Positions 1 through 64,000 of a DNA stretch of 64,000 nucleotides are shown piece by piece. Origin of the DNA: Noviherbaspirillum sedimenti (lineage in GTDB: Bacteria; Pseudomonadota; Gammaproteobacteria; Burkholderiales; Burkholderiaceae_D); the NCBI RefSeq assembly GCF_003590835.1, contig NZ_QYUQ01000002.1, positions 1,426,001 through 1,490,000 on the forward strand. Reading direction: 5' to 3'. Made by a program: the position numbers and the translations under genes. The number at the start of each line of letters is the position of its first letter. The stretch's first letter is position 1. Under the pieces are notes generated by a model, which saw only the letters and a list, made by a program, of their open reading frames with translations, had not been told where the DNA came from and ran no database searches.

Positions 1-144
1 GGCGCCGGCACGAAAAACGGTTTGCGATTTCTTGCCTTGCTCGGCGCTGCGAGCGCTGGCACCCGATGAAGCGGCGTCGTTAGCATGGGATGTGTTACAC
101 ATCAGCAGAAAAAGTGAGGCAGCCGTCAAAGCAAGTCGATTCAT
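1..144 (-). CDS. secreted protein of unknown function, N-terminal part only
   Basis: The window edge cuts this gene; 48 codons are visible. The ATG at 144 is preceded by an AAGGAA ribosome-binding site. The N-terminus is a classical signal peptide: two charged residues, a hydrophobic core (LALTAASLFLLM) and an SHA-N cleavage site near residue 21, followed by a Ser/Ala-rich stretch. A Cys lies just before the cleavage site, but the preceding residues do not form a good lipobox, so a periplasmic or secreted protein is more likely than a lipoprotein. The function cannot be judged from this part. Confidence 0.6.
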   Translation of the reverse strand, partial: MNRLALTAASLFLLMCNTSHANDAASSGASARSAEQGKKSQTVFRAGA

Positions 145-223
145 GAGGGTTCCTTTTGATTAGGGCGGATTCAGGCTGTTTTCATTGCGGTCATGTCATT
201 ACAAAGTGATCACGCACCGTCAC

Positions 224-1252
224 CTACTTCAGATTATTGCGGAAGAACGAAGTCAATTTTTCAAAGGGAATGAGATTGACACGATCGTAAAGATCGACGT
301 GACCGGCACCAGGAATAATGAGCAGTTCCTTTGGCTGTCCTGCCAGCTTGTACGCTTCTTCACTGAACTCTCTGGAATGGGCGTTATCACCCGTGATGAA
401 TAGCATCGGGCGTGGGGAAATCGTTTCGATGTCCGCGAACGGGTAAAAATTCATGAACTTGACGTTGCTGGTCAGCGTAGGGTGGGTCGTCAACTTCGGC
501 GACGAGCCCTTGGGAGTAAATTCGCCTCTGGGAGTGCGGTAGAAGTCATAAAACTCACGCTGAATGGGATGAGTATCTTCCTTCAGTTCATGCACCGTCC
601 CGCTGGTGTACTTGGTTTCACCACCGGTGAACTCCACGTAACGTTGCTCTGCTGCCTCTGCAATGATTTTCTTGCGTTGCTCAATGGTCAGTGAGTGATT
701 CAGCGCGTTACGGTTGGCAGCACCCATGTCATACATACTGACCGTCGCAATGGCTTTCATGCGCGGGTCAATCTTTGCAGCACTGATCACAAAGCTGCCG
801 CTGCCGCAAATCCCGATGGCGCCGATCCGCTCCCTGTCGACGAATGGTCGGGTGCCCAGGAAATCCACCGCAGCACTGAAATCTTCAGCATAGATATCCG
901 GCGAAACTGCGTTGCGAGGCTGGCCCTCGCTCTCACCCCAGAACGACAAATCCAGGGACAAGGTAACGAATCCTTGCTCAGCCATTTTTGCAGCATATAG
1001 ATTCGCGCTTTGTTCTTTTACGGCACCCATGGGATGGCCGACGATGATTGCGGGATTTTTTGTATTCCGGTTTATGTTCTTGGGAATGAAAAGATTCCCT
1101 GCGACCTTCATCTTGTGTTGATTTTTGAACGTAACCGTCTGCATAGCTACCTTATCGCTTTTGAAAAAATTATCTGCGCCATTGGACATGTCTGCAGCCA
1201 TTACAGAGAATGAACTGACTAGCATCACTAGCAACATAATGAGCTTTTTCAT
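224..1252 (-). CDS. exported alpha/beta hydrolase with a probable Cys nucleophile (dienelactone-hydrolase-like)
   Basis: The 342-residue protein starts with a signal peptide (KKLIMLLVMLVSSFSVMA-A), so it acts in the periplasm. The alpha/beta hydrolase fold is recognisable from the oxyanion region GHPMG near residue 75, the nucleophile elbow IGICGSGSF near residue 150, the acid segment FITGDNAHS, and the catalytic His in GAGHVDLYD close to the C-terminus. The elbow places Cys at the nucleophile position, as in dienelactone hydrolases, although the Ser two residues on is an alternative. The ATG at 1252 is chosen because GGAAG lies just upstream; a GTG at 1267 would overlap that site. The substrate is unknown. 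Confidence 0.75.
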   Translation of the reverse strand: MKKLIMLLVMLVSSFSVMAADMSNGADNFFKSDKVAMQTVTFKNQHKMKVAGNLFIPKNINRNTKNPAIIVGHPMGAVKEQSANLYAAKMAEQGFVTLSLDLSFWGESEGQPRNAVSPDIYAEDFSAAVDFLGTRPFVDRERIGAIGICGSGSFVISAAKIDPRMKAIATVSMYDMGAANRNALNHSLTIEQRKKIIAEAAEQRYVEFTGGETKYTSGTVHELKEDTHPIQREFYDFYRTPRGEFTPKGSSPKLTTHPTLTSNVKFMNFYPFADIETISPRPMLFITGDNAHSREFSEEAYKLAGQPKELLIIPGAGHVDLYDRVNLIPFEKLTSFFRNNLK

Positions 1253-1324
1253 GGGGACTTCCTTCACTCAATAGTTAAAAAATAAATGGCTGGCCATCTT
1301 TTCTGATCCAGATTTTTTTAGTAT

Positions 1325-2599
1325 TCAGACCTTCTGAGCACGCTCCGCACGCGACGCCAGGAAGGCCAGGAACGCCGAGATCAGTAGTAAAACGGCGCTC
1401 ACCAGAAACGTGCTCTGGTACCCGCTCATATCGAATAGCAAACCGCCGACGGTGGAACCCAGTCCGATCGCCAGCTGAACCGCTGCCACCATCAGCCCGC
1501 CACCGGCTTCGGTGTTCTCCGGCATCGTTCTTGCCACCCAGGTCCACCAGCCCACGGGCGCCGCTGTGGCGACCAGTCCCCAGATGCCCAGCAGCGCCAC
1601 GACGGCGGCCACCCAACTGCCGAAAGCAATCAGCGTCACGGCAGCCATGGCCATCAAGAGCGGGATGGCGATCAAGGTCCCGTAAAAACTTCTCTTCAGA
1701 AACGCGCCGATCAGGATGGTGCCGATGAAACCGGCCACGCCCAGTGTCAAAAGAATGAACGACAGCGTGGACACTTCAACGCGGGTCACCGTTTCGAGGA
1801 ACGGGCGCAGATAGGTGAACAGGGTGAACTGCCCCATGAAAAAGATACTGACAGCGGCCATGCCCAATGCGACCAGGGGATTCTTCAGAAGCCTGAAGAC
1901 ATTGCCAGAACCTGCCGGACGTTCTTCGGCCTTCATGGCGGGCAGGCTGACCCATTGCCAGACAAACGCGAGCAGTGCCACCGGAGCAAGGCAAAAGAAG
2001 GCGCCGCGCCAGCCGATGATCGCGCCGAGATAGCTGCCCAGGGGAGCGGCGACCACCATTGCCAGCGCATTGCCACCATTGAAGATGGCCAGTGCCCGCG
2101 GCACCTGAGGGGCAGGCACCAGCCGTATGGCCGCAGCCGCCGACATGGACCAGAATCCGCCGATCGCCACCCCGATCAGCACCCGGCCAGCCATATACGT
2201 CGCATAGTTCGGCGCCAGCGCAATGATCGGCCCCGAGAGAAACATCAGTCCCGTCATCCACAGCAACAGCGTCTTGCGGCTCATCCTGCCGGCAAGCGCC
2301 GGAATGGAAAGACTCGTCAGCACCGCAAAAACGCCGGACACGGAAATGGCCTGCCCGGCCAGCCCTTCACTGATGTTGAGATCAGCGGCAACCGGGGTCA
2401 GCAAACTGACGGGCATGAATTCAGAAGCCACCAGCACGAACGCGCAGAGCGTCATTGCAAACACGCCACTCCAGTAGGCGGGATTCTGTACAACTTCGTG
2501 CGGAGCCGGAATATCGTCCGCTTTAATCGGCGCGTTCCGGATGCTTTCCGTGACTTGCGGTCGAAAATCTATCGAGGCGTCACAAGCTTGAAGGGTCAT
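1325..2599 (-). CDS. MFS transporter, DHA1-type drug or metabolite efflux
   Basis: The protein of about 424 residues has twelve hydrophobic segments and the major facilitator pattern. The first helix begins at YWSGVFAMTLCAFVLVASEF, then FMPVSLLTPVAADL, and the loop 2-3 motif is degenerate (LAGRMSRKTLL). Helix 4-5 carries GRVLIGVAIGGFWSMSAA and PRALAIFNGGNALA, typical of the AraJ/NepI-like DHA1 group. These proteins are proton-driven inner-membrane exporters. The start is uncertain: ATG 2599 follows AT-rich DNA without a clear Shine-Dalgarno, and an ATG at 2677 would add 26 poorly conserved residues. It is divergent from a LysR gene that probably controls it. Confidence 0.8.
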   Translation of the reverse strand: MTLQACDASIDFRPQVTESIRNAPIKADDIPAPHEVVQNPAYWSGVFAMTLCAFVLVASEFMPVSLLTPVAADLNISEGLAGQAISVSGVFAVLTSLSIPALAGRMSRKTLLLWMTGLMFLSGPIIALAPNYATYMAGRVLIGVAIGGFWSMSAAAAIRLVPAPQVPRALAIFNGGNALAMVVAAPLGSYLGAIIGWRGAFFCLAPVALLAFVWQWVSLPAMKAEERPAGSGNVFRLLKNPLVALGMAAVSIFFMGQFTLFTYLRPFLETVTRVEVSTLSFILLTLGVAGFIGTILIGAFLKRSFYGTLIAIPLLMAMAAVTLIAFGSWVAAVVALLGIWGLVATAAPVGWWTWVARTMPENTEAGGGLMVAAVQLAIGLGSTVGGLLFDMSGYQSTFLVSAVLLLISAFLAFLASRAERAQKV

Positions 2600-2717
2600 G
2601 GGTCGATTGAGTATGTGAAATGCAGTTAAATAAAAGGCAAAGCGAATGCCTTTTTGAATGACGACAAGTTTAACCATCGCCCCGAGGGTTGACTAGATAA
2701 TGAATCCTTAATTACTC

Positions 2718-2734
2718 TATTAGCCTGGCTAATA
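2718..2734. promoter_or_regulatory. 17-bp perfect palindrome, likely LysR operator
   Basis: The sequence TATTAGCCTGGCTAATA has 8-bp arms and a single central base and contains the T-N11-A LysR box TTAGCCTGGCTAA. It lies between the MFS gene and the LysR gene, 19 bp before the LysR start codon, so the LysR protein would probably repress itself and control the exporter from this site. Confidence 0.6.
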
Positions 2735-2753
2735 AATCTCTTGGAATGAAAGC

Positions 2754-3656
2754 ATGCTGAAACGCAACTTGAACGACCTGTTGGCCTTCGTCACCGTGGC
2801 GCGTAAAGGCACCTTTACCCGTGCCGCCGCCACGCTGGGCGTGACGCAATCGGCTCTGAGCCAGGCGATCCGAGGGTTGGAGGAGCGCCTGCAAATCCGG
2901 CTGTTGACGCGCACCACGCGCAGCATCGCCCTGACCCCGGCAGGCGAGCGTCTGATGCAGACCATCGGCCACCGCTTTGAGGAGATCGAAGCGGAACTCG
3001 ATGCCTTGACTGAATTGCGCGACAAGCCCGCAGGCACCGTGCGCATTACTTGCGGCGACAATGTTTTGCGCACGACCTTGCTACCAAAACTCACGCCGCT
3101 GCTGCGTGACTATCCTGACATAAAATTCGAATTTGATATGAACTACGGCTTCCGCGACATCGTAGCCGACCGCTTTGACGCGGGCGTTCGCCTAGGCAAC
3201 ACCATCGACAAGGACATGATTGCCGTACCCATCGGCCCGCCGTTACGCATGGCCGTCGTGGCGTCACCCACTTACTTTGCAGGCCATCCCACTCCAAAAA
3301 CACCAGAGGACTTGATGGAGCACAACTGCATCAACCAGCGCATGCCCACGTCCGGCGGCTTGTACGTCTGGGACTTTGAGCGCCGTGGTCGCAAAGTGAA
3401 TGTTCGCGTGGATGGCTCTCTGATCTTTAACACCGTTCCGCCGCAGGTTGACGCCGCACTGGCCGGACTTGGCATTATCCTATTGCCCGAAGACGAATTG
3501 ATGGAACATATTGAAGCAGGCCACCTCGTGCGGGTGTTGGAAGACTGGTGCCCGAAATTTGCGGGCTACCATCTGTACTATCCCAGCAGACGCCAGCCGT
3601 CACCGGCATTTTCGCTGGTGGTGCAGGCCCTACGCTACAGGGCATTGTCACGTTAA
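2754..3656 (+). CDS. LysR-family transcriptional regulator
   Basis: The 300-residue protein has an N-terminal winged helix-turn-helix (residues 5-65; TFTRAAATLGVTQSALSQAI and the wing LLTRTTRSIALTPAGERL) and a C-terminal LysR substrate domain (about 90-295). It belongs to the same subgroup as the LysR at 11646-12539, sharing NLNDLLAFV near the start and the ending EDWCPxFxGYHLYYPxRRQ. It is divergent from the MFS exporter, with a palindromic operator between them. The effector is unknown. Confidence 0.9.
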   Translation: MLKRNLNDLLAFVTVARKGTFTRAAATLGVTQSALSQAIRGLEERLQIRLLTRTTRSIALTPAGERLMQTIGHRFEEIEAELDALTELRDKPAGTVRITCGDNVLRTTLLPKLTPLLRDYPDIKFEFDMNYGFRDIVADRFDAGVRLGNTIDKDMIAVPIGPPLRMAVVASPTYFAGHPTPKTPEDLMEHNCINQRMPTSGGLYVWDFERRGRKVNVRVDGSLIFNTVPPQVDAALAGLGIILLPEDELMEHIEAGHLVRVLEDWCPKFAGYHLYYPSRRQPSPAFSLVVQALRYRALSR

Positions 3657-3770
3657 GGTCTGAAGTTGGTAGAGTTGAGCGCTGAAGATACCTAAGCCGC
3701 TTTACCCCCGCCATCGTTTTCCGGATTCCGTCATCAGTTGCGCGGTCCGCTGGTATTTCCGCTTTCAGTT

Positions 3771-3791
3771 CGGCGAGCACACAGCTCGCCG
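3771..3791. other. hairpin in the convergent spacer
   Basis: CGGCGAGC and GCTCGCCG form an 8-bp stem around a 5-nt loop between the convergent LysR and hydrolase genes. There is no U-tract on either side, so it is a weak candidate for a bidirectional terminator. A second small stem (GTTGGT/ACCAAC) follows at about 3793-3813. Confidence 0.3.
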
Positions 3792-3814
3792 CTGTTGGTA
3801 CGAGGCACCAACGA

Positions 3815-4495
3815 TCACTTGCGCAGGGAGTCCAGCACCTCGTTGTTCTTCACCACATCCTGGGCCTTCGAGTAGCTCTCGATCAGCAACTGGTAGGCCG
3901 GGAAGATTTTGGTGTAAATTTCTGCCCACTGCATGGCGTCGTCGCGGTTCCAGGTCTTTTGCAGTTCCGAGGCCACGGCGGCCGTATCCATCGGCACGAC
4001 ACCGGCCTGCACGACGCGGGCCAGCGTGATTTCCTGGGCCATCTTGCTGTAGGTGCCGGAGGCGTCGACCACGGCGAACACCTTGTAGCCCTCAGCGACA
4101 GCACTGATGGAGGGAAAGGCCATGCAGACGCTGGTGATGGTTCCGGCAATGATGAGGGTCTTGCGACCGGTGGCTTTCACGGCAGCGACGAAGTCCGGAT
4201 TGTCCCAGGCATTGATTTCGCCCTTGCGCGCCACGTACTGGGCGTGCGGCGCGTTCTCGTGGATTTCCGGAATCAGCGGGCCATTGGGGCCTTGCGGCAC
4301 GGACGCCGTGGTGATGACGGGCAGCTTGGACAGCGTCGCCATCTTGGCGAGCGCGGCCGCGCGGGCGCGCAGCTCCGGCATCGGCATGTCGCCGATGGTC
4401 TGGAACAGCCCGCTTTGATGGTCGATCAGCAGCATGACCGAATCGTTGGGGTCGATGACGGGGCGCTGGCCGTTGAAGTTGGCTGGAATAGTCAT
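3815..4495 (-). CDS. isochorismatase-like cysteine hydrolase, YcaC family
   Basis: The 226-residue protein has the cysteine hydrolase fold: Asp in [12 protein letters not shown] (residues 20-31), the segment [13 protein letters not shown], and the nucleophile Cys in [11 protein letters not shown] with the usual preceding cis-peptide region. It matches YcaC-type hydrolases of unknown substrate rather than true isochorismatases. ATG 4495 has AAGGAG nine bases upstream. A paralogue follows immediately (4564-5190), then a pirin gene, so the three are probably one transcription unit under the LysR gene at 6262. A C-terminal extension of about 15 residues relative to the paralogue is seen. Confidence 0.85.
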
Positions 4496-4563
4496 GTGAA
4501 AACTCCTTTGATTTAGAAATCATAGCGCGATGCCCGCGATTGATCCAGGCATCGAGCCATTGC

Positions 4564-5190
4564 TTACTTTTTGGCTGTCAAGGCGTTGTAGCTGGTGATC
4601 AGATTGCGGTAGTCCGGGATGTGGTTGGAGAACAGCGCCGCCAGACCTTCAACATCATTTCGCCAATCGCGGTGCAACTCGCAGGCCACTCCGAACCACG
4701 TCATCAGCTGCGCCCCCGCTTGCGACATGCGATCCCACGCCGAATGGCGCGTCACTTCGTTGAAGGTGCCCGATGCATCGGTGACGACGAACACGTCATA
4801 GCCCTCTTCCAGAGCCGACAGTGCGGGGAATGCAACGCACACCTCAGTCACGACGCCGGCGATAAGGAGTTGCTTCTTTCCGGTAGCTTTGACGGCTTTG
4901 GCGAAGTCTTCGTTATCCCAAGCGTTGATGTTGCCGGGGCGGGCGATGTAGGGCGCATCGGGAAACTGTTCTTTCAACTCGGGGACCAGCGGACCGTTCG
5001 GCCCAGTCTCGAAACTGGTAGTGAGAATGGTCGGCAGCTTGAAGTACTTAGCCAGATCGCCGAGTGCCAGCACGTTGTTTTTGAACTTGTCCGGATCAAT
5101 GTCGCGAACTAGGGACAACAGACCCGCTTGGTGATCGACCAGAAGAACAGCGGCATTGTCTTTGTCGAGACGAACGTAAGGCTTACTCAT
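4564..5190 (-). CDS. YcaC-like cysteine hydrolase
   Basis: The 208 residues equal the length of E. coli YcaC. Catalytic features are Asp19 in AVLLVDHQAGL, the conserved ARPGNINAWDNEDF segment and the nucleophile in VVTEVCVAFPALSA. The ATG at 5190 is preferred because AAGGAG sits seven bases upstream; the longer reading frame starting at 5220 would run through this site. It is paralogous to the downstream gene at 3815-4495 but clearly diverged. The family includes enzymes annotated as nicotinamidase-related or hydantoinase-like, and the physiological substrate is not established. Confidence 0.85.
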   Translation of the reverse strand: MSKPYVRLDKDNAAVLLVDHQAGLLSLVRDIDPDKFKNNVLALGDLAKYFKLPTILTTSFETGPNGPLVPELKEQFPDAPYIARPGNINAWDNEDFAKAVKATGKKQLLIAGVVTEVCVAFPALSALEEGYDVFVVTDASGTFNEVTRHSAWDRMSQAGAQLMTWFGVACELHRDWRNDVEGLAALFSNHIPDYRNLITSYNALTAKK

Positions 5191-5273
5191 GGTTTTCTCC
5201 TTCATGGTTGGGTGGCGCAAGACACCGGAATGCTTGGGAGCCCGAACGGGCCAGCCAAGTAAAAAAGTGAAAG

Positions 5274-6140
5274 TCAGCCAGGCATCGGCCCAAACCGGCC
5301 GCTGTTGAAGTCGGAGATCGCTTGCACAATCTCCTGCTGGCTGTTCATCACGAACGGCCCATGGCCCACGATGGGTTCGTCGATGGGTTCGCCGCTGAGC
5401 AGCAGGACGATGGCATCGCTGTTGGCCTCAATTGAAAGGCTCTGACCGGCGCGGTCCAGCACGACCATCTGTGCTTCACGTGCAATCGCGTTGCCATTGA
5501 CCTGCACCGTGCCGTGCAGCACCACCAGTGCTGTCGTCCAGCCTTCGGGCAGCGCCAGAGTGCTGTAACTACCCTGGGTGAGCCGCATGTCCCAGACATT
5601 CATCGGCGTGAAGGTGTGGGCTGGACCGGCATGTCCGTCGAATTCGCCGGCGATGACGCGCACGTTACCCGCGCCATTGGGCAGAGTCACAGCCGGAATG
5701 TCCTCGTCGCCGATGGCCTGATAACCCGGCGCGGTCATCTTGTCCTTGGCCGGCAGGTTGACCCAGAGCTGAATCATCTTAAGCGCGCCACCCGATTGGC
5801 TGAATGCCGGGGAGTGGAACTCTTCATGCAGGATGCCTGCACCGGCTGTCATCCATTGCACGTCACCGGGGCCGATGACGCCGCCCTGGCCGGTCGAGTC
5901 GCGGTGCGCCACCTCGCCCTTGTAGACGATGGTCACGGTCTCGAACCCGCGATGCGGATGTTGGCCCACGCCGCGAGGCGTGTCCGTGGGTGCGAAGTCG
6001 GTCGGGCCGGCGTAGTCGAGCAGCAGGAAAGGGCTGAGCTGCTGGCCGTGGCTGTTGTACGAGAACAAGGAGCGCACCGGGAAGCCATCGCCGACCCAGT
6101 GGGGACGGGGTGCGCTGTAGATACCGAGAATCTTTTTCAT
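5274..6140 (-). CDS. pirin family protein (quercetinase-like bicupin)
   Basis: The 288-residue bicupin has the metal-binding motifs of pirins in the N-terminal cupin: HPHRGFETVTIVYKGEVAHRDS and the downstream HEEFHS, which supply three His and one Glu. The pirin C-terminal domain follows (about 180-275). Bacterial members such as YhhW can cleave quercetin in vitro, while others act as redox-sensing partners of metabolic enzymes. The start codon has AGGAG six bases upstream. It is divergent from the LysR gene at 6262 and heads the pirin-YcaC-YcaC group. Confidence 0.9.
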   Translation of the reverse strand: MKKILGIYSAPRPHWVGDGFPVRSLFSYNSHGQQLSPFLLLDYAGPTDFAPTDTPRGVGQHPHRGFETVTIVYKGEVAHRDSTGQGGVIGPGDVQWMTAGAGILHEEFHSPAFSQSGGALKMIQLWVNLPAKDKMTAPGYQAIGDEDIPAVTLPNGAGNVRVIAGEFDGHAGPAHTFTPMNVWDMRLTQGSYSTLALPEGWTTALVVLHGTVQVNGNAIAREAQMVVLDRAGQSLSIEANSDAIVLLLSGEPIDEPIVGHGPFVMNSQQEIVQAISDFNSGRFGPMPG

Positions 6141-6193
6141 GCTGCTCTCCTGAGAAATCGGCTGGTTGTACCGTTAGAGAAAGCATAGTTTTT

Positions 6194-6214
6194 AGACGAC
6201 TTGATGTGTAGTCT
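6194..6214. promoter_or_regulatory. imperfect palindrome, candidate LysR site
   Basis: AGACGAC-TTGATGT-GTAGTCT has 7-bp arms with one mismatch and a 7-nt spacer. It lies midway in the 121-bp gap between the divergent pirin and LysR genes, the usual place for a LysR operator. Confidence 0.45.
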
Positions 6215-6261
6215 GCTAAATTGAAGTTAAGAGTCCTATTTATTGAACGATAAGAACAGAC

Positions 6262-7167
6262 ATGCAGGATCTAAACGATCTCTACTACTTCGTCCAAGCC
6301 GTGGATCACGGCGGCTTCGCGCCAGCCGGCCGAGCTTTGGGCATGCCTAAATCGAAACTCAGCCGCCGTATTGCCATGTTGGAAGAGCGGCTGGGCGTCC
6401 GTCTGATCCAGCGTTCGACACGCCACTTCGCCGTGACGGAGATCGGGCGGTCCTACTACGACCACTGCAAGGCGATGTTGGTGGAGGCCGAGGCCGCGCA
6501 GGAGGCCATCGACGCCTCGCGGGCCGAGCCGCGCGGCGTGATCCGCATGTCCTGTCCGGTTGCACTGCTGCACGTGCATGTCGGATCGATGCTGGCCGAC
6601 TTCATGGTCCGCTACCCACAGATTACGCTGCACCTGGAGGCCACCAATCGGCGTGTCGACGTGGTGAGCGAAGCCGTGGATGTGGCGATCCGTGTGCGGC
6701 CGCCGCCTTTGCAGGACAGCGATTTGGTGATGCGTGTGTTGGCCGATCGTGGGCAATGCCTGATTGCCAGCCCTGCGCTCATCCAGCAGCGAGGCTTTCC
6801 CGTCGCACCTGCCGACTTGAACGGTTGGCCGAGCCTGGGCCTCGAAATGCCGCAACAGCCCCATAGCTGGACGCTGTTCGGGCCGGATGATGCGCAAGCC
6901 ACCGTGCATCACGCGCCCCGTTTCGTGACGACGGACATGATCGCGTTGCGCAATGCCGCTTTGGCGGGTGTCGGAGTGGCACAGCTCCCGCTACTGATGG
7001 TGCGTGACCATCTGGCCGACAGTTCGTTGGTCAGGATCGTCCCGGAGTGGGCGCCGCGTCGGGAGATCATTCATGCGGTATTTCCATCACGGCGTGGCCT
7101 CCTGCCGTCGGTGCGCATGCTGATCGACTACCTGGCGCTGCGATTTGGCGAGCTGAATGAGGATTGA
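6262..7167 (+). CDS. LysR-family transcriptional regulator
   Basis: The 301-residue protein has an N-terminal helix-turn-helix (GGFAPAGRALGMPKSKLSRRI, wing RLIQRSTRHFAVTEIGRSYY) and a substrate domain from about residue 90. The Pro-Lys-Ser-Lys-Leu-Ser-Arg recognition helix is typical of the DsdC/YhjC-like group of LysR proteins often linked to pirins and quinone or redox genes. It is divergent from the pirin gene and is the natural candidate for its regulator. Confidence 0.9.
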   Translation: MQDLNDLYYFVQAVDHGGFAPAGRALGMPKSKLSRRIAMLEERLGVRLIQRSTRHFAVTEIGRSYYDHCKAMLVEAEAAQEAIDASRAEPRGVIRMSCPVALLHVHVGSMLADFMVRYPQITLHLEATNRRVDVVSEAVDVAIRVRPPPLQDSDLVMRVLADRGQCLIASPALIQQRGFPVAPADLNGWPSLGLEMPQQPHSWTLFGPDDAQATVHHAPRFVTTDMIALRNAALAGVGVAQLPLLMVRDHLADSSLVRIVPEWAPRREIIHAVFPSRRGLLPSVRMLIDYLALRFGELNED

Positions 7168-7217
7168 TCTGTGTTTTTCCGTTTCTGAGACGCCCCCGAA
7201 TAGCCCCATAGCAGACG

Positions 7218-7793
7218 CTAAGGTGCACAAATCAAGTCCGTTGGATAATCGACGTCCAAAATTACACCAGCATCATCGACGGGACATAAAATCAAATCCT
7301 GCTGATAATTTTTCAGTATGGATTTTCCGCCCTCATCTCCCTTCAATGCTGTCAACTGAGAAAACCATTTTTGGGAGAACCCGACCGGGTGGGCTCGCCG
7401 GCCCATATATTCAGTAGTGACAAGACTGGCTCCCGAGCGCAGGCAGTCTGCCAGCTTCTGATAACTGCTGTCGGCAATGAACGGCATGTCAGCCAATGCC
7501 ACAATCCAGCCAGCAGCCTCGGCCGTAGCGCGTACCCCGCTAGCCAGACTATGCCCCATCCCACCTTCTGCCTCGGGACAAAACACAAGCTCACATCCAA
7601 CTTCAGTTAGAAGTGTGGCCAATTCATCATGATCCGGCCGCAGCACGGCCACCATGCGATCACACGAAGGCCGAAGATTAATGGCAGTGGTCACAGCCAT
7701 CGGTGTGCCATCAGGCAGCCGATGCATGAGCTTGTTGCTGCCAAATCGACTACTCGCTCCGGCGGCAAGCAGAACACCGACTATTCCTGGCAC
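7218..7793 (-). CDS. MocA-like molybdenum cofactor nucleotidyltransferase
   Basis: The 191-residue protein carries the nucleotidyltransferase signature LLAAGASSRFGSNKLMHRL near the N-terminus and the ALADMPFI metal-binding motif near residue 100. This is the NTP_transf_3 family, in which MocA transfers CMP to molybdopterin to give MCD for xanthine-oxidase-type enzymes. It is the last gene of the molybdenum hydroxylase operon, directly after XdhC. The start is GTG at 7793, with AGGAG seven bases upstream overlapping the XdhC stop region. Confidence 0.85.
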   Translation of the reverse strand: MPGIVGVLLAAGASSRFGSNKLMHRLPDGTPMAVTTAINLRPSCDRMVAVLRPDHDELATLLTEVGCELVFCPEAEGGMGHSLASGVRATAEAAGWIVALADMPFIADSSYQKLADCLRSGASLVTTEYMGRRAHPVGFSQKWFSQLTALKGDEGGKSILKNYQQDLILCPVDDAGVILDVDYPTDLICAP

Positions 7794-7802
7794 GGCCAGC
7801 TC

Positions 7803-8807
7803 CTAGGCGATACTGCAGCCAGCCTGGACGGATGTCTGCTTCGGCAGCAGTCCATGCTTTGTCCACGCTCCATTTCTCACCGCAGTCATTTCGGCCAGCA
7901 CGGCAATGGCGATTTCCGGTGGCGTACGGCTGCCGATGGGGAGCCCTACCGGTCCGTGCAGCCTGTCAACCTCAGCTTGCGACAGGTCGAAATACTGTAG
8001 CAGACGCTCGCGCCGCCGTTGGCTGTTGACGGCAGATCCCAGCGCACCGACATAGAAGGCCGGAGACTTCAGCGCTTCCAGCAGCGCCATGTCATCCAGT
8101 TTCGGGTCATGCGTCAGTGCGACAACGGCACTGTGCGGATCAAGATTCAGTTCGATAACGACATCGTCCGGCATGCCCGGCACGAGCGTTGTGCCGGGGA
8201 CGTTCCACTCGGCGGAGTATTCGCTGCGTGGGTCGCAGACCAACACCTGGTAGCCGAGTGCCTGCGCCATCTGGGCAAGGTAAGTCGAGATCTGTCCTGC
8301 CCCGATGATCAGCAAACGCCACGCCGGGCCATGGACGGTGATCAGCGTATGGCCATCCCAGCACACGGCATCCCTTGCTGAACCTGCCGTGATTGACACG
8401 CTCTGCTGACCAATAGTGATGGTGCGCCGAGCCAATTGGCCTTGGGCGATCCTTTCTGACAAGTCGTTCAAGGCTGCGAGGTCAGGGCAAGGCTCGATGA
8501 CCAGCTCCATGGCTCCGCCGCAAGGCAAGCCAAAGCGGCGGGCTTCGTCCTGGGTAACGCCGTATTTCATCAGTAAGGGCACAGTCGATTCGAAGCCGCC
8601 GTGCAGCACGCGCTCGACCAGGTCGGTTTCGATGCAGCCGCCGGAAACCGAACCTTGCACCTGGCCGTCGTCACGCAACGCCATCCAGGACCCCGGCGGA
8701 CGCGGCGCGGATCCCCAGGTACGGGCGACCGTGACCAAGGCGAATCGGTGCCCTGCTCTGGCCCAGCGGCGTACAGCCTCCAGAACTTGCTGGTCGGTAC
8801 CGTGCAT
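7803..8807 (-). CDS. XdhC/CoxI family molybdenum enzyme maturation factor
   Basis: The 334-residue protein has the XdhC N-terminal region with the conserved Cys segments GSVSGGCIETDL and GLPCGGAMELVIEP, and a C-terminal Rossmann domain (LLIIGAGQISTYLAQMAQALG; VCDPRSEY). XdhC binds and sulfurates the molybdenum cofactor and inserts it into xanthine-dehydrogenase-type enzymes, here the molybdopterin subunit encoded immediately upstream. ATG 8807 lies two bases after the upstream stop; a GTG at 8810 overlapping that stop is an alternative, so translation is coupled either way. Confidence 0.88.
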   Translation of the reverse strand: MHGTDQQVLEAVRRWARAGHRFALVTVARTWGSAPRPPGSWMALRDDGQVQGSVSGGCIETDLVERVLHGGFESTVPLLMKYGVTQDEARRFGLPCGGAMELVIEPCPDLAALNDLSERIAQGQLARRTITIGQQSVSITAGSARDAVCWDGHTLITVHGPAWRLLIIGAGQISTYLAQMAQALGYQVLVCDPRSEYSAEWNVPGTTLVPGMPDDVVIELNLDPHSAVVALTHDPKLDDMALLEALKSPAFYVGALGSAVNSQRRRERLLQYFDLSQAEVDRLHGPVGLPIGSRTPPEIAIAVLAEMTAVRNGAWTKHGLLPKQTSVQAGCSIA

Positions 8808-8809
8808 CA

Positions 8810-10999
8810 CTACGCTTTCAGCTCGTCAGTGTTGATCGGCAGCTTGCGTACACGCTTGCCGGTTGCCGCCGCAAGTGCGTTCGCCAACGCCGGCGCGAGA
8901 GGCGGCACGACCGGTTCGCCGATACCAGTGGGATTGGCTGCGGAAGGAACGATGTGGACCTCAATGCGTGGCATGTCAGCAATGCGTACGGGCTGATAAT
9001 CGTGAAAGTTGGATTGGTCTACTTTACCTTCGGTGAGGGTGATCGCGCCGTACATTGCCGCGGACAGTGCGAAGCCGATCGAGCCCTCGACCTGTGCCCG
9101 GATCACATCGGGGTTGATGGCGATGCCGCAATCCACCGCGCACACCACGCGGTCCACGCGATAGCTGCCGTCGCCTTTCACCGTCACCTCTGCGACCTGA
9201 GCCACATACGACTTGAAGGACTCGTGCACAGCCACTCCGCGGCCACGGCGCTCGCCTGGCTTGCCGGCAGGCAGTGGCGTATTCCAGCCCGCCTTTTCCG
9301 CAGCCAGTTTCAGCACCGCCGCATGGCGAGGATGCTTCTCCAGCATGGTCAAACGCCAGGCGACCGGGTCCTTCCCCGCCACTTGCGCCAGCTCATCGAC
9401 GAAGCATTCCGTCGAGAAAGCCGTATGGGTAGAGCCCACCGAACGCCACCAATGCACCGGCACGCCAATGTCCGTCGGTGTGTGCAACTCTACCTGCATG
9501 TCAGGAATGGCATAAGGCAGATTGGTGGCGCCTTCCACCGAAGTGCCATCTATGCCGTCCTTGATCCCCGCCGCAAAGGGAGAACCGGCGAGAATAGACT
9601 GTCCCACCAGGCGATGGCGCCAGCCGACAAGCCTGCCCTGGTCATCCAGCCCAGCCCACAGGCGGTGATGGAACATGGGACGGTAGTAGCCGCCGCGCAT
9701 ATCGTCTTCGCGCAGCCAGACGAGCTTGACGGGCGCACGGCCGTCGATCGCCTTGGCGATGTGCGCGGCTTCCACGATGTAATCGGCATTCTTGCTGGCA
9801 CGGCGGCCAAAGCTGCCGCCGGCATACAGAGTGTTGATACGCACCTGCTCTGGCGTCAGACCGAACAGCTTGGCCAGCGCCATCTGGTCGACGGTTTGCA
9901 TCTGGTCGCCGTTCCAGATTTCACAGCCATCCTTGCCAAGCCGGACCACGCAATTCAGGGGTTCCATGGCTGCGTGAGCAAGATAGGGGAAGTCATACGA
10001 TGCTTCGAGGGTACGTGCGACGGTACTCAGCGCCTTGTCCACGTCGCCTGCGCGGCTCGCCACATTGCCGGGCGACTTGGCAAGTTCCCGGTATTTTTCC
10101 AGGATCTGATCCGAGCCAAGCTTGAAGGCTGCACTTTCGTCCCATTCGACGATGAGAGCGTCACGGCCCTTCTTGGCGCTCCAGGTATCTTTGGCAAGAA
10201 CCGCGACGCCGGAAGGAATCTGCACCACATCCACCACGCCTTTGATCGCCTTCGCCTTGGTAGCATTGAACGACTTCACCTCCGCGCCGAAGCGGGGAGG
10301 ATGCGCCACCACGGCGGTGAGCATGCCCGGCAGGTGTATGTCCTGGGTAAATACGGCCCGGCCGGTGGTTTTATCGGTACTGTCCTTGCGCGGAGCATGC
10401 TTGCCAATGAGCTGGAAGTCCTTCGGATCCTTGAGCTTGACGTCCGCGGGCATCGGCTGCTCAGCGGCGACACGGGCGAGCTGACCGAAGCTTGCCTTGC
10501 GGCCGGATGCCTTGTGCATCACCATGCCGTTGGCAACAACAATCTCTGCGGCAGGCGTATTCCATTGCTGCGCAGCTGCCGCCACCAGCATGGCGCGTGC
10601 GGACGCTCCTGCCCGGCGCAGCTGCTCCCAGGAGTTGGCGATGGCGCTGCTGCCGCCGGTACCCTGCATAGGCCCCCAGGACAGGTTGTTGTAGCGCTTG
10701 GCGTCTGCCGGCGCACTTTCGACGCGGACCTGCGACCAGTCGGCGTCGAGTTCTTCCGCCACGATCGTGGCAAGCCCCGTATAGACCCCCTGCCCCATTT
10801 CCAGGTGTTTGGCAATGACGGTGACCGTGTTGTCCTCGGCAATGCGCAGGAAGGCATTCGGCGCGAAATTTGCAGTCTTCGCCATCTGCTTGCCAGCGCC
10901 TGCTGCTGTCGCGGAAGGCAGGTAGATCGCCAGCGTGAGTCCCGCGGCTTCCTGCAGGAAGCGGCGGCGGCTGGCGTTTTCGATGCGAGTCGTGGTCAT
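8810..10999 (-). CDS. molybdopterin-binding subunit of an IorB-like oxidoreductase
   Basis: The 729-residue protein starts with a Tat signal (SRRRFLQEAAGLTLAIYLPS), so the folded cofactor-bearing enzyme is exported. The aldehyde oxidase/xanthine dehydrogenase molybdopterin domains follow, with MGQGVYTGLATIVAEELDAD, GTGGSS, AGGSFGRRAS and a C-terminal GIGEPVVPPLAPALANA segment containing the catalytic Glu motif. The architecture matches IorB-type subunits (isoquinoline 1-oxidoreductase or periplasmic aldehyde dehydrogenase). GGGAG precedes the start, and the gene lies just after the 2Fe-2S subunit. The substrate is uncertain; an aldehyde or N-heterocycle is likely. Confidence 0.88.
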   Translation of the reverse strand: MTTTRIENASRRRFLQEAAGLTLAIYLPSATAAGAGKQMAKTANFAPNAFLRIAEDNTVTVIAKHLEMGQGVYTGLATIVAEELDADWSQVRVESAPADAKRYNNLSWGPMQGTGGSSAIANSWEQLRRAGASARAMLVAAAAQQWNTPAAEIVVANGMVMHKASGRKASFGQLARVAAEQPMPADVKLKDPKDFQLIGKHAPRKDSTDKTTGRAVFTQDIHLPGMLTAVVAHPPRFGAEVKSFNATKAKAIKGVVDVVQIPSGVAVLAKDTWSAKKGRDALIVEWDESAAFKLGSDQILEKYRELAKSPGNVASRAGDVDKALSTVARTLEASYDFPYLAHAAMEPLNCVVRLGKDGCEIWNGDQMQTVDQMALAKLFGLTPEQVRINTLYAGGSFGRRASKNADYIVEAAHIAKAIDGRAPVKLVWLREDDMRGGYYRPMFHHRLWAGLDDQGRLVGWRHRLVGQSILAGSPFAAGIKDGIDGTSVEGATNLPYAIPDMQVELHTPTDIGVPVHWWRSVGSTHTAFSTECFVDELAQVAGKDPVAWRLTMLEKHPRHAAVLKLAAEKAGWNTPLPAGKPGERRGRGVAVHESFKSYVAQVAEVTVKGDGSYRVDRVVCAVDCGIAINPDVIRAQVEGSIGFALSAAMYGAITLTEGKVDQSNFHDYQPVRIADMPRIEVHIVPSAANPTGIGEPVVPPLAPALANALAAATGKRVRKLPINTDELKA

Positions 11000-11011
11000 G
11001 GTTCTTCTCCC

Positions 11012-11470
11012 TTAGGCCAGCGACTTTGCCGCTTCATGAATCGCAGCGCGAATACGCACATAGGTGGCGCAGCGGCAGACATTGCCGCCCATTGCGCCAT
11101 CGATGTCCGCATCCGTCGGCTTGCGGTTATTTTCCAGCAGCGCCACGGCGCTCATGATCTGGCCGGACTGGCAATAGCCGCATTGGACGACATCGAGCCG
11201 CTGCCAGGCATGTTGCACCGCCTTGCCGACACGGCTGCGCCCGACACCTTCGATGCTCACAATCTTCTTGCCGGCCGCCGCGGATACCGGCGTGCTGCAG
11301 GAACGCACAGGTTCTCCATTCATGTGCACGGTACAGGCGCCGCACAGCGCCATGCCGCAACCGAACTTGGTACCGGTGAGCTGCAGGGTATCGCGCAGCA
11401 CCCACAGCAACGGGGTGTCGGGCTCGGCATCGACGCGCGACTCTTTGCCGTTGATATTCAGTGTGATCAT
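11012..11470 (-). CDS. 2Fe-2S small subunit of an IorA-like oxidoreductase
   Basis: The 152-residue ferredoxin-like protein carries both clusters of the xanthine oxidase family. The plant-type cluster ligands are in [19 protein letters not shown] plus SCSTP, and the second cluster ligands are in [14 protein letters not shown] and [13 protein letters not shown]. It passes electrons from the molybdenum subunit (next gene) to an acceptor. There is no signal peptide, so it is presumably co-exported with the Tat-bearing partner. GGAG precedes the ATG. No cytochrome subunit gene is adjacent. Confidence 0.9.
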
Positions 11471-11645
11471 GAAAAACTCCGATGTGGGGTAGTAATCAAC
11501 CTATGCAACTACTTTTTTGCTTTTTATTATTGCAGCCGGGAAGTCCGTTGATTAGATAGCAAAACGTGCATAGGTCTATAAGCACAGCTAATGAATGCGG
11601 CTGTGGTAAGGCATGGTTTTCCCGTTGTTGAGGGCTGGCACTTCG

Positions 11646-12539
11646 TCAGGCTCGGTAGCGCAATGCGTCGACCACCAATGCAAACGCCGGAGACGATTGA
11701 CGGCGTGTTGGGTAGTAGAGATGGTAGCCAGGAAAAGCAGGACACCAATCTTCCAGCACGGAGATGAGGTGCCCTGCGTCGATATGTTCCTGCACCAATT
11801 CCTTTAGGGCGAACGCCAACCCCAATCCGGCCAGCGTTCCCTTGATCAGTTGAGGAACGGCGTTGACGATAAGCTGACCGTCAACGCGCACATTCAACGC
11901 GCGTTTCCCCTTTTTGAGTTCCCAAGCGTATAGCCCGCCATAGGTCGGCAAGCGGAGATTAATGCAGGAATGCTCGGTGAGATCTTCCGGCTTCTTTGGT
12001 AGCGGCCTCTTTGCGAAATAAGCGGGAGCACCAACAATTGCGGTAGGAACGTCCGGGCTAATGCGCACGGCAATCATGTCTTTCTCCACCTGGTCGCCAA
12101 AGCGTACGCCGGCATCGAAGCGCTGCTCGACGATGTCGATCAACCTGTAGTCAGTATTAATCTCGACCTTGATGTCCGGATAATCAGGCAACAACTTCGC
12201 CAGCTTCGGCAAAAGAATGGCGTCAGCCGCTTGCTCCAAAGTCGATATGCGAACGGTGCCGGCGGGCTTATCCCGCAGTTCGCTTAATGCCGCGAGCTCA
12301 GCATTGATCTCGTCAAACCGAGGGGCGACGGTCTGCAGCAAGCGTTCACCTGCCTCGGTAGGTGAGACGCTGCGCGTGGTTCTGGTCAGCAGTCGAATGC
12401 CCAACCGCGCCTCCAACTCCCGAATCGTCTGGCTCAACGCCGATTGGGACACGCCCAGTTGCGCAGCCGCACGGGTAAAGCTAGCTTCGCGCGCCACTGC
12501 GACAAAAGCCAGAAGATCGTTGAAGTTTTCTCGCGCCAT
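11646..12539 (-). CDS. LysR-family transcriptional regulator
   Basis: The 297-residue LysR protein (NFNDLLAFVAVAREASFTRAAAQLGVSQSALSQTI; wing LTRTTRSVSPTEAGERL) is closely related to the one at 2754. It is in the same orientation as, and 175 bp upstream of, the molybdenum hydroxylase genes, which it probably controls. A TATAAG-CCAAT-CTTATA palindrome lies against its start codon, suggesting autoregulation. No strong Shine-Dalgarno is visible. Confidence 0.88.
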   Translation of the reverse strand: MARENFNDLLAFVAVAREASFTRAAAQLGVSQSALSQTIRELEARLGIRLLTRTTRSVSPTEAGERLLQTVAPRFDEINAELAALSELRDKPAGTVRISTLEQAADAILLPKLAKLLPDYPDIKVEINTDYRLIDIVEQRFDAGVRFGDQVEKDMIAVRISPDVPTAIVGAPAYFAKRPLPKKPEDLTEHSCINLRLPTYGGLYAWELKKGKRALNVRVDGQLIVNAVPQLIKGTLAGLGLAFALKELVQEHIDAGHLISVLEDWCPAFPGYHLYYPTRRQSSPAFALVVDALRYRA

Positions 12540-12540
12540 T

Positions 12541-12557
12541 TATAAGCCAATCTTATA
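12541..12557. promoter_or_regulatory. palindrome TATAAG-N5-CTTATA, candidate LysR box
   Basis: The 6-bp perfect arms contain the T-N11-A pattern TAAGCCAATCTTA. The site abuts the start codon of the LysR gene at 12539, so binding there would block its translation start region or transcription. Confidence 0.45.
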
Positions 12558-12619
12558 GGTTCATGCGAATTATACCGTCCAATCAAATGCTGCCATATCC
12601 ACTACATTTGCAGCTGTGA

Positions 12620-12650
12620 AAAAGGGGCGACTCCCCCCTCCTTTTGGATA
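12620..12650 (-). terminator. weak candidate terminator
   Basis: On the minus strand AAAAGGAGGGG and CCCCTTTTT can pair with a bulge and end in a run of five T. This would stop transcripts of the LysR gene at 12791. The stem is imperfect. The remainder of 12558-12790 shows nothing recognisable. Confidence 0.3.
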
Positions 12651-12790
12651 AGACAAACATGCAGCCATCCAAAAGAATCGCTGAGATGCTTTGCTTTATC
12701 AGTCAGCGCAAGCTGATGGTGAGTTTGCCGGTTCGGCCCGTCACATTTCTGCCAAAAGCAGGCCGTCGCCAACTTATATCAAACAAAAGA

Positions 12791-13672
12791 CTACGCAGTC
12801 TCTTCAATCAACCATTCCTTGACAGCCGCCGCAGCTGGCCTAAGCGCCAACCTTCGGTGATGGACGACGTAGTATCCGCTGGATAAAGGCAGGCGACAGT
12901 CGAAAGGCTCTATTAGCGTTCCCTCTGTCGTTTCTTCTTCCATCAAGAGAGCGCTGCTCAAAACGACCCCTTGTCCTTGTTTGGCAGCCTCGATCGCTAC
13001 CATTCCTTGATCAAAATGAATGCGCGGGATGCTCGCAATGTCTGCATCCTTCAATCGGCTGAAATGACGTAGCCATTTTGGCCAATAAGGCTGCACCGTT
13101 GTATGCAGCAGTGTGGCCCGAGCCAGATCGTCTGGCTGTTTAAGCGAAAGGTCTGCGGCATAGCCTGGACTGCAATACGCTCTGGCCTCGTCTTGAAAGA
13201 GCAGCGTGGCATCGAGATTGGCGGCGCTACCCTCGAAGTACCTGATGGCCAGATCGATTTGTTCGCGCTCGAAGTCCACCAGTGCGGTTGACGCATTGAG
13301 ATGAAGCTCGATTTCCGGATACCGCGTTAGCAAGCGTGCCATTCGGCGAGGAAACCACTTGGCGGCAAAACTCGGCGGCATGGAAAGCCATACCGCCATG
13401 CTGCGGCGATCTCTGAGTTTCTCACTTGCATCGGCTATCTGGGCAAGTGCAGGTTGAATCCGCTCCCAATACAGCAATCCATCTGCAGTGGGCTGCACTT
13501 GACGGATCTGGCGGGTGAATAATAAAACGCCAAGCCACTCCTCCAGTTTTTGTATTTGTTGGCCAATTGCGCCAGGTGTTACGTGCAGTTTTTCGGCTGC
13601 ATGAGTAAAACTATGTGTTCTCATTGCAGCATCAAAGGCCACCAATGCTTTTAAGGGAGGATATCTGTTCAT
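12791..13672 (-). CDS. LysR-family regulator, GcvA-like
   Basis: The 293-residue protein begins PPLKALVAFDAAMRTHSFTH, the typical GcvA-type start, followed by the helix-turn-helix AAEKLHVTPGAIGQQI and a substrate domain with QGQGVVLSSALL. It is divergent from the MFS/MaoC pair, with an 87-bp AT-rich gap containing ATAGA-AAA-TCTAT (13676-13688) close to its own start. It probably regulates that pair. Confidence 0.88.
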   Translation of the reverse strand: MNRYPPLKALVAFDAAMRTHSFTHAAEKLHVTPGAIGQQIQKLEEWLGVLLFTRQIRQVQPTADGLLYWERIQPALAQIADASEKLRDRRSMAVWLSMPPSFAAKWFPRRMARLLTRYPEIELHLNASTALVDFEREQIDLAIRYFEGSAANLDATLLFQDEARAYCSPGYAADLSLKQPDDLARATLLHTTVQPYWPKWLRHFSRLKDADIASIPRIHFDQGMVAIEAAKQGQGVVLSSALLMEEETTEGTLIEPFDCRLPLSSGYYVVHHRRLALRPAAAAVKEWLIEETA

Positions 13673-13765
13673 GACATAGAAAATCTATTCCATTGCATAT
13701 ATTAAATCATTTGTCGGGCAGAGTGTAAGCGAACAAAATCGCCATAGTTTTCATAAGGAATGAAT

Positions 13766-15001
13766 ATGTTTCTTTCACTACGTCGCCCTGATGTCTTAGT
13801 CATTACCCTGGCCGCCGCCGGCATTCTCATGGTGTCCATGGGCATTCGACAATCCTTTGGACTTTTCATCAGTCCGATCAATACGGCGACCGGCATGGGG
13901 ATCGCCACGATCAGCTTTGCGCTGGCGATCGGACAGTTCACCTGGGGGGCAATCCAGCCTATCGCCGGCGCAGTTGCGGACCATTATGGCCCACGTGCGG
14001 TATTGATCGGCGGGCTGGTCATGCTGGCGATAGGCTGCGCGCTGACGCCTTTTGTCACGAGTGGCTTTGGGCTGATGGTGTCGCTCGGATTACTGGCATG
14101 CGTGGGATCAGGCGCCAGCAGTTTTTCGGTTTTGATTGGCGCGGGTTCACAGCGCCTGCCCGTCGAATCGCGGGCAGCAGCATCCGGCGTCATCAATGCG
14201 GGCGGCTCTTTCGGCCAGTTCATTTTCGCACCTCTTGCACAGAAACTGATTCAGTCGATCGGATGGATGGGAGCGATGTGGACGATGGCGCTCGCAGCGC
14301 TCTTGACCCTGCCGCTGATTGGCAAGCTGACTGGCGCTGAAGCCAGGCCGCACACGCATGCGGATGGTGATCAGGGACTGCGAAAAACCCTCCGGGATGC
14401 AATGAAGAATCCGAGTTACCTGCTGCTGCATGCCGGATTTTTCACCTGCGGATTCCATATCGCCTTTATCGTCACCCATTTGCCTGGCGAAGTAAATCTG
14501 TGCGGCTTGCCCCCTGCCGTCGCCGGTTGGTCTTTGTCGATTATTGGCCTGGCCAATATTTTCGGCAGTCTTTACGCAGGCTCGTGGATCGGCAAGTACC
14601 GGAGCAAATACGTCCTGGCGGCGATGTATGGCTCACGCGCCGTGCTGATTGCGTGGTACCTGATGATGCCGCGCACCGAATGGACGTTTTACGTGTTTGC
14701 CGCTGGCCTCGGCTTCACCTGGCTGGCGACCGTGCCGCCGACTGCAGCCATCGTGGGAAAGCTGTTCGGCACACGCTATTTGGCAACCTTGTTCGGGATG
14801 ACGCTTTTGTCGCATCAAATCGGCGGCTTTCTCGGTGCGTGGCTGGGTGGAATCGCCATTACCCAGTTCGGCGACTTTAGCTGGATGTGGTACGCCGACA
14901 TTGCCCTGGCCATTTTGGCCGCCATCATCAATTTGCCGATTCGTGAAGCGCCCGTATTGCGCGCCACTGTCAGCCCAGCTCAAGCTCAGGCAGAAACTTG
15001 A
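13766..15001 (+). CDS. MFS transporter, monocarboxylate-porter-like
   Basis: The 411-residue protein has twelve membrane segments. After a short N-terminus come SMGIRQSFGLFISPI and the loop motif GAVADHYGPRAVLIGG, as in the MCT/OFA-like branch of the major facilitators that import organic acids. It also has a loop before helix 7 (RPHTHADGDQGLRKTL) and a long cytoplasmic C-terminus. ATG 13766 is favoured because AAGGA lies six bases upstream; the ATG at 13760 directly abuts that site. The MaoC gene follows 14 bp after the stop, so an organic acid imported here may be handled by that hydratase. Confidence 0.82.
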   Translation: MFLSLRRPDVLVITLAAAGILMVSMGIRQSFGLFISPINTATGMGIATISFALAIGQFTWGAIQPIAGAVADHYGPRAVLIGGLVMLAIGCALTPFVTSGFGLMVSLGLLACVGSGASSFSVLIGAGSQRLPVESRAAASGVINAGGSFGQFIFAPLAQKLIQSIGWMGAMWTMALAALLTLPLIGKLTGAEARPHTHADGDQGLRKTLRDAMKNPSYLLLHAGFFTCGFHIAFIVTHLPGEVNLCGLPPAVAGWSLSIIGLANIFGSLYAGSWIGKYRSKYVLAAMYGSRAVLIAWYLMMPRTEWTFYVFAAGLGFTWLATVPPTAAIVGKLFGTRYLATLFGMTLLSHQIGGFLGAWLGGIAITQFGDFSWMWYADIALAILAAIINLPIREAPVLRATVSPAQAQAET

Positions 15002-15015
15002 AAGGAGTCCAAACG

Positions 15016-15468
15016 ATGGCAAGCGAACAATATCTCGACGACTTGACTGTAGGGCTACGATTTGGCTCCCGGCGTCTCGTAATGGATAGCAGCGCAATCA
15101 AGCGATTTGCGGCGGAGTTCGACCCTCAGCCTTTCCACCTCGATGAACAGGCAGCACAGGGAACCCTATTTCGAGGACTGGCTGCCAGCGGTTGGCACAC
15201 AGCGGCACTTACCATGAGACTTCTGGTCGAGAGCGAGTTCAGGCCGGCTGGTGGAATCGTTGGCGCGGGCTTGGAAGAGTTGCAATGGCCGCGCCCAACG
15301 CGCTCGGGGGACGAGCTATATGTTGAAACTGAAGTGCTTGAGGTCAGGCCATCGAAGTCTCGGCCCGCGCAAGGCATAGTCAAGGTTCGGGTCACGACCT
15401 TCAACCAAATGCAGGAAGTTCTCCAGATGTACGTGGGGAACCTGGTCGTGCAGCGTCGGCCGTCATAG
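15016..15468 (+). CDS. MaoC-family hydratase
   Basis: The 150-residue single hot-dog domain has the R-hydratase catalytic dyad Asp36 and His41 in FDPQPFHLD, followed by AASGWHTAALTMRLL in the central helix. MaoC enzymes hydrate enoyl-CoA or dehydrate hydroxyacyl-CoA thioesters such as mesaconyl-CoA or beta-methylmalyl-CoA. AAAGGAG lies nine bases before ATG 15016, just behind the MFS stop, so the two form an operon. Confidence 0.88.
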   Translation: MASEQYLDDLTVGLRFGSRRLVMDSSAIKRFAAEFDPQPFHLDEQAAQGTLFRGLAASGWHTAALTMRLLVESEFRPAGGIVGAGLEELQWPRPTRSGDELYVETEVLEVRPSKSRPAQGIVKVRVTTFNQMQEVLQMYVGNLVVQRRPS

Positions 15469-15697
15469 CACTTTCCTCATATTATCCAGCTCCCGGTCGA
15501 ATTCCCTTCATTTTCAGAAACGATGCAGGCCCGCATGCGGGCCATCTTGCCGGTTGCGGGTACGGGTGCGAGCTCGAACGTGGTCATCAGTCCCGGCGTC
15601 AACCGGCCGGGGCTGATGACCTCCTTGTACGCTGCATTGAATGCACCAATGGCCTTCTCCCTCAAAACGGCGCTGGGTCGCGGGTCGCTTTGCGGCG

Positions 15698-16813
15698 TTA
15701 CGCCATCAAGCCAAACGCCAGCTCGCTGTCCTTGATGTCGGCAATCGGACCGAGGATAGCACTGTCGAAAGCTCTCGGCTCACGCCTGGCTTCAAACACC
15801 TTCGGCAGGTCCGGATTGGCCAGCGCTCCTCGTCCCAGCGCAACGATGTCGGCGCCGGCTTCCAGCGCCTCATTTGTCCGCTCGACATTGTGCAGGCTGC
15901 CGTTGGCGATGATCGAAATCTTGGGGGCGTATCGGCGGGCCAGCGCAAGCAGGCTGTCTTGCCCGCCCTCGAAAGCCGGCTGCCACGCCTCGAACTCGGT
16001 CACGTGGATGAAGTCCGCCCCGGCTTCTGCGAGCGCGCTGAAGATGACTTCAGCGTCTGCCTCACGGCCGGGCCACTTGCTCGTGAAGTCGTTCACCTTG
16101 CCCTGCGAGATGCGAATGCCGACCGGCACTTCGTTGCCCACCTCGGCTTTGACGGCCTTGACGATCTCGACCAGCAGGGACACCCGTCCCTTGACGTCGC
16201 CGCCCCACCGATCCGTGCGACGGTTGCTGTCCGCGGTCAGGAACTGGTCGAGCAGGTAGCCGTTGGCCCCGTGGATCTCGACCCCGTCGAACCCGGCGAC
16301 TCGCACGGCGCGGGCCGCCGTGTCCACGAAGCCCTTGATCACTTCGGCGATCTCGACGTCGGTGATCTCCACCGGCTCGGCGTAGGTGCCCTGGCCGTAG
16401 TAAACGCTCATCTGCTGGCCCTTGGGCCGAATCGCCGAGGGAGCAACGGTGTGGCTGCGGAATCGGTTGGCATGGCTGAGGGCGCCGGCGTGCATGATCT
16501 GCGCGAACACCCGCGCTCCGTGCGCTTGCATTTCCCTGGTGATGTCTGCCCAAGCGTGCGCTTGTTCTTCGTCGGCCAAGCCGGGCTGGAACGGGTAACC
16601 CTGCGAGTAGGCCTTGTCCGTATACAGCCCTTCCGTGATGACCAGGCCGAAGCCGCCCTTGGCAAACCGGACGTAATAGTCGCGCATGGTCTGCGTGGGA
16701 ACGCCTTCTTCAGTGGCGGTCACCCGGGTCATGGGCGCCACTGCCAGACGGTTTCGCAGAACTGTGCCTTTTATATCGTGCGTAGATAAAATGTTGCTGA
16801 TCGAATCGTTCAT
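15698..16813 (-). CDS. Old Yellow Enzyme family alkene reductase
   Basis: The 371-residue FMN-dependent TIM barrel has the substrate-binding pair in EIHGANGYLLDQFL (His-x-x-Asn), then the RTDRWGGD segment and the C-terminal phosphate-binding ADIVALGRGALANPDL. OYE enzymes reduce activated C=C bonds of enals, enones or nitro compounds with NAD(P)H. AGGTGAG precedes the start. It is divergent from the LysR gene at 16951. A 62-codon frame just downstream (15477-15665, minus) was not recognised. Confidence 0.88.
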   Translation of the reverse strand: MNDSISNILSTHDIKGTVLRNRLAVAPMTRVTATEEGVPTQTMRDYYVRFAKGGFGLVITEGLYTDKAYSQGYPFQPGLADEEQAHAWADITREMQAHGARVFAQIMHAGALSHANRFRSHTVAPSAIRPKGQQMSVYYGQGTYAEPVEITDVEIAEVIKGFVDTAARAVRVAGFDGVEIHGANGYLLDQFLTADSNRRTDRWGGDVKGRVSLLVEIVKAVKAEVGNEVPVGIRISQGKVNDFTSKWPGREADAEVIFSALAEAGADFIHVTEFEAWQPAFEGGQDSLLALARRYAPKISIIANGSLHNVERTNEALEAGADIVALGRGALANPDLPKVFEARREPRAFDSAILGPIADIKDSELAFGLMA

Positions 16814-16950
16814 GCTTTGCTCACCTCATTGCTTGCCGTTAGCGGGTTTTCGAGCGCGGGCAGCGCTTCAATAGAGGTATAGTAGACATCGTCGTGGCGC
16901 CGACCAAGACCGGCAATGGTGAAGCCGCCTTAACGAATGAGGATATAAAA

Positions 16951-17832
16951 GTGCAAATCTCCGACCTCCGGATTTTTCTGGCGGTAGCTTCGACTGGCAG
17001 CTTGTCAGCGGCGGCGCGGCAGCTGGATGTCGTACCCATGCAGGTTTCCCGTCGGCTGGGCGCCTTGGAAGAGGAATTGGGGGTTCGCCTGTTCCACCGC
17101 ACCACAAGGTCGGTTTCCTTGACGGCCGAGGGCGAAGCATTCCTCCCCTACGCCAACACGATGACCGAGGCGGAGGAAAGCGCGCGAGGCGAGTTGAGCC
17201 CATCGCCGGCCAAGGCGTCGGGAGTGTTGCGGATGACAGCGCCGAGCATCCTGGGCCAATCCATCGTGCTCCCCTTGCTGCCTCGTCTGCTGGAGCGGCA
17301 TCCTGAACTGCGCGTCGACCTGGACCTTTCCGATCGGGTGATCGATATCGTAGGCCTGGGCCTGGACCTGGCCCTGCGCGTTGCGCCGCTGGACGATTCG
17401 GAGCTCGTCGCCAAAAGAATCGTGCCGAACCCTCGTGTCATTTGCGCTGCCCCGGCCTACCTGAAACAGCATGGACACCCGTCGACCTTGTCAGATCTCG
17501 ATGCCCATCACTGCATCCTGCTGCAAGCCGTTCCCCGCTGGCCCTTCGTGATCGACGGCGAGTTGCAGCGCAGGCGGATGAATGGTCGTATCAACACCAG
17601 CAGTGTCGATGCCGTGAGGACGGCGGCCATCCAGGGATTGGGGCTTGCCATGCTGACCTACTGGGATGCCTTCCAGCAGCTGGCTGATGGCTCGCTCGTC
17701 CAGATTGAACTGCAGGACGCCTCCATGGAAGACCTGTCCGTATGGGCGGTCACCCCGACCCGGCGCTATGTGCCGACCCGGGTGAAGGTGTTCCTGGATG
17801 CGCTTGAGGCCCGGCTGGCAGATCGGCAGTGA
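16951..17832 (+). CDS. LysR-family transcriptional regulator
   Basis: The 293-residue LysR protein has the helix-turn-helix SLSAAARQLDVVPMQVSRRL, wing LFHRTTRSVSLTAEGEAF, and a substrate domain from about residue 88. The start is taken as GTG 16951 because TGAGGA lies seven bases upstream and the family usually begins two to five residues before this DLRIFL segment; an upstream GTG at 16894 would add an atypical tail. It is divergent from the OYE gene and probably regulates it. Confidence 0.87.
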   Translation: MQISDLRIFLAVASTGSLSAAARQLDVVPMQVSRRLGALEEELGVRLFHRTTRSVSLTAEGEAFLPYANTMTEAEESARGELSPSPAKASGVLRMTAPSILGQSIVLPLLPRLLERHPELRVDLDLSDRVIDIVGLGLDLALRVAPLDDSELVAKRIVPNPRVICAAPAYLKQHGHPSTLSDLDAHHCILLQAVPRWPFVIDGELQRRRMNGRINTSSVDAVRTAAIQGLGLAMLTYWDAFQQLADGSLVQIELQDASMEDLSVWAVTPTRRYVPTRVKVFLDALEARLADRQ

Positions 17833-17876
17833 GCGATCGGCCGGACCCGCCTTGTCGCTGAGGCGAGGCGGCCAGG

Positions 17877-17999
17877 CTTCGATTCCAGTTCACGCAATTG
17901 CAGCGTCAGCATCCGATCCGCTGCGTCATCTCTGGCATAAGGCGCCTTAACTCGTTGAACCGACGGGTTCCAAGCTTCATGTCAAGCTCTTGCCAAAGC
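17877..17999 (-). pseudogene. HxlR-family regulator remnant
   Basis: On the minus strand LLWQELDMKLGTRRFNELRR and then LMPEMTQR read as the core of an HxlR winged helix; after a small insertion at about 17916 the frame shifts and continues MLTLQLRELES. Both the N- and C-terminal parts are missing. It was probably divergent from the LLM oxidoreductase remnant at 18197. The spacer holds GTAC-TTAC-GTAC near 18037-18048, a possible old operator. Confidence 0.6.
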
Positions 18000-18196
18000 A
18001 ATGGTATAAAAAATGTGCCTACAGCACAAAATTGTGCGTACTTACGTACATCGCTGATATAGCTTAGCATGGACTCACATCTACACATAGAAGTCATTCA
18101 AATGAGTCTGTTGCTGTTCCCCTTCGAAATCCACTGAAACCCAGGGGTCTTTCCGCACCGAGTCAGCCATCAGTAACATTAGAAGGAGGCATTGCC

Positions 18197-18353
18197 TTGT
18201 TTTCTTTATCATCACTACCCTATGGCGACCTGCCGGGCTTTCGCAGGACCTACCGCCCGGGCCAAATGACGCTGGGCCTGTACTTTCCGATCGAGGCATA
18301 CGAGGGCGACGCGCCTTCGATGTGCAACCAGGTGGAGCTTGCGCAACAGGCCG
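18197..18353 (+). pseudogene. N-terminal fragment of an LLM-class flavin-dependent oxidoreductase
   Basis: A TTG at 18197 has AAGGAGG seven bases upstream. The frame includes FRRTYRPGQMTLGLYFPIEA and then YEGDAPSMCNQVELAQQADE, the typical beginning of luciferase-like monooxygenases of 300 or more residues. After residue 52 the sequence turns into reverse-oriented sensor-kinase DNA and stops. This is a clean recombination junction, not gradual decay; the ribosome-binding site is still intact. Confidence 0.65.
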
Positions 18354-18760
18354 ATGAGACGCGCTGAACGGTGAAAATCCGGATGCGCGGCGGTAGTTTG
18401 TTCGGTCAACGTGGTGGCATCCAGCCGGATGGCCAGCAGCGTCTGGCCCAGTTCGTCATGCAGGTCGCGGGCAATGCGCTGACGCTCTGTTTCCTTGATG
18501 GTTTCCTGATGGGCGGCCAGTTCGCGGATGCGGGCGCGCGACTGGCGCAGCGCTTCTTCGGCCAGCTTGCGCTCGGTGATATCCTTGCCCGTGCCGCGGT
18601 AGCCTTGGTAAGCGCCATGTTCATCAAACATGGGCTCGCCGCTGACGCTGTACCACGCGATGCGACCGTCCGATGCCTGGATCCTGTATTCAAAATCCGT
18701 AAACGGGAGGCGGGCTTCCGCCGTCACACGTTGCCTCTGCCAGGATGGCTCGTTACTCCC
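18353..18760 (-). pseudogene. fragment of a sensor kinase, diverged copy of the gene at 21045-23627
   Basis: The minus strand encodes the second PAS/PAC end and the dimerisation region (EPMFDEHGAYQGYRGTGKD, ITERKLAEEALRQSRARI and RQRIARDLHDELGQTLLAI). It is nearly identical to the corresponding part of the intact kinase downstream, corresponding to about 21535-21950. Both ends are abrupt: one joins the LLM fragment, the other an ETF-QO fragment. There are no sensor or ATPase domains, so it is non-functional. Confidence 0.75.
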
Positions 18761-18781
18761 CAAACCCAGTTCCCAGCCACA

Positions 18782-18860
18782 ACAGGATGAATTGAGCGTC
18801 TACCGGCTTCCTTCGAGCGCTCCTGGCTGCATGATGAATTGCACAAGGCGCGCAAAGTCA
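18782..18860 (+). pseudogene. fragment of ETF:ubiquinone oxidoreductase
   Basis: The plus strand matches the ETF-QO gene (minus strand near 24310-24390): QQDELS, then after a one-base deletion SFERSWLHDELHKAR, against SFERSWLHAELHKAR in the intact protein. It is inverted relative to the intact gene and only about 80 bp long. Confidence 0.65.
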
Positions 18861-18862
18861 GC

Positions 18863-18957
18863 GCCGCTGGCAGGAAACGCAATCGGGCCATTGCCATGAG
18901 CTCGGTGCACACAGCTTCGTTGTGATCGATCCGGATCTTTGTGGCAGCATTGGTCAT
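18863..18957 (-). pseudogene. truncated start of an unrecognised gene
   Basis: An ATG at 18957 with GGAGAG upstream begins TNAATKIRIDHNEAVCTEL and runs into the ETF-QO fragment. It looks like the genuine beginning of a gene whose remainder was lost at the junction. The protein family is not recognised. Confidence 0.3.
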
Positions 18958-19035
18958 GGCGGCATCTCTCCAGAAAATGCCAAAAACCAGCAGAATTCAT
19001 GCCTGCAAATTAACGGGACGGAACACTAGCGTCAG

Positions 19036-20958
19036 TTATGCCCAGTTGGTTTCCCAATTCCTGAACTGCTCTGCCGGCATTGGCTTGCTGATGTGATAGC
19101 CTTGTGCCACATCGCATCCGAGCGCCGCCAAGCTATCCCAGTGCGCCTGGCTCTCCACCCCTTCCGCCACGATTTTCATGTCCAGATTGTGACCCAGCTC
19201 GATGGTGGTACGTACGATCACTGCCGAATCATTGGATACCGTCATGGGCATGACGAATGACTGATCAATCTTGATGTAATCCACCGGCAATTTCTGCAAA
19301 TAGCCCAGGCTGGAATAGCCCGTCCCAAAGTCGTCTATGTACAACCGCGTGCCCAGCTGCTTTAAGTCGGTGAGCGTCTCCAGGGCGCTGGCCGGATCCT
19401 CCATTAATGCACTTTCAGTCAGCTCGAACTGCATCAGTTCCGGCCGGATGCCCCAGGTAGCAAACAAGCCCCGGATCCGCTCGACCAGATCGGGATCGCG
19501 CAAGTCATGCGCGGAGAGGTTGACCGCCAGCGGCCAGTCCAGCCCGGCCTCATGCCAGGCGTAGCTTTGACTGAATGCAGATTCCAGCACCCAGTTGGTG
19601 AGCGGCGTGATCAAACCAGCTTGCTCCGCAAGCGGGATGAATTCACTGGTCGAAATCATGCCATGCACCGGGTGTTCCCAGCGCACCAATGCTTCCGCGC
19701 CGCATACGCGCCGCGAAGCGATGTCTACCTTGGGCTGGCAATACAGCAGCAATTGGTTGTGCTCGATGGCATGCCGCAAGTCGCCCATGAGCGCGAGCCG
19801 CCTGGCGTGCAGTTCTTCCTGGCCGCCGGTGTACATGGCATAACCGCCGTGCGTCGGCCTGGCTTCGCGCATCGCGGAATTCGCCCTGCGCAATAAAGCT
19901 TCCGGGGTAGTGGCGTGACCAGGAAAGAGCGCGATGCCGATGTTCACGCTTGCATCGACCATGAGGCCGGACACTTCTACAGGGTCATGCAGAATGGCGG
20001 TAAGCCGTTGCGCCCTCTGGATCGCATGCTCGGCACTCGTCGCAGGCAATAGCAAGGCGAACTCCGCTTCCCCCACGTGCGCCAGCGTTTCATTTTCCTT
20101 GACAGCCAGCTCAAGGCGCCGGCCGAGTTCCTGCAGTAATTGATCCCCCGAACGGTAACCCAGGACTTTATTGATTTCGTGAAAGCGCCCTACGTGCAAG
20201 TGCAGCAAGGCCAGCGCATGGTGATGCTGTTTCGCCTCTTGCATTGCTTCTTCCAGGCACTCCAGCAGGAATGTGCGATTCGGCAGCCCAGTCAGCGCCT
20301 CATAGTAAGCCAGGCGGGCGATGGTGGCTTCGGCCTCACGATGTTTTTCGCGGATCCGCAGGTTGGCAATGCCGTAGGCCAGATCGTCGGCCAGCTCGCT
20401 AAGCAACTGGACTTCTTCTTCATCGAAGTCATCGGGCTCAGCCGCAGCCATGGCCAGAGCGCCAATCACCTCGCCATCGATGCGCAAGGGGAAGGCGGCG
20501 GTGACTAAAGCGAAGCCTGTCTTGATTGCCTCCTCGCGCACACGGTCGTAGGCTGGATAGGCATAGGCCGGATCGGTGAGGATATGTCGTCCCACGCAGG
20601 GTTCGCCAGTGCGGATTGCCGTACCCATCCCGGTGCGGCCGGATTCGGTATCCGCCCAGGTAAAATGCAAGGTCTCGAGATACGTCATGTCCGTATCGGC
20701 GGCGCCCACCCAGCGGATCGTCTTTTCTTGATCGTGCTCTGCATAACCAACGACAGCTTGTCGATATCCGCCACTTTCGACAATGACCCGACACATGTCC
20801 TGCAGCAATGCCTGCTCGTCTGAAGCATGCAATAAAGTATGATTGCCGGCACTTAAGGTTTTGAAGGCGCGATGAATGCGCGCCAGTTTCTGTGCCTGAT
20901 CGTCCACTGACGCAGGCCCAGCTTGGTCGCCCATTGGCGCATCGGCAAGGTGTTTCAT
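19036..20958 (-). CDS. GAF-GGDEF-EAL protein, probable c-di-GMP phosphodiesterase
   Basis: The 640-residue protein has a GAF domain (about 45-205), a GGDEF domain (about 225-385) and an EAL domain (about 395-635). The GGDEF signature is degenerate (HVGEAEFALLL), so cyclase activity is unlikely. The EAL motifs are intact: CGAEALVRWEHP, YIDDFGTGYSSLGYL, DYIKIDQSF and VAEGVES, consistent with hydrolysis of c-di-GMP. GGAG upstream supports ATG 20958 over the one at 20979. It follows the sensor kinase in the same orientation with a gap under 100 bp, suggesting a common signalling unit. Confidence 0.87.
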   Translation of the reverse strand: MKHLADAPMGDQAGPASVDDQAQKLARIHRAFKTLSAGNHTLLHASDEQALLQDMCRVIVESGGYRQAVVGYAEHDQEKTIRWVGAADTDMTYLETLHFTWADTESGRTGMGTAIRTGEPCVGRHILTDPAYAYPAYDRVREEAIKTGFALVTAAFPLRIDGEVIGALAMAAAEPDDFDEEEVQLLSELADDLAYGIANLRIREKHREAEATIARLAYYEALTGLPNRTFLLECLEEAMQEAKQHHHALALLHLHVGRFHEINKVLGYRSGDQLLQELGRRLELAVKENETLAHVGEAEFALLLPATSAEHAIQRAQRLTAILHDPVEVSGLMVDASVNIGIALFPGHATTPEALLRRANSAMREARPTHGGYAMYTGGQEELHARRLALMGDLRHAIEHNQLLLYCQPKVDIASRRVCGAEALVRWEHPVHGMISTSEFIPLAEQAGLITPLTNWVLESAFSQSYAWHEAGLDWPLAVNLSAHDLRDPDLVERIRGLFATWGIRPELMQFELTESALMEDPASALETLTDLKQLGTRLYIDDFGTGYSSLGYLQKLPVDYIKIDQSFVMPMTVSNDSAVIVRTTIELGHNLDMKIVAEGVESQAHWDSLAALGCDVAQGYHISKPMPAEQFRNWETNWA

Positions 20959-21044
20959 GGAGTCCGCTCCAGCACGCATAACATTTCATTATAGGCCAGC
21001 ATGCGGGTTCATTCAGGCAAAGCATGCCGATCGTCAGGATGCCA

Positions 21045-23627
21045 TCAGCACGGCGCTTCGATTGACACCGGGAGCGGAATGGAAAAGCGGAGCCTGGTGC
21101 CTTTGCCGGGAGCGCTGTCCACGGCAAACGTGCCGCCGATCGCCTTGATGCGCTCCTCGATGCCAACCAGCCCGAAAGCCTGTTTTTTGCGGCGCTGGTT
21201 TTGGGCGATGCCAATCCCGTCATCGGCAATCGTCATTTCAAGCTGGCCCTCTTCCGTGCGGATCGCAATGCTTACCTGCCGTGCCTTGGCGTGCCGGGTG
21301 ATGTTGGTGAGGGATTCTTGCAGGACGCGGAACAATGCCGTGGAATGGCTGGCGTCAAGGTGGCGATAGGAATCTTCGTCGTCCACCTCCAGGTCGCAAG
21401 GAATGCCGCTCATGCTCTCGAATTCATGGACTTGCCATTCCATTGCGGCCAGCAGTCCCAGGTCCAGCACGAAAGGCCGCAAGTCGTTGATAATTGTCTT
21501 CACGCTCGTCATTGCCGTATCAATGTGCTCCAGCATGAGACGTGCTGAACGGTGAAATTCCGGATGCGCGGCGGCAGTTTGTTCGGTCAACGTGGTGGCA
21601 TCCAACCGGATGGCCAGCAGCGTCTGGCCCAGTTCGTCATGGAGGTCGCGGGCAATGCGCTTGCGCTCTGTTTCCTTGATGGTTGACTGATGTGCGGCCA
21701 GATCGCGGATGCGGGCGCGCGACTGGCGCAGCGCTTCTTCGGCCAGCTTGCGCTCGGTGATGTCTTTTCCCGTGCCGCGGTAGCCTTTATAAATACCGTC
21801 TTCATCGAACATGGGCTCGCCACTAATGCTGTACCACACGACACTGCCGTCTGGGCCCGGTTCAGCCCTTTCGTACTCAAAATCCTTAAATGGGCGGCGG
21901 GCTTCCACTGTGGCACGCTGCACCCGCCAGGACGGCTCGTCTTTCCAAATGCCCTCTATTTTCCAGGAATTCTCTCCAATACCGTGTTCGGGGATCTTGC
22001 CATTTTTGATTGCCTTCCATCCTGCAACGCTGGTTACCACAAGGTCCTTGTCATGCTCCCAGTACCATTCCGACGAGAGCGCGACCAAGCAGCGAAAGCG
22101 CTCCTCGCTTTCCCGCAGCGCTTGCTCGGCCAGCTTGCGGTCGGTAATGTCCCGGGCAAAAGCCAGGGCGACAGGCTCATTTTCGTAGTCAAACGGCATG
22201 GCGGAAATCCGTGCATACACCGCCGTGCCGTCCATGCGCTGCAACTTCACTTCCACTGGCGCAACGGTTTCCCTGGCTTCGATGATCAGGAGGATCCGCT
22301 CCTGAGCGGCAGCCTGCGAATCAGGATGGACGCGGTCAAGGAGGGAGTGGCCCACCACCTGGTCTGGTGAATCGGCACCGAACAGCTGCAGTGCCGCCGC
22401 GTTCGCATAGGCAACGCAGCTGCGGTTGCACACATAAATCGCATCCGGCGCATACTCGAAAAGCGAACGTAAGCGCTGCTCGCTGACGTTCAGCGCTGCT
22501 TTGCTGCGATGACGATCCTCGACCAGGGCATTGAAATGATGAATGATGCCGCCAATCTCGCCCTTGTCTTTGACCGTCAAAGGCACCAGCGATGCCATAT
22601 CGTGCGTCATGCGCTGCATTGCCTGATTCGCTTCATCTAAAGGGGCAAGCAGGCGTCGCGTCATCCAGTGGGCCACGCAAACCGCCAGCAGCGTCAGGAT
22701 GGCGGCCATGGCAATCAGGTAATGACGCATGGCGGTCACCGGCTGGAACGCCACCTCGGCCGGATAGGTTGCCGTCACGAGCCAGTTCGTCATGGGGATG
22801 GAACTGGCGGAAAAGAGCGTCGCTATGCCCTCGGTATTGCGCGCACTGGTGGAGCCCTCAAAGCCCGCGACGAAGCGGTCGTAGACTGCGTGTTGGCCTG
22901 GTGCTGGTGCCGCGGTCAGGACGCGGGCAGGATCGGTCGACGCGAGAACGAGATGATTATGCGGCGAAGTGACATAAAACTGCCCCTTGCCTGCCATTTT
23001 GCGTTCGAAAACGAGGCCGAAAAAATTGGGAGCACTCAAGTCTATGGCGCCGGCCAGGACCGCGCGCACCGTGCCGGCGTGGTCTCGCACCGGCACCGTG
23101 ATCACCAGGGTCGGACGCTGCAACGATCTTGCCGTGACGAGCGTGGCGATGGCGGGCTTGCCGGTTTTCACGACGTTTTGGAAATAGTCGCGTTCGCCGA
23201 CGTCCATGCCGCGGCGGCCCGGCATCGCCGGGTAATCGGCCATCACCCTGCCATCCAGCCCGATGACAATGATGCCGCTGGTAAAGGCCTGGTGTAAGGT
23301 GACCAGTTGCGACAGATGGTCATCGAGGACGCGCGTCGAGAGCTTGTCGGGAATGCGCGCGGCAGAGACGGTGAGCATGTCGACGCGTCCCTGCAGTTCG
23401 CCAGCAATGTCGGCGGCAAGACGACGTACCGATGCGAACTGCTGGTCAAACAGCACTTCACTGAATTTCTGCTGCTGAAAGGAGGTCGAGAGAAATACCA
23501 GTATCCACAGCAGGGTCAGGGAAAAGCCGAGCGACAAGGCAATCAGACGGCCTTTCAGGGAATCCAGGCAATACCACTTCAGTCGTATGAAAAAACCCTG
23601 GAGCCGGTTTGAATAAGGAGTGAGCAT
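21045..23627 (-). CDS. membrane sensor histidine kinase (Cache-HAMP-PAS-PAS-HisKA_3-HATPase)
   Basis: The 860-residue kinase has a transmembrane helix at about 25-47, an extracytoplasmic Cache-type sensor (about 50-290), a second helix (YLIAMAAILTLLAVCVAHW) and HAMP. Two PAS domains with PAC ends follow, then a NarX-type dimerisation domain with the phospho-acceptor His in ERKRIARDLHDELGQTLL and a C-terminal ATPase (RVLQESLTNITRHA; DDGIGI; GLVGIEERI). It should phosphorylate a LuxR-type response regulator, but none is adjacent. Diverged copies of its middle lie at 18353-18760. Confidence 0.88.
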   Translation of the reverse strand: MLTPYSNRLQGFFIRLKWYCLDSLKGRLIALSLGFSLTLLWILVFLSTSFQQQKFSEVLFDQQFASVRRLAADIAGELQGRVDMLTVSAARIPDKLSTRVLDDHLSQLVTLHQAFTSGIIVIGLDGRVMADYPAMPGRRGMDVGERDYFQNVVKTGKPAIATLVTARSLQRPTLVITVPVRDHAGTVRAVLAGAIDLSAPNFFGLVFERKMAGKGQFYVTSPHNHLVLASTDPARVLTAAPAPGQHAVYDRFVAGFEGSTSARNTEGIATLFSASSIPMTNWLVTATYPAEVAFQPVTAMRHYLIAMAAILTLLAVCVAHWMTRRLLAPLDEANQAMQRMTHDMASLVPLTVKDKGEIGGIIHHFNALVEDRHRSKAALNVSEQRLRSLFEYAPDAIYVCNRSCVAYANAAALQLFGADSPDQVVGHSLLDRVHPDSQAAAQERILLIIEARETVAPVEVKLQRMDGTAVYARISAMPFDYENEPVALAFARDITDRKLAEQALRESEERFRCLVALSSEWYWEHDKDLVVTSVAGWKAIKNGKIPEHGIGENSWKIEGIWKDEPSWRVQRATVEARRPFKDFEYERAEPGPDGSVVWYSISGEPMFDEDGIYKGYRGTGKDITERKLAEEALRQSRARIRDLAAHQSTIKETERKRIARDLHDELGQTLLAIRLDATTLTEQTAAAHPEFHRSARLMLEHIDTAMTSVKTIINDLRPFVLDLGLLAAMEWQVHEFESMSGIPCDLEVDDEDSYRHLDASHSTALFRVLQESLTNITRHAKARQVSIAIRTEEGQLEMTIADDGIGIAQNQRRKKQAFGLVGIEERIKAIGGTFAVDSAPGKGTRLRFSIPLPVSIEAPC

Positions 23628-23816
23628 GTCGTACTAAGTCATACTGGGTCAACTGAAAATCCGATACCAGGCGACGCCATCGTCATCCAGAGTCGGCAAT
23701 CTAATTCGCGCGTGAGCAATGTCTCGATACCATGCTGTGCTAGGCATCCACGACATTTTCGACAATGCTTTCTGGACTCTCAGGCAGGCATGCCAAGCCG
23801 ATGAAGATGACAATGG

Positions 23817-25490
23817 CTACATGTTGGAATAATTCGGCCCGCCACCCCCTTCGGGGGTGACCCAGACGATGTTCTGGGTCGGATCCTTGATGTCGCAGGT
23901 CTTGCAATGCACGCAGTTTTGCGCATTGATCTGCAATCGCGCTTCACCGATATCGCTCTTGACGAATTCATATACGCCCGCCGGACAGAATCGTGACTCC
24001 GGGCCCGCATATTTCAGCAGGTTGATATTCACCGGCACGCTGGCATCCTTCAGGGTCAGGTGCACCGGCTGGTCTTCGGCATGGTTGGTGTTGGAAATGA
24101 ACACCGAGGACAGGCGGTCGAAAGTCAGCTTACCATCCGGCTTGGGGTATTGGATCGGCTGGCACTCTGCCGCTGGTTTCAGGCATTCATGGTCGGCATG
24201 GGTGTGATGCAGGGTCCACGGCGCCTTGCCGCCGAAGAGGACCTGGTCGATGCCCACCAGCAGCGTGCCGGTGACCAGGCCCTTGCCCATGGCCGGCTTG
24301 AAGTTGCGCGCCTTGTGCAGCTCTGCATGCAGCCAGGAGCGCTCGAAAGAAGCCGGATAGGCGCTCAGCTCATCCTGCTGCCTTCCCGCCGCCAGCGCCT
24401 CGAAGGCTGCTTCGGCAGCCAGCATGCCGGTCTTCATGGCGGCATGGCTGCCCTTGATGCGCGAGGCATTCAAAAAGCCCGCATCGCAGCCCACCAGCGC
24501 CCCGCCCGGGAAAACCAGTTTGGGCAAGGATTGCAGGCCGCCGGCCGTGATAGCCCGGGCGCCATAGGACAGGCGCTTGCCGCCTTCAAAGAATTTGCGG
24601 ATTGCCGGATGGGTCTTGTAGCGCTGAAATTCCTCGAAAGGCGACAGGTAGGGGTTGTCATAGGCCAGGCCCACCACGTAGCCTACTGCCACCTGGTTGT
24701 CTTCCAGGTGATAGAGGAAAGACCCGCCATAGGTGGCATTGTCCAGCGGCCAGCCGGCCGTGTGGATCACCAGGCCGGGCTGGTGTTTGGCTGGATCGAT
24801 TTCCCACAATTCCTTGATGCCGATGCCATAGGTTTGCGGATCGCGCCCGGCATTCAAGTCATACCTGGCCATCAATTGCTTGCCCAGATGGCCGCGGGAT
24901 CCTTCGGCAAACAGGGTGTATTTGGCATGTAGTTCCATGCCCAGCTGGAAGGCGGCCGTGGGCTGGCCTTCCCGGTCCACGCCCATGTTGCCAGTGGCCA
25001 CGCCCTTGACTGAACCATCGTCATGGTAAAGCACTTCCGCTGCGGGAAAGCCGGGGAAGATTTCCACGCCCAGGCTTTCGGCTTGCTGGCCCAGCCAGCG
25101 CACCACGTTGGCCAGGGAAATGACGTAATTGCCATGGTTTTGGAAGCAGGCGGGCAAGAGCCAGTTGGGGGTCTTGTACGCCCTGGATTCCGACAGGAAG
25201 AGGAAGCGGTCTTCGGTGACGGGAGTATGCAGCGGAGCGCCCAGGGCTTGCCAGTCGGGGAAGAGCTCGGCCATGGCGATAGGGTCCATGACGGCGCCGG
25301 AAAGGATATGGGCGCCCAGTTCGCCGCCTTTTTCCAGCACGCAGACGGAGACTTCATTGCCTTTGTCCGCGGCGAGCTGCTTCAAGCGGATGGCGGCAGC
25401 CAGGCCGGCCGGGCCACCGCCGACGATCACGACATCGTATGCCATCGCTTCGCGCGGGCCGTATAGTTCCAGGATATTTTGGGAATTCAT
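23817..25490 (-). CDS. electron transfer flavoprotein:ubiquinone oxidoreductase
   Basis: The 557-residue membrane-associated flavoprotein moves electrons from reduced ETF to ubiquinone. It has the FAD-binding VVIVGGGPAGLAAAIRL at residues 20-36, KGSHAAMKTGMLAAEAAFEA in the second FAD segment, and the C-terminal 4Fe-4S ligands in RFCPAGVYEF and NCVHCKTCDIKDPTQNI. Length and domain order match the family. It serves the acyl-CoA dehydrogenases and ETF encoded further along. A degenerate 80-bp inverted copy of its interior lies at 18782-18860. Confidence 0.95.
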   Translation of the reverse strand: MNSQNILELYGPREAMAYDVVIVGGGPAGLAAAIRLKQLAADKGNEVSVCVLEKGGELGAHILSGAVMDPIAMAELFPDWQALGAPLHTPVTEDRFLFLSESRAYKTPNWLLPACFQNHGNYVISLANVVRWLGQQAESLGVEIFPGFPAAEVLYHDDGSVKGVATGNMGVDREGQPTAAFQLGMELHAKYTLFAEGSRGHLGKQLMARYDLNAGRDPQTYGIGIKELWEIDPAKHQPGLVIHTAGWPLDNATYGGSFLYHLEDNQVAVGYVVGLAYDNPYLSPFEEFQRYKTHPAIRKFFEGGKRLSYGARAITAGGLQSLPKLVFPGGALVGCDAGFLNASRIKGSHAAMKTGMLAAEAAFEALAAGRQQDELSAYPASFERSWLHAELHKARNFKPAMGKGLVTGTLLVGIDQVLFGGKAPWTLHHTHADHECLKPAAECQPIQYPKPDGKLTFDRLSSVFISNTNHAEDQPVHLTLKDASVPVNINLLKYAGPESRFCPAGVYEFVKSDIGEARLQINAQNCVHCKTCDIKDPTQNIVWVTPEGGGGPNYSNM

Positions 25491-25605
25491 TAATCTTGCC
25501 TAGTGCTTGTTAGTATCTCGGGTCGCAAAAAACAACACAAAAAAAAATGCTCGCGCCCACAAGGACACGAGCCAAAACCACATTGGAAGTGGTGGAGAAA
25601 CTGAA

Positions 25606-25727
25606 TTACGTTGTTTCGGCGAACAATTCGCGGCCGATCAGTCTGCGGCGGATTTCCGAGGTGTGTCGACGCCGATCTCATACAGCTTGGCGTCGCGCCA
25701 CAGACGCCCGACCGGGAACCCGTAATC
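25606..25727 (-). pseudogene. 3' fragment of an acyl-CoA dehydrogenase
   Basis: The minus strand reads GFPVGRLWRDAKLYEIGVDT and, after a one-base shift, EIRRRLIGRELFAET-stop, the conserved C-terminal end of acyl-CoA dehydrogenases. The upstream part is absent. It sits between ETF-QO and the pntB fragment, and no intact gene of this exact type is seen in the window. Confidence 0.65.
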
Positions 25728-25749
25728 GGCTCAAACTACTTGTTCAGTG

Positions 25750-25875
25750 CTATTCCACGGCCTTGACCATGTCCTCGATGACTTTCTTGGCATCGCCAAA
25801 GACTATCAAGATCTTGTCCATGCAAAGCAATTCATTGGCCAGACCCGCATAACCCGACGACATCGAGTGCTTGTT
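25750..25875 (-). pseudogene. 3' fragment of pntB, diverged duplicate
   Basis: The minus strand encodes KHSMSSGYAGLANELLCMDK, then [24 protein letters not shown], matching the last 40 residues of the intact PntB (28881-30344), including the stop. Nucleotide similarity is high, with scattered substitutions, and begins abruptly near 25875. Confidence 0.75.
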
Positions 25876-25902
25876 ATTCACAAGCTGTTAATCGCCGCAA
25901 CC

Positions 25903-26751
25903 TTAATACGTATAAAAACCCTGCTTGGTTTTGCGGCCTAGCATGCCGCCGTCCACCATTTCTTTCAGCAATTGTGCCGGGCGATATTTCGGGTCATTGA
26001 AATCGCGGTAGAGCACTTCCATCACGGCCAGGCAGACATCCAGACCGATCAGGTCCGCCAGGGCAAGGGGGCCGATCGGGTGATTCGCTCCGAGCTTCAT
26101 GCCCGCATCGATTTCCTCCGCGTTGGCCGTGCCTTCCTGCAGCAAAAAGATGGCTTCGTTAATCATGGGGACGAGCAGGCGATTCACGACGAAACCCGGC
26201 GAGTTTTTCACGGAGATCGGGGTCTTGCCGACGCGCTCGGCGAGTGTCCGGGTCGCCTCGACCACGACGTCGTCGGTGCGCAGGCCGCGGATGATTTCAA
26301 CCAGCGACATGACCGGCACCGGATTAAAGAAATGCATGCCGACAAAGCGCTCGGGGTTGGCCAGCGTCGCGGCCAGCTTGGTGATCGACACCGATGACGT
26401 ATTGGAGGCGATGACGCAGCCGGGCTTGGCGACAGCTTCCATTTCTTTCAGGATCTGCTGTTTCAGCGCCAGGTTTTCCGTCGCGGCTTCAATGACGAAA
26501 TCGGCTGCGGCCAGGTCGGCCAGCGCCGTGGTGCCCTGAATGCGGGAAAGGATCTGGTCTTTTTGTTCGGCTGTCAGCTTGCCGCTCTTGATCCCCCTGT
26601 CCAGGCTGGAAGCAATGGCGGCCATGCCTTTGGCGATGGCCGCGTCGTTAATGTCGCGCATGATGACACGCAGGCCAGCGGCAGCGCAAACCTGGGCAAT
26701 GCCGCTGCCCATTTGTCCGGAACCAATAATGCCGACAACTTCAATACTCAT
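25903..26751 (-). CDS. 3-hydroxybutyryl-CoA dehydrogenase
   Basis: The 282-residue protein is the standard length for PaaH/Hbd. It has an N-terminal NAD-binding fold ([19 protein letters not shown]), the catalytic His in [27 protein letters not shown], and the C-terminal helical domain with [14 protein letters not shown] and [11 protein letters not shown]. It oxidises (S)-3-hydroxyacyl-CoA to 3-ketoacyl-CoA. GGAG six bases upstream decides ATG 26751; the frame extends 29 codons further without a ribosome-binding site. It follows etfA and is likely co-transcribed with it. Confidence 0.93.
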
Positions 26752-26853
26752 CTTATTCTCCATGGCATGCGATATGAATTCGGGTTCCGCATGCGGTCTC
26801 TCAGTTCTAAGCAATTGTTCCACAAGCTTGTTCTGCATCGCAGCGTAGCTCCT

Positions 26854-27783
26854 TTAATCGAGCGCCTGTTCCAATTGCGGCACGATCTCGAACAGATCGC
26901 CGACGATGCCGTAGTCGGCCACCGAGAAGATCGGCGCTTCCGGGTCCTTGTTGATGGCCACAATGGTCTTCGAATCCTTCATGCCGGCCAGGTGCTGGAT
27001 GGCGCCGGAAATGCCCACCGCAATGTACAGCTGGGGCGCGACGATCTTGCCGGTCTGGCCCACCTGCCAGTCATTGGGCACATAGCCTGCATCCACGGCG
27101 GCGCGCGAAGCCCCCATGGCGGCATTGAGCTTGTCGGCCAGCGGTTCGAGAATCTTGAAATTCTCTCCGGAGCCCATGCCGCGCCCGCCCGAGACGATGA
27201 TCTTGGCAGCAGTCAGTTCCGGACGGTCCGATTTGGCCACTTCACGCGACACGAACGCCGATTTGCCGGAGTCCGCAACGACAGGCAGGGCTTCAACGAC
27301 GGCACTACCGCCGGCGCCAGCGGCATCGAAGCCGGTGGTGCGTACGGTGATCACTTTGATCGGATCGGCCGACTGCACTGTGGCAATGGCATTACCGGCA
27401 TAGATTGGGCGCTCGAAGGTGTCCGGGCTATCCACCTTGGTGATTTCCGAGATCTGGCCCACGTCCAGCCGAGCGGCAATGCGTGGGGCAATGTTCTTGC
27501 CATAGGCGGTGGCCGGGGCCAGCACATGCGAATAATCCTTCGCCAGCGCCAGCGCCTGCTCGGCGACATTCTCGGACAGGCCATCGGCAAACCAGGCGGC
27601 ATCGGCCACCAGCACCTTGGCCACGCCAGCCAGTTGGGCGGCGGCTTGCGCAGCGGCGCCGCAGTTATGGCCGGCGATGAGGACATGGACGTCACCGCCG
27701 CACTGGAGGGCAGCGGTGACGGTATGGGCAGTGCTGCCCTTCAGGGTAGCGTTGTCGTGTTCGGCAATGACGAGAGTAGCCAT
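26854..27783 (-). CDS. etfA: electron transfer flavoprotein alpha subunit
   Basis: The 309-residue protein has the FAD-binding C-terminal domain with [38 protein letters not shown] and [13 protein letters not shown], and the N-terminal ETF domain starting [11 protein letters not shown]. With EtfB it accepts electrons from acyl-CoA dehydrogenases and passes them to ETF-QO. AGGAAAACC precedes the start. A 53-codon ORF separates it from etfB. Confidence 0.95.
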
Positions 27784-27830
27784 GGTTTTCCTGACAAAAT
27801 GATTGACCTGAGCGAGATTGACGCGGGCGC

Positions 27831-27992
27831 TCAGGCTGCTTGTTGAATGGGGTAGTCATCAGCATGGTCGACCTGCTTCCAGTCCAGCTGGCGCCGGATC
27901 TGCTTGGCATCGGGCAACGGGGCCGGGCTTTTCCTGCGGTTGGCAAGCCATTCCCTGATTTGCTCTTTGGTGGGCTGGTGAATGTTTTCCAT
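27831..27992 (-). CDS. small conserved-looking protein between etfB and etfA
   Basis: The ATG at 27992 has AGGA nine bases upstream and encodes 53 residues, beginning MENIHQPTKEQIREWLANRR and ending with an acidic HADDYPIQQAA tail. Its middle, LPDAKQIRRQLDWKQV, looks amphipathic. It lies cleanly between the stop of etfB (30 bp) and the start of etfA (47 bp), in the same orientation, with charged, non-repetitive composition and no competing frame. This suggests a translated gene. Its function is unknown; a role with ETF is inferred only from position. Confidence 0.6.
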   Translation of the reverse strand: MENIHQPTKEQIREWLANRRKSPAPLPDAKQIRRQLDWKQVDHADDYPIQQAA

Positions 27993-28022
27993 GACAATGG
28001 TTCCTGTGCTATTCGGAGAGGG

Positions 28023-28772
28023 CTAAATGACTTTGGCTTCGTTCTTCAGCTTGGCCACGAGCGTTGCCACATCCGGTACGATGATGCCGGCGGAGCGCTT
28101 GGCCGGCTCGACCACTTTCAGGGTCTTCAGGCGCGGCGAAACATCGACGCCCAGGTCGGCCGGCTTGACCACCTCCAGCGTCTTCTTCTTGGCCTTCATG
28201 ATGTTGGGCAAGGTCACGTAGCGCGGCTCATTCAGGCGCAAGTCCGTGGTGACGATGGCCGGCAGCGCCAGCGAGACGGTTTCCAGGCCGCCATCGACTT
28301 CGCGGGTCACCACGGCCTTGTCGCCGTCGATGACGACCTTGGAAGCAAAGGTGGCTTGCCCCCAGCCCAGCAGGGCGGCGAGCATCTGGCCGGTCTGGTT
28401 ATTGTCGTCATCGATGGCTTGCTTGCCAAGAATGATCAGTTGCGGCTGCTCGCGGTCGGCCAGGGCTTTCAAGAGCTTGGCCACCGCCAGCGGCTGAAGT
28501 TCGGCATCGGTTTCCACCAGGATGGCGCGGTCGGCGCCAATCGCCATGGCGGTGCGCAAGGTTTCCTGGCACTGGGTCACGCCGCAGGAAACGGCGACGA
28601 CTTCGGTGGCGGTGCCGGCTTCTTTCAGGCGCATGGCTTCCTCGACGGCGATTTCATCGAAGGGATTCATGCTCATCTTGACGTTGGCGAGTTCGACGCC
28701 CGAACCATCGGACTTGACGCGCACCTTGACGTTGTAATCGACCACGCGCTTGACTGGAACGAGAATTTTCAT
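28023..28772 (-). CDS. etfB: electron transfer flavoprotein beta subunit
   Basis: The 249-residue protein begins [20 protein letters not shown] and has the conserved [36 protein letters not shown] (AMP-binding region) and [15 protein letters not shown], the recognition loop that contacts partner dehydrogenases. It pairs with EtfA. AGGAG lies eight bases before the ATG. An intrinsic terminator ends immediately upstream of that site, so its transcription raises a question discussed in the findings. Confidence 0.95.
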
Positions 28773-28786
28773 GTGACACTCCTGCG

Positions 28787-28817
28787 AATAAAAAGGCGGA
28801 CCACTTGAGTGGCCCGC
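28787..28817 (-). terminator. intrinsic terminator downstream of pntB
   Basis: On the minus strand GCGGGCCACT and AGTGGTCCGC form a 9-10 bp stem with a tiny loop (one G-U pair), followed by CTTTTTATT. It ends the pnt transcript, yet it lies only about 14 bases before the etfB start codon. Confidence 0.8.
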
Positions 28818-28880
28818 TAAAGCACCCCAAAGGAGAAGGGATGAGAGACATCGGTTTCCTGCATCAAATTTTGTTCCGGA

Positions 28881-30344
28881 CTACTCGACGGCCTTGACCA
28901 TATCTTCGATGACTTTCTTGGCATCGCCAAACACCATCATGGTCTTGTCCATGTAAAACAATTCATTGTCCAGGCCCGCATAGCCCGCCGCCATCGAGCG
29001 CTTGTTGACGATCACGGTCTTGGCCTTGAACGCTTCCAGGATCGGCATGCCGGCAATGGGCGACTTCGGGTCTTTCGCCGCCGGATTGACCACGTCGTTG
29101 GCGCCCAGGACCAGCACCACGTCGGCCTGGCTAAATTCGCTGTTGATGTCTTCCATCTCGAACACCTGGTCGTACGGCACTTCGGCTTCGGCCAAGAGCA
29201 CATTCATGTGCCCCGGCATGCGCCCGGCCACCGGGTGGATCGCATACTTGACGGTGACGCCCTTGTGGGTGAGCTTCTCGGTCAATTCCTTCAAGGCATG
29301 CTGGGCGCGCGCCACCGCCAGGCCATAGCCGGGAACGATGATGACGGTTTCCGCATTGCCCATCAGGAAGGCCGCATCGTCGGCCGAGCCGGACTTGACC
29401 GGGCGCTGCGCCTGCGCGCCACCCGTGCTGGCGGCTGCCGCATCGCCGCCAAAGCCGCCCAGGATCACGTTGAAGAACGACCGGTTCATGGCCTTGCACA
29501 TGATGTACGACAGGATCGCACCGCTTGACCCCACCAGCGAGCCGGCAATGATCAGCATGGCGTTGTTCAGCGAAAAGCCGATGCCGGCCGCCGCCCAGCC
29601 CGAATAGCTGTTCAGCATCGACACCACCACCGGCATGTCGGCGCCGCCGATGGGGATGATGATCAGCACGCCCAGTACGAAGGCAATCGCCGCCATGATC
29701 AGGAATGGCGTCCAGGCCGGCTCCAGGCCCGGGGCGAAACAGAAGGTCAGGCCCAGGATCACCATCGCCAGCGCCAGGATCAGGTTGAGGATGTGCTGGC
29801 CCTTGAAACTGACCGGCGCGCCCTGGAACAGGCGGAACTTGTATTTCCCCGACAGCTTGCCGAAGGCAATCACCGACCCCGAGAAAGTCACCGCGCCGAC
29901 GAAAGTGCCGATGAACAGTTCCAGGCGGTTACCGAAGGGAATCGGTGCATCGCGCGACGTGATGCTGAATACCCAGGGTTCGGCCACCACGGCCACCGCA
30001 ATGCACACCGCGGCAAGACCGATCAGCGAATGCATCGCCGCCACCAGTTCCGGCATCTTGGTCATCTCGACCCGTTTTGCCAGGGTGGCGCCAATGCCGC
30101 CGCCAACCAGCACGCCGGCCAGCACCAGGCCAAAGCCCAGGCTGCCGTTGCTGGCTTCTCCCTGCAGCTTGACGATCAGGGCGAGCGTGGTCACGGTGGC
30201 GATCGCCATGCCGCTCATGCCAAAGGCGTTGCCCCGCCGCGCCGAGGCGGGATGCGACAAGCCCTTCAGGGCCTGGATGAAACAGACCGAAGCGACCAGA
30301 TAGAACAGCGTCACCAGGTTCATGCTGACAAAGGCCATGTTCAT
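28881..30344 (-). CDS. pntB: NAD(P) transhydrogenase beta subunit
   Basis: The 487-residue protein has about nine membrane helices, then a C-terminal NADP(H)-binding Rossmann domain ([48 protein letters not shown]; ending [14 protein letters not shown]). It couples hydride transfer between NADH and NADP to proton translocation. ATG 30344 has GGGAG seven bases upstream and overlaps the pntAB stop by four bases (ATGA), so translation is coupled. Its last 40 codons are duplicated at 25750-25875. Confidence 0.95.
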
Positions 30345-30688
30345 GCTGGGCTCCCTTCCTTGGCCAGGGCCGGGGCACCGGCCGGCTTCTGGACCGCCTT
30401 CGGCTCTTTCTTGCGGAACATTTCCAGCATGCGCTGGGTCACCAGGAAGCCGCCGAAGACGTTGACGGCCGCCAGGGCCACGGCCAGCGTGCCCATGGCC
30501 TGGCCGACCAGGCCTTCGGTCAGACCCGCCGCCAGCATGGCGCCGACGATGATGATGGCGGAAATGGCATTGGTGACGGCCATCAAAGGCGTATGCAGCG
30601 CCGGGGTGACGGTCCAGACCACGTGGTAGCCGACGTAGATGGCCAGCACGAAGATGATGAGGTTGATGAGGGTATGGCTGACTTCCAT
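30341..30688 (-). CDS. pntAB: NAD(P) transhydrogenase alpha subunit part 2
   Basis: The 115-residue membrane protein has three or four helices ([52 protein letters not shown]) and a basic C-terminal tail ([13 protein letters not shown]). It is the membrane portion that in E. coli is fused to PntA. It lies between pntAA and pntB, with GGAG before its start. Confidence 0.93.
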
Positions 30689-30700
30689 GGGATTCTCCGT

Positions 30701-31819
30701 TCAGGCTGCCTTGCGTAAGGATTGACCGCCGCTGCACAGGAGCGTGGCGGCAATGATTTCATCGTCCTGGGGAATGGCCAGTTGCCCTTCCTTGTCGATG
30801 ATGAGCTTCAAAAAGTCCAGCACATTGCGGGCATACAGGGCCGAGGCATCGGCTGCCACCAGGCAAGCCAGGTTGGCTTCACCGATGATGTGCACGCCAT
30901 GGCGGGTGACCGTCTTGCCCAGTTCGGACAGGGGGCAATTGCCGCCCTGCTCGACAGCCATGTCGACGATGACCGAACCCGGCTTCATGGCCTTGACCGT
31001 GTCTTCGCCGATCAGGATGGGCGCCTTGCGGCCGGGAATCAGGGCGGTGGTGATGATGATGTCGGCCTGGGCTGCGCGCGCATGGACGAGCTCGGCCTGG
31101 CGCGCCAGCCAGGCGGGTGGCATGGGCCGCGCATAGCCGCCCACGCCTTTGGCGATTTCACGCTCTTCCTCGGTGAGGTAAGGCACGTCGATGAATTTGG
31201 CGCCGAGCGACTCGACCTGTTCCTTGACGGGCGGGCGCACGTCGGAGGCTTCGATCACGGCGCCCAGGCGCTTGGCGGTGGCGATCGCCTGCAGGCCAGC
31301 CACGCCCACGCCCATGATCAGCACGCGCGCCGCCTTGACGGTGCCGGCGGCGGTCATCAGCATGGGCATGAAGCGCTGGTAGGTGTTGGCAGCCAGCATG
31401 ACGGCCTTGTAGCCGGCGATATTGGCCTGGGAAGACAACACGTCGAGCGACTGTGCGCGGGTGATGCGGGGCGCGGCTTCCAGGGCGAAGGCGGTCAGGC
31501 CGGCCGCGGCCATGGCAGCGGTGTTGTCGGCGTCGAAGGGGTTGAGCATGCCGATGACGACCGTACCCGGGGCCATCAGGGCGCGCTCGTCAACAGAAGG
31601 GGCGCGCACCTTGAGCACCATGGCGCAGGCGAAGGCTTGCGCTGCTGTGCCGATGGTGGCGCCGGCGGCCACGTAGGCGTCATCGGGGATGCTGGCCGCC
31701 AGGCCTGCGCCGGCTTGCACGATGATGGCGTGTTTGGCCGCCAGCTTCTTGACGGTTTCGGGCGTCGCCGCAACCCGGGTTTCCCCGGGCCGCGTCTCGG
31801 CGGGTATGCCAATTCTCAT
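30701..31819 (-). CDS. pntAA: NAD(P) transhydrogenase alpha subunit part 1
   Basis: The 372-residue soluble NAD(H)-binding domain starts MRIGIPAETRPGETRVAATP and has the alanine dehydrogenase-like fold, with VLIMGVGVAGLQAIATAKRL as the nucleotide-binding loop and VIVDMAVEQGGNCP. The membrane helices are absent, as expected for the split alpha subunit of many proteobacteria. AAGGAG precedes the start. The gene order pntAA-pntAB-pntB is preserved. Confidence 0.95.
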   Translation of the reverse strand: MRIGIPAETRPGETRVAATPETVKKLAAKHAIIVQAGAGLAASIPDDAYVAAGATIGTAAQAFACAMVLKVRAPSVDERALMAPGTVVIGMLNPFDADNTAAMAAAGLTAFALEAAPRITRAQSLDVLSSQANIAGYKAVMLAANTYQRFMPMLMTAAGTVKAARVLIMGVGVAGLQAIATAKRLGAVIEASDVRPPVKEQVESLGAKFIDVPYLTEEEREIAKGVGGYARPMPPAWLARQAELVHARAAQADIIITTALIPGRKAPILIGEDTVKAMKPGSVIVDMAVEQGGNCPLSELGKTVTRHGVHIIGEANLACLVAADASALYARNVLDFLKLIIDKEGQLAIPQDDEIIAATLLCSGGQSLRKAA

Positions 31820-31863
31820 TTGACTACTCCTTCACTGATATTTGATCTCATTGTGCTGCACCC

Positions 31864-34800
31864 TTAATTCGCAAGTTCCAGGAGCAGATCCTTTGCCGCG
31901 ACCACCGCGCCTGCCTGCACATGGACCTTGTCCACGACCGCGTCGCGCTCGGCGCGCAGCACGGTTTCCATCTTCATTGCCTCCAGCGACAGCAGCGGGT
32001 CGCCCTTCTTCACCTGCTGCCCCGGCTTTGCCGCCACCATCACCACCATGCCCGGCATCGGTGCGCCCACATGGCGCGGATTGCCGTCTTGCGCCTGCAG
32101 CTGACCTGCCTTCTGCGCCGCACCGGCACGCGCCACGCGGATCAGGCGGGATTGGCCGTTCAGCTCGAAAAACAGCTTGTTTTCCGCTTCATCCTCAAGC
32201 TCCGCCTGCCCAAGCAAACGGATCACCAGCGTCTTGCCCTGGTCGATATCGACTGCGATCTCACGGTTTTCCGGCAAACCACCGAAGAACACCGGCGTCG
32301 GCAGCACGCTCACGTCGCCATATTCCTCCCGGTGCGTTGCATATTCGCAGAACACTTTCGGGTACATCAGCCAGGACGCCAGCTCTTGCTCGCTGAGGCT
32401 GCGCCCCACCTTTTGCTCCGCTTCCGCCCTGGCCTGCGCCAGATCGACCGGCGGCAAACTCGCTCCCGGCCGCCCATCCAACGGCTTTTCTCCCTTCAAT
32501 ACCTTCCTTTCCAGATCTTTCGGGAAGCCGTCCGGAGGAAAACCCAGCTCGCCCCGGAACAGTGAAATCACCGATTCCGGAAAGGCGATTTCCTTCTCCG
32601 GGTTCCGTACGTCTTCCGGTGTCAGGTCGTTGGCCACCATGAACAGCGCCATGTCGCCCACCACCTTGGACGTCGGCGTGACCTTCACGATATCGCCGAA
32701 CAAGCGGTTCACGTCCGCATACGCCTGCGCGACCTCGCCCCAGCGGTGCGCGATGCCCATCGCCCGCGCCTGCTCGCGCAGGTTGGTGTACTGCCCGCCC
32801 GGCATTTCATGCCGGTACACGTCCGAGGTGCCGGAACGGATATCGGCTTCGAACGGCGCATAGGCGCGACGCACCCCTTCCCAGTATTGCGATATGGCAA
32901 ACAGCGCATTCCGGTCCAGGCCGGGATCGCGGGCGCTGCCTGCCAGCGCGGCGGCAATCGACCCCAGGTTCGGCTGCGACGTCAGCCCGCTCATCGCATC
33001 CATCGCGCCATCGACCGCGTCGCAGCCGGCATCGATCGCAGCCAGCACGGAAGCGGCGGCAATGCCACTGGTGTCGTGGGTATGGAAGTGGATCGGCAGG
33101 CCGACTTCTCCCTTGAGCGCCTGGATCAGTGCCCGGGCCGCGGCCGGCTTGCATACCCCGGCCATGTCCTTGATGCCGATGATGTTCGCGCCGGCTTTCT
33201 CCAGCTCTTTCGCCATCGCGACGTAGTACTTCAAGTCATACTTCGGCCGGGCGGGATCGAGCAAGTCGCCGGTATAGCAGATCGCCGCCTCGCACAGCGC
33301 GCCGGTGTCGCGCACTGCATCGATGGCGACCCGCATGTTGTCGACGCTGTTGAGCGAATCGAACACCCGGAACAGGTCGATGCCGCCTTTGGCCGCCTGC
33401 TCGACGAAGTGCTTCACCACGTTGTCCGGATAATTGGTGTAGCCAACCGCATTGGACGCGCGCAGCAGCATCTGGAACAAGATATTCGGCACCTGCTCGC
33501 GGAGGCGCGCCAGGCGCTCCCACGGGTCTTCCTTCAGGAAGCGCATCGCGACATCGAAGGTGGCGCCGCCCCAGCATTCCAGCGAGAACAGATTGGGCAG
33601 CATCCCTGCATAGTAGGGAGCGATCGCGGTCATGTCGGCGGTACGCATGCGGGTCGCGAACAGCGACTGGTGCGCATCGCGCATCGTGGTATCGGTCAGC
33701 AAGACCCGTTTCTCTTCCTTCATCCACTGCGCGAATTTCTCGGCGCCCAGTTCCCGCAGTTTGTCACGCGTGCCGGTCGCAATTGCCTGTTGGGTTGCAA
33801 CAGGCAATTGCGGTGGCAGCAGGCCTGCAGCAATCGGCTGCCGGCCCTGCATTTCCGGGTTGCCGTTGACGGTCACTTCACCGATGAAGCGCAACAGGCG
33901 CGTGGCGCGGTCGCGGCGCTTTTCGAACCGGGTCAGTTCCGGCGTGGCATCGATGAAGCGGGTGGTACATTCGCCGGACAAAAACAGCGGGTGGTTGATG
34001 ACGTTTTCCAGGAACGGCAGGTTGCTGGACACGCCGCGGATGCGGAATTCCCGCAACGCCCGGTCCATGCGCGCGGCAGCTTCCCCGGCCGTCGGCGCCC
34101 AGGCGATCACCTTCACCAGGAGCGAATCGTAGTACGGGGTGATCACCGCACCGGAATAGGCGGTGCCGCCGTCGAGGCGAATGCCGAAACCTGACGCGCT
34201 GCGGTACGCGGTGATGCGGCCGTAGTCAGGCGTGAAGTTGTTTTCCGGGTCTTCGGTGGTGATCCGGCATTGCAGCGCATGGCCGTTCAGGCGGATGCCG
34301 GCCTGCGCCGGCACGCCTGCCGGATGCGGCTGGCCTTCACCGATTGCCGCGCCTTCGGTGATGCGGATCTGCGCCTTGACGATATCGATGCCGGTCACCT
34401 GCTCGGTCACCGTGTGTTCGACCTGAATGCGTGGATTCACCTCAATAAAATAGAAGGCGCCGGTATCGGCATCCATCAGGAATTCGACGGTGCCCGCATG
34501 GGTATAGTTGACCGCCCGGCCCAGGCGCAGCGCTGCGTCGCACAGCGATTGCCTAGTGGTATCGTCGAGATACGGGGCGGGCGCGCGCTCCACCACTTTC
34601 TGGTTGCGCCGCTGCACCGAGCAGTCGCGCTCGTACAGGTGCACCAGGTTGCCATGAGTGTCCCCCAAGAGCTGGACTTCGACATGGCGCGCGCGCTGCA
34701 CCAGCTTTTCCAGGTACATTTCGTCATTGCCAAAGGCGGCTGCCGCTTCGCGGCGGGCGACGTCAAGCTGGCTAGCCAGGTCGGCTTCCGATTCGATCAC

Positions 34801-35340
34801 GCGCATGCCGCGCCCGCCGCCACCCCAGCTGGCCTTGAGCATCAGCGGGTAACCGACGTCCCGGGCCATCGCCTGCACCTGGTCGAGATCGCGCGGCAGC
34901 GGCGTGGTGGCCGGCATCACCGGCACACCGGCTGCAAGCGCCGCGTTGCGTGCGGCGACCTTGTTGCCGAGGGTGCGCATCACGTCCGGCCGCGGCCCAA
35001 TGAACAGGATGCCATTCCTGGCGCAGGCATCGGCGAAATCAGGATTCTCCGACAGGAAGCCATAGCCAGGGTGGATCGCATCGACCTGCGCTTCTTTCGC
35101 GATACGCAGGATATCGTCGATGTCCAGGTAGGCGGCAATCGGCTTCTTGCCTGCCCCCACCAAGTAGCTCTCGTCAGCCTTGAAGCGGTGCAGCGCGAAG
35201 CGGTCTTCGGCGGCGTAGATTGCGACGGTGCGGATGCCAAGTTCGGCCGAGGCGCGCATCACGCGGATCGCGATCTCAGAACGGTTGGCCACAAGGAGCT
35301 TTTTAATCTGGCGTGGCATGTTACCGAAAATGGTGCTCAT
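31864..35340 (-). CDS. pyc: pyruvate carboxylase
   Basis: The 1158-residue protein has an N-terminal biotin carboxylase (about 8-460; LLVANRSEIAIRVMRA, the ATP-grasp loop ASWGGGGRGMRV, FIEVNPRIQVEHTVTEQVTG), a carboxyltransferase (about 540-810; LLTDTTMRDAHQSLFATRMR, the metal ligands in PIHFHTHDTSG, ECWGGATFDVAMRF) and a C-terminal biotinyl domain with Lys in LLSLEAMKMETV. It makes oxaloacetate from pyruvate to refill the citric acid cycle. The start codon lacks a clear Shine-Dalgarno. A terminator lies just upstream, isolating it from the SDR operon. Confidence 0.95.
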   Translation of the reverse strand: MSTIFGNMPRQIKKLLVANRSEIAIRVMRASAELGIRTVAIYAAEDRFALHRFKADESYLVGAGKKPIAAYLDIDDILRIAKEAQVDAIHPGYGFLSENPDFADACARNGILFIGPRPDVMRTLGNKVAARNAALAAGVPVMPATTPLPRDLDQVQAMARDVGYPLMLKASWGGGGRGMRVIESEADLASQLDVARREAAAAFGNDEMYLEKLVQRARHVEVQLLGDTHGNLVHLYERDCSVQRRNQKVVERAPAPYLDDTTRQSLCDAALRLGRAVNYTHAGTVEFLMDADTGAFYFIEVNPRIQVEHTVTEQVTGIDIVKAQIRITEGAAIGEGQPHPAGVPAQAGIRLNGHALQCRITTEDPENNFTPDYGRITAYRSASGFGIRLDGGTAYSGAVITPYYDSLLVKVIAWAPTAGEAAARMDRALREFRIRGVSSNLPFLENVINHPLFLSGECTTRFIDATPELTRFEKRRDRATRLLRFIGEVTVNGNPEMQGRQPIAAGLLPPQLPVATQQAIATGTRDKLRELGAEKFAQWMKEEKRVLLTDTTMRDAHQSLFATRMRTADMTAIAPYYAGMLPNLFSLECWGGATFDVAMRFLKEDPWERLARLREQVPNILFQMLLRASNAVGYTNYPDNVVKHFVEQAAKGGIDLFRVFDSLNSVDNMRVAIDAVRDTGALCEAAICYTGDLLDPARPKYDLKYYVAMAKELEKAGANIIGIKDMAGVCKPAAARALIQALKGEVGLPIHFHTHDTSGIAAASVLAAIDAGCDAVDGAMDAMSGLTSQPNLGSIAAALAGSARDPGLDRNALFAISQYWEGVRRAYAPFEADIRSGTSDVYRHEMPGGQYTNLREQARAMGIAHRWGEVAQAYADVNRLFGDIVKVTPTSKVVGDMALFMVANDLTPEDVRNPEKEIAFPESVISLFRGELGFPPDGFPKDLERKVLKGEKPLDGRPGASLPPVDLAQARAEAEQKVGRSLSEQELASWLMYPKVFCEYATHREEYGDVSVLPTPVFFGGLPENREIAVDIDQGKTLVIRLLGQAELEDEAENKLFFELNGQSRLIRVARAGAAQKAGQLQAQDGNPRHVGAPMPGMVVMVAAKPGQQVKKGDPLLSLEAMKMETVLRAERDAVVDKVHVQAGAVVAAKDLLLELAN

Positions 35341-35374
35341 GGTTCAGGATAAAAGGAGACTACTCATCACGATC

Positions 35375-35405
35375 GAGAAAAATCCCCCGCGACTATACGC
35401 GGGGG
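35375..35405 (-). terminator. intrinsic terminator upstream of pyc
   Basis: On the minus strand CCCCCGCG-TATAGT-CGCGGGGG is a perfect 8-bp GC-rich stem followed by ATTTTTCTC. It would end transcripts coming from the SDR/acyl-CoA dehydrogenase operon at 35566-39744 before they reach pyc. Confidence 0.85.
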
Positions 35406-35508
35406 GAAAACCCTTCCGAAGAAAGGAGGAGACATTCTTCGCGATCGATTGCAGCGATCGAGGGGCGAAGCGGGGAAAGGCCGCACGCGCTTGTTCTTCA
35501 AGTACGCA

Positions 35509-35539
35509 GTGAGCCGACCAGTTTTGATGAACGGCTCAC
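35509..35539. other. 8-bp inverted repeat with 15-nt loop
   Basis: GTGAGCCG and CGGCTCAC flank a 15-nt loop, 27 bp after the SDR stop codon. It may be a secondary transcript-end structure ahead of the stronger terminator at 35375-35405. Confidence 0.3.
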
Positions 35540-35565
35540 ACCCCAACTTGCCGCCTGTTCGCTTC

Positions 35566-36312
35566 TTAAAGTGAACTGACGAGGTGACCGCCATCGACTG
35601 CAATCACCGAACCAGTCATGTACTGCGACGCATCCGATGCAAGAAGCAACAGCGGCCCGTCCAGGTCTTCGAGCTTTCCGAGGCGGCGGAAAGGCACCCG
35701 TTTGATCAACGTCTGGCCGGCATCGCTCTGGAAAAAATCATGGTTCAGTTCGGTATCGAAATAGCCTGGCGCAAGCGCGTTGACCCGTATACGATCACGC
35801 GCCAAGTCCAACGCCATCGACTTCGTCAACTGAATCACACCTGCTTTCGATACTGCATAGGCAGAGAGTTGCCCCGCCTGCCGCAGGCCCAGGATAGAAG
35901 CGATATTGATGATACTGCCGCCAGTCGCTTTCATCTTTCTTGCGGCAGCCATCGCTACCAAGGCCGCTCCGCGCAGGTTGGTGCCGATCACGAAATCCCA
36001 GTCTTCCGGAGTTTGCGCAGCGAACGGCTTGCTCAGGGTCACGCCTGCATTATTGACCAGGATGTCAACCGCTTCGAGGGACCCGATAACCGCCTCGACC
36101 TTCGCAGGATCGGTTACATCCAGCGCGACGGCTTGCGCTGCCCCACCCGTATCGCGGATTTCCGCGACCAGTTTTTCGAGAGCGTCAACCCGCCGTGCGG
36201 CAACGACGACCTTTGCCCCAGCACGGGCGAGAACGCGAGCGAAGTGGGCGCCGAATCCGCTCGATGCGCCCGTGACAAGCGCGGTACGCCCTGCCAAATT
36301 GGCTGTCAGCAT
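35566..36312 (-). CDS. short-chain dehydrogenase/reductase
   Basis: The 248-residue classical SDR has the nucleotide-binding TGASSGFG (residues 15-22), NNAG, the catalytic Ser in NIASILG and YAVSK, and a C-terminal end GSVIAVDGGHLV. It probably oxidises a 3-hydroxyacyl-CoA or another alcohol in the same pathway as the neighbouring acyl-CoA dehydrogenases. AAAGGA precedes the start. It is the last gene of a minus-strand operon (ACAD, kinase, ACAD, SDR). Confidence 0.88.
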   Translation of the reverse strand: MLTANLAGRTALVTGASSGFGAHFARVLARAGAKVVVAARRVDALEKLVAEIRDTGGAAQAVALDVTDPAKVEAVIGSLEAVDILVNNAGVTLSKPFAAQTPEDWDFVIGTNLRGAALVAMAAARKMKATGGSIINIASILGLRQAGQLSAYAVSKAGVIQLTKSMALDLARDRIRVNALAPGYFDTELNHDFFQSDAGQTLIKRVPFRRLGKLEDLDGPLLLLASDASQYMTGSVIAVDGGHLVSSL

Positions 36313-36338
36313 GGATTATCCTTTCAAAGAGATTTATG

Positions 36339-37532
36339 TCAGGCTTGTTTGGCTGTGCCAGCCGTGCTGTCCTTGTAGCGATGCTTGACGCCTTTCGCAA
36401 GCGACCAGCGATGCACCTCGGATGGGCCGTCATAAATGCGGAAGGCGCGAATCTCTCGGAACGCCTGCTCGACCACGGTATCCCGGGTCACCCCCATGCC
36501 GCCGAGCACCTGCACGCAGCGGTCCGCGACCCGGAACAGGGCTTCCGACACCGCCACCTTTGCCATGCTCGATTCAGCGGTGCCCAGGCTTCCCTGGTCC
36601 AGCACCGAGGCGCACCAGTCAATCATCAGTTCCGCCTGCTTCAGGTCGATCTCATTATCGGCAAGCATGAAACCGACGCCTTCATGGTCCACCAGCGGCT
36701 TGCCGAATGCATGGCGGGTACAGGCATAACGGGCAGCGATATCGTGCGCACGCTTGGCGGTACCCCACCAGCGCATGCAGTGGGTAAGGCGGGCGGGTGC
36801 AAGGCGTACCTGCGCATACTTGAATCCCTGGTCCACCTCTCCCAGAATCTGGCTGGCAGGCACCCGCACTTCATCCAGATTCATGACGGCATGGCCGCCC
36901 GGCATGGAATTGTCGATTGTGTCAAGGATGCGCTCGATACGGATGCCGGGTGTATCCATATCAACCAGGAACATGGTGGCATTCTCACCGGTCCTCGCCA
37001 TGATGATGCCGATTCCCGCCCCTTGCGCGCCGGTAATCAGCCATTTTCGGCCAGAGATGACCCAGTCATCGCCATGGCGGGTAGCCACGGTCTTCAGCAT
37101 GGACGGATCAGAACCCGCGCCGCCTTCGGGCTCCGTCATCAGGAATGCGGAGCGCACTGTTCCCGCAGCCAGCGGCCGCAGGAAACGCTGCTTCTGCTCG
37201 GCGGTCGCGACCCTCTCCAGCAAATGCATATTGCCTTCATCAGGCGCCATGACATTCATCGCTACCGGCCCCAGTGGCGAGTAGCCCGCCGCACGAAATA
37301 CCGTCGCGGTTTCCCTGTGGCTCAGGCCATGGCCGCCCCATTCCTCCGACAGCTGCGGCGCTATCAGGCCGGCCGCCTGCGCTTTGGCGCGCAGTTCGCG
37401 TACCAGATCTTCAGTCGGCCCGTGGCCATGGTTGCGCGGGTCCTTCTCGTACGGAATGACTTCCTCGAGGATGAATCTGGAAACTTTCTCTGCTAGTGCA
37501 CGCGCCCTTGCGCTGCTTTCAAACATATTCAT
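36339..37532 (-). CDS. acyl-CoA dehydrogenase, ACAD10/11-like
   Basis: The 397-residue flavoprotein has an N-terminal helical domain, FLMTEPEGGAGSDPSML in the middle strand domain, and a C-terminal domain with QVLGGMGVTRDTVVEQAFRE. The usual catalytic region reads RIYDGPSEVHRWSLA, with Asp where medium-chain enzymes have Glu; this is characteristic of the ACAD10/11 group that handles 4-hydroxyacyl-CoAs with a partner kinase. That partner type is encoded next door at 37554. The start has AAGGAAG upstream. Confidence 0.9.
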   Translation of the reverse strand: MNMFESSARARALAEKVSRFILEEVIPYEKDPRNHGHGPTEDLVRELRAKAQAAGLIAPQLSEEWGGHGLSHRETATVFRAAGYSPLGPVAMNVMAPDEGNMHLLERVATAEQKQRFLRPLAAGTVRSAFLMTEPEGGAGSDPSMLKTVATRHGDDWVISGRKWLITGAQGAGIGIIMARTGENATMFLVDMDTPGIRIERILDTIDNSMPGGHAVMNLDEVRVPASQILGEVDQGFKYAQVRLAPARLTHCMRWWGTAKRAHDIAARYACTRHAFGKPLVDHEGVGFMLADNEIDLKQAELMIDWCASVLDQGSLGTAESSMAKVAVSEALFRVADRCVQVLGGMGVTRDTVVEQAFREIRAFRIYDGPSEVHRWSLAKGVKHRYKDSTAGTAKQA

Positions 37533-37553
37533 GGGATTTCTTCCTTCGTTATG

Positions 37554-38621
37554 TCAGCAAGTCATGGCGATTTCCGCCTGCTCCCAGGCCAACTGCGCCA
37601 GGGGTTCGAATTTGCTCGACAATTCCTTTGCCTTCGCCGAGGATGCATTGCCGCGGATCTGGCGGCCGCGGATGCCATGCAGGATCGCAGCAAAGCGGAA
37701 CATGTTGAACGCGATATAGAAGTCATAGCCCGGAATGCCGTCACGCCCTGTGCGGCGGCAATAAGCCTCGACGAATTGCTCCTCGGAGGGAAGTCCCAGG
37801 GACGGCAAATCTTCGCCCTTCAATCCCGACATGATCGTCGGCGGCAACCGGTACATCATTGCATGATAGGCAAAATCGGCCAGCGGATGGCCCAGCGTGG
37901 ACAATTCCCAGTCGAGGACCGCCAACACCCGGGGTTCCGTCGGATGGAAAATCATGTTGTCGCAACGGAAATCGCCATGCACGATTGCAGTGTCATTGCC
38001 ACTTGGGATATTTTCCGGCAACCATTCAACCAGACGGTCCATATGCGGATTGCGCCCCGCCAGTTCATCTTCCATATACTGGCGCGACCAACGGGCGATC
38101 TGCCGTTCGAAATAATTTCCACTGCGTCCATAGTCAGCCAGTCCGATTGCCGCATAGTCCACCGTATGGAGTTGCGCAATCGTGGCATTCATCGCATCGA
38201 AATAAGCGGCGCGCTCGCCACGCGGGACTTCCGGAAAGCGCGGATTCCAGAAGACGCGCCCCTCGACCATGTCCATCACATAGAATTCGGTGCCGATGAC
38301 AGATGCATCGGTGCACAAGCCATATACGCGAGGGACCGGAAATCCGGCAGATTGCAATGCCGAGATCACGCGATATTCGCGGTCCACCGCATGCGCCCCC
38401 TTCAGGATATCGCCAGGCGGCTTGCGGCGCATCACATAAGCACGGTCAGGGGCATTGAGCTTATAGGTCGGATTCGACTGCCCGCCCTGGAATTGCTGGA
38501 CGGAGAGCGGCCCGGAAAATCCTTCGATGTGCCGCAGCATCCATTCCTCGAGCCTGGCTTCATCAAAGCGCAGCGCTTCGCGCACCGCGCCCACGCCGAC
38601 ATTGTCGTTATTGTGGTTCAT
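37554..38621 (-). CDS. APH-family phosphotransferase (ACAD10/11-associated kinase)
   Basis: The 355-residue kinase-fold protein has QGGQSNPTYKLN for ATP binding, the catalytic loop VHGDFRCDNMIFHP and the metal-binding VLDWELSTLGHPLADFA. In mammals, ACAD10/11 fuse such a kinase to an acyl-CoA dehydrogenase, and together they phosphorylate and then eliminate a 4-hydroxyl group from acyl-CoAs. Adjacency with the ACAD11-like gene suggests the same two-step reaction here. It is tightly spaced with the genes on either side, so one operon is likely. Confidence 0.88.
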   Translation of the reverse strand: MNHNNDNVGVGAVREALRFDEARLEEWMLRHIEGFSGPLSVQQFQGGQSNPTYKLNAPDRAYVMRRKPPGDILKGAHAVDREYRVISALQSAGFPVPRVYGLCTDASVIGTEFYVMDMVEGRVFWNPRFPEVPRGERAAYFDAMNATIAQLHTVDYAAIGLADYGRSGNYFERQIARWSRQYMEDELAGRNPHMDRLVEWLPENIPSGNDTAIVHGDFRCDNMIFHPTEPRVLAVLDWELSTLGHPLADFAYHAMMYRLPPTIMSGLKGEDLPSLGLPSEEQFVEAYCRRTGRDGIPGYDFYIAFNMFRFAAILHGIRGRQIRGNASSAKAKELSSKFEPLAQLAWEQAEIAMTC

Positions 38622-38622
38622 G

Positions 38623-39744
38623 TCATTTACCTAAAAAGCGTTCCATGTGATATGCGTTATCGCCGAAAATTCTTTCGGAAACGATTACGCGCCGCAGATA
38701 ATGCCCGACCGGATACTCGCCGGTTACACCGATGCCGCCATGCAGATGCACCGCAGTGCCGGCAACCGACTTGGCCGATTCCATCAACTTGACCTTGCAT
38801 GCTGATACCGCCTTGCGCCGCTCATCGCCTGGCGCGGAAAAGGAAGCGATCGCCCGATGCAGCATCGACCGTGCGTCCGATGTTTCGATGAACATCTCTG
38901 CCATGCTATGCTGCAATGCTTGGAAATCGGCCAGCGGCCGTCCGAACTGAGTGCGTATCTTCAGATATTCGCAAGTCAGCTCCATCACTTTCTCCATGCC
39001 GCCCAAGGCGTCTGCACACAGGCACAGGATAGCTTCGTCGATTGCATCCTCGAGGCAAGCCAGCGCCCCCTCCGACCCCTCCAGCAATGCATCTGCGGGA
39101 AGCGCGACGTCTTCAAAAGTGAAATCGGCCACACTGCCGTCATCGATCGTCCGGTACGCGTGCTGCTGGATGCCGGCCAGACGGGCGTCCAACAGGAACA
39201 AAGCCAGCCCATCCTGACCGCTTCCATTCTGTTCGATCCGGGCGGAGACAATCAGCTTGTCGGCATCGGCACCTCCGCTGACGAGGATCTTGCTTCCGGA
39301 AAGGCGGTACGATCCATCCCCCATCCGCCTTGCAAGCGTCACCGGGAAACGCAAATCGTATCGACTGCCTTTTTCATAAAGTGCGACTGCGATGCAAGCT
39401 GCTTCACCCGCAATGCCGGCCAACTCCAGCTCCTTCGCAGCTGCATTGCTGCAGCGGCTGAGAATCCCGGCGGGGAGGACTGCGCATCCGATAAAGGGTT
39501 CGACGCATAAGCCGCGCCCCATTTCCTCCGCCACAATGGCGAGATCTTCGACGCCGCTGCCGAGGCCGCCCCAAACTTCGGGCACAGCCAATGCCAGCCA
39601 GCCCAAATCGGCCAGCTGCCTCCAGCTTTCCTGCAGAGGTTCAGCCAGCCGTTTATGCCTGTTCTCAAACAGCTGCTCGGCCGATATATACCGCCGCGCG
39701 CTGTCGCGCAACATTTCCTGCTCCATGCTCAATCGGAAATCCAT
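38623..39744 (-). CDS. acyl-CoA dehydrogenase, PimD-like small subunit
   Basis: The 373-residue acyl-CoA dehydrogenase fold contains LHGGIGVTGEYPVGHYLRRV, the segment typical of pimeloyl-CoA dehydrogenase small subunits and the related heteromeric enzymes of steroid and dicarboxylate breakdown. The divergent gene at 40048 resembles the large subunit, so the pair probably forms one alpha2beta2 enzyme acting on a bulky or omega-substituted acyl-CoA. The first gene of the minus-strand operon, it has a mirrored 19-bp site upstream. Confidence 0.82.
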   Translation of the reverse strand: MDFRLSMEQEMLRDSARRYISAEQLFENRHKRLAEPLQESWRQLADLGWLALAVPEVWGGLGSGVEDLAIVAEEMGRGLCVEPFIGCAVLPAGILSRCSNAAAKELELAGIAGEAACIAVALYEKGSRYDLRFPVTLARRMGDGSYRLSGSKILVSGGADADKLIVSARIEQNGSGQDGLALFLLDARLAGIQQHAYRTIDDGSVADFTFEDVALPADALLEGSEGALACLEDAIDEAILCLCADALGGMEKVMELTCEYLKIRTQFGRPLADFQALQHSMAEMFIETSDARSMLHRAIASFSAPGDERRKAVSACKVKLMESAKSVAGTAVHLHGGIGVTGEYPVGHYLRRVIVSERIFGDNAYHMERFLGK

Positions 39745-39800
39745 CGTTCACTGCCCTCAAGTTGATGCTGGATTGATTGTATGGAGAGGCGACAGAGACT

Positions 39801-39819
39801 GTCTTGATGCGTTGCGACA
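39801..39819 (-). promoter_or_regulatory. copy 1 of a mirrored 19-bp operator
   Basis: GTCTTGATGCGTTGCGACA lies 57 bp from the start of the minus-strand acyl-CoA dehydrogenase gene. It is the exact reverse complement of copy 2 at 39976-39994. Each copy also contains an imperfect palindrome of the form TG-N2-GC-N3-GC-N2-CA, as expected for a dimeric repressor site. Confidence 0.65.
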
Positions 39820-39975
39820 GATAGTCCACTGCCCGCGACGCCTGTACGAAGTCAGGCGCGCTGCATGGTAACGAGGTCGGCGCCGCGTCTTGCTGATTGG
39901 CGTCATATGCCTGCTCGATCAATCTACTTTTCGTAGATACCCAATATGTCTCAGGGTCGCAAGCAGTCGCTTATA

Positions 39976-39994
39976 TGTCGCAACGCATCAAGAC
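39976..39994 (+). promoter_or_regulatory. copy 2 of a mirrored 19-bp operator
   Basis: TGTCGCAACGCATCAAGAC lies 54 bp before the start of the plus-strand acyl-CoA dehydrogenase at 40048 and mirrors copy 1. The 303-bp divergent region 39745-40047 holds these two sites and no convincing gene. Confidence 0.65.
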
Positions 39995-40047
39995 CTGGGA
40001 ATAGCCGCGTTCCTACAATGGCCCATCATTCAGTATGGAGCGGCCCA

Positions 40048-41235
40048 ATGGATCTTGCATTTACCAAGGATGACGAAGCGTTTCGGGCAGAAGTCCGCGC
40101 CTTTCTCAAGCACAGTCTTCCGCCAGAAATAGCGCGACGTGAAGCCCAGGGGTTTCACCTCGAACGCAAGGACGTCGCCGAATGGCAACATATCCTGTAC
40201 CAGAAAGGCTGGGTAGCGCCAAACTGGCCTGCGGAGTATGGTGGCACGGGCTGGACGCCGATCCAGCGCTACCTGTTCGAACTTGAATACGGTCTTGCAA
40301 ATGCTCCCGAGATCAGCCTGATAGCGCTGTCAATGGTCGGTCCGGTCATCTACCGCTTCGGCTCTTCCCACCTGAAGGAACGGTTTCTTCAGCCGATTCT
40401 GCAAGGTGACGCATGGTTCTGCCAGGGATTCTCGGAGCCGCAGGCCGGCTCCGATCTCGCCAGCCTTAAAACCCAAGCGATCAGGGATGGGGACGCTTAT
40501 GTCCTGAACGGCCAGAAAACCTGGACGACAGCAGCCCACTTCGCCGATTACATGATTTGCCTGGCTCGCACCAATCTGCAAGTGAAGCCACAGGCGGGGC
40601 TCTCGATGCTCATCGTTCCCATGGATGCGCCCGGTGTGACGGTGCGCCCAATCGAAACCATCGATGGAGATCACAGCGTCAACGAAGTGTTTCTCGACAA
40701 TGTGCGCGTGCCGGCGGAGTACCTGATCGGCGAAGAGAACGCCGGTTGGACCCAGGCCAAATTCCTGCTCGGGAATGAACGGACGCACAATGCCTACATC
40801 GGCATCCTTAAACGCTATCTGGCAAGGATTCCCGCCCTGATCGACGCTGAAATCGACAACGGCTTGACGCGCATGACCGCGGACATGCTGAGGCACAAGC
40901 ATGCCCGGCTCGAAATCGACGTGAACGCCCTGGAATGGTCGGTCTTGCGCACGCTCGCCAGCGATGAAAGCCCTGCACTGGTCGCCGCCGCATCCGGCTT
41001 GAAGGTGCGCGGTTCCGAGTACCTGTTGCGTGCAAGCGATCTGGAAAACGAGATTCTCGGCTTGCAGACCGCACCCCGCTTCACCCCGCAGGACAGTGGG
41101 CTGCTGCATGCAGGCGCGTCGCTGGCCGCACCGGGACGCACTACCCAGTATCTTTACTGGCGTGCCTCGACGATATTCGGCGGCGCCAACGAGATCCAGC
41201 GCAACATTATCTGGAACACCATGTTCAGGGCATAG
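40048..41235 (+). CDS. acyl-CoA dehydrogenase, PimC-like large subunit
   Basis: The 395-residue protein begins MDLAFTKDDEAFRAEVRAFL and has WFCQGFSEPQAGSDLASLKT (FAD and substrate region) and STIFGGANEIQRNIIWNTMF at the C-terminus, typical of large subunits of heteromeric acyl-CoA dehydrogenases. ATG 40048 is supported by GGAG seven bases upstream; the frame runs on to 39946 without such a signal. It is divergent from the small-subunit-like gene at 38623, with a thiolase 49 bp downstream. Confidence 0.87.
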   Translation: MDLAFTKDDEAFRAEVRAFLKHSLPPEIARREAQGFHLERKDVAEWQHILYQKGWVAPNWPAEYGGTGWTPIQRYLFELEYGLANAPEISLIALSMVGPVIYRFGSSHLKERFLQPILQGDAWFCQGFSEPQAGSDLASLKTQAIRDGDAYVLNGQKTWTTAAHFADYMICLARTNLQVKPQAGLSMLIVPMDAPGVTVRPIETIDGDHSVNEVFLDNVRVPAEYLIGEENAGWTQAKFLLGNERTHNAYIGILKRYLARIPALIDAEIDNGLTRMTADMLRHKHARLEIDVNALEWSVLRTLASDESPALVAAASGLKVRGSEYLLRASDLENEILGLQTAPRFTPQDSGLLHAGASLAAPGRTTQYLYWRASTIFGGANEIQRNIIWNTMFRA

Positions 41236-41284
41236 GCTGTCAAGGCAAAATGCTGTTATTGAATTCTTCGAAAGGGAACACATC

Positions 41285-42469
41285 ATGACTCGCGAAGTAG
41301 TAGTGCTTGCCGGTGTTCGCACCGCCATCGGTACATTTGGCGGCGCGCTCAAGGACGTGCCTCCGACCGAAATGGCCTCACAGGTGGTGCGGGCGCTGCT
41401 GTCCCGCGCACAGGTGGATGGCAGCGATATTGGCCATGTCGCATTCGGCAATGTCGTCCTGACCGAACCGAAGGACGTCTACCTTTCGCGCGTGGCTGCA
41501 TTGAACGGCGGCTGCTCGAAGGACACGCCGGCGTTCAATGTCAACCGTCTATGCGGCTCGGGGTTGCAGGCGGTGATCAGTTCTGCCCAAAGCATCCTGC
41601 TTGGCGATGCCGATATCGCCATTGGCGGCGGCGCCGAAAGCATGTCGCGCGGCGCCTATCTACTCCCGTCCGGACGCTGGGGTATGCGCATGGGCGACGG
41701 CAAGGTCCAGGATCTCATGGCAGGCGCGCTGCACGATCCCTTCGAAAATATCCATATGGGCGTTACGGCTGAAAACATCGCCGCGAAATGGGGCATTAGC
41801 CGCGCCGATCAAGATGCACTGGCGCTTGAGAGTCATCGCCGTGCCAGTCACGCAGTCAAAAACGGTTATTTCAGCAGCCAGATAGCCCCGATCACGATCA
41901 AGGGCCGCAAGGGCGATACCGTATTCGATACCGACGAGCATTTCCGGGATGGGCTCAAGGCGGAAGACCTTGCCAAACTGCGCCCCGGCTTTGTGAAGGA
42001 AAATGGCACCGTCACCGCCGGCAATGCTTCCGGCATCAACGACGGCGCCGCCGCCCTATTGCTTGCCGAGCGCCATGTCGCCGAACAGCGTCAGCTCAAG
42101 CCGATGGCACGGCTGGTGTCTTACGCCCACGCTGGAGTTGACCCCAACCACATGGGCATCGGCCCGGTTCCGGCAAGCCGCAAAGCACTTCAGAGGGCCG
42201 GCCTGACCATTGACGACATTGATGTAATTGAGGCCAACGAAGCATTTGCGGCGCAGGCTTGCGCCGTCGCCAGGGAACTGGGCTTCGATCCAGCCCGCGT
42301 CAATCCGAACGGGTCAGGCATCGCACTGGGCCACCCCATCGGCGCTACGGGCGCGATCATTACCGTGAAAGCGTTGTACGAACTGGAGCGCATCAAGGGC
42401 CGCTACGCGCTCGTTACCATGTGCATCGGCGGCGGCCAAGGCATCGCCGCGGTATTCGAGCGCATCTGA
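41285..42469 (+). CDS. acetyl-CoA acyltransferase (thiolase)
   Basis: The 394-residue thiolase has the acyl-accepting Cys in NRLCGSGLQAV (about residue 89), the active-site His in GIALGHPIGATGAI and the second Cys in TMCIGGGQGIAAV. It cleaves 3-ketoacyl-CoA to acetyl-CoA and a shortened acyl-CoA. The start codon follows GGGAA. The gene is between acyl-CoA dehydrogenase and lipA and is probably co-transcribed with both. Confidence 0.93.
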   Translation: MTREVVVLAGVRTAIGTFGGALKDVPPTEMASQVVRALLSRAQVDGSDIGHVAFGNVVLTEPKDVYLSRVAALNGGCSKDTPAFNVNRLCGSGLQAVISSAQSILLGDADIAIGGGAESMSRGAYLLPSGRWGMRMGDGKVQDLMAGALHDPFENIHMGVTAENIAAKWGISRADQDALALESHRRASHAVKNGYFSSQIAPITIKGRKGDTVFDTDEHFRDGLKAEDLAKLRPGFVKENGTVTAGNASGINDGAAALLLAERHVAEQRQLKPMARLVSYAHAGVDPNHMGIGPVPASRKALQRAGLTIDDIDVIEANEAFAAQACAVARELGFDPARVNPNGSGIALGHPIGATGAIITVKALYELERIKGRYALVTMCIGGGQGIAAVFERI

Positions 42470-42510
42470 ACTACTGACCCATGACGAGCACGCGACAAGG
42501 GGAAGAGCCC

Positions 42511-43485
42511 ATGGATAATTCGCCAGCCAAAGCGACCTACAACCCGAACGAAAAACAGAAAGGCGCAGGCAAGACTGCGCGCATCCCGATCAAGATCGTG
42601 CCGGCAGAACGCCTGCCCAAGCCGGACTGGATCCGCGTCAAGGCCGGTTCGCCGACCACGCGCTTCTATGAAATCAAGGATATCCTGCGCGCCAACAAGC
42701 TCGTGACCGTGTGCGAGGAAGCTTCCTGCCCGAACATCGGCGAGTGCTTCGGCAAGGGCACCGCCACCTTCATGATCATGGGCGACAAGTGCACCCGCCG
42801 TTGCCCGTTCTGCGACGTCGGCCATGGCCGCCCGGACCCGCTCGACGTCAACGAGCCGGAGAACCTGGCCAGGACCATCGCCGCCTTGAAGCTCAACTAC
42901 GTGGTGATCACTTCGGTGGACCGCGACGACCTGCGCGACGGCGGCGCCGGCCACTTCGCCGACTGCATCCGCCGCGTGCGCGAACTCTCGCCCAACACCC
43001 GCATCGAAATCCTCACGCCGGATTTCCGCGGCCGCATGGACCGCGCCCTGGAAATTCTCAAGGCGGCGCCGCCGGATGTCATGAACCACAACCTGGAAAC
43101 CGTGCCGCGCCTGTACAAGGAAGCGCGCCCGGGCTCCGATTACGAATACTCGTTGAACCTCTTAAAGCGCTTCAAGGCACTGCATCCGGATACCCCGACC
43201 AAGTCCGGCATCATGCTGGGGCTAGGCGAGACCGACGAGGAAATCCTGCAGGTCATGCGCGACCTGCGCGCGCACGATGTGGACATGCTGACCATCGGCC
43301 AGTACCTGATGCCCTCGGGCGATCACTTGCCGGTGCGCCGCTACGTGCATCCGGATACCTTCAAGATGTTCGAGGAAGAAGCCTACAAGATGGGCTTCGT
43401 GCATGCGGCCGTGGGGGCGATGGTGCGCAGTTCGTACCATGCCGACCAGCAGGCGCATGGCGCCGGGGTGCAGATGGCGGAATAA
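42511..43485 (+). CDS. lipA: lipoyl synthase
   Basis: The 324-residue radical SAM enzyme inserts two sulfurs into protein-bound octanoate. It has the auxiliary cluster ligands in [13 protein letters not shown], the radical SAM CX3CX2C in [11 protein letters not shown], and the C-terminal RSSYHAD motif. ATG 42511 is favoured because AAGGGGAAG lies just upstream; ATG 42481 would include that site. It follows the thiolase by only about 40 bp, whereas lipA usually lies beside lipB in betaproteobacteria, so this is an unusual setting. Confidence 0.95.
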
Positions 43486-43574
43486 GCCTGCTGCGAAAAA
43501 GCCGCAATAGATGCAAGTTGATTGAAGCCCGGCCAAGGCTCGCAGCGCAACCGCGCTCCCGTTATTTCGTTTCG

Positions 43575-43604
43575 GCCAACTTCAGGAACTCTCCTGAAGT
43601 TGGC
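43575..43604. terminator. perfect 13-bp hairpin between convergent genes
   Basis: GCCAACTTCAGGA and TCCTGAAGTTGGC form a perfect 13-bp stem with a 4-nt loop, between lipA and the HAD gene, which converge. No U-run follows on either strand, so termination efficiency is uncertain, but the position suits a bidirectional terminator or a transcript-end stabiliser. Confidence 0.5.
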
Positions 43605-43642
43605 ACTGCGAATACGGTAGCAGCTAGCCACTCGTTCTCTTA

Positions 43643-44287
43643 TTAAGCATTGCCATAATTTTGATGGATTTCGTCGTTCTGAGCAATCCCGGCCAACCAC
43701 CAATCCACAAAACCTGCAAGATCGGCATGCCGTGAATGCGCAAGGGCCATATCCTCGCCAACATTTGGACTTCCATTTGGCTCACGCAAGATAAGCGCGG
43801 CATGAATTTGCGACGGTATTCCCTTCAAGAACGGCAAATAGTCATCGACAAATGCAACAGGCTTCAGCTCGTGCAATACCTGCGCCTTTGGGCTTAGATC
43901 AGTAACATTATTTGCCGTTGCAATAACGTGATTAATTGGGAAGCCACATTCGCGCAAATTCTGTAGCCGGGCAGCCTGGAAATTCGGATCGATGGCACTC
44001 ACGCAAACCAGTTCGAATCCGGCAGCCACAAGTGCATGGCAAGCATCGACAGCACCTGGAATCGGCGGAATGGTCGACCAGAACTCCTCGTTGAATTGGC
44101 GGCGGAAATGTTCCATTTCCTCTCCGGCGAGCCGGCGTACGTCAAAACGAGCCAAAGGCCAGTATGCTTGCGGGTCGCGCACAGCAGGAATGGCGCCAAA
44201 GGCATTTGCCCACGCAGCACGATAAGCCTGGTGATAATCTACAAGTACGCCGTCGCCATCGAGTGCAATGACTGCCTTTTTACGCAT
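43643..44287 (-). CDS. HAD-family hydrolase
   Basis: The 214-residue protein has the HAD motif I at the N-terminus (AVIALDGDGVLVDY: nucleophile Asp and general acid two residues later), motif II Ser in VCVSAID, and the motif IV acidic pair in VAFVDDYLPF. It resembles phosphoglycolate-phosphatase-like proteins of unknown substrate. It is convergent with lipA and has lower GC content than its left neighbour. No operon partner is evident. Confidence 0.82.
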   Translation of the reverse strand: MRKKAVIALDGDGVLVDYHQAYRAAWANAFGAIPAVRDPQAYWPLARFDVRRLAGEEMEHFRRQFNEEFWSTIPPIPGAVDACHALVAAGFELVCVSAIDPNFQAARLQNLRECGFPINHVIATANNVTDLSPKAQVLHELKPVAFVDDYLPFLKGIPSQIHAALILREPNGSPNVGEDMALAHSRHADLAGFVDWWLAGIAQNDEIHQNYGNA

Positions 44288-44383
44288 CGCCTGAAGTCCT
44301 TATTTCTTTTACTCAGTAGCCGTTAGTATAAGCGACAGAAGGGGCGTTGCAAGCTGCTACGCTGCAGGAACGCCCCCTCAAAT

Positions 44384-45340
44384 TCAACCGTGACTTGTCC
44401 ACGAAAAGGCGTGGTCGGTGCCCTCGGGACTTTCACGATATCGTCTAAAGTAAGAACCTGAGCGAATATCGCTGATAATATCGAAATGGCGCGGCACCCA
44501 ACCGAGTTCCGCGATCGTGCGCTTCGCTATTGATCTGCTGTTCACTGCCAGCGCTATATCGACCCAAAAACCACCCCAAAGCGAACAGGACTCTTCATAG
44601 GAAAGCGAGCGTGTGCCGCAACCCGCCACCTCCGCTACAGCCTCTGCAATCGTCCGGAAGTTCGCCTCTCCCGATACGGCATGATACAGAGCCCCAGGGG
44701 TACCCTTCTCGATAGCCAATGCATATACCTCAGCGAGATCGTCGACATGGACGCAGGAATAGAGGTTGAGACCATAGCCGAGATAGCAAGCATCGCCGGT
44801 TTTTCGAACTGATTCAAAGATCTGTGGGATCTGAACGCTCGCGCCGTTCCCATAAATAAGAGGCGGACGGATCACGTAGGTGCTGAGGGAAGATGAGGAC
44901 GCTTCGCGCACCAGATTTTCCGTCTTGAGCCTGATGTCGCGATTATAGCGTGAGGGAAAGGGGAAGGGATCATCTTCGGCGAAGGTGTTTTGATTCCAGG
45001 CTCCGTCTTTGGCCTCAATCGCCAGCACGCCCGTTCCCGAGGTAAAGAGCAAATGCCGGTGGAACTGTCCTTGGGCCGCAATCAAAGCTCTCATAATGCC
45101 CGCTTCTGCTTCGAACGGTACCATGGCTGCCATGACTACCACGTCGAAAGGTTGGGATAGTTCCGTTAGTCGGGCGAGGTCTTCGAGGTTGCCTTCGATC
45201 GGTACCACGCCGGCCGCCTCAAGCTTCTCTCGGTTCGCAGCATTTCGTGCTAAACCGTGCACAAGCATGCCGCGTTCCTTCAAAGTGCGCGCGACTGCCG
45301 AACCGACATAGCCTGTCGCTCCGAGTACCAGTGCTTTCAT
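44384..45340 (-). CDS. NAD-dependent epimerase/dehydratase family protein
   Basis: The 318-residue extended SDR starts KALVLGATGYVGSAVARTL with the NAD-binding GxxGxxG, but lacks a standard YxxxK at the usual position; PLIYGNGASV is the equivalent substrate segment. GGAGG precedes ATG 45340, which decides against the longer frame starting at 45379. It is the last gene of the left catabolic operon (OYE, dehydratase, three SDRs, epoxide hydrolase). It could act as a ketone reductase or isomerase on a pathway intermediate. Confidence 0.8.
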   Translation of the reverse strand: MKALVLGATGYVGSAVARTLKERGMLVHGLARNAANREKLEAAGVVPIEGNLEDLARLTELSQPFDVVVMAAMVPFEAEAGIMRALIAAQGQFHRHLLFTSGTGVLAIEAKDGAWNQNTFAEDDPFPFPSRYNRDIRLKTENLVREASSSSLSTYVIRPPLIYGNGASVQIPQIFESVRKTGDACYLGYGLNLYSCVHVDDLAEVYALAIEKGTPGALYHAVSGEANFRTIAEAVAEVAGCGTRSLSYEESCSLWGGFWVDIALAVNSRSIAKRTIAELGWVPRHFDIISDIRSGSYFRRYRESPEGTDHAFSWTSHG

Positions 45341-45433
45341 AAATACCTCCGTCAATGAAAAAAATATCTCGGTGGCCATCAGCGTTCGGCCATACCAGTT
45401 TATTTGAACCGTGAATGAGCGAGACCACTCCGA

Positions 45434-45862
45434 TCAGGCAAGCTTCGCCTGTTCTTCCAGCTTGGTATCCGGAAAACCAGCCTTTGGATCAAAATAGTCA
45501 GCCCAGCGAGCAATTAACCCATTCTTGAATTCCATAACGCCGCAAATCTTGGGCACTAGCGTTGCAATGCCGTTTGTGTTGCGATGCCAGTCCGTGCGCT
45601 CGGTGAAGACAACATCGCCGACCGCCGCTATGTGAAACATCTCGACCTCGATCGTCTGAATATCCAGTTCTGGCAGGGTGCAGACGGAAGTTATGAGATC
45701 GATGGCCTCTTCAATACCATTGCACGGCGCAACTCCGGAATTTTCATACCGAACATCCGGTGCCAAATATGTACGATAGGCCTCGCAGAGATCTGCGAAA
45801 GTTCCCTTCTCCCAAGCCTTAAAAAACGCCAGCACATGAGCCTCGTTATCCCCAGCAGACAT
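45434..45862 (-). CDS. limonene-1,2-epoxide hydrolase family enzyme
   Basis: The 142-residue NTF2-fold protein retains all five residues known to be catalytic in limonene-1,2-epoxide hydrolase: Tyr39 and Asn41 (RYENSG), Arg89 and Asp91 (TERTDWH), and Asp122 (RWADYFD). In that enzyme the Asp-Arg-Asp triad activates water to open an epoxide in a single step. AAAAGGAG precedes the start. It lies between an SDR and the epimerase gene. The presence of the complete site argues for true epoxide hydrolysis and not a SnoaL-like cyclase. Confidence 0.82.
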   Translation of the reverse strand: MSAGDNEAHVLAFFKAWEKGTFADLCEAYRTYLAPDVRYENSGVAPCNGIEEAIDLITSVCTLPELDIQTIEVEMFHIAAVGDVVFTERTDWHRNTNGIATLVPKICGVMEFKNGLIARWADYFDPKAGFPDTKLEEQAKLA

Positions 45863-45891
45863 TTCATCTCCTTTTCTCTACAGCCAGCGCA

Positions 45892-46653
45892 TTATTGCGC
45901 GACAAACCCACCATCGACGACGAGCGCATGACCCGTTACAAAACTGGCCTTGTCCGAGCATAGCCAGACCGCCCCTTGAGCGATCTCTTCGGGTTCACAT
46001 AGCCGTCCCATCGGCGCATAATTTTCCAATCGCCGGCGAATCGCCTCGCTCATCGCCATCACCTGATCCACCATGGCGCTGCGTGTGACCCCTGGGCAAA
46101 TGGCATTCACACGGATGTTGCGGTTCGCATATTCCAGCGCGGTACTCTTCATTAGCCCAATCACGGCGTGCTTGCTCGCAGTGTAGGCAGGAAGTGGCGG
46201 ATCCATGGTGCCGATCAGTCCTTGGGTCGATGACGTGTTGCATATTGCCCCCTTACCACGCTTAAGCATCTGCGGAATCTGATATTTCATACACAACATC
46301 TGGCTGATAAGATTGATCTCGAGTGTGCGGCGGAACACCGACTCTTCCCACTTGTGGTCGTCCGGATGCGTAATTCCTGCATTGTTAAAAGCGCAATCAA
46401 TCCCGCCGAATTTCGCCACCGTCGCGTCAAGGAACCGCTGCACGTCAGCATCGAGCGAAATATCCCCGGCGATCGCGATCACCTGGCCGCCTTGGCTTTC
46501 GACCAAGTGGGCTGTTTCCTCGACGCTCTGCGAATTCAGGTCGGAGAGCGCAATCATGGCGCCTTCCGCCGCAAAAGCAAGCGCACCGGCACGACCAATT
46601 GCCCCGCCAGCGCCGGTCACGGTCACAACTTTTCCTTCGAACAATCCCGCCAT
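45892..46653 (-). CDS. short-chain dehydrogenase/reductase
   Basis: The 253-residue classical SDR has VTGAGGAIGRAGALAF, FNNAG, the catalytic Ser region NTSSTQG with YTASK, and the GHALVVDGGF end. It resembles LinC-type 2,5-diol dehydrogenases and glucose dehydrogenase-like alcohol dehydrogenases of alicyclic pathways. GAGGAG seven bases upstream decides ATG 46653. It overlaps neither neighbour and is in the middle of the operon. Confidence 0.88.
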   Translation of the reverse strand: MAGLFEGKVVTVTGAGGAIGRAGALAFAAEGAMIALSDLNSQSVEETAHLVESQGGQVIAIAGDISLDADVQRFLDATVAKFGGIDCAFNNAGITHPDDHKWEESVFRRTLEINLISQMLCMKYQIPQMLKRGKGAICNTSSTQGLIGTMDPPLPAYTASKHAVIGLMKSTALEYANRNIRVNAICPGVTRSAMVDQVMAMSEAIRRRLENYAPMGRLCEPEEIAQGAVWLCSDKASFVTGHALVVDGGFVAQ

Positions 46654-46726
46654 ATACTGTCTCCTCAATTCAATATCTTCCCGGTTATGCACGATCGAAG
46701 CTGACATGCAACTTCCGGGGCCCGTA

Positions 46727-47488
46727 TCAACCTGCCCCCATACCTCCGTCAACGATCAATTCGGCGCCCACGGCATAAATGGCGTCGTCGGACGCAAAGA
46801 ACAAAATTGCCTCCGCGATTTCCGCCGGTTGTGACACCCGTCCAAGTGGGATTTGCGTCGCAAATGCCTTGGCTATCTCTTCGTGATTATCCAAGCCTGT
46901 AATCAAATTGGTCATGGATGCGCCGGGGTGAATGCTGTTAACCCTAATGGGTGGTTTAAACGCAGCACCTTCGAGTGCAGCCGCCTTCGTCATTGTGGTG
47001 ACTGCGCCCTTTGTAGCGCAATAACCTGTCATGTTGGGCGATCCCAGAATTCCACGGAGCGACGAGACATTCACCACCGAGCCACCGCGTCCGGCCCGTG
47101 CCATTTCCCGAAAGGCGCAGCGGATACCAAGCCATGTGCCTTCAACATTCACGCGCTGCATTAGATCCCAGTCTGACTCTGTCGTGTCTTCAATTGGTTT
47201 CCACACATGAATACCAGCATTATTCACCACTATGTCGAAGCCGCCGGTCTCGGCGCGCAGCCGATCTGCGAGGTCGTTCCAAGCCTCTTCCCGAGTCACA
47301 TCCAGATGATGATAAAGCGCCTTGCCGCCATCCCGCTTTATCTCGGCGACTACAGCCTCGCCGTCTGAATCAACGATGCCGGCGACGACGACAGTCGAGC
47401 CCTCGGCGGCGAAAAGTTTCGCCGTCGCCTTGCCAATGCCCTGCGTCGCACCGGTGACAATGGCGACCTTACCATTAAGTTTTCCCAT
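46727..47488 (-). CDS. short-chain dehydrogenase/reductase, cyclopentanol-dehydrogenase-like
   Basis: The 253-residue SDR begins GKLNGKVAIVTGATQGIGKA and has VNNAGIH, NVSSLRG and YCATK, with the C-terminal AELIVDGGMGAG. The overall pattern matches CpnA/ChnA-type secondary alcohol dehydrogenases that oxidise cyclic alcohols. GAGGAG precedes the start. Three SDRs in a row imply three alcohol/ketone conversions or different stereoisomers of one hydroxyl group. Confidence 0.87.
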   Translation of the reverse strand: MGKLNGKVAIVTGATQGIGKATAKLFAAEGSTVVVAGIVDSDGEAVVAEIKRDGGKALYHHLDVTREEAWNDLADRLRAETGGFDIVVNNAGIHVWKPIEDTTESDWDLMQRVNVEGTWLGIRCAFREMARAGRGGSVVNVSSLRGILGSPNMTGYCATKGAVTTMTKAAALEGAAFKPPIRVNSIHPGASMTNLITGLDNHEEIAKAFATQIPLGRVSQPAEIAEAILFFASDDAIYAVGAELIVDGGMGAG

Positions 47489-47504
47489 GATTCTCTCCTC
47501 TTTT

Positions 47505-48242
47505 TTATATCGCGACCATGCCGCCGTCGATGAACAGTTCTGCGCCGGTCACGAAGCTGGATCGGTCGGAGGCGAGAAAAAGGACGCCACCGGCGATTTC
47601 ACTCGCCTCCGCGCGACGCTTGATTGGGATGCGCTCATCGAGCGCCGGATCGATTTCAGCGCTCATCGTGGTCTTGCAGATGCCAGGCCCTAGGCTATTG
47701 ACGCGTACGCCGTCTTTGGCCAGTTCAAGCGCTGCCGACTTGGCAAGCACACGCTCCCCGCCTTTGCTTGCGCAATAGGCGGAGTAATTCTCGTAGCCCA
47801 CCTTGCTCGAGGTCGAAGTAATGAAGACGATTGAGCCCTTGCCAGCCTGGCGCATTGGTGGGCTGACATATTTTAGGGCAAGGAAGCAGCTGCGCAAATT
47901 GGTATCGAGCGTCGTCCGAAGGGTTTTCAGGCTTCCTTCCAACACTGACTCGCTGGTCGAATATCCTGCACAACAGACCAATATGTCGATGCGTCCATGA
48001 TCCCGCATCACCTGCTCGGTCAAATGTTGCCAATCTTCCCCCGACGTGATGTCTTGGCGGATATAAAACGCCTTACCGCCATTTTTCACCATATCAGCGG
48101 TCGCTGCCTCCCCCTCGCTGCGCGTGCGACAGGTAATGATGACAGTCGCCCCCTCGGCTAGGAAACGGTCTGCGATCGCGCGTCCGATATTGCGAGAACC
48201 ACCCGTCACGATCGCTATTTTTCCTGCAATTTCGTCAGCCAT
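47505..48242 (-). CDS. short-chain dehydrogenase/reductase
   Basis: The 245-residue SDR has VTGGSRNIGRAIADRF and YCASK with the catalytic Ser in ITSTSSK. The usual NNAG motif reads CCAG (ILVCCAGYST), a departure in the strand 4 region that stabilises the fold; the catalytic Tyr and Lys remain. GAGAGGAG precedes the start. It is followed by another SDR 16 bp downstream. Confidence 0.85.
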   Translation of the reverse strand: MADEIAGKIAIVTGGSRNIGRAIADRFLAEGATVIITCRTRSEGEAATADMVKNGGKAFYIRQDITSGEDWQHLTEQVMRDHGRIDILVCCAGYSTSESVLEGSLKTLRTTLDTNLRSCFLALKYVSPPMRQAGKGSIVFITSTSSKVGYENYSAYCASKGGERVLAKSAALELAKDGVRVNSLGPGICKTTMSAEIDPALDERIPIKRRAEASEIAGGVLFLASDRSSFVTGAELFIDGGMVAI

Positions 48243-48283
48243 TTTCGCTCCTCTCGATTATCTAGTTTTCTTGCCGTTGCCAC

Positions 48284-48739
48284 TTAGTTGGCGGACGGCA
48301 GCGGAATGGTCAGACGCCGCAGTCGCGTAAGCTTCAGCGTCTCGATCTTCCATACGTCATTCTCGCGTCGATAGGTCTCGTGATAATGGCCCGCACCGGT
48401 CATCTGCGAAATGCCGAACGGATTGCCTTCGCTACCCAACCAGTAAATCTGGTCAGTCATTGCCCAAATTGCCTTGGCATGGTTGGCATCGACGATCTCG
48501 ATCTCGGGCATAAAACCGCTGTGGATGCTGACCGGGGTTTGCAGAACATCCTTGATGAAGGTCATCCCCTCGTCGATCGGTCGTGGCGCATCGAAGGCCT
48601 CCGCAAAAAATACCGTAGCGTCGTCTGTAAAGATGGCGCGCAACGAGTCCCATTGCTTGGTATCAACGAAACGAAAGTATCGTGCTTTTAGTAAGCGGAT
48701 CTGTTCTATTGCATAGAGCTTATCGGCAATGTTCATCAT
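48284..48739 (-). CDS. SnoaL-like dehydratase or isomerase (LinA/BaiE type)
   Basis: The 151-residue NTF2-fold protein has Asp26 in RYFRFVDTKQWD and His73 in VSIHSGF, aligning with the catalytic Asp-His pair of LinA (Asp25, His73), BaiE and scytalone dehydratase. These enzymes eliminate water or HCl across a ring C-C bond. ATG 48739 and the next ATG at 48736 are both possible, with GGAATACC upstream. It lies between the OYE and three SDRs, a combination suited to dehydrating a ring alcohol made by an SDR, then reducing the double bond. Confidence 0.75.
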   Translation of the reverse strand: MMNIADKLYAIEQIRLLKARYFRFVDTKQWDSLRAIFTDDATVFFAEAFDAPRPIDEGMTFIKDVLQTPVSIHSGFMPEIEIVDANHAKAIWAMTDQIYWLGSEGNPFGISQMTGAGHYHETYRRENDVWKIETLKLTRLRRLTIPLPSAN

Positions 48740-48950
48740 GGTATTCCAAATTATTTTGGTTGGAGGGTAGCCCTCTTCCTCGCTACAGCACCGAGGTTCG
48801 CTTCATCAAGGAAGTGGCCGAAACCACCCCTACTTTTACAAGGGTGCGACCCACAAGGGGGCCGCCTGCTGAGGGCATGGCGACCAGAACCGAAGCTCCG
48901 GGCGACAACCCTCTAGTCGATGCCTCATAACACGCGGCTCACGGACACGA

Positions 48951-48967
48951 GCGTGCGTGTCGCACGC
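48951..48967 (-). terminator. short GC-rich hairpin downstream of OYE
   Basis: GCGTGCG-TGT-CGCACGC is a perfect 7-bp stem, eight bases after the OYE stop codon. It lacks a U-tract on the minus strand, so termination is doubtful and the operon may continue through it. Confidence 0.35.
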
Positions 48968-48974
48968 AAAAGAT

Positions 48975-50099
48975 TTAGGATAGAGATGCCAGAGCGGCCG
49001 GGTTGAAAGGCTGCAGTTCGTTGTGTGCGCCGCGACGAACTTTCTCCACCCAGCTGGGATCGGCCAGAATCGCGCGGCCGACCCCGATCAGATCAAAGTC
49101 GCCACGCTCGAACATTGCCAACAGTTTGTCGAGGCTGGCAGGCTGACTGGTTTCGCCCATCAGCGTTGCCATTAGTTCCACGTCTAGCCCAACTGAACCT
49201 ACGGTCATGGTTGGCTTGCCGGTGATCTTCTTGACCCATCCTGCGAGATTGAGATCACTTCCCTCAAACGCCGGCTCCCAGAAGCGCCTCTGCGAGCAGT
49301 CGAAAATATCCACGCCGGCATCGACAAGAGGCGTCAGAAACTGCTCCAGTTCCTGCGGTGAATTGACGAGCGTTGCACCATAGTCGTGCAGTTTCCATTG
49401 TGACAAGCGGAACATCAACGGATAGTCGGCAGATGTCCGGGTGCGGCACTCCTTGAGCACCTCCGTGGCAAAGCAGGTGCGTTTCACGAGATCGCCACCA
49501 TAGCGATCCTGGCGCAAATTCGTCTTGTCCCAGAAAAATTGGTCGAACAGATAGCCATGGCCGCCGTGGAAGCCAACGCCGTCGAAGCCTAGATCGAAGG
49601 CGCTGCGTGCAGCTTGGGCAAAAGCCTCGATCACCGCATCGATATCGGCTTGTGTCATTTCGCGCGTTAGTTTGACCGGGGCAGTCCCTATGGCACCTAC
49701 CATACCGGACGGTCCAACTTGGACATCGGTGACGGAACCCGCAGACTCATAGACACCCTCGATTTTCGAGCGGGTGAACAGTCCCGCATGCCACAATTGA
49801 GGAATGATTTTGCCGCCTTTAGCATGGACCTCCTTCACCACCTTGCTCCACCCTTCCAACGCGGGACCGTGGAAGTCGGGCACATTTTCCTCATTTGATG
49901 CGCCCGGATGTGGCACCCAGGTACCCTCGGTAACGATTAGTCCCACGCCGCCTTCGGCGCGCCGCCCGTAATAGCCAGCCACATCCACGCCTGGCACGCC
50001 CCCTGGGGAAAAGGCACGCGTCATCGGTGACATCACGATGCGATTTGACAGCTTGAGGCTGCCGATCACAATTTCCTCGAACAAGAACTCAGTATTCAT
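48975..50099 (-). CDS. NADH:flavin oxidoreductase, OYE family
   Basis: The 374-residue FMN barrel begins with SNRIVMSPMTRAFS and has GFHGGHGYLFDQFFW, with His-x-x-His where the OYE at 15698 has His-x-x-Asn, and the C-terminal FDLIGVGRAILADPSW. It should reduce an activated C=C bond, such as an enone created by oxidation and dehydration in the same operon. AAGGTGAG precedes the start. It appears to be the first gene of the left catabolic operon. Confidence 0.87.
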   Translation of the reverse strand: MNTEFLFEEIVIGSLKLSNRIVMSPMTRAFSPGGVPGVDVAGYYGRRAEGGVGLIVTEGTWVPHPGASNEENVPDFHGPALEGWSKVVKEVHAKGGKIIPQLWHAGLFTRSKIEGVYESAGSVTDVQVGPSGMVGAIGTAPVKLTREMTQADIDAVIEAFAQAARSAFDLGFDGVGFHGGHGYLFDQFFWDKTNLRQDRYGGDLVKRTCFATEVLKECRTRTSADYPLMFRLSQWKLHDYGATLVNSPQELEQFLTPLVDAGVDIFDCSQRRFWEPAFEGSDLNLAGWVKKITGKPTMTVGSVGLDVELMATLMGETSQPASLDKLLAMFERGDFDLIGVGRAILADPSWVEKVRRGAHNELQPFNPAALASLS

Positions 50100-50675
50100 T
50101 CAACTCTCACCTTCTTTCTATGACAGACGATGGTCACCCGCGAAGATGACCTGCACCATACCCCTGAGATGCGGCCTCGCAAAGCAACGACCGCAATCAT
50201 CAGTCTAAAATCCACGTCCGCCGAGATGCTCGGGGGATGGATAACTACTCCAACGCACGCTTGCGACCGGTTGGCATGCAAGCTCGAAACGCAATGCGTC
50301 GACGGCCTCAAACCTGCTGGACGGGACAGTTGCCCCGAGACAGCGCGCTCATCGCTAACAGGCGAAATCCGACCTGGGCGGACATCTCATATCTGACCGT
50401 TCGCCGTTTCACCCATTCAATCCCTTATAAATCTGTTCACGCAACTTCATGGCCCGGCAGCTATGTATTCCCTACAGTTACAGGTACAGGTACACCGACT
50501 TCGCCTGCGCGATGCGCGCCACATCACCGTTTTGAGACACTTTAGTTGAGCCCGACGGGCCCGTATTGATGCTCAATGACAAAATCACCTCTCCATACGA
50601 CTAACGCGGGTTTCTTGCGAGGGCCGCCGGGAGAGAAGTGGCATCAGCTTTTCGAGCAATGCCGATCAGGTTCGA
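50100..50675. other. non-coding spacer with no recognised gene
   Basis: This 576-bp gap separates the two arms of the island. No coding frame with a plausible start and codon use was found. The frame starting at 50577 (MTKSPLHTTNAGFLRG) may be a decayed beginning of the pRiA4b-like remnant that follows. The promoter for the OYE operon must lie in the left part. Confidence 0.4.
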
Positions 50676-50972
50676 TTGTGCGATTTAAAATTCCGCAATA
50701 ACGAGCGCTTCATCTACGAGTATGACCTCGGTAACTACTGGCAACACGAAGTCCGCGTTGAAGCGCGCTTGGCGCGGGAAGATAAACGCACCTATCCCTG
50801 CTGCATTAACGGTCGACGGCGGGCGCCGCCGGAAGACTGCGGCAATCCCTTGACCTTCATGGCGCGACGGGATGCCGTCCCGCTGCAAGTTGCGGATTTA
50901 TTCGAGATCATCCGTAAATATCACGTTATATGTGATGTCGCGCCTGATACACATTCTGTCGCCCAATGGTAA
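50676..50972 (+). pseudogene. fragment of a pRiA4b ORF-3 / IS1096 TnpR-like protein
   Basis: The frame contains RFIYEYDLGNYWQHEVRVEA, TYPCCINGRRRAPPEDCG and RRDAVPLQVADLFE, the conserved centre of plasmid pRiA4b ORF-3-like proteins often carried by transposons. The N-terminal half and the end are missing. It suggests a past insertion within the island. Confidence 0.7.
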
Positions 50973-51091
50973 TACGTCCACAGGTGAATTGGTTACTATC
51001 GTTCCGCCAATGTTGAAGAAGTGAGTACACCGCGCGCGATGTTTGCGCCGCCTCTATGCGGTAACACAAAAGACATGAATGGAGAATCGCC

Positions 51092-51466
51092 GTGCTTAAA
51101 CAGATCGTACTTTTGAAGCGTCGTCCCGGAATGACGATGGAGGAGTTCAAGGACTATTATGAGAATGTCCATTCCAAGCTTGGTGAAAAGTATATGCCCT
51201 TGGCGCGGCGTTACTTCCGACGCTATGTGTGCCCAGAGCCAAATCCTATTACACGGCAGGTAGAAGAACTCGATTTCGACGTTGTAATGGAGATTTGGTG
51301 GGACTCTCGCGAGGATTTCGAGTCAACGATGGAGTCAATCGGTAGCGGTGAAATACACCGGTTGTTCGTTGAAGATGAGAAGAAGATCTTTGATCGACAT
51401 AGTAATCGTGTCTTCACTGTTGAAGAAAAGGAGTCAGTGATGGATAGGAGCTGGGAGGGTTGCTGA
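51092..51466 (+). CDS. EthD-domain protein
   Basis: The 124-residue protein has the EthD/dimeric alpha-beta barrel pattern: KRRPGMTMEEFKDYYENVHS at the start, the conserved RYFRRYV strand, and FDVVMEIWWDSREDFES. The start is GTG 51092, with GGAG seven bases upstream. EthD-like proteins accompany oxygenases and ring-processing enzymes in several catabolic clusters, though a catalytic role is only known for some. It is the only plus-strand gene in the middle of the island and has its own spacer on both sides. Confidence 0.8.
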   Translation: MLKQIVLLKRRPGMTMEEFKDYYENVHSKLGEKYMPLARRYFRRYVCPEPNPITRQVEELDFDVVMEIWWDSREDFESTMESIGSGEIHRLFVEDEKKIFDRHSNRVFTVEEKESVMDRSWEGC

Positions 51467-51589
51467 TCTGGCCGCAGCTCCCAAACCTAATCCGCGGCTC
51501 TTCGAGGCGGCATACTGACCTCTTGATGCCGGGCCAGCGTTTGATCTCTGGAATATAGGCCGGGCACGGGCAACGCCACACAGTGCCGC

Positions 51590-51785
51590 GTCTCGACACG
51601 GCCATGCCCCTTGTCGAGTGTCTCAAAGTGGGAAGGGCTTCAATGTCGTCCCATCCCTCGGCCCCGGCCATGATTGCGCACAACGCGATCACCAGAATAT
51701 CGGCAAGCGCGTGATCAAAGCGGCCTGTCACGCGTGGATCGTCAATGCCTCTCAGCCGTTGCACCAGGATCATGCCAGGATTCAT
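51590..51785 (-). mobile_element. N-terminal fragment of an ISAs1-family transposase
   Basis: On the minus strand the frame reads QRLRGIDDPRVTGRFDHALA, then DILVIALCAIMAGAEGWDDI, the DDE_Tnp_1-associated N-terminal domain of ISAs1-type transposases. It then loses similarity; the catalytic part is absent. It is a relic between EthD and the right operon. Confidence 0.75.
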
Positions 51786-51877
51786 GTCTGCCCCCGATTC
51801 AAAATCAAGGAGCAAACATTGTTAACGGCTTTTAATGCTCCGTGGTCGGAATAACGGGGCAAAGCCTGAAACCGGAA

Positions 51878-52915
51878 CTAAAGCGGCGTCACACCCAATT
51901 GGGCACACGCACCCTCGATTGAGTTGACGACACTCGACGGCGCCTGGAATCCGGTTGGCCTGCCGCCATCGTCCAACTCACGAGAAATCAGAAGCGCCAT
52001 GCGTGCGGTCTGTTCATAGATCGGCCACGACGTTATCGCAGCCTGTGTCGACTCATCCCCTCGCGACAAGTAAGCGGTGACGAATCCCACAAATGCTGGC
52101 TCTTCTTCCACCGCCTGACCTGCTGCCGAGCCGATTTTTTCAAGATACGCCAAGCGCCCTTTTTCGTCCTTCAGCCCAGAAGCCGCCGAGGTAAACATTT
52201 CCGCGGTTTGCTCCGCTGCCTCGGCGGGAACATCGATGCCAGAACGAAAGCTCTCGAACCGCATGTAGCGCGATACAAGAATGGGGTCCGCCAGCGGCCG
52301 CTCGACTAGCGTCCTGCCCCCTATTTTGTGGATGGAGCCGAGTGTTTCTCGTTCCACCAGTTCGCCATGTTCGACCACAACACCAGGGTGGCTCAGTATC
52401 TCCATTTCCGAAAGAAGGGTCCCGTAACTTGGCGTAAAGCCACCTGCGAAGTAACCGGTGACTCCCGCTGTCGCGTCAGGCATTTTTTTTAACGCGAGCC
52501 GGACCGCGAAATCTCCAGTCGCCCCTGAGTAGCCTGCGCCAGGGCATAAAGTAACGCCGCGCTCGCGTGCAGGCTCATCCAGCTCCCGCAGCATGCGCAA
52601 AGTGTCACGCACCTCCCCGCTGAAGTCCATGTAGTGCGCACCCGCCATGATGGCGGCGCGCGCCAGGCCATGCCCCAATGCACCGGACGGTGTGGCCGCG
52701 TTAAGCAGTACATCGCCAGGGCCCAGGGCGGAAACAACCGAACCCATGTCGCTCGCATCGACCCGGCACATCTCGAAGTCCGCTCCGAGCCCGGCCAGCC
52801 TCCGTCTCGCTGTATCGATATTTCGAACCGCCAGTCGTAACTCCACATCCTGCTGCAACGCGTACTGAATAATGCGGCGACTTGTCTCGCCAGTGGCACC
52901 AACCAATAAAATCAT
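51878..52915 (-). CDS. saccharopine-dehydrogenase-like oxidoreductase
   Basis: The 345-residue protein has an N-terminal Rossmann fold (MILLVGATGETSRRIIQYAL) with the typical second strand AVRNIDTARRRL, then HYMDFSGEV and CPGAGYSGATGD, as in the saccharopine dehydrogenase/trans-acting enoyl reductase-like family. The usual substrate is unknown; related proteins reduce C=C or C=O groups of polyketide-like molecules. It is the last gene of the right operon, 68 bp after the dienoyl-CoA-reductase-like gene. Confidence 0.75.
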   Translation of the reverse strand: MILLVGATGETSRRIIQYALQQDVELRLAVRNIDTARRRLAGLGADFEMCRVDASDMGSVVSALGPGDVLLNAATPSGALGHGLARAAIMAGAHYMDFSGEVRDTLRMLRELDEPARERGVTLCPGAGYSGATGDFAVRLALKKMPDATAGVTGYFAGGFTPSYGTLLSEMEILSHPGVVVEHGELVERETLGSIHKIGGRTLVERPLADPILVSRYMRFESFRSGIDVPAEAAEQTAEMFTSAASGLKDEKGRLAYLEKIGSAAGQAVEEEPAFVGFVTAYLSRGDESTQAAITSWPIYEQTARMALLISRELDDGGRPTGFQAPSSVVNSIEGACAQLGVTPL

Positions 52916-52983
52916 TTGTATTCCTTTTTCCTGGAGACTGGAACTTTCCTTGTTAATATCTGATTATCTCGGTCGAGAAATCG

Positions 52984-54966
52984 TCAGGCAATAGAACGGG
53001 CAATTCTGTGTCCTTCGGCTATCGCCACCTGGACGTCGCGCGGCGCCAAGGCATCGCCGACCAGGAAAATTTCCCGCCCTTCACTTCGAAGGATATCGTA
53101 TAGTTCACGCAACGGCTGGTTCTGGGTAACCAGCACCACGGTGTCGGCCGCAACCGTCCGCGTCAGCCCATCCGGCGCCTGCCATGGCCGAACAATGCAT
53201 TGGTCGCTGCCAATGTCGACAAGATGATGGCGCAGCAAAGCTTCGAACTGGCCTAGGGCATAAAACCGCTCCAGCGCCGGCACATCGCGCCAAGTAGTCT
53301 GTACGTAGGGGGTCATGCTGACGGCATGAGTCACGTAGGTTACGCTGGCACCCAAGCTGAGAAGCTGCTCCACGGCTGCGATCGCCTCGTAGTGCCCGAC
53401 GGTATCAAACACGAGCGCAGTTGAACCGCGCTGTACGCTTCGCGCTCCAAGCAAGAGGTCATGCGATGAAATAACGTGCTTCCGGTCGGCCCCTTTGATC
53501 GGCGCATTTGGATTGGCCAACTGGAAGCCATCCATCCTTGGGACCGATCCAGTCGCAATGATGACGACATCAGGCGCAGCGGCCAATATATCATCCGCGG
53601 ACATATAAGTTGACAGCTTGATGTTCACTCCCAACCGGTAAATCTCTTGCTCCAGCCAGTAGGTGATGTCACCCAAGGTACGCAAGGTAGGTGCCAGTTT
53701 GGCGATATTTACGGTACCGCCCAGAACAGGCTGCGCCTCGGCAAGCGTCACATGATGGCCCCTGATGGCCGCGATGCGTGCCGCCTCCATGCCCGCCGGC
53801 CCACCACCGACCACCAATACCGTCTTCGGATTGCTCACCCTTTGCAGCAAATCTTCCGCTTGGCTAACTTCCGCGCCGACTGCCGGATTGACAGCACACC
53901 CCATCCGGCCCACCCTGAATAGACCGCCAATGCAACCCTGGTTGCATGCGATGCACGGCCGGACTTCGTCAGCGCGTCCTTCCCGTGTCTTGCGCACCAG
54001 GTCGGGGTCTGCGATCTGCGCTCTGACCATCGATACCAGGTCCGCACTCCCCTCACGAAGAACCTGTTCCACCTCTTCCAGCGTGCGGAAGCGCCCGGTA
54101 ACGATGCGTGGGAGCCTGGAAACCGATGCAATGTCCGCCGTCGAAGGCAATTCATAGCCGACCGGATTCTGCATCGTTCCCACCATCGTATCCATGCGGT
54201 AATAATCCCCCCTGGATACGTCTACGAAATCGATCAGGCCTTCTGCCTCCAGCTGTTTCAATATGAGCTTATTTTCGTCCTCGGTAATGCCGCCTGGCGC
54301 CTGGCTAGCACCCAGTCGCACACCGACGGCAAAATCGGCTCCGACCGCAGCCCTGATCTCGCGCATCGTTTCGAACAAAAACCGGCTCCGATTTTCAAAG
54401 CTGCCGCCATAGCGGTCTACCCGGTTGTTATAGCAAGGTGCAAGAAACTGGTGGAACAGATAGCCGTGGCAGGCGTGCACTTCCACGCCATCCAGACCGC
54501 CTTCCTTGCACTTTATGGCCGCCTGGACGAAAGCCTGCTTCACTTCCTCGATGTCGGCCAGCGACATGACACGGCCCACCAAACCCCAGTACCCCGGAAC
54601 ATCCGATACCGCAAACGGCGGACCGCCGTCAAACGCAGGATACAGGTTTCCGCCATGCCACAATTGCTGAAACACGCGCATTCCATATGGACGCACCGCA
54701 TCCATCAACTGGCGAAATCCAGGAACGATGGCATCATTGAACAAGGCAAGATGCAATCGGCTGGACGAATGGACACTAGCTCCTTCCAGAATGGTCAGTC
54801 CGCAGCCCCCCTTGGCCCGAGCCACGTGGTAGGCAATGAAATCCTCACCGATATCCGGTACGGCAAAACCGGTGTCGTGCGCGGTGCGTACCACCCGGTT
54901 TGGCACGACGACATTTCCGATCTGGATCGGCTCGAAAACCCGCTTCAACGTAACCATCGTATTCAT
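52984..54966 (-). CDS. 2,4-dienoyl-CoA-reductase-like FMN/FAD/4Fe-4S flavoprotein
   Basis: The 660-residue protein has an OYE-type FMN barrel (about 10-345; EVHACHGYLFHQFLAPCYNN), the 4Fe-4S ligands C-x2-C-x3-C-x11-C in PCIACNQGCIGGLFRVGRMG and following Cys, then an FAD/NAD(P)-binding half (VLVVGGGPAGMEAARIAA; VIIATGSVPRM). The family includes FadH and the bile-acid enzymes BaiCD and BaiH, which reduce conjugated double bonds. GGAG six bases upstream gives ATG 54966. The gene lies in the right operon between scoB and the saccharopine-like gene. Confidence 0.87.
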   Translation of the reverse strand: MNTMVTLKRVFEPIQIGNVVVPNRVVRTAHDTGFAVPDIGEDFIAYHVARAKGGCGLTILEGASVHSSSRLHLALFNDAIVPGFRQLMDAVRPYGMRVFQQLWHGGNLYPAFDGGPPFAVSDVPGYWGLVGRVMSLADIEEVKQAFVQAAIKCKEGGLDGVEVHACHGYLFHQFLAPCYNNRVDRYGGSFENRSRFLFETMREIRAAVGADFAVGVRLGASQAPGGITEDENKLILKQLEAEGLIDFVDVSRGDYYRMDTMVGTMQNPVGYELPSTADIASVSRLPRIVTGRFRTLEEVEQVLREGSADLVSMVRAQIADPDLVRKTREGRADEVRPCIACNQGCIGGLFRVGRMGCAVNPAVGAEVSQAEDLLQRVSNPKTVLVVGGGPAGMEAARIAAIRGHHVTLAEAQPVLGGTVNIAKLAPTLRTLGDITYWLEQEIYRLGVNIKLSTYMSADDILAAAPDVVIIATGSVPRMDGFQLANPNAPIKGADRKHVISSHDLLLGARSVQRGSTALVFDTVGHYEAIAAVEQLLSLGASVTYVTHAVSMTPYVQTTWRDVPALERFYALGQFEALLRHHLVDIGSDQCIVRPWQAPDGLTRTVAADTVVLVTQNQPLRELYDILRSEGREIFLVGDALAPRDVQVAIAEGHRIARSIA

Positions 54967-55095
54967 CTCTAGCTCCTGTTTGCAACGATACACAGGGCAA
55001 TTGCCTTGACGTAAGCTTTTTTTTCACTTGCATTCATCATTTTTTCAGTCTCCATTCACCCAATTCAGATATGCGCCATGACAGGCCCAAGCTTT

Positions 55096-55755
55096 TTATT
55101 CCTGCGTTGCTCGGTTCGATTCCACATACCTGGCGCCTGTCTTCTCCCTCACCTCCAAAGCGCTAACGCCCGGCGCCAGTTCAATGAGTTTGAATGGCGC
55201 ACCGATCCGATCATCCCGCCGGAAAACTGCAAGATCGGTGATGATCATGTCAACAGAATTTGCGCCGGTCAAAGGGAGCGAACAGCGTTCGATGAATTTC
55301 ATTTCGCCATCTTTGGAAACGTGCTCCATCAAGACGATAATGCGTTTTACCCCTGCCACCAGATCCATCGCGCCGCCCATGCCCTTGACCACTTTTCCCG
55401 GAATCATCCAGTTGGCAATATCACCGTTTTCAGCGACTTGCATCGACCCCAGGATCGACAGATCCATGTGGCCGCCGCGGACCATGCCAAAGCTCTCTGC
55501 TGAATTGACAAAGGCGGTACCCGGCAACTCGGTAACTGTTTGTTTACCAGCATTGATCAGATCGGGGTCAACTTGGTCAGGAAAGGGAAATGGACCGATG
55601 CCCAGCATTCCATTTTCAGACTGGAAAGTGACATCTATGTCCGGGGCGACATGGTTCGCAACCAGCGTCGGCATGCCGATACCGAGGTTGACATAAAATC
55701 CATCCTTCAGCTCTCTGGCGGCTCGGGCCGCCATTTGCTCGCGAGTCCAAGCCAT
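55096..55755 (-). CDS. 3-oxoacid CoA-transferase subunit B
   Basis: The 219-residue family I CoA-transferase beta subunit has the catalytic Glu in FQSENGMLGIGPF and the GGHMDLSILGSMQVAENGDI segment. With subunit A it transfers CoA from succinyl-CoA or acetyl-CoA to a keto acid or other carboxylate. The start overlaps the subunit A stop (TAATG), giving coupled translation. In this operon it is the only visible means to activate the substrate or an intermediate as a CoA thioester. Confidence 0.9.
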   Translation of the reverse strand: MAWTREQMAARAARELKDGFYVNLGIGMPTLVANHVAPDIDVTFQSENGMLGIGPFPFPDQVDPDLINAGKQTVTELPGTAFVNSAESFGMVRGGHMDLSILGSMQVAENGDIANWMIPGKVVKGMGGAMDLVAGVKRIIVLMEHVSKDGEMKFIERCSLPLTGANSVDMIITDLAVFRRDDRIGAPFKLIELAPGVSALEVREKTGARYVESNRATQE

Positions 55756-56459
55756 TACGCGCCCCCTTTGCGAGTAGTAATCTGCTCTATGCGTTTTTCA
55801 TAATTCGATCCACGAAACAAGCGATCGACATAAATGCCGGGAGTATGAATATGGTCAGGGTCGATTGTGCCCGCCTCGACAATCTCTTCGACCTCAACGA
55901 TGGTGATCTTGCCGGCCATGGCAACCAGAGGATTAAAATTGCGCGCGGTTTTCCTGTAAATCAGATTTCCTCGCGTATCAGCCTCCCAAGCCTTGACGAT
56001 AGCCAGATCCGCCGTTAAGGCGGTCTCGAGGATGTACTCGATGCCATTGAAGTATTTGTGTTCCTTTCCTTCCGCGACGATGGTCCCGACCCCGGTGCGG
56101 GTATAAAATCCCGGTATGCCAGATCCGCCTGCGCGAATACGCTCGGCAAGCGTTCCCTGCGGATTGAATTCCAGTTCAATCTCCCCGGAGAGATACTGAC
56201 GCTCGAATTCCTTGTTTTCGCCGACATAAGAGCTGATCATTTTTTTGATCTGGCCAGTCTGCAGCAATAAGCCTAGACCAAAGTCGTTCACGCCCGCATT
56301 GTTGGAAATTACGGTCAGATTTTTTACTCTGCTGTCACGAATTGCGCTGATCAGGTTTTCCGGTATGCCGCATAAGCCAAAGCCCCCAGCGGCGATCGTC
56401 ATGCCATCGAACAGCGTGTCCGCCAAAGCGGATTTCGCACTCTCATAGATTTTATTCAT
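55755..56459 (-). CDS. 3-oxoacid CoA-transferase subunit A
   Basis: The 234-residue alpha subunit has the CoA-binding [13 protein letters not shown] near residue 25 and the conserved [17 protein letters not shown]. It pairs with the next gene. It follows the enoyl-CoA hydratase by nine bases. Sequence cannot separate succinyl-CoA:3-oxoacid transferase from beta-ketoadipate or other transferases of the family. Confidence 0.9.
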
Positions 56460-56468
56460 GATTCCGTA

Positions 56469-57260
56469 TCAATCAGCCTTGAATACCGGAGCGCGTTTCT
56501 CCATCAATGCGAGTACGGCATCCTTATGATGGTCCGAGGACATGGTGAGGTTTTCAAGGCCGATATGGGCTTCTATGGCCGCTTCGGCCTGACGGCGCAA
56601 TACCATATTGATGGATTGTTTGGTCGCTCTGATCGCTTCAGTCGCCCCGCTCGCCAGCTTTTCGGCATAAGCATCGACCTCGGCGTCCAGCATATCCGCC
56701 GGCACTGCCTTGTAGATCAGGCCGATCGCGGCGGCCTCCACAGCACCTATCGGTTCCCCGGTAAGCAGGTGATGCCGGGCGCGGGCAAAACCGATCAGTT
56801 GCGGCCAGAGCAGAGAGCCGCCATCACCGGCTGATAATCCGACATTGACGTGCGAATCGGCAATCTTGGCGGTATCAGCCGCGATAACGACATCGCAAAG
56901 AAGCGCGAGGGTTGCTCCCAACCCCATCGCATGGCCGTTCACGCGCGCAATCACCGGTTTGTCCAGCCCAAGCAGCGAATGCACGATATGCGGGGCCCGG
57001 CGCATCGACTCCGCCCTGACCTTTGTATCTTCTATGGACTTCAACATGCCGTGGAAGTCTCCACCTGCGGAAAAGGCACGCCCTGCGCCGGTCAAGATAA
57101 CGACATGGCAATCGGGATCCCGCGCAATATCGTAGAAAATATGGGACAGTTCATCATGCAGCTGAAAGCTTGCCGCGTTCACGGGAGGATTGTCCATGGT
57201 AACGGTCAATATCTTCCCTCGGCGTTCGAATTTCAATAATTCGTATCGGTCGTACAACAT
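56469..57260 (-). CDS. enoyl-CoA hydratase/isomerase family protein
   Basis: The 263-residue crotonase-fold protein has the oxyanion-hole segment GAGRAFSAGGDFHGML and the second region VNGHAMGLGATLALLCDV, with GLSAGDGGSLLWPQLIG where the second catalytic Glu of hydratases is expected. Gly replaces one of the usual acidic positions, so isomerase, hydrolase or C-C bond cleavage activity is possible. GGAG five bases upstream decides ATG 57260 over the longer frame to 57320. It sits between the Rieske oxygenase and the CoA transferase. Confidence 0.85.
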   Translation of the reverse strand: MLYDRYELLKFERRGKILTVTMDNPPVNAASFQLHDELSHIFYDIARDPDCHVVILTGAGRAFSAGGDFHGMLKSIEDTKVRAESMRRAPHIVHSLLGLDKPVIARVNGHAMGLGATLALLCDVVIAADTAKIADSHVNVGLSAGDGGSLLWPQLIGFARARHHLLTGEPIGAVEAAAIGLIYKAVPADMLDAEVDAYAEKLASGATEAIRATKQSINMVLRRQAEAAIEAHIGLENLTMSSDHHKDAVLALMEKRAPVFKAD

Positions 57261-57320
57261 TGAATCTCCAGAATATTTTGTATGCGCCAAATCCAGATTG
57301 CAGCACTCTCCACTACGCAT

Positions 57321-58685
57321 TCAGGGACGGTCAGGCACCTCGGGGTGGTCGTAAGGATCAAGCAGGAACCGGCGCAGCTCACGGTGGAAATTGCTGATGG
57401 TGCGCTCCTGGACAGGATTGGTCCGCTCGCCAGCAAATCCGCGCGACTTCATCCCCTTTTGAACCTCGGGAATATTGACAAAATCCTGCTTGTAAATCAG
57501 GGGCCATTCGGCATCGCGCCAGTTCTCATAGAACTCGCGCTTCAACGGCGGCTCCTGGCCTGGGCCGTAACGCTGCAGAGACCAGACATCGAAAATGCAG
57601 CTTTCGGGGTCATGGCCATTGGGGCGCACGCGATACCACAGCACTCCATCGATCGAACCATGCAGATAAATCGTATTCGGAAACACGTGCCAGTCCAGGC
57701 CTGAGCGCTCGATATAGTCGGCAGTCAGTTCAGCAGGCCACCCGGATCCGTCCGCCACGGCGGCCTCGACCTGAACCTGCACCCACTTGTTGAGCACCTC
57801 GCCGGGCGGATCCGTATTGGTCACTTCCTCCCGCAAGCGCTGCGTCGCGTTGTAATTGCGTTCAGTGACCATCGCTTTCAGGTCGCGATTGAATTGGTTG
57901 ACAAATTCAAGAATATGCTCACGAAGCGGCGGCTCCTCTTTCGGCGGTAGACGCGGCGAACGCTTGAACGGAATGGCGCCATTAGCGTCATACCAGACTG
58001 AACCGTGGCGGCCAAAACCAGCACTTTTCGAATAATCGTTAGTGAATTCCAGCAACTGGCGATGTGCCTGCTGCACGTGGTAAAACTCGTTAAAGAAACC
58101 AAGCACCGTTTTCCAGTTCGCCGGCATGATGACGGTTTTGTACCAGCGATAACGAAGTTTTTCAAACTCGAACTTGGCACAATAGTCATCGACCGGATGA
58201 AGAAATTCTGCAAGCGACTGGCTTTGCGGGTCCATGTTAATGAAGACAAATCCGCCCCAGGTATCCGCCTTGATTTCCTTGAGGTTAGCATCTCCTTCCT
58301 TAAGGCACGCGCCCCAGTCATCGCGATCGATCACCCTGATGTTTTTACCCCCAAGATCGTATTGCCAGCCATGAAACTTGCAGGTGAATTTCTCTGCTCG
58401 GCCAGTCCCTTCAGTCAGGCGACGCCCACGATGCGCGCAGACATTGTGATAGGCCTTTATTTCGCTCTCGCCAGTGCGCACGACGATGATGGAGTCATCC
58501 ACAATATCGTAGGTCAGGAAATCGCCAATCTTTGGGATTTCTTCCAGCCGGCACGCGATCTGCCAGACATAGGGCCAGAGACGCTCCTCTTCCAGGCGAG
58601 CGAAGTCCGGGCTGTAATATGCTTCCTTCGGCACGAAATCGTCACGCACGTCACCAATAGGAAACCCTTTCCTCTCAGCGGTCAT
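57321..58685 (-). CDS. Rieske ring-hydroxylating oxygenase alpha subunit
   Basis: The 454-residue protein has an N-terminal Rieske domain (CAHRGRRLTEG, then CKFHGWQYDLGG) and a C-terminal catalytic domain with the mononuclear iron ligands in FFNEFYHVQQAHRQ. It should hydroxylate or dihydroxylate a ring using electrons from a reductase and ferredoxin, neither of which is encoded nearby. AGGAGG precedes ATG 58685, which is preferred over the extended frame to 58745. It is the central oxygenase of the right operon. Confidence 0.9.
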   Translation of the reverse strand: MTAERKGFPIGDVRDDFVPKEAYYSPDFARLEEERLWPYVWQIACRLEEIPKIGDFLTYDIVDDSIIVVRTGESEIKAYHNVCAHRGRRLTEGTGRAEKFTCKFHGWQYDLGGKNIRVIDRDDWGACLKEGDANLKEIKADTWGGFVFINMDPQSQSLAEFLHPVDDYCAKFEFEKLRYRWYKTVIMPANWKTVLGFFNEFYHVQQAHRQLLEFTNDYSKSAGFGRHGSVWYDANGAIPFKRSPRLPPKEEPPLREHILEFVNQFNRDLKAMVTERNYNATQRLREEVTNTDPPGEVLNKWVQVQVEAAVADGSGWPAELTADYIERSGLDWHVFPNTIYLHGSIDGVLWYRVRPNGHDPESCIFDVWSLQRYGPGQEPPLKREFYENWRDAEWPLIYKQDFVNIPEVQKGMKSRGFAGERTNPVQERTISNFHRELRRFLLDPYDHPEVPDRP

Positions 58686-58731
58686 TTTGTACCTCCTGAT
58701 GTGTATTGCATAAGGCGCAGTCCTTTGAGTT

Positions 58732-59721
58732 TCACTTTGACGCAAGCTCCCTGATTGCCGCTTCCAATTCCGCTTTGCCAGGCAAGAAGGCCTCTTCGAG
58801 GTGCTTGGAGAACGGGACCGGCGAAAATTTGCTGCCGATTCGCTTAACAGGCGCCTTTAGTTCGCTAAACAAGGCTTCATGAATGATCGATGAGATTTCA
58901 GCGCCAGGCCCAAATTTTTTCGTCGCCTCATGCAGGACGATTGCGCTGCGGGTTTTCGATACCGACCGCAGGATCGCAGCTGTGTCAAGTGGCGCGACAG
59001 TGCGCAGATCCAGCACCTCCACCGACACGCCCTCACTTTCCAGCTTCCTGGCAACCGCCATTGCATCATGAACCTGCCTGCCATAGGTGATGACAGTCAC
59101 ATCCTTGCCGGCGCGCACCACATTCGCTTGTCCAAGCGGGATGCGGCGGCCCCGTTCCGGCGCATCGCCCTTGGTCCAATACATGGGCAAGGTTTCGACA
59201 AAAATGCAGGGGTCAGGGTCTTCGATGCACGAGAGCAGCAAGCCGTAAGCGTCTGCCGGAGTCGAAGGAATGACGACTTTCAAGCCCGCCGTATGTGCAA
59301 ACCAGGCTTCCAGAAAATCGCTGTGCTGTCCGCCGTTGCCCATCCCGGCTCCAGTCATGGTTCGTATCGTGATCGGCACATTGGTTTGTCCACCGGACAT
59401 GAAACGAAGCTTTGCTGCATGGTTCACGATCATGTCCATCGCAACGGTCGTGAAGTTCATCAGCATAATCTCGGGAACCGGCTTGTAGCCGACCATCGAT
59501 GCACCGATTGCGGCACCCATAATCGCCTGCTCGGCAATTGGCGTAGACCGGACACGTTGAGCCCCAAATTTGTTGGCAAGCCCTTTGGTAACGCCGATCA
59601 CCCCACCGCCCTCCTCATCAGCGACATCTTCACCGAGCAGCAGCACCTTGGGATCGGCTTCCATGGCGTCATGCAGCGCAAGATTGATCGCCTCCAGCAT
59701 ATTCAATTTTTCAGAGCTCAT
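58732..59721 (-). CDS. 2-oxoacid dehydrogenase E1 beta subunit
   Basis: The 329-residue protein has the transketolase-like pyrimidine domain (LLLGEDVADEEGGGVIGVTK, TPIAEQAIMGAAIGASMVG, VPITIRTMTGAGMGNGGQHS) and the C-terminal transketolase domain. It resembles acetoin, pyruvate and branched-chain E1 beta chains. Its start overlaps the E1 alpha stop by four bases (ATGA). The gap to the Rieske gene is 46 bp. Confidence 0.9.
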   Translation of the reverse strand: MSSEKLNMLEAINLALHDAMEADPKVLLLGEDVADEEGGGVIGVTKGLANKFGAQRVRSTPIAEQAIMGAAIGASMVGYKPVPEIMLMNFTTVAMDMIVNHAAKLRFMSGGQTNVPITIRTMTGAGMGNGGQHSDFLEAWFAHTAGLKVVIPSTPADAYGLLLSCIEDPDPCIFVETLPMYWTKGDAPERGRRIPLGQANVVRAGKDVTVITYGRQVHDAMAVARKLESEGVSVEVLDLRTVAPLDTAAILRSVSKTRSAIVLHEATKKFGPGAEISSIIHEALFSELKAPVKRIGSKFSPVPFSKHLEEAFLPGKAELEAAIRELASK

Positions 59722-60692
59722 GCTGCCTCCACTTCATGCTGAAATACATCCCGGTAAATTTCCGCCGCGTCCGGATAAGGACTCGCAAGGGCAAATTGCA
59801 GCGCCTCTTCGAGCTCTGCAGCGATGCCGGTTTCGATTGCAGCAAGTTCATTTTCCGTCGCGTGATTGTTGGCTAACAGCCAGTTGCGATAGATGGGATA
59901 GGGATCCTTCTCCATGTGAGCCGCTCGCTCGCCTGGGCTCATATAGGAGTCGTCATCGCCGAACACATGACCATAGAATCTGAATGTAATGGCCTCGATC
60001 AGGGTCGGCCCACCTCCCTCCCTAGCTCGCTCAATTGCCTCGCGCGCGGCAGCATGCATGAGAAGAGGGTCATTACCATCGACGGTTACCCCGGGCATCG
60101 AATAGCTTTCGGCACGCTTCGATATCCGATCAATCGCGGTACCGGAGGAATATTTGGTATGTTCCGCATAACCATTGTTGGAGCAAACGAAGACAACCGG
60201 AAGTTTCCAGAGGGAGGCCAGATTCAGCGCCTCATGGAATGCCCCGATGTTGCTCGCGCCATCACCGAAGTAGGCTATGGTGACACGACCGTCTCCGGAC
60301 AATTGGGAAGCCCATGCCAGACCATTGGCGATAGGCATGGTCGAGCCCACGATGCCGGTTGTAATCATCACGCCGCTGGCGGGATGGGTAATGTGCATCG
60401 GGCCGCCTTTGCCTTTGCACGTGCCGTCGATGCGTCCGGCCAGTTCCGCCCAAACCTGTTTCAAGGGAGCCCCTTTGGCGAGGGAGTCATGTATGCCACG
60501 GTAGATCGTGCAAATATAATCCTCCTTGCGCAGGCAAACGGAAACTGCTGCTGGTATCACTTCCTGTCCACGCGATGAGTAGTACGGCATGCTTAACCGG
60601 CCAGACTTGATTGTTGAACGCAGTTTTTCGTCGTTCATCTTCAGCAACGCCATCTTCCGGAACATTTCAATTAAATCTCTTTTCTCAGCCAA
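59718..60692 (-). CDS. 2-oxoacid dehydrogenase E1 alpha subunit
   Basis: The 324-residue protein has the thiamine diphosphate motif GDG at FGDGASNIGAFHEALNLASL and NN in VCSNNGYAEH, and the phosphorylation-loop-like FRFYGHVFGDDDSY. With E1 beta it decarboxylates a 2-oxoacid and normally passes the acyl group to a lipoyl E2. GGAGG lies six bases before a TTG at 60692, which is proposed as the start; an ATG at 60707 sits upstream of that site. No E2 or E3 gene is found in the window. Confidence 0.87.
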   Translation of the reverse strand: MAEKRDLIEMFRKMALLKMNDEKLRSTIKSGRLSMPYYSSRGQEVIPAAVSVCLRKEDYICTIYRGIHDSLAKGAPLKQVWAELAGRIDGTCKGKGGPMHITHPASGVMITTGIVGSTMPIANGLAWASQLSGDGRVTIAYFGDGASNIGAFHEALNLASLWKLPVVFVCSNNGYAEHTKYSSGTAIDRISKRAESYSMPGVTVDGNDPLLMHAAAREAIERAREGGGPTLIEAITFRFYGHVFGDDDSYMSPGERAAHMEKDPYPIYRNWLLANNHATENELAAIETGIAAELEEALQFALASPYPDAAEIYRDVFQHEVEAA

Positions 60693-60800
60693 AGTTTTCC
60701 TCCACATTCCCAAAATTTAGCGGCAAGTACCATCGACAATTGATCACACGATGCGAAGAATAAGGTTTGCCAATATCCGCAGTCTTGATTCTGTACGACA

Positions 60801-60823
60801 GGTGTGCGCCATCTGGCGACACC
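60801..60823 (-). other. hairpin between the small ORFs and E1 alpha
   Basis: GGTGT-G-CGCC and GGCG-ACACC pair with a 4-nt loop and one bulged base. There is no U-tract, so it may be an mRNA processing or stability element between the leader ORFs and the main genes. Confidence 0.35.
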
Positions 60824-60838
60824 GGTGGTTAAAAACAC

Positions 60839-60961
60839 TCAATGAAATGGATCGGATACAGGACGCCACGCCGTCCAGTTCGCTGCCTGCAGCTCAGGCA
60901 ATGCATGCTGCTCGAGAACTTCGCAGATAGGCATCAGGATTTGTTGAGTAGACATGATCAT
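60839..60961 (-). CDS. small protein 2 at the head of the right operon
   Basis: The 40-residue frame starts at an ATG that overlaps the stop of the preceding small ORF by four bases (ATGA), with GGAGG nine bases upstream. It begins MIMSTQQILMPICEVLEQHA and continues PELQAANWTAWRPVSDPFH. Short amphipathic and Trp-bearing, it has no signal peptide. The overlap with small ORF 1 argues for real translation. No family is recognised. Confidence 0.5.
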   Translation of the reverse strand: MIMSTQQILMPICEVLEQHALPELQAANWTAWRPVSDPFH

Positions 60962-61113
60962 TCTTTTGCCCCTCCAATCGTGGCATAATAATTTTTCTCG
61001 CCACGTCCGATAATCTGCCATACTTCATCAAGGTCCTTGCCAATGCACTGTGCTAGACAGTGCTCCACATCGGCTGAGAAACTGTACAGAAACGACGGCC
61101 CATATTTTCGCAT
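60958..61113 (-). CDS. small protein 1 at the head of the right operon
   Basis: The 51-residue frame starts at ATG 61113 with GGAG seven bases upstream. It begins MRKYGPSFLYSFSADVEHCL and continues with GKDLDEVWQIIGRGEKNYYA, a mix of charged and aromatic residues without repeats. It is the first gene after the divergent regulatory region and is translationally coupled to a second small ORF. Its function is unknown; it could be a subunit or adaptor for the E1 or Rieske enzymes, which is only a guess from position. Confidence 0.55.
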   Translation of the reverse strand: MRKYGPSFLYSFSADVEHCLAQCIGKDLDEVWQIIGRGEKNYYATIGGAKE

Positions 61114-61203
61114 CGCGTCTCTCCACGGCTTTATTGCTGTTGAATGATTAACGATTGGTACCAAGCGTAGCTATTTATTTTCGAAAAAAATCTTAATCCC
61201 ACG

Positions 61204-61227
61204 CAACAAAGAAAATACGTTTTGTTG
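61204..61227. promoter_or_regulatory. inverted repeat CAACAAA-N10-TTTGTTG
   Basis: The 7-bp arms are perfect and lie about 90 bp upstream of the first small ORF, a suitable place for a repressor or activator of the right operon. The protein that binds it is unknown. Confidence 0.4.
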
Positions 61228-61318
61228 TACGGATTGGAGAGCAATTCCTTCCATGAAACCAAGGTTGGCATAAAATTATTCCGCCACGATCACAGGAATG
61301 GAATTGATACGATTAGTT

Positions 61319-61360
61319 ATTGAGTCGATGCTCATTTGCAATTGAATCGATGCTCATTTG
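61319..61360 (+). promoter_or_regulatory. tandem 20-bp direct repeats, likely AraC-type operator
   Basis: ATTGAGTCGATGCTCATTTG at 61319-61338 is repeated at 61341-61360 with one mismatch. The repeat period is 22 bp, two helical turns, as expected for adjacent AraC-family half-sites on one DNA face. The second copy overlaps the -35 box of the promoter described next. Confidence 0.7.
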
Positions 61361-61370
61361 GGCCTATAGT
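61342..61370 (+). promoter_or_regulatory. sigma-70-like promoter of the AraC gene
   Basis: TTGAAT (61342-61347), a 17-bp spacer and TATAGT (61365-61370) form a good promoter reading toward the AraC gene. It is embedded in the second direct repeat, indicating autoregulation. The leader would be about 135 bases. Confidence 0.55.
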
Positions 61371-61512
61371 GAGCTTGCAACTGCAGGATTCGAAGGGCAC
61401 TGCGCAAGATGCCCGGAACTGGCCAAGTTATAAATCCTCCGGCCAGGAAAAAGTCGATTTTCCGCAGATATATATGCGCTAGAATAAGCGCCAAAATAAT
61501 TGGAGACTGCAA

Positions 61513-62586
61513 TTGGAAAGCCTTATCAGTTCCCCGGTTTCAGATGTTGAAAACGACAATCGCAAAAGCTACAAAGCTGCGGTCGTCCGCGTGGAAGCCC
61601 TGCGTGACACGTTCCCCAGAGCGGTTAGTGATCTGGGAGGCACCCCGGATCTTTTGCTCCACAAAGAGCACATCACTCCTTCGATACTTCAAGAGTCCAA
61701 CGCCGTCATTTCGTACCGGGCTGTAATCTCCCTTCTCGAACGTGCTTCTGACGAACTCAACTGCCCCGATTTCGGGCTGAAGCTTGCCGGGTATTCAGGC
61801 GATGGAATTACGGTCCTGGGGCCGCTTGAAATCGCTATGCGAAATTCCAAAACGCTTGCAGATGCGTACGACTATTGCGCAAAAAATCTTCAGGTTTACA
61901 GCCCAGCGGTGCATATAAGTGTGGGGCGCGATTTTGGCGAAGGTCAAAGCAGCATCGTATTCGATATTCTGCTCGACGGCGTTCCGCGCCAGCGCCAGAC
62001 CGTCGAACATGCGCTCGGTCTAACTCATCTTGGCGTCAAGTCATTATCGCGTGATAAAGTGCAACCACAAGAGGTTTGGTTTTCGCATTCCCCTCTCGCC
62101 CCGCTGAATGTCTACCGCCTTTTTTTCGGAGTGCCGGTAAAATTCGGAATGCCAGCTAATGCACTCTTATTTGGAAAAGACGATCTTCAAAAACCAATCG
62201 CCAACAGGAACCCGCAAATCTACGAGATGGCGTGTAGCTTTATCGACACGAAATTTCCTTCTCCCTCGGTGCTTCTCGCCACCCAGGTTCGCATCATCCT
62301 GGGCCGACTATTGGCGACAGGACGCTGTACACAGATCAATGTCGCAGACATGCTGGCCATGCACCCACGGACATTCCAGCGCCGATTGAAAGAAGAAGGG
62401 ACGAGTTTTGAAGAATTGGTCGATGCGACGCGACGTGAGATCGCGCTGCGCAATCTGACTGACACTTCGGTGTCACTAACCCGGATCGCGGAAAAACTAG
62501 GGTACAGCGAAACTTCGGTTCTGACCCGAAGCTGCTATCGCTGGTTTTCCAGCTCCCCCCGTCAATTGCGAAAGGGAGGAACATGA
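61513..62586 (+). CDS. AraC-family transcriptional regulator
   Basis: The 357-residue protein has an N-terminal arabinose-binding-like domain (PF12625 type, about 30-210) and a C-terminal double helix-turn-helix (about 250-350; INVADMLAMHPRTFQRRLKE and VSLTRIAEKLGYSETSVLTR). Such proteins (OruR/ArgR-like group) activate catabolic operons. The start is a TTG at 61513 with GGAG seven bases upstream. It is divergent from the right operon, with tandem direct repeats between, and is the obvious regulator of the island. Confidence 0.88.
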   Translation: MESLISSPVSDVENDNRKSYKAAVVRVEALRDTFPRAVSDLGGTPDLLLHKEHITPSILQESNAVISYRAVISLLERASDELNCPDFGLKLAGYSGDGITVLGPLEIAMRNSKTLADAYDYCAKNLQVYSPAVHISVGRDFGEGQSSIVFDILLDGVPRQRQTVEHALGLTHLGVKSLSRDKVQPQEVWFSHSPLAPLNVYRLFFGVPVKFGMPANALLFGKDDLQKPIANRNPQIYEMACSFIDTKFPSPSVLLATQVRIILGRLLATGRCTQINVADMLAMHPRTFQRRLKEEGTSFEELVDATRREIALRNLTDTSVSLTRIAEKLGYSETSVLTRSCYRWFSSSPRQLRKGGT

Positions 62587-62594
62587 AAACCGGA

Positions 62595-62885
62595 GGTCAA
62601 CCACGAAATCCATGCTCCAGGCTTCGTTGGGACGAGTTGGCTTGATCTTGATCCCGCGCGAGACCACCATTTTGCGGCGCTTGGGTAGTTTGGAACGCAA
62701 CTGCAGCTGTTCTTCGCAATACAGGCGGTATGCCTGGTTCTTCCCAAGTTGCCAACCTTCGCGCTTGAGCAAGGCGTGAATGCGCCGATAACCATAGCGC
62801 ACACGCGTGTGCGCTATGTCCCGCATACGCTGGCGCAGGCCATGCCGCGGATCCTTGACGCTTCGGTAGTAATCATCATTCTCGC
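62595..62885 (-). mobile_element. fragment of an IS3-family transposase (OrfB)
   Basis: The minus strand reads DDYYRSVKDPRHGLRQRMRD, then RVRYGYRRIHALLKREGWQL, and ends shortly after NEAWSMDFVVD. This is the HTH_21 region and the first catalytic Asp strand of IS3 OrfB; the remaining DDE domain and the ends of the element are missing. It abuts the end of the AraC gene, so the regulator was the edge of an insertion or deletion. Confidence 0.8.
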
Positions 62886-63275
62886 AAGATCGCCGTTAGC
62901 CATCAAGATGGATTCGCCGGCTTTCAATTACCCATAAATTCTGATATTGCCATAGTAGCGTCCTAGCCTGACCAAAAGATGGTAGTCAGGAGAGTGTGAT
63001 GGAACAGCAGCAACATTGCCCCCGTGATGTCGTACCGGGATGGCTTGCTCACGAATTAGATGGCTATCGTTTCTTCGATGCCCGCCTGGTTTTACCTTGC
63101 CGATGACAACTTTAAAAAATGTCATCCTATGTCTCGTTCTTGACGTCCGCTGTCAAGATATTGCGTAGATGACTTTGCTATTGTTAAGCCTCCTAAAACT
63201 GAGGGCGCCTATTCCACCATTACATTGGGAACCAAGGCCAACTTGCAAATCACTGTTTCAAAAGGAGACATAGCA
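62886..63275. other. spacer with one inverted repeat
   Basis: No coding frame is recognised. The only structured element is GATGACA-N11-TGTCATC at 63102-63126, about 150 bp before the carboxymuconolactone-decarboxylase-like gene, a possible regulator site. Confidence 0.4.
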
Positions 63276-63824
63276 ATGCGAGTACATATACCAGAACGGC
63301 ATGCGTCGAATCCCGTAGCTTATGTGATGTCAACACATGCTGAAGATATTGTTCGCGCGGGCATCAACTTCTCAAAGGAAACCTATTCGAGGTCATCATT
63401 GTCGTTGCGTGAATTTGAAGCTGCGCGCACTCGTACTGCACAAATTAACGGATGCGTGTTGTGCAAAGCATGGCGATCTGCGCGTGATGTTCCAGGTTAT
63501 CTGGAGTCGCTAGGCGCAGAGAGCCATGCGAGCGTCGTCCAGAATGGGCCTGCGCCTGATGAAATGTTTTACCAAAGTGTGTCGAATTGGCAAAACACGG
63601 ATCTTTTCAGTGAGCGCGAGCGCATTGCGATCGAATATGCAGAACTGATGGGACTTGAGCCAAACGAACTTGCTTACAACGAAGATTTCTGGAGACGGGC
63701 CAAAGCAATCTTCACTGATAATGAGCTCGTCGACTTATCGTTCTGTCTTGCGGCTTGGATTGGCCTCGGAAGAGCCATTCATGTTTTAGGCTTGGACAAT
63801 GCGGCGGCATGCCAGATCTCCTGA
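63276..63824 (+). CDS. carboxymuconolactone decarboxylase family protein (AhpD-like)
   Basis: The 182-residue helical protein has the AhpD-type core ARTRTAQINGCVLCKAWRSA with a CxxC pair, and the C-terminal helices ERERIAIEYAELMG and NELVDLSFCLAAWIGLGR. The His that usually follows the CxxC by three residues (CxxCxxxH) is replaced, so peroxidase activity in the AhpD manner is doubtful. AAGGAG lies before ATG 63276. It may act as a decarboxylase or redox protein at the end of the island. Confidence 0.8.
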   Translation: MRVHIPERHASNPVAYVMSTHAEDIVRAGINFSKETYSRSSLSLREFEAARTRTAQINGCVLCKAWRSARDVPGYLESLGAESHASVVQNGPAPDEMFYQSVSNWQNTDLFSERERIAIEYAELMGLEPNELAYNEDFWRRAKAIFTDNELVDLSFCLAAWIGLGRAIHVLGLDNAAACQIS

Positions 63825-64000
63825 GTTCAGCGCGCCTTGCGCACATTCGAGAACTGGGAGCATGATTACCTGCTCGAAGGCAAAGTAAGTCGACGTTCGG
63901 ACGGGGCTATTGCCCCGATTACGTTCTGTCTCTTACTCTACGCGCTACCGACGAAGGCCGGCTCAATCTGCCTATTCCCAATGCAGGCACTATTCTGAGT
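63825..64000. other. window end, no gene recognised
   Basis: The last 176 bp contain no coding frame that can be supported. A plus-strand frame (RALRTFENWEHDYLLEGKVS) has unusual composition and no start signal; it may be a remnant. Confidence 0.3.

Follow-up and report, generated by a model that had tools for sequence, protein, structure and literature searches.

A probably acquired gene island in Noviherbaspirillum sedimenti combines a Rieske oxygenase with a thiamine-lipoyl enzyme set and may serve the catabolism of alicyclic compounds

Noviherbaspirillum sedimenti carries a gene island of approximately 42 kb, in which a Rieske oxygenase is encoded together with a complete set of E1alpha, E1beta, lipoyl protein, and E2. 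We tentatively read it, with slightly less than even confidence, as acquired DNA for the catabolism of a hydrophobic alicyclic compound of terpenoid or steroid type, whose oxygenated ring ketones would be cleaved to acyl-CoA by the Rieske enzyme, E1, the lipoyl protein, and E2. The window, i.e., the whole stretch of DNA that was analysed, comprises 64,000 nt of contig NZ_QYUQ01000002.1 (positions 1,426,001-1,490,000, forward strand). It holds just under half of the island, since the genes run from window position 44384 to about G000:C2:1512446, approximately 22 kb past the window end; the limit at about 63.8 kb set by the initial annotation was wrong. Blocks A (44384-50099) and B (51878-60713) both lie on the minus strand, contrary to their earlier description as opposed; the plus strand carries just two of the named genes, EthD and AraC, together with a CMD/AhpD-like gene (Table 1). 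All the families listed earlier, from OYE to AraC, were confirmed by Pfam or NCBIfam. An alicyclic substrate, proposed as probable at that stage, fits this gene content. The set had not been recognised as a named pathway, and it matched no described cluster in the open-licence literature searched.

Table 1. Features of the island located within the window, with strand and supporting match.
Feature	Position	Strand	Basis
NAD-dependent epimerase/3beta-HSD-like reductase (block A)	44384..45379	-	PF01370, 66.7 bits
Limonene-1,2-epoxide-hydrolase-like (LEH) protein (block A)	45434..45862	-	PF07858; best PDB match 9gol, LEH, 2.1e-18
SDR1 (block A)	45892..46752	-	PF13561
SDR2 (block A)	46727..47488	-	family profile
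SDR3 (block A)	47505..48242	-	family profile
SnoaL_4 dehydratase, BaiE-like (block A)	48284..48739	-	PF13577; best PDB match BaiE, 7.6e-11
Old yellow enzyme (OYE), HxxHGY motif (block A)	48975..50099	-	PF00724
Truncated pRiA4b ORF-3-like gene (scar)	50676..50972	+	PF07929, 65.4 bits, profile positions 81-138 of 173
EthD-domain protein	51092..51466	+	PF07110
ISAs1-type transposase fragment	51414..51815	-	PF13808
Saccharopine-dehydrogenase-like NAD(P) reductase (block B)	51878..52915	-	PF03435
FadH/BaiCD/NCR-type flavoprotein, 4Fe-4S motif (block B)	52984..54993	-	TIGR03997, 551 bits, below cut-off 793
CoA transferase subunit B (block B)	55096..55755	-	TIGR02428, 305.9 bits, above cut-off
CoA transferase subunit A (block B)	55755..56459	-	TIGR02429, 265.9 bits, above cut-off
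Crotonase/enoyl-CoA hydratase (block B)	56469..57320	-	PF00378
Rieske oxygenase large subunit (block B)	57321..58745	-	PF00355/PF00848
E1 beta, thiamine enzyme (block B)	58732..59721	-	PF02779/PF02780
E1 alpha, Rieske-associated clade, motif PYYSSRGQE (block B)	59718..60713	-	PF00676 and tree
AraC-family regulator, divergent from block B	61513..62586	+	PF12625 and PF12833
IS3-type transposase fragment	62497..62826	-	NF033516, 54.3 bits, below cut-off 160
CMD/AhpD-like protein, CxxC	63225..63824	+	PF02627, 17.1 bits, below cut-off 23

The complete active site previously ascribed to the epoxide hydrolase was confirmed, as Y39xN41, R89xD91, and DYFD 122-125 align with solved LEHs; we take Y-x-N, R-x-D, and the D of DYFD to hold the active-site roles, and the protein is predicted to combine the LEH fold with a full set of Tyr, Asn, Arg, Asp, and Asp. 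Likewise, alignment to 4l8p indicates conservation of the BaiE-type Tyr/Asp/His, presumably catalytic, in the SnoaL_4 dehydratase. Beyond the window, the OYE (68%), SnoaL_4 (69%), and SDR genes (72% between SDR1 and SDR4) recur as a diverged duplicate which also carries a P450. The off-window part further encodes a ferredoxin with its reductase, a CoA ligase, an acetoacetate-decarboxylase-like (ADC) protein, a standalone lipoyl protein, an E2 catalytic domain, and an export-type MMPL/YCF48/DUF1329/DUF1302 set (MMPL 59% to Paraburkholderia). In block B, the genes from E1 alpha to CoA transferase subunit B are densely packed (E1a, E1b, Rieske, crotonase, A, B), with gaps of -14 to +9 bp. The Rieske oxygenase bears CxHx17CxxH and ExxHx4H, including the two-His-one-carboxylate residues, and the FadH-like flavoprotein, with a CxxCx3Cx11C 4Fe-4S motif, has NCR (which we take to be 2-naphthoyl-CoA reductase) as its best PDB entry. 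CoA transferase subunits A and B have relatives in S. paeninsulae (72% and 67%), and those of the CMD/AhpD-like protein stand beside Rieske genes in S. paeninsulae (55%) and S. wenxiniae (59%). The CMD/AhpD-like frame fell within the range of the initial annotation, where it was left unnamed.

On this gene content, the P450 and the Rieske enzyme would oxygenate the ring, the SDRs would oxidise the resulting alcohols, and the BaiE-like dehydratases with the OYE and FadH-like flavoenzymes may dehydrate the intermediates and reduce or move C=C bonds. The Rieske enzyme would yield a ring ketol or a dione, which the thiamine enzyme E1 would cleave, with the acyl group passing to the lipoyl protein and, through E2, to CoA; the ring-opened acyl-CoA could then enter crotonase and CoA-transferase steps, with AraC as the putative regulator.

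The window E1 pair has its carrier and acyltransferase within the island, as the lipoyl-lysine domain (PF00364, ESDK motif) and the E2 domain (PF00198, DHRVINGA motif) are both in the off-window part, approximately 16 kb from E1ab, and E1ab, lipoyl domain, and E2 domain together supply the parts expected of a lipoyl-dependent E1-E2 complex. Two lpd queries retrieved no E3 (dihydrolipoyl dehydrogenase) in the island, where only the ferredoxin reductase responded (29% over 197 aa). The alpha/beta pairing reported initially was confirmed, whereas the 2-oxoacid decarboxylase role given to it was not established. An ordinary 2-oxoacid dehydrogenase, decarboxylating a ring-fission 2-oxoacid oxidatively to acyl-CoA without any ketol cleavage, is a possible though rather unlikely alternative. 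The best PDB matches of E1, pyruvate and branched-chain enzymes, argue for it, as do the retained positions H263-alpha, E59-beta, and H128-beta (a numbering we assume), and in Sphingobium RAC03 hmgA, fahA, and maiA adjoin the E1 pair; yet no ring-fission dioxygenase was found among the family-annotated island genes, nor does the island match RAC03 hmgA or the VOC protein of S. paeninsulae. E1beta passes NF006667 (327.9 bits, cut-off 321), a broad PDH-beta subfamily model, while E1alpha stays below both pyruvate dehydrogenase models (TIGR03182, 283.8 bits against 393.85; TIGR03181, 235.6 against 411.35). In the E1alpha tree, whose rows are subject to bait bias, a clade of 25 rows (100/99) is nested within one of 56 (100/99), outside which fall the three Aco references, the genome's own E1 L150, and the PDH and BKD rows sampled. 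The Aco rows group together in a separate clade (100/99) from that of the window E1alpha (100/99), and the lipoyl protein is nearest to the acetoin-dehydrogenase E2 model among NCBIfam models (67 bits, below cut-off). The 56-row clade includes the genome's own fused E1 L155, on a long branch, but not the E1alpha of S. paeninsulae, although the cluster of the latter has a 58% Rieske relative. The motif type of the window E1alpha clade is YY[SPT]xRG[QH][ED]; its His-to-Tyr signature, although specific to the clade, is not diagnostic, because that His is likewise missing from BKD and from two of the three PDH-labelled rows, and it was discarded as proof of mechanism.

The reading as a ring-ketone-cleaving island was set against loci elsewhere. 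The window E1alpha served as bait for 80 loci, of which the 60 with flanks of at least 9 kb were counted. Within this baited set, 42 loci had a Rieske oxygenase no more than 10 kb away and 42 had a lipoyl protein immediately downstream, alongside E1b (60), SDR (52), ACAD (41), CoA ligase (39), and a KstD-like FAD protein (26). This oxygenase and thiamine-lipoyl core recurs in alpha-, beta-, and gammaproteobacteria and in actinomycetes. OYE was within 10 kb at only four of the 60 loci and SnoaL_4 at 13, therefore block A may serve another pathway. Syntenic clusters were found in Sphingopyxis sp. H073 (G130:C4:179825-197101; 60 kb annotated) and the sphingomonad G991 (G991:C20:19839-37031; 40 kb annotated). 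Both share with the island adjacent Rieske (69%) and crotonase (71/69%) genes, adjacent CoA ligase (65%) and ADC (59/58%) genes, AraC (46/48%), P450 (53%), E1alpha (65/68%), lipoyl protein (59/60%), and, beside the lipoyl gene, an SDR related to SDR2 (42/40%); SnoaL and E1beta were also seen in H073. They differ in having two ACADs and a TonB receptor, and OYE, LEH, FadH-like protein, and CoA transferase were not among the genes found there. Ten further proteins of these sister clusters were scanned; five lacked any Pfam match, and the remainder pointed to no substrate. More distant E1ab clusters, in Paraburkholderia sprentiae, Azospirillum B510, and P. lini, share Rieske (46-50%), E1ab, lipoyl, SDR, NTF2/SnoaL, and CoA ligase genes, with E2 in two of the three and MMPL/YCF48/DUF1329 in P. 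sprentiae; a KstD-like FAD protein replaces the FadH-like one, and some include a GMC oxidase, esterase, or ETF. No description of these five clusters was found in the literature searched.

The island was probably acquired, as suggested initially, because it is GC-poor (0.542, against 0.595 in window positions 1-44300) and searches of the other 119 relatives (at 1e-60) and the other 368 class genomes (at 1e-110) did not find its Rieske gene. Megablast against plasmids gave matches confined to the CoA-transferase genes. A simple empty insertion site in the same-genus genome G003 was discarded, the flanking genes lipA and uvrC being 1.2 Mb apart there. Fragments of three mobile-element types within the island, previously noted, were confirmed: DDE_Tnp_1_assoc (by name presumably ISAs1), IS3 (below cut-off), and pRiA4b ORF-3; an IS66 element is also present. 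Decay is suggested by a split DUF1302 gene and by the sole trace of the sister-cluster ACAD pair, a 31-residue remnant (55% to the H073 ACAD, 7e-5). These scars, together with the distance between lipoyl-E2 and E1ab and the lack of OYE and LEH among the H073 and G991 genes, would also suit a mobile-element patchwork, in which the two blocks and the off-window genes were drawn from different pathways rather than directed at one substrate. We consider this unlikely, given that the block A duplicate carries the P450 and that OYE and SnoaL_4 relatives cluster with Rieske genes in several genomes. The two blocks are for the most part borne out as occurring together elsewhere, since OYE and Rieske relatives share a cluster in several genomes (Azospirillum B510, P. 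lini, S. paeninsulae, S. wenxiniae at two loci, and G967). The closest syntenic clusters, H073 and G991, however, combine block B genes with off-window genes and showed no OYE among the genes found, and few baited loci had one nearby.

Among described systems, the acetoin dehydrogenase operons of Paracoccus and Acinetobacter share E1 alpha/beta and a lipoyl-dependent E2, and those of Paracoccus also a CMD-like gene. The island differs in its separate, supported E1alpha clade, in lipoyl and E2 domains on separate genes, and in lacking named neighbours of acetoin/butanediol dehydrogenase type; no MDR-type butanediol dehydrogenase was among the annotated genes, but the island's SDRs do match the broad meso-butanediol dehydrogenase model, below cut-off. 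IolD, in inositol catabolism, and cyclohexane-1,2-dione hydrolase are thiamine enzymes opening a carbocyclic dione, as single-chain hydrolases without lipoyl, E2, or CoA transfer. The abietane diterpenoid (dit) pathway comprises ditA1A2A3, the extradiol enzyme ditC, and the P450 ditQ. Abscisic acid, geosmin, and tomatine were dropped as substrates, no gene evidence having been found.

The bai genes for bile-salt 7-dehydroxylation share a BaiE-like dehydratase and a BaiCD-family flavoenzyme, whereas the island adds the Rieske-E1-lipoyl core. A cluster for bile acids or other 5beta-steroids seems improbable; in it, the dehydratases would be of BaiE/Hsh2 type, the flavoenzyme would resemble BaiCD or 5beta-Delta4-KSTD, the SDRs would be hydroxysteroid dehydrogenases, the CoA ligase would take steroids, and the Rieske enzyme would hydroxylate them. 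In favour of this reading, DUF1302/1329/YCF48/MMPL genes, present in the island, are linked to steroid clusters, and the SnoaL_4 protein has BaiE as its best PDB match, with aligned catalytic residues. The FadH-like protein matches the BaiCD model NF041087 at 389.3 bits but misses its cut-off of 825, and a genome search for a HsaC/TesB-type extradiol dioxygenase gave at best 74.7 bits against 366 with TIGR03213, a BphC model and hence a weak test. Two reports place 5beta-Delta4-KSTDs in the OYE family (PMC8044976; PMC8399759), which favours the steroid reading. Against it, 'pyruvate dehydrogenase' is absent from four bile-salt papers searched for the term, and 'thiamine' from two of them. Separately, the 2.90-2.92 Mb region was dropped as a steroid cluster; by eye, we take its translations to be phenol hydroxylase and meta-cleavage genes.

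The oxygenase and thiamine enzyme core is a recurring, apparently undescribed team which may open carbon rings. A broader, doubtful proposal is that it constitutes a widespread route in which the Rieske enzyme sets a ketol beside a ring ketone, the specialised E1 cleaves the C-C bond, and the free-standing lipoyl protein delivers the ring-opened acyl product to CoA, in place of Baeyer-Villiger or 9,10-seco cleavage, for many terpenoid- or steroid-like compounds. Since the core recurs across proteobacterial classes and actinomycetes, knowing its reaction would make sense of many degradation clusters that now lack annotation. If E1 cleaves cyclic ketols to acyl-CoA, this would be an aerobic ring-opening route absent from the literature searched and, if true, useful for tracing the turnover of plant terpenoids and for biocatalysis.

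ORF calling with Pfam and NCBIfam searches confirmed all the enzyme classes named in the initial annotation, and placed on the minus strand both of the gene blocks that had been described there as opposed. Between them stand a pRiA4b ORF-3 fragment, a plus-strand EthD gene and a transposase fragment which we take to be of ISAs1 type. Block B is compact, its E1alpha, E1beta, Rieske, crotonase and CoA-transferase A and B genes being separated by -14 to +9 bp and followed, after 102 bp, by the FadH-like gene and then the saccharopine-like reductase gene; the AraC gene is divergent from it. Active-site motifs were seen in the Rieske, limonene-epoxide hydrolase (LEH), SnoaL_4 and old yellow enzyme (OYE) proteins, as were the 4Fe-4S cluster motif of the FadH-like protein and the SDR YxxxK motif, with residue roles that we presume for these proteins.

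The window covers C2:1426001-1490000 of the 5.04 Mb source genome, which probably belongs to the Oxalobacteraceae, its UvrC being 82% identical across almost the full length to that of Pseudoduganella rivuli, the best match among eight genomes searched. The island had also been drawn too small, as its gene set continues past the window end to about position 1512446 of the contig. OYE2, SnoaL4b and SDR4 in this off-window part share 68, 69 and 72% identity with OYE, SnoaL4 and SDR1 of block A, in the same order and strand, and the two blocks are therefore regarded as diverged copies, the second having a P450 in place of SDR2 and SDR3. An IS66 element stands between the E1 genes and the lipoyl/E2 part, which is perhaps why these lie apart. 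An acyl-CoA dehydrogenase (ACAD) survives as a remnant of 31 residues (55% identity to the Sphingopyxis H073 ACAD, 7e-5), and the DUF1302 gene consists of two overlapping ORFs, so that it may be broken or carry a sequencing error. Past the island follow an OYE-family gene, a LysR-like gene (read by eye) and a Fic gene and, further right by the same reading, pgsA, uvrC, nagZ, pdxJ and recO.

Location of the island features and related loci (C2, contig of the source genome; L numbers, fetched loci)
Feature	Location	Remark
Block A	window 44384-50099	minus strand
Block B	window 51878-60713	minus strand
CMD/AhpD-like genes beside E1-lipoyl or Rieske genes	window 63225-63824; L089:19274-19843; L093:6705-7358; L161:6927-7256; L164:6927-7256	
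IS66 element	C2:1490167-1493172 (L095:4167-7172)	intact-looking genes; full-length pRiA4b ORF-3 gene
SDR4	C2:1493558-1494361	
P450	C2:1494371-1495603	
SnoaL4b	C2:1495715-1496191	
OYE2	C2:1496188-1497324	
Ferredoxin	C2:1497830-1498156	
Ferredoxin reductase	C2:1498153-1499433	
ACAD remnant	~C2:1500105-1500197 (L095:14105-14197)	
Third SnoaL	C2:1500286-1500900	
DUF4286	between third SnoaL and E2 catalytic domain	weak match
E2 catalytic domain	C2:1501652-1502425	
Lipoyl protein	C2:1502447-1502677	76 residues
CoA ligase	C2:1502950-1504602	
Acetoacetate-decarboxylase-family protein	C2:1504618-1505418	
MMPL	C2:1505680-1508130	
YCF48, then DUF1329, then DUF1302	after MMPL, ending C2:1512446	
Split DUF1302 gene	C2:1510759-1512446 (L096:4859-6546)	
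Large catabolic region	C2:3707583-4039180	
Second Rieske-E1ab-lipoyl cluster	C2:3755373-3833753	L189, L149, L190, L191
Third E1ab with E2	C2:4039421-4043241	L194
TomTYG74 E1alpha locus	L165:15001-17029	

The catabolic island whose acquisition was suggested in the initial annotation is real as a gene set, and its acquisition is graded as probable from the absence of the Rieske gene in the relatives searched and the low GC content. Searches for the Rieske gene among 120 relatives (1e-60) and 369 class genomes (1e-110) gave matches in the source genome only, leaving 119 and 368 without one. E1alpha (1e-110) was matched in one of 391 other family genomes (61%) and by a second copy in the source genome (70%). 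GC content is 0.542 in the island versus 0.595 in window positions 1-44300, and 0.509-0.573 versus 0.555-0.631 in 4-kb steps, ranges that overlap slightly. In the complete same-genus genome G003, 20 kb around lipA and 35 kb around uvrC were compared, with matches confined to lipA and to the part from 93.8 kb (joined coordinate) onwards; the distance between these two flanking genes in G003 is 1.2 Mb, and no clean empty site was shown in that genome.

With E1alpha as bait, the best 80 of 584 loci were retained, of which 60, having 9 kb or more on each side, provided companion counts. In these 60, E1beta was always adjacent, and an SDR (52), Rieske (42), ACAD (41), CoA ligase (39), KstD-like FAD protein (26), crotonase (25), P450 (21), SnoaL_4 (13) or OYE (4) gene lay within 10 kb, with a lipoyl protein just downstream in 42 and E2 in 19. 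Across all of the best 80 of 584 the counts were 48 for Rieske, 54 for lipoyl and 23 for E2; Rieske matches in the source genome (25 pieces in 5.04 Mb) are far sparser than at E1alpha loci, but clustered. Annotated plasmids of Paraburkholderia sprentiae, Azospirillum and Streptomyces carry the core with a Rieske gene, and those of Diaphorobacter, Sphingobium RAC03 and Paraburkholderia PGU19 carry E1ab and a lipoyl gene but lack a Rieske gene within the stretch fetched.

An E1alpha tree (n = 69) comprised 46 of the 80 loci, 16 annotated references or relatives, six other source-genome E1s and the window E1alpha, which fell in a 25-row clade (100/99) nested in a 56-row clade (100/99). Outside the latter were the acetoin (Aco) rows, together with L150 of the source genome, the pyruvate (PDH) and branched-chain (BKD) rows and the S. 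paeninsulae E1alpha; the source genome's fused E1 (L155) was inside, and several rows were long-branched. The residue that is His in Aco and one PDH row is Tyr in the clade (second Y of YYS), the exact word YYSxxGQE occurring in 62 of the best 80 of 584 loci and 119 of 120 database proteins, and Tyr being visible by eye in the remaining 18 loci. Because BKD and two PDH-labelled rows also lack that His, Tyr marks the clade and not the reaction.

Of 397 genomes sampled from the Sphingopyxis H073 family, 12 had a match to the Rieske protein (1e-120), and surroundings were annotated for nine of the 20 listed places, corresponding to eight loci. The gene order is the same in H073 and G991, a genome from this set: Rieske (69%), crotonase (71/69%), two ACADs, CoA ligase (65%), acetoacetate-decarboxylase-like protein (59/58%), AraC (46/48%), P450 (53%), TonB, E1alpha (65/68%), lipoyl protein (59/60%), SDR2 (42/40%) and SDR; H073 additionally has SnoaL (36%) and E1beta (68%). 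This synteny indicates that the genes of block B belong together with the CoA ligase, decarboxylase-like, P450 and lipoyl genes of the off-window part. OYE (48-62%) lies within 30 kb of Rieske in four of the eight loci (S. paeninsulae, S. wenxiniae C5 and C6, G967) and was not found in H073, G991, G910:C32 or the 20 kb read of G910:C9, so that block A appears as an accessory of the core, often but not always travelling with it. The S. paeninsulae cluster has CoA transferases (67/72%), CMD (55%) and SnoaL4 (46/52%), but E1 of only 38/42%.

Genes for CMD-like CxxC proteins are neighbours of a Rieske or E1 gene in S. paeninsulae, S. wenxiniae, Sphingobium RAC03 and the acetoin operons of Paracoccus, but lie within 10 kb of E1alpha in only two of the 60 loci (from the best 80 of 584). 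AhpD reoxidises a lipoyl carrier, and at a guess, by analogy, the CMD-like protein might do the same.

In the proposed mechanism, the Rieske oxygenase, SDRs, thiamine E1, free lipoyl protein and E2 would yield acyl-CoA via C-C cleavage, either of a ring ketol or dione, in the manner of acetoin dehydrogenase, or through 2-oxoacid decarboxylation by E1, which also fits. Ketol or dione cleavage is slightly favoured, since Rieske ranks high among the constant companions, behind SDRs and on a par with the lipoyl gene, the annotated island genes include no ring-fission dioxygenase, and the acetoin model is the closest one to the lipoyl protein. A search of the island for an E3 gene found none, so that this role would fall to a housekeeping E3. 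The CoA ligase comes closest to medium-chain and cyclohexanecarboxylate ligases, with scores under the cut-offs. A steroid-like substrate is possible in view of the BaiE-like and BaiCD-like genes, although the BaiCD assignment failed its cut-off.

The source genome holds a second Rieske-E1ab-lipoyl cluster (versus the island: E1a 68%, E1b 70%, lipoyl 71%, E2 65%), whose MaoC, CitE and BKACE relatives are 67-83% identical to Paraburkholderia and Diaphorobacter plasmid clusters. It lies in a very large catabolic region, where eleven places match the Rieske protein in ~330 kb; the 140 kb annotated (3755-3835 and 3985-4045 kb) hold two complete DUF1302/DUF1329/YCF48/MMPL sets along with three further DUF1329 genes and KstD-like, GMC and FadH-like genes. 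A third E1ab with E2 closely follows two Rieske genes, its E1alpha grouping with the acetoin type in the tree. Sphingobium sp. TomTYG74, by its name probably a tomato isolate, has a same-clade E1alpha with ACAD, crotonase, FAD and SDR genes around it; the terms acetoin, Rieske and acyl-CoA dehydrogenase do not occur in the Sphingobium tomatine paper (PMC10653915).

The literature searched contained neither a published pathway matching the island nor a description of the E1-Rieske-lipoyl module. An island for an alicyclic compound, with ring cleavage by Rieske, E1, lipoyl protein and E2, is our best explanation at a little short of even chances, graded slightly lower because SDRs accompany E1alpha more constantly than Rieske does and ACAD survives as no more than a remnant. 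The island itself is an example of a widespread module.
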